From IMG/VR virus record IMGVR_UViG_3300033143_000944, positions 1 to 20,861 of that record: DNA of 20,861 bases. The stretch is one strand, 5' to 3'. Below are positions 1 through 20,861 of the stretch, piece after piece. A model generated the notes under the pieces. That model worked only from the letters and a program-made list of their open reading frames with translations, did not search any database and had not been told where the DNA came from. Source of the DNA: a virus. Made by a program: the position numbers and the translations under genes. The first letter of the stretch is position 1. Each line of letters opens with the position of its first letter.

Positions 1-138
1 GATAGAATTACAGCAACAGATGTGATTGATGCTAACCGTATGTTTTATGAGAGGGCTAATAACCTACATGATATAATGGGTAAGAACCTAACCAAAAGAT
101 TAGATGAGCAAATAATAAAAGCATTGAAGAGTAGCTAG
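1..138 (+). CDS. 3' end of a convergent plus-strand gene (partial, unknown)
   Basis: An open frame runs from the left edge to a TAG at 136-138 (45 codons, no internal stop). It encodes a hydrophilic, mostly helical tail starting DRITATDVIDANRMFYERAN and ending in IIKALKSS. It is the only supported plus-strand gene in the window. Its stop overlaps the terL stop by four bases (CTAG, 135-138), so the two units meet end to end. The N-terminal part is outside the window. From memory, the RITATDV start and the spacing of hydrophobic residues resemble part of the T7 portal protein gp8 (which has an ERVTAEEI segment), but identity is low, the gene would end well short of a T7 portal, and its strand would be opposite to all other head genes. 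I therefore treat function as unknown. An open frame of this length could also occur by chance. Confidence 0.55.
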   Translation, partial: DRITATDVIDANRMFYERANNLHDIMGKNLTKRLDEQIIKALKSS

Positions 139-1862
139 TAGGCATAGTCCTCATCAGAACTGAATGAGTCGAACTCATCAAAGATTCGGTTGTTGATAGC
201 TTGTATCTTCTCAAGCTCATCCTCAGCCCATCTATCTACACCAAACTCTTCATCCTGACTCATCTCATCTAAGAGATATGTAATACCATTAGCTAGAGCA
301 TCTAGCCTATCATCATGGTTTATTGAATTTCTCTCTTTAGTTATATGAGATAGTTGGAATGTAAAAGAATTTTTAGTAAGAGCTTGTTTATCTTTTACTA
401 AAGTATCTTTATCTATGATAAGTCTATGTTGGTTTAGTAGAGGCTCTAAAGTCTCTATGATTCTAATCTCTTTCTGACCACTAACATTGAACTCATCTAG
501 TCCAGTCTTAGGACTGATTCTCTTAAGGTGAGGTTCTAACATCTTAGTGAACATACCTCCACCCCAGTTTTCTTCTATGACAGCAACTTTGATTCCATGA
601 TGTAAACATAGATTAGATATGTTCTCCATGTTGTCATCTTCAAATCCACCTTGTAGACCAGTTATCTTCTTAATGAACAGTCTAGTATTCAGAGAGTAGA
701 TGATAGATAAACCTATCTCATCTTTACCTTTACCACTAGGGTCAATGGATAGTATCTTGTTATCATATTCACTTCTCTCTTCTGAAGTAAACAATGGAGA
801 GTATAGCTTATCAGCTTTGAATCCATTATGTTTAATATCATACAGCATATTATCTGGCATAGATGAGTAGCCTACTTTAAGTGGAGCATCTTCATCTGAT
901 ATGTCATCAACTATAAAGTCACTTAGCTTCAGTGGATGTTTAAGGTCATCAGCTTCTGATACATCACACATGTATTGTAGTTTAGCTTTAGACTTACCTA
1001 TCTTTAATGCTTTAGCTCTAAGGAACTCATCATTAAGTCTCTCATCTATTGGTTGCCCTACTGTTGCACCATTGTCTAATGCCTCTTGTATGAACGGAGC
1101 TAAGAAGCTCATGTAAACAGAAGTATCTTCTGGGTATCTAGCTGGACAAATGAAAGCATGAGTACCAGTGTCTAACCAGTTAAGGTACATAGAGTTTTGA
1201 GAGTGAGGAGTAGCAAGTGTTATTGATTCATCATGTCCTGACATCAAAAGGTTATGTGCTTCATCTACACCATGTTGTGTTCTCTCTATTAGAGATGTTG
1301 ATTGTACTGTCATGTGAGTCTCAACATCATCTATGATTAGTATACTGGCTCTCATACCAGCAAGATTATTGTTAACACCACTAGCATATACAGATGGACT
1401 ATCTGAAGCAGTAGCACCAGCTACATCAAATGAAGCACTAGCTGTTCTCTCTATGTTATTACGAGGAGACATACTAGATGTGATTGGAAGTAATGCTATA
1501 AGCTTCTTAACGAACTGCGTATATGATTTGGCTCTATCAGAAGATTGAGATAATACTAGGACATGTTCATCTGGATTGTTTAGTAGTCTCCATACAACAT
1601 ATATCTGTGAAGTCATAGACTTAGATATACCACGTGGAGACCATACTAATCTATGAGCATTATCTCTGTTGGCTATATAGTTAGCTATCTCTAGTTGCAT
1701 TCTAGTTGGAGCTGGTAGGTTTAGGTAAGCGAAAGTATAGACGTAGAATACAAAGAAGTTATCCATAAGGTCTTCATCAGACCAGTACTTATCATCAGCT
1801 ATTACATTACCCCACTTCTCTCCTAGTGTTCTGCTATAGAAGTATTCTAAGTCAAGATTCAT
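135..1862 (-). CDS. terL: Terminase large subunit (T7 gp19-like DNA packaging ATPase/nuclease)
   Basis: This is the motor that pumps concatemeric DNA into the prohead through the portal and cuts it. At 575 residues it is close to T7 gp19 (about 586). The ATPase half shows a Walker A variant SPRGISKS at residues 75-82, of the T7 'RGxxKS' type, a Walker B ILIIDDVE at 174-181, and a motif III-like LATPHSQNS at 216-224. The RNase H-like nuclease half shows LSIDPSGKGKDE (Asp374), VAVIEENWGGG (Glu430) and HDDRLDAL (Asp517, Asp518, Asp521), the expected acidic metal-binding set. The tail is very acidic. The start is supported by an AGGAG about ten bases upstream, inside the end of terS, and the two genes overlap by 11 bases (1852-1862), which suggests translational coupling. 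It is the last gene of the minus-strand late unit. Confidence 0.96.
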   Translation of the reverse strand: MNLDLEYFYSRTLGEKWGNVIADDKYWSDEDLMDNFFVFYVYTFAYLNLPAPTRMQLEIANYIANRDNAHRLVWSPRGISKSMTSQIYVVWRLLNNPDEHVLVLSQSSDRAKSYTQFVKKLIALLPITSSMSPRNNIERTASASFDVAGATASDSPSVYASGVNNNLAGMRASILIIDDVETHMTVQSTSLIERTQHGVDEAHNLLMSGHDESITLATPHSQNSMYLNWLDTGTHAFICPARYPEDTSVYMSFLAPFIQEALDNGATVGQPIDERLNDEFLRAKALKIGKSKAKLQYMCDVSEADDLKHPLKLSDFIVDDISDEDAPLKVGYSSMPDNMLYDIKHNGFKADKLYSPLFTSEERSEYDNKILSIDPSGKGKDEIGLSIIYSLNTRLFIKKITGLQGGFEDDNMENISNLCLHHGIKVAVIEENWGGGMFTKMLEPHLKRISPKTGLDEFNVSGQKEIRIIETLEPLLNQHRLIIDKDTLVKDKQALTKNSFTFQLSHITKERNSINHDDRLDALANGITYLLDEMSQDEEFGVDRWAEDELEKIQAINNRIFDEFDSFSSDEDYAY

Positions 1863-2073
1863 TCTTTCTTCTCTCCTCTGCTTCTTTTACTTTTGCCTTA
1901 ATGGTTTCTTCAAGAGAGGACTTCTCTTTATCTTGAACCATGTTGTTCTTAGCAAGGTAGTTGCTGAGTGTAGCTAGGTCAGCTAACTCCTCAGTGGTAT
2001 CTTCTTCCATGATTTTTATCATCTTGTTTAGGAGTAAGTCATCTAGCTTCTTTAGTTTTTCTTGTTTGTTCAT
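1852..2073 (-). CDS. terS: Terminase small subunit (T7 gp18-like)
   Basis: A 73-residue, highly charged, helical protein directly upstream of terL and overlapping it by 11 bases. TerS recognises phage DNA and regulates TerL. T7 gp18 is about 89 residues, so the length fits. The central segment ELADLATLSNYLAKNNM (residues 29-45) resembles the conserved part of T7-like small terminases, which usually ends in a 'FLKDNG'-type sequence. The N- and C-terminal thirds are rich in Lys and Glu and probably form helices. The ATG is preceded by AGTAGGG, which overlaps the stop codon of the gene before (TAG at 2079-2081), so translation is probably coupled. The call rests on size, position and the central motif rather than on catalytic residues. 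Confidence 0.83.
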   Translation of the reverse strand: MNKQEKLKKLDDLLLNKMIKIMEEDTTEELADLATLSNYLAKNNMVQDKEKSSLEETIKAKVKEAEERRKNES

Positions 2074-2078
2074 ATTCC

Positions 2079-5000
2079 CTACTTGTAATTATATATATTT
2101 ACTACTTCTTGAACATCAGCCATAGCTTTAGTTGGTGCTGGATTAAGTAATCCTACTGCTGTTCCATAAGCTCCAGCAAACGGGTGAGACAATAGTGCAT
2201 CAAGCATTATATCATCAGTTGTTGCATCTCTACCTTTAATCTCATTCCTAGCCATAGTAGCTAAAGCTCCTCCCCCAAACCACATAGCAGTCTGAGTCAT
2301 AGCCTTAGCATCTCCAGCCATCATTCCTCTACCTAAGAATGAACCTATGTTAGAGTAAGCACTCATTGGAAACTTAATAAGAACAGTTGCTACTACACCT
2401 AGTGCAGTCTGTCTACTATAAGCTCCAGTTGTACCCATAGTTGATTGCTGTATCTGCTTCTGCAACATAGCATCCATTGTAGTGTATAGGTCTGTTCTAT
2501 CTGTTCTTGATAGTTTGTTAATATCAAAGTATTGAACATGTCCTTTAGAGTTTAATGTAAAGTGTTTCTTTAGTATCTTCTCTACGTTATCATTGATTGC
2601 ATACGAAGCTAACTCATAGTCTTTAAACTTCTTAGCTCCAGACATATGGTTGTATAGCACTTGCATATTATCTTGCATGTTAACTTTAGTAAGGAAGTCA
2701 GAAGACTTTACAAATGGTAATGTATGTAGAGTTATATCTCTAGCTACTTCAGTAACCTTAGATAAAACATTCAATCCTCTCTCTCCTCCAGTGACCATTC
2801 CCATTTCATCTATAGATTTATATCCACCATAAGAAGCTCCATATTGGTGAGTACCTAATCCTAAACCTTTTTCTTCTGTTAAGGACTTCATCATAAAGCT
2901 ATCATCACCAAACTCGCTCAGTAGCTTACTGTTAGCCTGTTGTAGAACTCCTCTCCACCCAGACTTATTTAGCCTAGCAGCAGTAGTCAATACCTCTGGA
3001 GCTAGAGATAGAGTTGATAATCCCATCTTACTAGCCATAACAAGGTTTCCAACACTTCTCATTACCACATTGATAGTCTGACCATAGTCAATTACTGGAC
3101 TACCAGACAAAGCCATAACATCATTAATCATTGTCTTTATCTTATCTGGTTTAGCACCACTATTCATTATCTGTTCTACTACGTTATCAATAGATTTATA
3201 TCCCATGTCTGCAAATGCAACATGACCACTAGCTTTATTTAGATAGTCAGTCATGATATTCATTATGTCTTGTTCAAACATATCATCAATACCCATAGTT
3301 ACAGATTCAGAACCATCAACATAATCTATCTTCACACCCTTAAACATCTTCTTATCCATAGGTATTCTGTTCTTTAGTCTACCAAAGCTATCTCCACCAA
3401 CACCTAGAGCATCAGCTATATCATTAACAACATCATCACCAAACCCATGTTTGTCAGCTATCTTCTTAATATCATCTATAGAACTCATAGAGGCTTTACC
3501 TCCACCATTAGCTACATTGATGATAGCATCTATATAAACATCAGCTACCTTATCAGCATTCTTAGTCTTAGTTAACATCTTAGCAAACTCTGTAATGAAT
3601 GCAGCTTTAGATGATGGAGTAGCTCCAGCTAATGCACTTGCTATATTGCTTCTCTTCATGCTTCTAGGAACATAGTTCTTAAGAATGGTAGTCTTATCTA
3701 TATCTTTAATACCAGCTCCTACCATCTCTTCCATCATACTGTCTAGTATCTTATTAACTTGGGTTGCTCCATCTACTACAGACTTAACCTCTGAATGTGC
3801 TCCAGTCTCTATGTATTCAGTAATCATCTTATCATATTCGTATCTTTTGCTTGTAGATTTAAATAGACTTAATGCTCCTTCTACTCTGCTTGTACCAGCT
3901 TCTTTTAACCAACTAACATAAGTCTCTTGTATGTCTTTCTGTAAAGTATTCCAATGAGCATGATAGATTCTATTCTTGATTCTCTCTACACTCTTTTGAG
4001 TATCTATTGGATTAAAATATATATCATCTATTAGCTTATTGAGTTGCTCAGAAGCTCCTTTCTTTAATGGAGCTATAGTCTCTGTTATAGACGTTCTACT
4101 TGCTTCAGCTACCTTTGATATAGTTGCTCTAACTTTAACGGTCTTAGCCATAGCTACTGAGTTCTGAACAGTCTGTCCACCTTCAGCTATTAACTTGCCT
4201 ATATTCTTTGCATTAACCAATCCAGCTATTCCCAACACAGAAGCTAGTAGTATTAATCCATAGTCTTCTATCATGTCTGAACCATCATACCCGAATGCTG
4301 AAGTACCAATAAGTCCAGAGCCCAATACAAAACCTACCTTACCTACTTTCTTACCATTAATCTTAATGTCCATATCTTTGTTAGCACCATTAGGTTTAAC
4401 CTCAACATTTGGTTTAACATACTTCCCATCTTTGCCTTTCTTTACTGAGTCCTCAAGTTTACCCATAGCAGAATTACTAAGCTTACCTTCTTTATTTAGT
4501 CTCTTATACACAGAGAGTATTTCACCAGCAGTATCTATATCCCCTTTAGCTAGTGCTTCTAGGTCGTTCTTTATATAAGCTATGTTTAGCTCTATGTCAT
4601 CAGTTATAGATGTCATGTCTCTCTTTGTTTGGTTGATTAGCTGTAGCTCTTCATCCGATAGTTTAATCCCAGTCTTAGCTATTCTAGTCTTAACCATCTC
4701 ATCTAATAATCTGAATCCAGTTGACTTAGCTACAGTTAGCTTCTTCTTTAGTTGTGTTTTTAATTCATCTATTCTATCTAGTTCTTTAGCTGTAGTCTTT
4801 ATCTTTGACTTGGATAATACATCAGCTTGTTTCTCTACTTCATCTATCTGTTTTTGAAGTGTCTTTATCTCAGATGTTTTAGTTACTTTGGCATAAGATA
4901 TTTGTTCTCTCTTGCCTAAAGTCTTTGATACGTCTACTTCTAGTTTCTCTTGTCTTCTGATTAGCTCGTCTTGTTTGTTTCTCAGTGCAGTTATGGCTTC

Positions 5001-5810
5001 ATCATTTAATCCACCAACGGAAGCTTGAGATAGTTTGTTTATATCATTAGCATTTAACTTCTTAATTACAGAGTAATCTATTACACCAATCAGTGTACTC
5101 ATAAGCATAGCTTCACCCATAGATGTATCATCATCTACAGCACCTATAAACATACCATATCCAGCTTCAGAACCACCAGTAACCTTAGCTATAGTAGATG
5201 ATGTCTTGGCTGTCTTAGATATAGTCTTAGCAACGGTAGCACCAACTCCACCAATGATAATATCAACATCAGCTATAGCAGTAACTAAAGAAGCAGCCAT
5301 CTGTTCAGATTGAGTTAAAGCATTACGAATATCTTCACCTCTCTCTCTGTCTATAGTTTTCATCTCAGCTATATCAGTAGCATGTTCTAGGCTAACTGCT
5401 TCATCTAAATCATTAAGGTCATCTATTCCCATTCCATATTTAGACATGAACTCAAACTTAGCATCATCATCAAATGTGGCTTTCCACTCAGCATCCTCTT
5501 CTCTATACATAGCTCTATCGTACTTTAGATAATCATATCCTTTTGCCATCCATGTATCATCATAGCTATGAGAGAAAGCTTCCCACTTTCTACCTATCAC
5601 TGGTGTAAGGAAATTGTTCTCTGTTCTACCCCAACCAGTAACCGTAGCTTGAGCTACATTATTAAGAGTCTTCTCTGTATCTTCAAGAAACTGATTCTGT
5701 TGTCTAGCTATATCTGTAGCAGTTGTTATTGTCTTGTCGAAAGAGGGAGCAAGAGTAGGTGTATATGGTTTACTCTCTCCAGTTACCTTTGCTAGTTGTT
5801 CTTTACTCAT
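2079..5810 (-). CDS. Internal virion protein, T7 gp16-like (largest ejectosome protein)
   Basis: At 1243 residues this matches T7 gp16 (1318) in size and position: third of the three ejectosome genes and immediately before terS. In T7 the protein is stored in the capsid core and ejected first to help build a channel across the cell envelope. Here, residues about 270-420 are charged and helical, consistent with coiled coil. Hydrophobic Gly-rich segments lie near 490-506 and 516-534. The last 150 residues contain YSRQTALGVVATVLIKFPMS followed by an Ala/Gly/Met-rich stretch, much like the hydrophobic C-terminal regions of long T7-like internal proteins. I see no lytic transglycosylase motif in the N-terminal 200 residues, where T7 gp16 carries one. 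The start overlaps the previous stop as TAATG, with AAGGAG upstream. Confidence 0.83.
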   Translation of the reverse strand: MSKEQLAKVTGESKPYTPTLAPSFDKTITTATDIARQQNQFLEDTEKTLNNVAQATVTGWGRTENNFLTPVIGRKWEAFSHSYDDTWMAKGYDYLKYDRAMYREEDAEWKATFDDDAKFEFMSKYGMGIDDLNDLDEAVSLEHATDIAEMKTIDRERGEDIRNALTQSEQMAASLVTAIADVDIIIGGVGATVAKTISKTAKTSSTIAKVTGGSEAGYGMFIGAVDDDTSMGEAMLMSTLIGVIDYSVIKKLNANDINKLSQASVGGLNDEAITALRNKQDELIRRQEKLEVDVSKTLGKREQISYAKVTKTSEIKTLQKQIDEVEKQADVLSKSKIKTTAKELDRIDELKTQLKKKLTVAKSTGFRLLDEMVKTRIAKTGIKLSDEELQLINQTKRDMTSITDDIELNIAYIKNDLEALAKGDIDTAGEILSVYKRLNKEGKLSNSAMGKLEDSVKKGKDGKYVKPNVEVKPNGANKDMDIKINGKKVGKVGFVLGSGLIGTSAFGYDGSDMIEDYGLILLASVLGIAGLVNAKNIGKLIAEGGQTVQNSVAMAKTVKVRATISKVAEASRTSITETIAPLKKGASEQLNKLIDDIYFNPIDTQKSVERIKNRIYHAHWNTLQKDIQETYVSWLKEAGTSRVEGALSLFKSTSKRYEYDKMITEYIETGAHSEVKSVVDGATQVNKILDSMMEEMVGAGIKDIDKTTILKNYVPRSMKRSNIASALAGATPSSKAAFITEFAKMLTKTKNADKVADVYIDAIINVANGGGKASMSSIDDIKKIADKHGFGDDVVNDIADALGVGGDSFGRLKNRIPMDKKMFKGVKIDYVDGSESVTMGIDDMFEQDIMNIMTDYLNKASGHVAFADMGYKSIDNVVEQIMNSGAKPDKIKTMINDVMALSGSPVIDYGQTINVVMRSVGNLVMASKMGLSTLSLAPEVLTTAARLNKSGWRGVLQQANSKLLSEFGDDSFMMKSLTEEKGLGLGTHQYGASYGGYKSIDEMGMVTGGERGLNVLSKVTEVARDITLHTLPFVKSSDFLTKVNMQDNMQVLYNHMSGAKKFKDYELASYAINDNVEKILKKHFTLNSKGHVQYFDINKLSRTDRTDLYTTMDAMLQKQIQQSTMGTTGAYSRQTALGVVATVLIKFPMSAYSNIGSFLGRGMMAGDAKAMTQTAMWFGGGALATMARNEIKGRDATTDDIMLDALLSHPFAGAYGTAVGLLNPAPTKAMADVQEVVNIYNYK

Positions 5811-8002
5811 TATCTTAGCTCCTTAGGTAGTCTGTATTCTCTCCTACCAGTTCTTAGTTCTCTTGATGTATATATACTTGTCATTATAATGTTTCTCCCA
5901 CTATACACATTGATAGTAGTTAGCATCTCTCCATTAACATCTGGAACTTGTATTATATCTACATGGTCTTCATCTGACAAGTCTGATACATTTACATCAA
6001 CACCTTTAAGATGACTCAAGTCTGAACTTATTAATGTTTGCATATTACTTCTAACTTTATTCTTCATAGAAGTAGAGCTATTTGTAGTTGGATTAATAAA
6101 CGAGAAACTTGTACCTCCTACTGGAAGCCAACTATCATCTATCTCAATAGTCTTCTCCTTAGCAAATGTTATTAGTTCTTCTTTGGTTCTAATTGGTTTT
6201 CCGCCACTACTTTCAGCCATAGTTAACAGTGAGTTAAATACTCCATTCACCAGAGTCGTCTCACCCCATATACCACCAGCAACTAAATCATCAGTTACTA
6301 TATCTGCATCACTAAGAAACTTCTGAAGCCTACTACCTTCATTCTTAGAAGTCCATTCTTTAGCCATAGTCCATGTCTTCTGCTTTATCTTAGACAGGAT
6401 TATGTTCGGAGTTAATCTATCATCAGTCTCTGCTTTATCTTCAAGCTGAGTTCTATATGTTTCTATCTCCTTAACAGAGTTACTATTTATCCATGAAGAA
6501 TTATTGTTACCGTATGTCTTTAGATATGTATGGTTAAGATGAAGAGAGTTCAGTAGCTGAGTAGAGTTAGTAGCACCAGTATATCCACTCTTGTTAAACG
6601 AAACTATATTATCACTTATCATCTTAGTACCTTCACCAGCATATCCATCAGAGTGCATATTTCCTATGTTAACACCAAGAGTAGAAGATTGTTCCATCCC
6701 TTGATTGTTAATAGTAGCTCCTATCTCTTTAGCTATTCTATTATCTAAGTATGCTTTCTTCTCTGCTTTAGTTATCCTAGACGTAGCAGTAGTTATTGGA
6801 ATACCTTTTGCTACTAATCTCTCTTGAGATGTAACTACATGTTCTTCTGACATTACTTCAGAGTATGACTTATCCCCACTTATGATTTGGTTGTATGAAC
6901 TATTCAACATTTCTATTGTTTTAGTCTTAGTCAACATCTTGCTCACATGGTCTTTATCTGATGAGTAATCCTTATCAGGTTGAAGTGTCATAGCTTTAGA
7001 TAGATGACCTAGAGATTCATTTAATGTCTTAGTTGCTTCTGTTAATGTAGTTGTTTTAACATCCATCTTAGCATTAGACTCGTCTATTGTTAGAAGGAAT
7101 TTCTTAGCTTTAGTTACTCTACTTTTATTATAGTTATCTATCCATCCATTAAATGATTTCTTCATAGACTCCCATGATTCATCAGTTTGGTCAGCATATG
7201 TCTTGTTATATACACCATCTTTTCTTGTTCCAATTCTTCCATAGGTATCATTGAATAATCTATCAATACCTTCTTGGGTAAGTATTCCCTCTGTAGTATA
7301 TTGAGTTAATGATGTACTATCTACACCATCTTTAAACCTATCGGTAAACTCTGAGTTAAGACTATTAGCTGTTTGACTCCATACATAACTTTTAGAGTTA
7401 GCATATCCAGCAGTCTTCATTCTATCTGCTTTAGATATTACTTTCTCATATGTAGTTTCAGAACCTTCCATCTCTATCTCAGCATCAACCTCTTCTTTGG
7501 TTTGAATCTTGAATGCAGCAAATTGATTAGCACTATCATTGTCATCAACTTTCTTAAGCATCTCTGCTGATGGAGTTAAGAATCTATTTTTATATATATC
7601 ACTATCTTTATCTGCACTAGTAATACTTCCAGTAATAGAATCCTTATAGAAGTCCTTTTGCCATCTTCTCTTGTCTTTATAGTCCTGAACAGTAAGTACT
7701 CTTGGAGGATTAGCTTCATCTCCATCAACTATAGCTTTGTAATAATCATCAATAGATTTAAGACCATTAATGTAGTTTAAGTGAGCATCATCAGCTCTCT
7801 TCTCATCAGCCCATACACTAGCCTCATATACTGCACCAGATGTCTTAGCTGCACCCTCAGTTAATTGACCAAGACTCTCTAAGTCTTTCATTAATAGTTT
7901 TTCTTGTTGTGTGCTTACAGCTTGTGTAGCTTCGCCAGTAGCTCCTGTGAGTTGTACTCTTTCTGTTCTGCTACTCTTTGATAGTTCATCTAATGTTGGC
8001 AT
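5810..8002 (-). CDS. Internal virion protein, T7 gp15-like
   Basis: A 730-residue, hydrophilic, mostly helical protein, nearly the length of T7 gp15 (747), and placed between gp14-like and gp16-like genes exactly as in T7. In T7 this protein forms the periplasmic tube of the ejectosome together with gp16. No enzymatic motif, signal peptide or membrane segment is visible. Sequence is rich in Ser, Thr, Lys and Asp, with long stretches of alternating charged residues consistent with helical bundles. The identification is therefore from length, composition and gene order. The ATG is preceded by AAGGAT and lies 12 bases from the previous stop. Its own TAA overlaps the next ATG by one base (TAATG at 5808-5812), so gp15-like and gp16-like proteins are probably made by coupled translation. 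Confidence 0.78.
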   Translation of the reverse strand: MPTLDELSKSSRTERVQLTGATGEATQAVSTQQEKLLMKDLESLGQLTEGAAKTSGAVYEASVWADEKRADDAHLNYINGLKSIDDYYKAIVDGDEANPPRVLTVQDYKDKRRWQKDFYKDSITGSITSADKDSDIYKNRFLTPSAEMLKKVDDNDSANQFAAFKIQTKEEVDAEIEMEGSETTYEKVISKADRMKTAGYANSKSYVWSQTANSLNSEFTDRFKDGVDSTSLTQYTTEGILTQEGIDRLFNDTYGRIGTRKDGVYNKTYADQTDESWESMKKSFNGWIDNYNKSRVTKAKKFLLTIDESNAKMDVKTTTLTEATKTLNESLGHLSKAMTLQPDKDYSSDKDHVSKMLTKTKTIEMLNSSYNQIISGDKSYSEVMSEEHVVTSQERLVAKGIPITTATSRITKAEKKAYLDNRIAKEIGATINNQGMEQSSTLGVNIGNMHSDGYAGEGTKMISDNIVSFNKSGYTGATNSTQLLNSLHLNHTYLKTYGNNNSSWINSNSVKEIETYRTQLEDKAETDDRLTPNIILSKIKQKTWTMAKEWTSKNEGSRLQKFLSDADIVTDDLVAGGIWGETTLVNGVFNSLLTMAESSGGKPIRTKEELITFAKEKTIEIDDSWLPVGGTSFSFINPTTNSSTSMKNKVRSNMQTLISSDLSHLKGVDVNVSDLSDEDHVDIIQVPDVNGEMLTTINVYSGRNIIMTSIYTSRELRTGRREYRLPKELR

Positions 8003-8014
8003 AGGTTATCCTTA

Positions 8015-8656
8015 CTATAATGGTTTTGCAAATTCAATTCTATGTTCTCTAGCAACATCACTTTCTATTGTTGTATCCATACTAAACATATCTGCTCTAA
8101 CTGATTCTGGCATAGAAGATAACATATTACCAAGTACACCAACTCCAGTTCCTACTCCAGCCAATAGTGAATTAGCTTTAACACTCATTCCACCACTAGC
8201 TAAAGACTTAAAGCTATTAACTGCATTCTGCTTAGCTGCTTCTGACTTTCTCATTATACCACCAAGAGAAGATTGTCTCTGTTGGTTTATAAGAGCTACA
8301 TCAAACATCTCATTAACGAATGCTTCACCAACTGCTTCAGCTGTAGAACCACCATATGTACCAGTCTCTGCTGCTGCTGCTTTCATAGTAGCAAAGTCCT
8401 TCATTCCCTGAAGAGTTCTTTCACTAATCTTATCAGCAAACATACTATCTAGTAGTGCATAGTCTTCTTCTAGCTTATAAGCATTAAGCTCATAACTAGC
8501 TAGTTGGTTATCTATATTAGCTACTCTAGCTTCTGTATCAGCTTTAACCTGTGCTTCGAATGCTTGAGTCTGTAGTATTGAACCATAGATAGAGCTAACT
8601 GCTGATATACCAACGTTAGCTGTACTGAAGTTCTTATCTGCTTGTGTAGCTGCCAT
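8015..8656 (-). CDS. Internal virion protein, T7 gp14-like
   Basis: A 213-residue protein (T7 gp14 is 196) opening the gp14-gp15-gp16 block. In T7, gp14 sits at the base of the core and inserts into the outer membrane during ejection. The N-terminal half is helical with repeated Ala and Gln. Residues about 80-120 contain a TGTYGGSTAEAVGEAF segment followed by a helix with NQQRQSS; this Gly/Ser-rich turn followed by a helix ending in an Asn/Arg/Gln-rich motif is typical of the family. A small-residue-rich hydrophobic stretch near 160-178 (LLAGVGTGVGVLGNMLSS) could be membrane-interacting. The start has AAGGAG about seven bases upstream and lies 10 bases after the preceding gene. Confidence 0.8.
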   Translation of the reverse strand: MAATQADKNFSTANVGISAVSSIYGSILQTQAFEAQVKADTEARVANIDNQLASYELNAYKLEEDYALLDSMFADKISERTLQGMKDFATMKAAAAETGTYGGSTAEAVGEAFVNEMFDVALINQQRQSSLGGIMRKSEAAKQNAVNSFKSLASGGMSVKANSLLAGVGTGVGVLGNMLSSMPESVRADMFSMDTTIESDVAREHRIEFAKPL

Positions 8657-8666
8657 AATCTACTCC

Positions 8667-9728
8667 TTACGCTGTTATACTTTCAGATTGAATATCAAAA
8701 GATATGTTATCTATAGTAATGTCCATTGTTGCACTTGCTTTAACTCTCATTTTATAAACACTATCTGCAACCTCTTCTATAGCCCAACTAAAGCTTAATG
8801 AATCTTCCGTTGCATCTTTAGGAATGTTTTTAACATACGAGAAACGAATAGCTGTGTCTGTTAAATCATAGAGTTCAATCGTAATACTTCTTGTCTGTGA
8901 AGAAGAACCAAATGAAAGAGCAGCAGTAAAGTGATGACGATACCCACCATCATTTGAAAGTGTTATTGTTCCGTTTGGCTCATCTACTGTCATCACAACA
9001 GTATTTGATGTATCATAGTCAACGATGTCTTGGGCTGTTGTAGTAAGAGAATAAATTCCTGTTCCTGATTGACCTTGCATACCACCAAAAACTGTTGGAG
9101 TATTCTTGTTGTTAATAATATAAACTATTAATGCTCCTGAAGCATCTGAAACAATTACACCACCAACTCTTGATATAATGTCTGGTGCTGTTGATGTATA
9201 TGTTCCAGCTACAGTGTCACTTAAATACATTGGTACACCAACTGGTAATGTTGAAGTATCTAAATCTGAAATCTCTCCAAATGTTGTTACTGCTCCCTCG
9301 TTACCATCTTCTATATCTTCTGATACTATTCCTAATATTCTAGCATGAGCGAAAGTATCTGCTAGTGCTTTTTCTACTTGGACTTTTCCATCAACTACAC
9401 CAACTTGTCTTACTGCCATACCTTTCTCTATAAGACCACCAGAGTTGTTTTCAACGTGCATATGTAAACTATGACCAACTGCTACTTCAACACCCTCTAT
9501 TCCACCTTGAATCTTCTTAGTTCCATGAACAGCATCATAGTACTCTTGTCCTTCAACATGAGATGGTGCTGTAACTTGTGGTGCAAACTTTTGTGATACC
9601 TTAGCATCATATGATTCAGTTATAAACGTATCCATATTTGTAAATGCAGTATCAAGCTTACCTTCTACTATTGCTCCAGAGTCAGAGTTCCCTATAATTG
9701 GTATCCATCCAGTTTCTATTATAGCCAT
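8667..9728 (-). CDS. Tail appendage or fibre-like structural protein
   Basis: A 353-residue acidic beta-rich protein. Residues about 85-200 (from HMHVENNSGGLIEKGMAV through TTFGEISDLDTSTLPVGVPM and ending near DIISRVGGVIV) match a domain often seen in marine phage fibre proteins, in which a 'G.I.KG..V' strand is followed by 'LGI..E.I..G..G.V.TFGEI..LDTS....G.P.YLS'. The C-terminal 100 residues (YRHHFTAALSFGSSSQTRSI, then alternating hydrophobic strands ending in IDNISFDIQSES) look like a jelly-roll of the TNF/C1q kind. I infer a trimeric adhesin or tail appendage. It lies between the endolysin and the ejectosome genes rather than beside the main fibre gene. An alternative is a structural accessory protein of the tail tip. 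The start has AAAGGA upstream. Confidence 0.6.
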   Translation of the reverse strand: MAIIETGWIPIIGNSDSGAIVEGKLDTAFTNMDTFITESYDAKVSQKFAPQVTAPSHVEGQEYYDAVHGTKKIQGGIEGVEVAVGHSLHMHVENNSGGLIEKGMAVRQVGVVDGKVQVEKALADTFAHARILGIVSEDIEDGNEGAVTTFGEISDLDTSTLPVGVPMYLSDTVAGTYTSTAPDIISRVGGVIVSDASGALIVYIINNKNTPTVFGGMQGQSGTGIYSLTTTAQDIVDYDTSNTVVMTVDEPNGTITLSNDGGYRHHFTAALSFGSSSQTRSITIELYDLTDTAIRFSYVKNIPKDATEDSLSFSWAIEEVADSVYKMRVKASATMDITIDNISFDIQSESITA

Positions 9729-9745
9729 AATTTATCCTTTATCGT

Positions 9746-9754
9746 ATTATATCA
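9746..9754 (-). promoter_or_regulatory. Candidate extended -10 promoter before the appendage gene
   Basis: Reading the minus strand, TGATATAAT is a perfect extended -10 element (TGnTATAAT). It begins at the endolysin stop codon and sits in the 23-base gap before the 9728 gene. No good -35 hexamer is visible at 16-18 bases. Initiation would leave a leader of only about ten bases, cutting close to the AAAGGA ribosome site. In AT-rich DNA such a match can occur by chance. Confidence 0.25.
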
Positions 9755-10159
9755 TTTTTTGAACTTAACTAAATAGTCTTCGTTCCTAACATCAAGATGT
9801 AACCATTTAACATCTTCTTCAATTCCCTTAATATAAGGAAAGAAACCAAGATTGTTTTGTATGTATAGTCTAACCTCTTCAGCAGTGTAATCACTGAATA
9901 CTATATCAGCTGCTCTACCAAATGAGTGTTGAGATGTTTCACTCCAGTACATACTTCCATGTGTTCTAAGTCCACTCCATTGTCTATCACCATTCCAATG
10001 ATAGTTATTGATAGTCATAGTTCCCGAACTAAAGTGTTCCTTCAGTACATCAACAGAGGCTATTAACCTATTGTCTATGAACTTCCAAGCTCTATCTCCA
10101 TACTTATCATTGATATGTTTAGGTACTAGCTCATATACTTTGAAGTATTTACTAATCAT
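9752..10159 (-). CDS. Endolysin, peptidase M15 family (zinc peptidoglycan peptidase)
   Basis: A 135-residue single-domain enzyme predicted to cut peptide cross-links in peptidoglycan at the end of infection. The M15 zinc-site signature is complete: SQHSFGRAAD at residues 76-85 gives His78 and Asp85, and WLHLDVR at 119-125 gives His121. The 'HxDVR' ending is typical of the M15_3 type (zinc D-Ala-D-Ala carboxypeptidase). The E-x-x-H glutamate of VanX- or Ply500-type members is not at the expected place (Lys118); Glu115 and Asp116 lie nearby. No signal peptide or cell-wall-binding domain is present, so it needs a holin to reach the wall. It overlaps the upstream membrane-protein gene by four bases (ATGA) and belongs to the lysis cassette. 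Confidence 0.88.
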   Translation of the reverse strand: MISKYFKVYELVPKHINDKYGDRAWKFIDNRLIASVDVLKEHFSSGTMTINNYHWNGDRQWSGLRTHGSMYWSETSQHSFGRAADIVFSDYTAEEVRLYIQNNLGFFPYIKGIEEDVKWLHLDVRNEDYLVKFKK

Positions 10160-10524
10160 TTGATTCTACCTTTTAAGTATTGTATCTGATTCTTATTGTA
10201 GGTTACTTTGTCACTGCGGTCTATATCCTTTTGGTTCTGAACAGCTATATAAGTGTTTACTTTATCTTTGAGATTGAAGTGTTCTATAGTTATCCATACA
10301 CCAAAGCTACTAGAGACAAATAGCCCAGTATACAGTAGAGTTTTCAAGTTAGCTATAACAGCGTGGATAGGAAGTATCTTCTCTATGTGCTTAACAAGTC
10401 TGTCTGTATCTTTAGTAAGATTAGAGGTCATCTCTGTTAGTCTAGCTATAGCTACTGTATTCTCTAGTGTCTCACTATGTGGAGTCTTTCTTCTATCTCC
10501 AATCTCATCAACCTCTAAACTCAT
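10156..10524 (-). CDS. Single-span membrane protein of the lysis cassette
   Basis: A 122-residue protein with one clear hydrophobic segment at about residues 62-80 (LLYTGLFVSSSFGVWITI). It is preceded by a helical, coiled-coil-like region (about 20-52) and followed by a charged 40-residue tail rich in Lys, Asp and Asn. It lies between the holin-like gene and the endolysin and overlaps the endolysin start by four bases, so it is almost certainly a lysis protein. An inner-membrane spanin or a holin partner are both possible. Against a standard Rz-type spanin, the membrane segment is in the middle and not at the N terminus. Against the XhlA type, that family ends in its membrane segment. The 41-base gap upstream is very AT-rich and has GGGTAGG as ribosome site. 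I do not recognise the family with certainty. Confidence 0.6.
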   Translation of the reverse strand: MSLEVDEIGDRRKTPHSETLENTVAIARLTEMTSNLTKDTDRLVKHIEKILPIHAVIANLKTLLYTGLFVSSSFGVWITIEHFNLKDKVNTYIAVQNQKDIDRSDKVTYNKNQIQYLKGRIK

Positions 10525-10565
10525 AACCTACCCTTTTGTTTTATTTATATAAGTATATCTAAATT

Positions 10566-10925
10566 TTAACTCTGCTTGTACGAATTTAAACCATTAACAC
10601 CAAAAGATGCACCAACTATAGCAGTGAACATTGAAGTGATTGGAACAAACAACTCAGTTAAACTATCTATTGCTTCAGCTACTTGCTTTGGATTACCAAC
10701 ATCAAACGACTGACATACAACCAGTATCATAACAACACCTAAGTATATCATGTAGGCATTAGATACCTTAGAGCTTATATCTCTTCTCATTAAACCATTA
10801 GGGTCAAGAGTCTTTACCATCAAGGCTTTAGCTTCAGCAGATTCCATATCAGTTTCAATGAACTCTTTGGCTATCCCTTCTACTGCACTTACTACTCCGC
10901 CACCAAACAAATTCCAAAATGCCAT
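10566..10925 (-). CDS. Holin-like membrane protein
   Basis: A 119-residue protein with an amphipathic N terminus (FWNLFGGGVVSAVEGIAKEF, residues 3-22), an acidic helix, a strong membrane segment at about 57-74 (AYMIYLGVVMILVVCQSF) and a second hydrophobic region at about 88-112 (LTELFVPITSMFTAIVGASF then GVNGLN). This arrangement resembles the three-segment holin family found in gene transfer agents and many phages. A holin makes lesions in the inner membrane that release or activate the endolysin. The gene is in a lysis cassette, ahead of a single-span protein and an M15 endolysin. The start has AAAGGAT overlapping the stop codon of the previous gene. Confidence is limited because holins are recognised mainly by topology and context. 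Confidence 0.72.
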   Translation of the reverse strand: MAFWNLFGGGVVSAVEGIAKEFIETDMESAEAKALMVKTLDPNGLMRRDISSKVSNAYMIYLGVVMILVVCQSFDVGNPKQVAEAIDSLTELFVPITSMFTAIVGASFGVNGLNSYKQS

Positions 10926-10935
10926 TACTTATCCT

Positions 10936-11154
10936 TTATAGCTTAAAGTATTTAAATAAACAACCAAACATTCCACCTAGGGAAATAATAATACCACCAA
11001 CTATCTTCTTGCTTCTTAAGCACTTGAAGAACGAGTGAGTATTACAGTTGCTATCATGAGACTTACAGCACTCACCAATGTATATCTTTTCCCACTTCCA
11101 TGGTTTAACCCAAGCATACCAATGCTCAGGAAATTTAGTACAATAATCTTTCAT
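10936..11154 (-). CDS. Small cysteine-rich membrane protein with CC-x2-HD motif
   Basis: A 72-residue protein with an aromatic N terminus (several Trp and Tyr), a cysteine/histidine cluster IGECCKSHDSNCNTH at residues 26-40 plus Cys45, a basic patch RSKK at 47-50, and a membrane segment at about 51-69 (IVGGIIISLGGMFGCLF). The order Cys29-Cys30-x2-His33-Asp34 is that of the active-site helix of secreted phospholipase A2 enzymes, but the following cysteine is one residue later than in the classic pattern and no Gly-rich calcium loop is visible. Zinc binding by the Cys/His cluster or simple disulfide stabilisation are alternatives. Its start overlaps the previous stop by one base (TAATG), and it stands ten bases before the holin-like gene, so it is probably part of the lysis cassette. 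The ribosome site is weak, which points to translational coupling. Confidence 0.75.
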   Translation of the reverse strand: MKDYCTKFPEHWYAWVKPWKWEKIYIGECCKSHDSNCNTHSFFKCLRSKKIVGGIIISLGGMFGCLFKYFKL

Positions 11155-11558
11155 TACTCTACACCAAACTTAGGGAGTACATCAATAAACTTCTCTACAC
11201 TCCATTTCTCAGTGATAGCAATAACTTGATTAGCTCTAGCTGTTCTCCATAATGCTATCTTGTATGCACATATCTTATTACAGAATGATTGATGTTCATA
11301 TTCTAAATCAAATGAGTAAGTAAAACAATTCTCTACACTCTCAAAGTTAACATCATTTACTTTATTGTAATTAGCTATATGACCATTGATTATACTCTTC
11401 ACTAAAGCTTCACCATCTTGGATTAGCTTAGTTAGATTCTCTGCATCAAATAGAACTTGCAATTCTGCTGGTACATTATCTGTATCATACTCTGTAAACC
11501 CATCCCTAGGCTTACTTCCTACACTATATCCATCTTCTGTTATTTTATAATAAGCCAT
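11154..11558 (-). CDS. Fibre-associated small protein, possible tail fibre assembly protein
   Basis: A 134-residue protein directly after the tail fibre gene, with its ATG overlapping the fibre TAA by one base and a strong AGGAGGT upstream. From about residue 68 it reads VNFESVENCFTYSFDLE, then a Cys-containing helix with YKIALWRTARANQ, and it ends EKFIDVLPKFGVE. This layout (an 'F.SI..A.TY' strand, a helix with a conserved Trp, and an ending like 'p..ee.i..LP.f') is common among small proteins encoded next to fibre genes in podoviruses and siphoviruses, several of which are annotated as fibre assembly chaperones. The role is inferred from position and pattern, since no catalytic motif is visible. 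It contains three cysteines (residues 78, 93 and 97). Confidence 0.5.
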   Translation of the reverse strand: MAYYKITEDGYSVGSKPRDGFTEYDTDNVPAELQVLFDAENLTKLIQDGEALVKSIINGHIANYNKVNDVNFESVENCFTYSFDLEYEHQSFCNKICAYKIALWRTARANQVIAITEKWSVEKFIDVLPKFGVE

Positions 11559-14500
11559 TAGCTTTTACCTCCTAAAATATTCATTGATACATCTTCCCAA
11601 TTGTCATATGTTGTGCCTGTACCACTTTGTGAAGTTATTATCTTATAGCTACCAACTTGCTTATCGTAAGTACTTACAGTACCTAATGCAGTATCTGTTC
11701 TTTTGCCACCATAAGAATCTGAATAGTTTACATTATCCATATCTACTGTGAAATAAATAGTATATTTACCCGTAGCTGTCCTAACCACATCATTCACATT
11801 AAAGCTATCTCTAATAGTAGGAGGTGTAGTTGTACCATCAAAGTTTACCCAAGCAGTACAAGCATTTTTACCTATAAACTCACCTTGTGTCTCTATGTCG
11901 TCAGTAGCTATTATTTTGTTGAAGTAACTCTGTAATGGCTCATACTCTACTAAGTCAAAAGCATTACCTTGTGTATCTACTTTACATTCACCTAGTGCTA
12001 CTAAGTCTGTAGAGTATGTGTTATATATATCTGCTGCTCTAGTCACTGCTGTTGTAGTTGTAGGTATGTATGAAGTAGCTGATGATTGTTCTTCTAGTTG
12101 AGCACCCCAAATATAAAATATGTTACTTGAATTATTTGAGAATAATCTAACTTGTATTCCATCATTATTTGAGGCTAATGTTATGGTTGCACTAAGTCTC
12201 TGCCCCTCCCCTGTCATTACATCAGTCACAACTATATTTACTAAATCTCCAGTACCGAATCTCTTCACATTTATTGAAACTTCTTCACCTAAATCAGTTA
12301 CTTTACAGGCTGTCTGTGTACCATCTAATGCCATTTCTTCTGCTGTGTCTTGGGTGATTGTTATTGCTCCGTTCTTATCCCAAGTAGCATTACTAAAGTC
12401 TTGGCTATATAAACATATATTCTCACTACCGCTCTCAATCAACAAGTCACCATCTTCAAATCTAGCCTCATCTATCTCAGCATACTTAAGTACACCACCA
12501 TCAACATAGGTAGCAGTACTTGCTCTTGATTGAAAGTTCTGAACATCAACAGTTTTAGTTAAAGTATTAAGGAAAGCTCCTGATATAGTACCTCTCTCTT
12601 GAGCATACATAATCTTGTTATGGCTTGTTCTAGCATCACTTCCTCTCTCTTTAAGTATATAAGCTGTATCTCCTGCAAAGGCACTCAAATCAACTGTATG
12701 AGCTGATGTAGTCTCTTGTAGGTTAGTAAGTCCTATACCTTGTGTGTAAGTCAAGTCTATACCACTGTTGACTGTGATTTCACTTCCGCCTGTTGGTTGG
12801 TTGTATTTAGGTGAGTATGCTTGGATTAGGTATAAGCCACCTGAAGCATTGATTTCTCCAGCAGTATCATCTACTATTATTCCTGTTGTTGTAAATGTAA
12901 TTAAAGGGTCTATATTAAATGTTTCAGCTGTACTTGTATTAGGAAATATTCTATTTATATCACCCCTTACGTTATCAACAACAGCCCAATTAGTAGCACT
13001 ATTAAGTCTTTTATACATCACATAACTACCATCTACAGTCATATCTAAACCAAAGTCTACTACATTACCTACTGCACCTGTACCTGTGTATGCACCTATG
13101 TAGTGGTTATCTGAGTCTGCTTGTCCGTAAGTTATGTATTGCTCACCGTTTGAGTTACCTGTTGCCCCTGAGCCTACTGTAAAGTTATCCTCAGTTGGCT
13201 CTGTATCATTCCATACTGTTGTTTCAGAAGCAGAAGCACCAGTAGTTTCTAGTTTCATATACTCGGTAGCTCCACTGATTTTATTATATACTAACCAGCT
13301 TTTTGCTGTTGTTGTAAGTTGCTTTCTAGTAATAGTACCTAATAGATTTTGAAGCATATGTGGCTTAGTTGTACCAGCTACACCATTACCCTCATCCATC
13401 AGTATAAAGAAACCTGTTGTTGGGTGATAGTGGATTATACAAGGATTACCTGCACTATCAGTAGCCATTAAGTCAGTACCAGTATTGTTCTTACTATTCT
13501 GCATATCACCAGCATCAGTACGATACCCTGCTGTCTTTCTAGTTGTTTGGTCTACCCATACTACATAGTCTTTTGCATTGTCATTAACTACAGCATCATT
13601 GTCTACACTTATACTTAATGGATTAAAAGATGTTGTAGTTCCAGAACTTTCTGATTCTGTATTTGTAAGGTTGGTATATATTTGATGACCTTCACCTCTT
13701 ATAGAATCTGCTACTAAGTTATGCCCTGTTGCATCTCTATTCTTAAACCAAAATCTACCACCATACTGATTAGTTTCTAGTACCCAATTAGCATTTGTTC
13801 TAGGTGATACTGTATTAGTAGTATCTGTTTGAGTTAGTCTGTAAGCTAGTGCATCACCATCAGTTGAGTTGTCTATGTAAATATCATCTACATCATAAGA
13901 CTGTCCTGTTACCCAATCTTCAGCTAGTGTAGTACCATCACCATTATCATTAGCTATCTGTAGAGGTGATACTTCTTTTACTGAGACATTATCTATAGTA
14001 CAAGTTGTACCATCCCCAAATTCATTAATAGCTATATATGTTGAACTCCCTCCGATAAACTGAAATGCTACAGTCTTTGTAGAAGCTATACCTGTCTCAC
14101 TACCTAAATCATTCTGCCCTTTGCTTGTGCCAACTAGTACAGACACACTACCAGTTGTAGAAATTATATCTATTGTCAGTAAGTACAAAGTACCATCGAT
14201 AGCACCTGAGATAAGTTGAGAAGCTCCAAATGTAGAATCTCCACCAGTTCCAGTAATAACCAACTCTCCACCAGAAACATTTAAGATACCTCCACTATTT
14301 GATATCCACCCAGTAGTATCAGTATCAAATGTTCCGTTAGTAACTTCTTCGCTACCAATAGCTCCACCATGAACAGGAACATCTTTACTTATACCGTTAC
14401 CTGTATAGAGTACAGGAATTGAGCCTGTTACTTCTTCTGTAGGTAGGGCTAAAACACCTGATGTGATTAAGCCATTAGATATCACTGATGTAGCAGAGAT

Positions 14501-15136
14501 GTTCTCTGTTGATATAGACTGAGCAGATAAGTCAGCAGCAATAGCAGAAGCAGCAGCAGCAGTAGCATAATCAGAAGCCAATAGTATCTCAGTAAGATTA
14601 GCATAGATAGCATCAAGTCCTACCTTGTCAGCATAGATAGAATCTAGTGTAGCTTTATCAGCATACAATGAGTCCAGAGTAGCTTTATCAGCGAACAAAC
14701 TATCTAACGTAGCCTTGTCTGCAAATAAACTATCAAGAGTAGCCTTATCAGCATATAGACTGTCTAACGTAGCCTTATCAGCGTAGAGTGAATCAAGAGT
14801 AACCTTATCAGCAAACAATGAATCAAGTGCTACCTTGTCAGCGAATAGACTATCTAGTGTTGTCTTGTCAGCATACAATGAATCCAACGTAACTAGTTCG
14901 TCAGCATTGTCCACAACTCTAATCTCAATCTGGCTATACACTAATCCGCTAATAGCTGAGACTAGTTTGATTGTATTGTCTTGTAAATCAAAGTCTGCTA
15001 CTGGTAAGTTATCCCAAGTATCATCATCTATCCTCTTCATAAGAACACCACAATGTTGTTTGTTTGCTATATATTTAGTCTGTGTGTAGTTTACACTAAC
15101 ACCATCAACTCCATAAAATGTTTGTTGTATGCTCAT
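11558..15136 (-). CDS. Large modular tail fibre protein
   Basis: A 1192-residue fibre, twice the length of T7 gp17. Residues 1-80 resemble the gp17 N-terminal domain that docks to the tail, including the YGVDGVSVNYTQTKYI start. Residues 83-182 are ten decapeptide repeats (TLDSLFADKA type), then an Ala-rich helix to about 205. Residues 262-390 look like a carbohydrate-binding jelly roll (NGTFDTDTTGW ... TIDNVSVKEV). Three related domains follow at about 455-530, 590-675 and 698-778 (for example SWLVYNKISGATEYMKLETT). Residues 905-1036 contain LYSQDFSNATWDKN and QLEEQSSATSYIPTTT, a common fibre lectin-like module. The last 100 residues (CTAWVNFDGTTTPPTIRDSF) form a tip domain typical of marine phages. 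It recognises the host surface. The start overlaps the TTPB stop (ATGA), with AGGAG upstream. Confidence 0.87.
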   Translation of the reverse strand: MSIQQTFYGVDGVSVNYTQTKYIANKQHCGVLMKRIDDDTWDNLPVADFDLQDNTIKLVSAISGLVYSQIEIRVVDNADELVTLDSLYADKTTLDSLFADKVALDSLFADKVTLDSLYADKATLDSLYADKATLDSLFADKATLDSLFADKATLDSLYADKATLDSIYADKVGLDAIYANLTEILLASDYATAAAASAIAADLSAQSISTENISATSVISNGLITSGVLALPTEEVTGSIPVLYTGNGISKDVPVHGGAIGSEEVTNGTFDTDTTGWISNSGGILNVSGGELVITGTGGDSTFGASQLISGAIDGTLYLLTIDIISTTGSVSVLVGTSKGQNDLGSETGIASTKTVAFQFIGGSSTYIAINEFGDGTTCTIDNVSVKEVSPLQIANDNGDGTTLAEDWVTGQSYDVDDIYIDNSTDGDALAYRLTQTDTTNTVSPRTNANWVLETNQYGGRFWFKNRDATGHNLVADSIRGEGHQIYTNLTNTESESSGTTTSFNPLSISVDNDAVVNDNAKDYVVWVDQTTRKTAGYRTDAGDMQNSKNNTGTDLMATDSAGNPCIIHYHPTTGFFILMDEGNGVAGTTKPHMLQNLLGTITRKQLTTTAKSWLVYNKISGATEYMKLETTGASASETTVWNDTEPTEDNFTVGSGATGNSNGEQYITYGQADSDNHYIGAYTGTGAVGNVVDFGLDMTVDGSYVMYKRLNSATNWAVVDNVRGDINRIFPNTSTAETFNIDPLITFTTTGIIVDDTAGEINASGGLYLIQAYSPKYNQPTGGSEITVNSGIDLTYTQGIGLTNLQETTSAHTVDLSAFAGDTAYILKERGSDARTSHNKIMYAQERGTISGAFLNTLTKTVDVQNFQSRASTATYVDGGVLKYAEIDEARFEDGDLLIESGSENICLYSQDFSNATWDKNGAITITQDTAEEMALDGTQTACKVTDLGEEVSINVKRFGTGDLVNIVVTDVMTGEGQRLSATITLASNNDGIQVRLFSNNSSNIFYIWGAQLEEQSSATSYIPTTTTAVTRAADIYNTYSTDLVALGECKVDTQGNAFDLVEYEPLQSYFNKIIATDDIETQGEFIGKNACTAWVNFDGTTTPPTIRDSFNVNDVVRTATGKYTIYFTVDMDNVNYSDSYGGKRTDTALGTVSTYDKQVGSYKIITSQSGTGTTYDNWEDVSMNILGGKS
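14591..14890 (-). repeat. Ten tandem 30-bp units encoding a decapeptide repeat in the tail fibre
   Basis: Residues 83-182 of the fibre consist of ten consecutive ten-residue units with consensus T-L-D-S-L-(F/Y)-A-D-K-(A/V/T). The first nine are nearly invariant and the tenth (GLDAIYANLT) is degenerate. At DNA level the units are clearly related but differ at many third codon positions, so the protein is conserved more strongly than the DNA. The regular hydrophobic positions suggest a rod-like trimeric shaft linking the docking domain to the adhesive domains. Confidence 0.93.
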
Positions 15137-18100
15137 ATCCTCGTACTCCTCTTGTTATAGTTGCCCTCTAATGATATAGAGTTAATTCTGAATCCACTAG
15201 AGTCAAGACTCTTTATGTTTAATCTAATGTTCTTACTATTACCATATATCATTGGTTTTCTACCAACAGTATATTCACCTTTAATTATTCTAGTTGTATC
15301 TCTAGCTATATCGTTTACTTCTAAGTAGAATGAACTACCAGCTTCTGAGTTTATCTGAGCAGTCTTGAATGCAAGATGACCTCTAGTTAAACTATCTCCA
15401 CCACTCTTAAGAACCCACTCTCCTAAACCAACATCAACTGGAATCAATGAGCCAATATCTTTAGTATTATACACTATATCCCAATCAGTAAAAGTCCAAT
15501 TAGTTAATTCAAAAGCAAATGTACCATTAAATAAAACATTACTATCTGGGGTATCTACAAATGAAGCCTTAAATCCACCTAGGATTTGACCATCAACATC
15601 ATTCTCTGTATAAGATATAGAAGTTATTTCTTCTGCTGCATTCAGTGGTATATTTATACCATTAGTATCTGATGTATATGTATCAAGGTTTGTAACAACC
15701 TCTAAGCCATAGTCAGTTGACGAAGTCAATGCTTCAATTCTTATATCAGAAGTTATCTTCTGTTCAGTTGCCAAGGAAACAACAGATGATGTAGCAGTAG
15801 ACACTATATGGTTCATATCTTCAGTATCATCAACTAGCTCACTAGCATCAACGAAGTATCCATTATAGTCTTGTGGATGTATAGCTTGAACTTCAAAGTT
15901 ATCAGTTGAAACTAAATCCTCTGGAGAACTATACCATATTCCACTACTAACCCATAGCTTATCACTATCCCATATACCATCACCTAGTACCCAGTCAGTA
16001 ACTGCTGATGCTTGGTTTCTGTTGATAAGTATGTTAAGGTTTTTACCTAAGCTAAATGCTCCATATATATCACCATTGTAAGTCCATCTAAACCATGCTG
16101 CTTGAACTCTCTCTTTACCACTATCAAGAAACTTATACACATAGAGTGTATCTCTCTCTGTTCTGTTTGATAAGAATAACATATTATTTATAGAGCTTCC
16201 AGATAGTCTAGTAACATCTGCTGGTATATAACTTTCAATATGACTAGATATATCCATAGCTTCACTTACTCTGCCATTACCATCTACGAAGTACTGCATT
16301 ACTGCTGTATAGTTTCCTCTCTTAGCACAAAAGAAAACCTTATCATTCATAAAGATAGGTCTAACATTCTTGTTCATTTCATATGCTGATGTTTGACTTA
16401 TCTGAACAGACTTAGGACTTAAGATGTTACCACCCTCTAGTTTAAACTGAGCCTTATCAGAGAATAACATCAGACTATCTTCTAAGTATGTAGAATACTC
16501 TAACTGTATAGCTTTAGTTGTATCTACTGTAGTATCAATTCTATCACTATCCAATAGAGTAGCAACAGTAGTTCTAAAGAAGTTACCATACTGTCCTACC
16601 TCAGACATGATTACTGTTCTCTCTGTTATAAATCCAAGTCTATTCTTAAAGAAGAATATATCTTTAATAGAAGGACTAGCTACAGTATCTGACTTAACAA
16701 AGCTAGGAGTTGGATTAGTTAAATCATCACCAACCTTCTTGCTATCCCATCCATCATAAGCCTTAAGAGTAAACGTATCGTCTGAGTTACGAACCAATAT
16801 ATGTGGCATAGTATCAGCAAGTATGTTTGGCTTAGTATCATTACTCATACTCTCAGTCCATCTACCAGACTTATATATCAGCCAGAATGTAGTCTCAGCA
16901 TTATCTCTTGAACCAGTTACCGCAACTAGACTTCCTTCAAACCCTAAGTTCTTAGGTAAATCTCCAGATGCCTGTACTGACTTAGCCCAACCAAAACTAG
17001 CTTGACCACCAAAACTATCATTAGTCTGACATGACTCCATATCTGCTGAATCAGCTGTAATCTCTATAACTGAACCAACAGCAATAGCTGAGAAGTTAGC
17101 ATCAGCATCTATAGCAGAAGCTAAAGCAGTAGCTGCTCCATCTGTAGTAGTGCTTGATGTGCTTACACTCTTAGTGTTTCCATCAACATCCTTAACAGTA
17201 GCATAGTATGTATATGCACTAGATGGATTAGAAGCTTTAACCCAGATGAATCCTTGTTTCAGATATATACTAGGAGGAGTATATACTGTCTCAATCTGGT
17301 CTGAGTATGTTATACCACTATAGTAATTAGCTTCAGTAGATGCTTGGCTTAAAGTATATCCATCTCCAGTAGACAATGTTTGCATAGATATACTAAACGT
17401 TACTGCAACTGTGTTACCATCAGTTCTCTTAATATTAATATCCAAGCCATTATTAGATGTAAATACTGAATATGTCTTAGCTGGTAAAGCAGCTGTTATC
17501 TTATTGACTAAGTCCAACTTCCAACTAGCATACGTATAAGTAGCATACACTGGTATTCGTGGAGCATCTTGGTCAATATATCCATATTGATTTAATGGAT
17601 AGTCATACCTAACAATCTTATCATGGTTAAACGGAGTCATCTTTATCGTAATACCATCAACTATAATAGTAGTTGTTGACCCACCATAGTGATAACTTAT
17701 CCCACTTTTATTAGTAGACCAATCGTATGTTATTTTCTTATATTGATTAGTAGGTGAATATGACGTTCTTGCTCCACCAACAGTGAAGTCAACTGGCTGT
17801 ATTAAGTTAATAGCAGCATAGTAAACAGAGATATCATCAGTAGTACCTTCTTCAGTATCCCCTATAGTAAAGTTATCCATCTCTGGTATAGCAGTCTTAT
17901 TAGATATAAACGTAGTATCCTTAATAGTAGTTGCACTATATCCATTCAGCCCAGCAAAAGGGAATAGATACTCTTCAGCACTACCTTCATAGCTAAGTCC
18001 TGAACCATCTTTATACACACTGCCATTAACTACATCTATAATCTCTAAACCATTATCATTTATATTTACAGAATACTTCTCTTCATTATCACCAGACAAT

Positions 18101-18315
18101 CCTCTATCATACTCATATGTGAACATATCTTCTTGGTACGTAATAGTATTACTAAGCTCTAGCTTCTCTGTTGGGTTTCTCTTCAATAAACCATTGTTCA
18201 CAGTAGGATAAGCATTAACAGAAGACTCTACCTGAGTCTCTAGTCTATGCTCGGCACTCTGTTGGTTCACACCATTGTAAAGTGATTGCTTATGATTCTC
18301 TACTAGCTTACCCAT
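15133..18315 (-). CDS. Tail tubular protein B (T7 gp12-like nozzle protein)
   Basis: A 1060-residue protein that should form the hexameric tail nozzle below the gp11-like ring. The N-terminal signature is present: YNGVNQQSAEHRLETQVESS (residues 13-32) followed by VNAYPTVNNGLLKRNPTE, equivalent to the 'GVSQQP..RLPGQ...N.YPS...GL.RRPPT' start of the family. The C terminus ends ISLEGNYNKRSTRI, matching the conserved 'EG.Y..RSRR' ending. T7 gp12 has 794 residues, so about 270 are extra. Part of the surplus lies in a repeat-like beta region (about 360-470) and part before the C terminus (about 925-1030, containing NVLFNGTFAFELTNWTFTDW), which looks like an inserted carbohydrate-binding-type jelly roll. 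It starts two bases after tail tubular protein A and overlaps the fibre start by four bases. Confidence 0.92.
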   Translation of the reverse strand: MGKLVENHKQSLYNGVNQQSAEHRLETQVESSVNAYPTVNNGLLKRNPTEKLELSNTITYQEDMFTYEYDRGLSGDNEEKYSVNINDNGLEIIDVVNGSVYKDGSGLSYEGSAEEYLFPFAGLNGYSATTIKDTTFISNKTAIPEMDNFTIGDTEEGTTDDISVYYAAINLIQPVDFTVGGARTSYSPTNQYKKITYDWSTNKSGISYHYGGSTTTIIVDGITIKMTPFNHDKIVRYDYPLNQYGYIDQDAPRIPVYATYTYASWKLDLVNKITAALPAKTYSVFTSNNGLDINIKRTDGNTVAVTFSISMQTLSTGDGYTLSQASTEANYYSGITYSDQIETVYTPPSIYLKQGFIWVKASNPSSAYTYYATVKDVDGNTKSVSTSSTTTDGAATALASAIDADANFSAIAVGSVIEITADSADMESCQTNDSFGGQASFGWAKSVQASGDLPKNLGFEGSLVAVTGSRDNAETTFWLIYKSGRWTESMSNDTKPNILADTMPHILVRNSDDTFTLKAYDGWDSKKVGDDLTNPTPSFVKSDTVASPSIKDIFFFKNRLGFITERTVIMSEVGQYGNFFRTTVATLLDSDRIDTTVDTTKAIQLEYSTYLEDSLMLFSDKAQFKLEGGNILSPKSVQISQTSAYEMNKNVRPIFMNDKVFFCAKRGNYTAVMQYFVDGNGRVSEAMDISSHIESYIPADVTRLSGSSINNMLFLSNRTERDTLYVYKFLDSGKERVQAAWFRWTYNGDIYGAFSLGKNLNILINRNQASAVTDWVLGDGIWDSDKLWVSSGIWYSSPEDLVSTDNFEVQAIHPQDYNGYFVDASELVDDTEDMNHIVSTATSSVVSLATEQKITSDIRIEALTSSTDYGLEVVTNLDTYTSDTNGINIPLNAAEEITSISYTENDVDGQILGGFKASFVDTPDSNVLFNGTFAFELTNWTFTDWDIVYNTKDIGSLIPVDVGLGEWVLKSGGDSLTRGHLAFKTAQINSEAGSSFYLEVNDIARDTTRIIKGEYTVGRKPMIYGNSKNIRLNIKSLDSSGFRINSISLEGNYNKRSTRI

Positions 18316-18317
18316 TG

Positions 18318-18899
18318 TTAGCCTCTATTAATATCATGTGATGGACTTAGCATATTAGCATTAGACGTATCTGCTTCGCTTCTTCTAGCTTCCATATAAG
18401 CATCTCTCTCATCTTCCTGTGTGAATCCATGTTGTGTTGCATCAGCTCCAAGTGTTCTATCTCTAAATCTCTTAGCTGCTTTAAGTGTAATGTATTGTCT
18501 GATACCTTGTGGTAAATCATTGAAAGCTAAATCCCATATAACCTTAACAGTTTGTGGTTCTTCAAATCTAGTAGACTGAGCTTTCTTACTATACAAGAAA
18601 TGACTTCTAATTATAAGATTACTATCACTAGATGAGATTCTTAGTATGTTAGATGGTATAGCTATGTATCCACTAATGTCTGGAACTAAAGTAAAATTCT
18701 CATCAGTGTTAACATCCCACTCACTATCTAGCACTTCTCTTTTAACTTGAATCAAATCCTTTCTAGCTCTTACAGCTTCAAGTACATCATCAATATCATC
18801 ATCAGTTTCTAGGTCATCTTCACCTATAGTATTTAGCATAGTGTTTACAGCACCAAGCAACATCTTTGTCGGGTCATCATTAAATTCATTGAAAGCCAT
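18318..18899 (-). CDS. Tail tubular protein A (T7 gp11-like adaptor)
   Basis: A 193-residue protein, almost the same length as T7 gp11 (196), which forms the dodecameric ring between portal and nozzle. The N-terminal region (MLLGAVNTMLNTIGEDDLET and the following acidic helix with RARKDLIQVKREV) matches the family pattern of 'N..L..IGE.P' followed by a helix that packs against the portal. The middle has the typical NFTLVPDISGYIAIPSNIL strand pair, and the C-terminal region has LPQGIRQYITLKAAKRFRDR, the conserved helix of the family. The start is set by AAGGAG five bases upstream. It precedes tail tubular protein B by two bases. Confidence 0.93.
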   Translation of the reverse strand: MAFNEFNDDPTKMLLGAVNTMLNTIGEDDLETDDDIDDVLEAVRARKDLIQVKREVLDSEWDVNTDENFTLVPDISGYIAIPSNILRISSSDSNLIIRSHFLYSKKAQSTRFEEPQTVKVIWDLAFNDLPQGIRQYITLKAAKRFRDRTLGADATQHGFTQEDERDAYMEARRSEADTSNANMLSPSHDINRG

Positions 18900-18914
18900 G
18901 TAAACTCCTTAATG

Positions 18915-18950
18915 GTGGCACACAGATGGGAGAAGCATCATATGTACCAC
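18915..18950 (-). promoter_or_regulatory. RNA hairpin just upstream of tail tubular protein A
   Basis: The only intergenic space over 50 bases in the late unit (18900-18963) contains an inverted repeat: arms 18915-18922 and 18943-18950, eight base pairs including one G-U that pairs only in the minus-strand RNA, extendable to ten with a second G-U. The loop is 16-20 bases. No U tract follows, so it is not a standard terminator; an RNA processing site or a stabilising hairpin is more plausible. It lies where T7 has a terminator, between capsid and tail genes. Confidence 0.45.
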
Positions 18951-18963
18951 GATAAAAAGTCTG

Positions 18964-19908
18964 TTATGAAAGTATAACGTTCTGCAAAGCAGTTGATGTT
19001 ACACTGTCACAATTTCCACCAATATTAAAAGCTTCACCAACTATCATATCAACAACTAAAGTTGTATCATCATAGCTCATGTAGTCTGCTGTTACAGCAA
19101 GTGTATCAGCTATTGGTTCTAAACTAATATAGTCAGCAGTCACATCTAGTCCGTTAGCTACAGCAACATCATTGCTAGTGTAGGTAGCAGTTACAGCTAA
19201 AGTATCAAGCGGAGCTGTTCCAAACGTAACCACACCAGTAGCTAGTACAACTGTATACTCTGTTGAAGATACTTTAACACCATCAACAAAGACTGTTAAG
19301 CCAGAATCACCAGCTGGATAAACTGTTTGACTAGCACCACTAAGTAATGGTATGTTGTTACAAGTAAAGTCAACCTCTATACCATCACCAGTACCTATAT
19401 CATCATCTGTATGAGTAGTTTCAACTAGGTCAAAAGTTACTACACCAGTAGCTAATACAACAGAGTAACCAGTCTTAGGATACTCTACAGCATCAACATA
19501 AACAGTTAAGTCTTCATCACTAAGTAATGGAGTATTATTACAAGTAAACTCATCTTCAGTACCATCACCAGTACCCAGTGCATCAGCAGTATTATCAGTT
19601 GGGACTGTATCAATAGTAACAACACCAGTAGACAATACTACACTATGATATTCTTTGTCAAGTTCTTCACCATCAACATAAACAACTAATTCATCAGCGC
19701 TAACCAATGGAGTGTTGTTACAAGTAAACTCAGTCTTTGCTCCATTACCAGTACCTATAGCATCAGCAGCATATCTGGTTGGTACAGCATCATAGTTAAA
19801 AGTGACTTCACCAGCATCAATAGCTCTGATTTGCTTTTTAACTCCGAGGGGAGTAGCCGAAGCTACCCCGATGAAACTACCAGCATTTATTTCAAATAGA
19901 CAGCTCAT
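18964..19908 (-). CDS. Repeat-containing beta-rich protein, candidate head decoration protein
   Basis: A 314-residue acidic protein between the major capsid gene and tail tubular protein A. I chose ATG at 19908 over the adjacent GTG at 19911, because AAGGGG at 19915-19920 is six bases from the ATG and only three from the GTG. After a 45-residue leader come three tandem repeats of 60, 60 and 70 residues, each with the pattern GTGDG...FTCNN.PLLS...L.VYVD......Y.VVLATGVVTF. The third carries a ten-residue insertion. The rest has three short copies of a (T/G)L(A/D)VTA(D/T)Y strand. Each repeat keeps one cysteine in FTCNN. The fold is probably a string of small beta sandwiches. Position suggests a head decoration, head fibre or capsid accessory protein. 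I do not recognise a named family, and a non-virion role cannot be excluded. Confidence 0.7.
   Translation of the reverse strand: MSCLFEINAGSFIGVASATPLGVKKQIRAIDAGEVTFNYDAVPTRYAADAIGTGNGAKTEFTCNNTPLVSADELVVYVDGEELDKEYHSVVLSTGVVTIDTVPTDNTADALGTGDGTEDEFTCNNTPLLSDEDLTVYVDAVEYPKTGYSVVLATGVVTFDLVETTHTDDDIGTGDGIEVDFTCNNIPLLSGASQTVYPAGDSGLTVFVDGVKVSSTEYTVVLATGVVTFGTAPLDTLAVTATYTSNDVAVANGLDVTADYISLEPIADTLAVTADYMSYDDTTLVVDMIVGEAFNIGGNCDSVTSTALQNVILS
19207..19776 (-). repeat. Three tandem 180-210 bp repeats within the decoration-like gene
   Basis: Units at 19597-19776, 19417-19596 and 19207-19416 encode 60, 60 and 70 residues. Conserved elements in each are GTG(N/D)G, FTCNN followed by PL(L/V)S, (V/T)(Y/F)VD and VVL(A/S)TGVVT. 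The third unit has an extra ten residues (ASQTVYPAGD). DNA identity is visible in the segments coding for FTCNN and for VVLATGVVT, consistent with duplication followed by divergence. Confidence 0.9.
19841..19869 (-). promoter_or_regulatory. UUCG-tetraloop hairpin with an overlapping alternative stem
   Basis: In the minus-strand RNA, GGGGTAGC-TTCG-GCTACTCCCC (19848-19869) forms an eight-pair stem with one bulged base and a C(UUCG)G loop, the exceptionally stable tetraloop. A second stem, ACTCC-CCTC-GGAGT (19841-19854), uses part of the same bases, so the two are mutually exclusive. Both lie inside codons 13-23 of the decoration-like gene, about 50 bases after the capsid stop. No U tract follows, so simple termination is not supported. 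Stabilisation of the capsid message or control of downstream expression is possible. Confidence 0.45.
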
Positions 19909-19914
19909 CACTTA

Positions 19915-19920
19915 CCCCTT
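19915..19920 (-). promoter_or_regulatory. Ribosome binding site that decides the 19908 start
   Basis: AAGGGG overlaps the last two bases of the capsid TAA stop and is six bases from ATG (19908), three from GTG (19911). An in-frame TAA lies directly before the GTG, so no earlier start and no frameshift fusion with the capsid protein is possible. Confidence 0.7.
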
Positions 19921-20845
19921 ATACGTTTTTAAGTGCAGCAGCAGATTGACAACGTAATGCAGCCATACCATTTGAGAAGTAAGACTGGATACGTTTAGCA
20001 TCTAGGAAGTCATCATCATCAATGATTTTAGTTTTTAAATCCCATAGGATAGCTGCACCAGCTGCTTCCATACCATACACTAAACCAATAATACCAGCAG
20101 TTGTTGTCATGTTGTTAGTTTGAATAATCTTAACACCACCAACTTCATAAGCAACACCTGAATCAAAACCACCGTTACCGTTAGTCCAATCAGTATTTAC
20201 CGCTCTATCAGACTGAACTACATAAGAATAGTTAGTAGGAGAAAGTGCAACATAAAGCTCACCGAAATCGTCATTAGAACGAATTGCAGCAGCAGCAGCA
20301 TAGATTGATTCAGCAATAGCATTACCATGTGCAGCAGCAGTAGAACCAGCAGCAACTCCGCCTGGAAGTGCAGTATTAACTACAACTGTACCATCACCAT
20401 TTCCAACTAAACCAGTAGTAGTAGTAGCTGCTTCAATAGCTGCAACTGCTTTACGGTCAATAGCATTTAGCATTTTAGACTCAATTTGTCTACCTTGCAT
20501 TTCCATAACACCCCAGTTAGTAACTGCTTCATCCCAACCATCAACTCTACGAGCTGTGTATTGTGGTCTGTCAAAGTTAATAACAATCTCATCTTGAGTA
20601 CCATCAGAAACATTAATCTGTGTACCAGCTGTTGCATAAGATGCTACATCAGTATCATCAATATCTTCTTTGCCTTCGATAATATAACGAAGTCCAGTAC
20701 CACCAGTACCTGATTGTTGATAAATAGTATTAAAGATTACTGTAGGTCTTTTTAAAGCCTCTAGTACTCCAGCATGAATGTCTCTTGTAAGTGTGTCTGT
20801 TGTGTCTGAACCCACTAATGGGTCTGTAGCTCCTGTGAAAGCCAT
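19919..20845 (-). CDS. Major capsid protein (T7 gp10-like, HK97 fold)
   Basis: A 308-residue protein (T7 gp10A has 345). Recognisable elements: an N-terminal region with TRDIHAGVLEALKRPTVIFN (N-arm), a strand pair with IVINFDRPQYTARRVDGWDE, a long helix with GRQIESKMLNAIDRKAVAAI (the spine-helix-like region), GELYVALSPTNYSYVVQSDR (equivalent to the 'V.SP..Y..LVQ.....N.D' motif in T7-like capsids), AYEVGGVKIIQTNNM (the 'V.GF.I..TN..P' motif) and an ending FSNGMAALRCQSAAAL typical of the family. Codons differ from neighbouring genes, with more GGT and AAC, as often seen in the most highly expressed phage gene. AAAGGA precedes the ATG. The scaffold and portal genes should lie just outside the right edge. 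Confidence 0.92.
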   Translation of the reverse strand: MAFTGATDPLVGSDTTDTLTRDIHAGVLEALKRPTVIFNTIYQQSGTGGTGLRYIIEGKEDIDDTDVASYATAGTQINVSDGTQDEIVINFDRPQYTARRVDGWDEAVTNWGVMEMQGRQIESKMLNAIDRKAVAAIEAATTTTGLVGNGDGTVVVNTALPGGVAAGSTAAAHGNAIAESIYAAAAAIRSNDDFGELYVALSPTNYSYVVQSDRAVNTDWTNGNGGFDSGVAYEVGGVKIIQTNNMTTTAGIIGLVYGMEAAGAAILWDLKTKIIDDDDFLDAKRIQSYFSNGMAALRCQSAAALKNV

Positions 20846-20861
20846 AATATATCCTTTGCTC

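Follow-up and report, generated by a model that had tools for sequence, protein, structure and literature searches.

The window analysed here is 20,861 bases long and makes up an entire IMG/VR record. It has no known ends and was treated as a fragment. It contains 16 genes, all on the minus strand, which together make up 20,559 coding bases. T7-type head, tail tubular, internal virion and terminase genes were all recognised by their PHROG matches (Table 1), and on this gene content we assign the window as the late-gene module of an uncultured T7-like podovirus. The protein at the gp15 position has homologues at the equivalent position in three related records (G004, G009 and G010). The terminase is 78% identical to that of another related record, G001, and the major head protein shares 88-91% identity with those of G002, G003 and G004, which hold 0, 0 and 1 GATC sites, respectively. 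Tandem units, each some nine residues long ('LDSLYADKx', about positions 14,600-14,910, minus strand), are found near the N-terminus of the fibre protein, and the fibre of G004 has similar ones. The nearest named phage is Podophage Lau218, with 37-38% identity in the terminase and 29% in the head protein; judged by these sequences, the lineage is close to no named phage.

Table 1. Annotated features of the window, and the methylase gene of the related record G028
Record	Positions	Strand	Feature	Basis or remark
Window	135..1862	-	terminase large subunit, 575 aa	phrog_38, E 2e-68
Window	2079..5810	-	internal virion protein, gp16-like, 1243 aa	phrog_342, E 2e-49
Window	5810..8002	-	internal virion protein, gp15 position, 730 aa	named from its position; no PHROG match
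Window	8015..8656	-	internal virion protein, 213 aa	phrog_805, E 3e-05
Window	9752..10159	-	endolysin, 135 aa	phrog_894, E 2e-23
Window	11558..15136	-	tail fibre protein, 1192 aa	phrog_19943/24898/5939
Window	15133..18315	-	tail tubular protein B-like, 1060 aa	phrog_457, E 2e-131
Window	18318..18899	-	tail tubular protein A-like, 193 aa	phrog_446, E 5e-41
Window	18964..19911	-	virion structural protein, 315 aa	phrog_11431, E 2e-14; GTG start in ORF list
Window	19919..20845	-	major head protein, 308 aa	phrog_267, E 4e-22
G028	10584-11096		predicted phage-type Dam methylase	PF05869; NPPY motif in translation; adjoins replication helicase

The window (GC 36.2%, no N) does not contain a single GATC on either strand, the site being a palindrome. 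Base composition alone predicts 66.9 copies, and a maximal-order Markov model built from trinucleotides predicts 75.8. We also permuted synonymous codons within the window's own genes, a procedure that preserves both protein and codon usage; 500 such shuffles gave a mean of 49.1 GATC (sd 5.3) and never fewer than 36. The site thus lies far under expectation with composition and codon usage allowed for, which is what we call avoidance, and the zero count claimed in the original prediction from the letters alone is borne out against both the Markov model and the codon shuffle. The same holds for the contrast it drew with similar words: CTAG is common (106 copies, near expectation), and GATA, GATG and GATT are abundant (93, 64 and 93 copies). 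GTAC, at 72 copies, is also near expectation, and CATC and TATC are common as well.

The further claim that the loss is specific to GATC needs slight correction. Among palindromes, only GATC shows a clear deficit that reaches zero; GGCC and CCGG have no copies either, a weak observation since only about 4 of each are expected, and AATT is low (52 versus 87 in the Markov model; in coding sequence only, 49 versus 118 ± 8 in the codon shuffle). TCGA is low too, with 5 copies versus 30 in the codon shuffle and 11 in the Markov model, for which the scarcity of CpG partly accounts.

The codons of the window genes reveal how the site was lost. Aspartate was encoded by GAC in 21 of 21 cases in which the next base was C, whereas elsewhere GAC accounted for 97 and GAT for 434 of 531 aspartate codons. 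Serine following a codon that ends in GA was always encoded by AGY (16/16). The isoleucine codon ATC was never used after a codon ending in G (0/84), as against 66 of 388 elsewhere. The loss of GATC in the window was made by silent substitutions acting at codon junctions.

Searches with terminase, head and tail genes gathered 28 related viral records. Scoring GATC as eliminated where the observed number fell below a tenth of expectation, we found it eliminated in 25 of the 29 lineage records, with a total of 92 sites observed versus 2,059 expected in 579 kb; the question raised by the original prediction, whether related phages share the absence, is thus answered in the affirmative. Seven of the records are 41-45 kb long, and five of these have exact end repeats of 75-127 bases. 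Their counts (observed/expected) are 0/190 in G008, 0/154 in G009, 1/151 in G004, 0/142 in G023, 0/131 in G024, 0/117 in G016 and 1/153 in G022. The lone sites that survive in the purged 42-kb records lie at position 40477 of G004 and position 15223 of G022. Another long record (G078), found via its helicase, has a terminase match of 54%, a 99-base end repeat and 1 GATC versus 173 expected. GATC levels vary widely among more distant relatives that were found through tail proteins. Among phages sharing only the replication helicase, GATC was eliminated in 3 of 77, versus 26 of 30 for the lineage (Fisher p 2e-17, a value that is too optimistic given the relatedness within each set). The loss therefore tracks the lineage of T7-like phages, or else their hosts, rather than the replication gene that is shared.

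T7-type RNA polymerase (PF00940) was found in Lau218 and in none of the nine long records (G004, G008, G009, G016, G022, G023, G024, G028 and G078). Because of this, and because the window holds late genes only, we file the phage as T7-like and not as a member of the Autographiviridae. The same nine records combine head, tail and packaging genes of the T7-like kind with replication modules that, judged by eye, include helicase, DNA polymerase, primase and other genes. In a read-through of the long relatives' ORFs we noticed no integrase, and the phage is lytic-looking. tRNA genes were absent from 26 stretches of lineage records.

Several relatives have lost other palindromes in addition to GATC (counts again observed/expected). 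G078 contains neither GGCC (0/57) nor CCGG (0/57) while keeping GCGC (82/103), and G008 has lost CCGG (0/22) and most of its GCGC (3/54) while keeping GGCC (39/40). CATG is lost in G019 (0/51) and also in G006, G020 and G026, ACGT is lost in G027, and CCWGG is eliminated in six of seven eligible lineage records. No palindrome besides GATC has been lost so widely across the lineage; the pattern of the others is phage-specific. These losses resemble traces left by a shifting repertoire of type II enzymes, and a cause targeting GATC alone would not readily account for them.

Four of the lineage records hold GATC in larger numbers: G005 (42/38), G025 (15/28), G028 (24/114) and G019 (8/47). A fragment found later, G029, also does (28/55). 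G005, G025, G019 and G029 are fragments, and a methylase may lie outside the part that is covered. G028 is nested in a group of six in the terminase tree (some inner supports are modest), the other five of which are without GATC. Where its GATC sites align to G009 (11 sites), G010 (14) and G024 (11), every one of them reads otherwise in the relative. G028 is also the only one of the 29 lineage records with a match to the Dam methylase family PF05869 (E 2e-24, above the Pfam cut-off). The product shares 50-59% identity with Dam proteins from phages of staphylococci and lactococci, and its score of 80.8 bits is below the NCBIfam equivalog cut-off of 97.05. The Dam of the lactococcal 936-type phage Phi93 methylates GATC and protects from DpnII but not from DpnI (PMC4190342). 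The G028 protein, whose activity is known from sequence only, shares the NPPY motif with it, and by analogy is predicted to methylate GATC. Gain of this gene would then be the cause of the return of GATC in G028. Within the lineage the association amounts to one event (one record with Dam versus seven long records without; exact p 0.125). In contigs outside the lineage that carry a Dam homologue, GATC was eliminated in 0 of 39, which is not significantly different from the 3/77 background. One of the other contigs, L079, has both a Dam and GATC (12/24); we did not count it as a second regain, its link to the lineage consisting of ribonucleotide reductase genes only.

Two further records pair other methylases with little or no GATC. 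G015 encodes a D12 adenine methylase, 42% identical to one from Lau218, and a C5-methylase-like protein (10695-11597 and 13598-14221), yet its GATC count is 0/60 and its GANTC count 9/39. Similarly, G026 encodes a C5 methylase, yet has 1 GATC versus 21 expected. The methylases of these two phages may target sites other than GATC. The window had no match to PF05869, PF00145 or PF01555, and G004, the nearest long relative, had none to these families or to PF02086. The N4/N6 methylase family PF01555 was found in none of the 29 lineage records.

We consider it probable that GATC is absent because host type II systems cleaving the unmethylated site have selected against it over a long time, and that this selection is relaxed when a phage methylates its own DNA. 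The lineage would have been exposed for long to hosts with enzymes of the MboI/DpnII/Sau3AI kind. Phages keeping GATC would be cut on entry, so that each site would come to be replaced, mostly by a silent change, and in a phage without a GATC methylase new sites would be purged by selection. In a member that gained a phage-type Dam, as G028 may have done, the DNA would be masked, selection would relax and GATC would re-accumulate. Both the host enzyme and its sensitivity to methylation are what we infer here. The original prediction had proposed a GATC-targeting host system and a phage that does not protect itself by methylation, and this is the reading best supported by a loss that is lineage-wide and silent, by the loss of other palindromes and by the partial reversal that accompanies Dam. 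Its grouping of Sau3AI and MboI with DpnI was too loose.

The site could instead have been lost in evasion of methyl-directed mismatch repair, in which MutH nicks GATC that is unmethylated, or of other processes linked to Dam; such avoidance has been proposed for phages of enterobacteria. Escherichia phage T7 (Autographiviridae), which has a similar late gene module, itself contains 6 GATC versus 141 expected, and phiX174 has been described as devoid of GATC in that connection (PMC5014478). Acquisition of a phage Dam would relieve such a pressure as well. This explanation, however, leaves the co-elimination of GGCC, CCGG, GCGC, CATG and CCWGG in the relatives unexplained. MutH is, to our knowledge, restricted to some Gammaproteobacteria, a group to which the host is not known to belong. 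We therefore regard this explanation as unlikely.

A nuclease of the DpnI type (type IIM) cuts only methylated GATC, and under such an enzyme a phage that becomes methylated in Dam-positive hosts would lose its sites. Absence alone does not tell DpnI from MboI, and every one of the 46 phages with hosts encoding the type IIM enzyme showed a shortage of GATC (PMC6286503). G028 speaks against such a nuclease, at least for its own host, since a phage with a Dam and 24 GATC would be exposed to it by self-methylation. The loss of the other palindromes calls for ordinary type II enzymes too, and we judge a DpnI-type cause to be quite improbable.

In some marine bacteria phosphorothioation of GATC is coupled to restriction, and N6-methylation is reported to protect the site. 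A phosphorothioate-based host system (Dnd/Ssp-type), or another non-type-II system aimed at GATC, could therefore produce a similar pattern, but other palindromes have been lost in the lineage in a manner that fits a repertoire of type II enzymes, and avoidance has been found mainly for orthodox type II sites (PMC6286503), so that we hold such a system to be very unlikely. Finally, mutational bias, codon usage or chance can practically be dismissed for GATC. That the genome is AT-rich and CpG-poor accounts in part for how scarce GGCC, CCGG, GCGC and CGCG are in the window, but words nearly identical to GATC are abundant, codon choice shifts precisely where GATC would arise, the codon shuffle refutes such an origin, and G028, similar in composition, regains sites.

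Two scans of genome collections for the host, whose enzymes would exert the counter-selection that we favour, found none. No relative was found with a terminase profile in 85,000 genomes. A search with the replication helicase across genomes returned only Bacillaceae loci at about 50% identity; as the match is this distant and the gene recurs in many unrelated phages, we make no host call from it. An AAA ATPase search in phages and plasmids gave no close match. Host hints through the nearest named phages come mainly from Lau218, at 29-38% identity. Campylobacterota, a guess from the kinds of sites lost, were not adopted as hosts. We also rejected a phage-encoded nuclease that cuts the GATC of others as the cause; two families, DpnII-type and MutH/Sau3AI-type, were found in none of the 29 records.

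That lytic phages eliminate restriction sites is already established. Such elimination is complete or nearly so in about a tenth of viral genomes, mainly in non-temperate phages and for orthodox type II sites (Rusinov et al. 2018, PMC6286503). Staphylococcal phage K and its relatives have lost GATC, which has been described as avoidance of Sau3A restriction (PMC6532042). Phage K resembles the lineage described here in being a lytic phage that has lost this site; it differs in having a 140-kb genome and a known host and enzyme, whereas the present phages are T7-like, uncultured, 42-45 kb long and known only as sequences. In T7 six sites are left, whereas the loss in the window is complete, and other palindromes have been lost in the lineage too. 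Lau218 has a differing set of purged palindromes: the first 21.6 kb (L066) contain no CTAG (0/46) and no GTAC (0/38) but 22 GATC versus 47 expected. While the survey of viral genomes dealt with phages with known hosts, our data concern one uncultured lineage that includes a member regaining sites together with a methylase. What is new is the depth of the loss across this lineage and the partial, Dam-linked regain, which is a single event.

These phages thus provide a clean, large and phylogenetically deep case of a textbook anti-restriction strategy, within which G028 is a natural experiment on the trade-off between purging sites and masking them. Site counts could, in addition, predict the restriction enzymes of hosts that are not yet known. 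Tentatively, and with somewhat less than even confidence, we suggest that the lineage, which has been widely sampled, meets GATC restriction in nearly all of its hosts and that its members switch between purging sites and gaining a Dam, upon which the sites return. If this is true, the number of GATC sites would report both on the acquisition of methylases and on the defences of hosts, for phages that have never been cultured.
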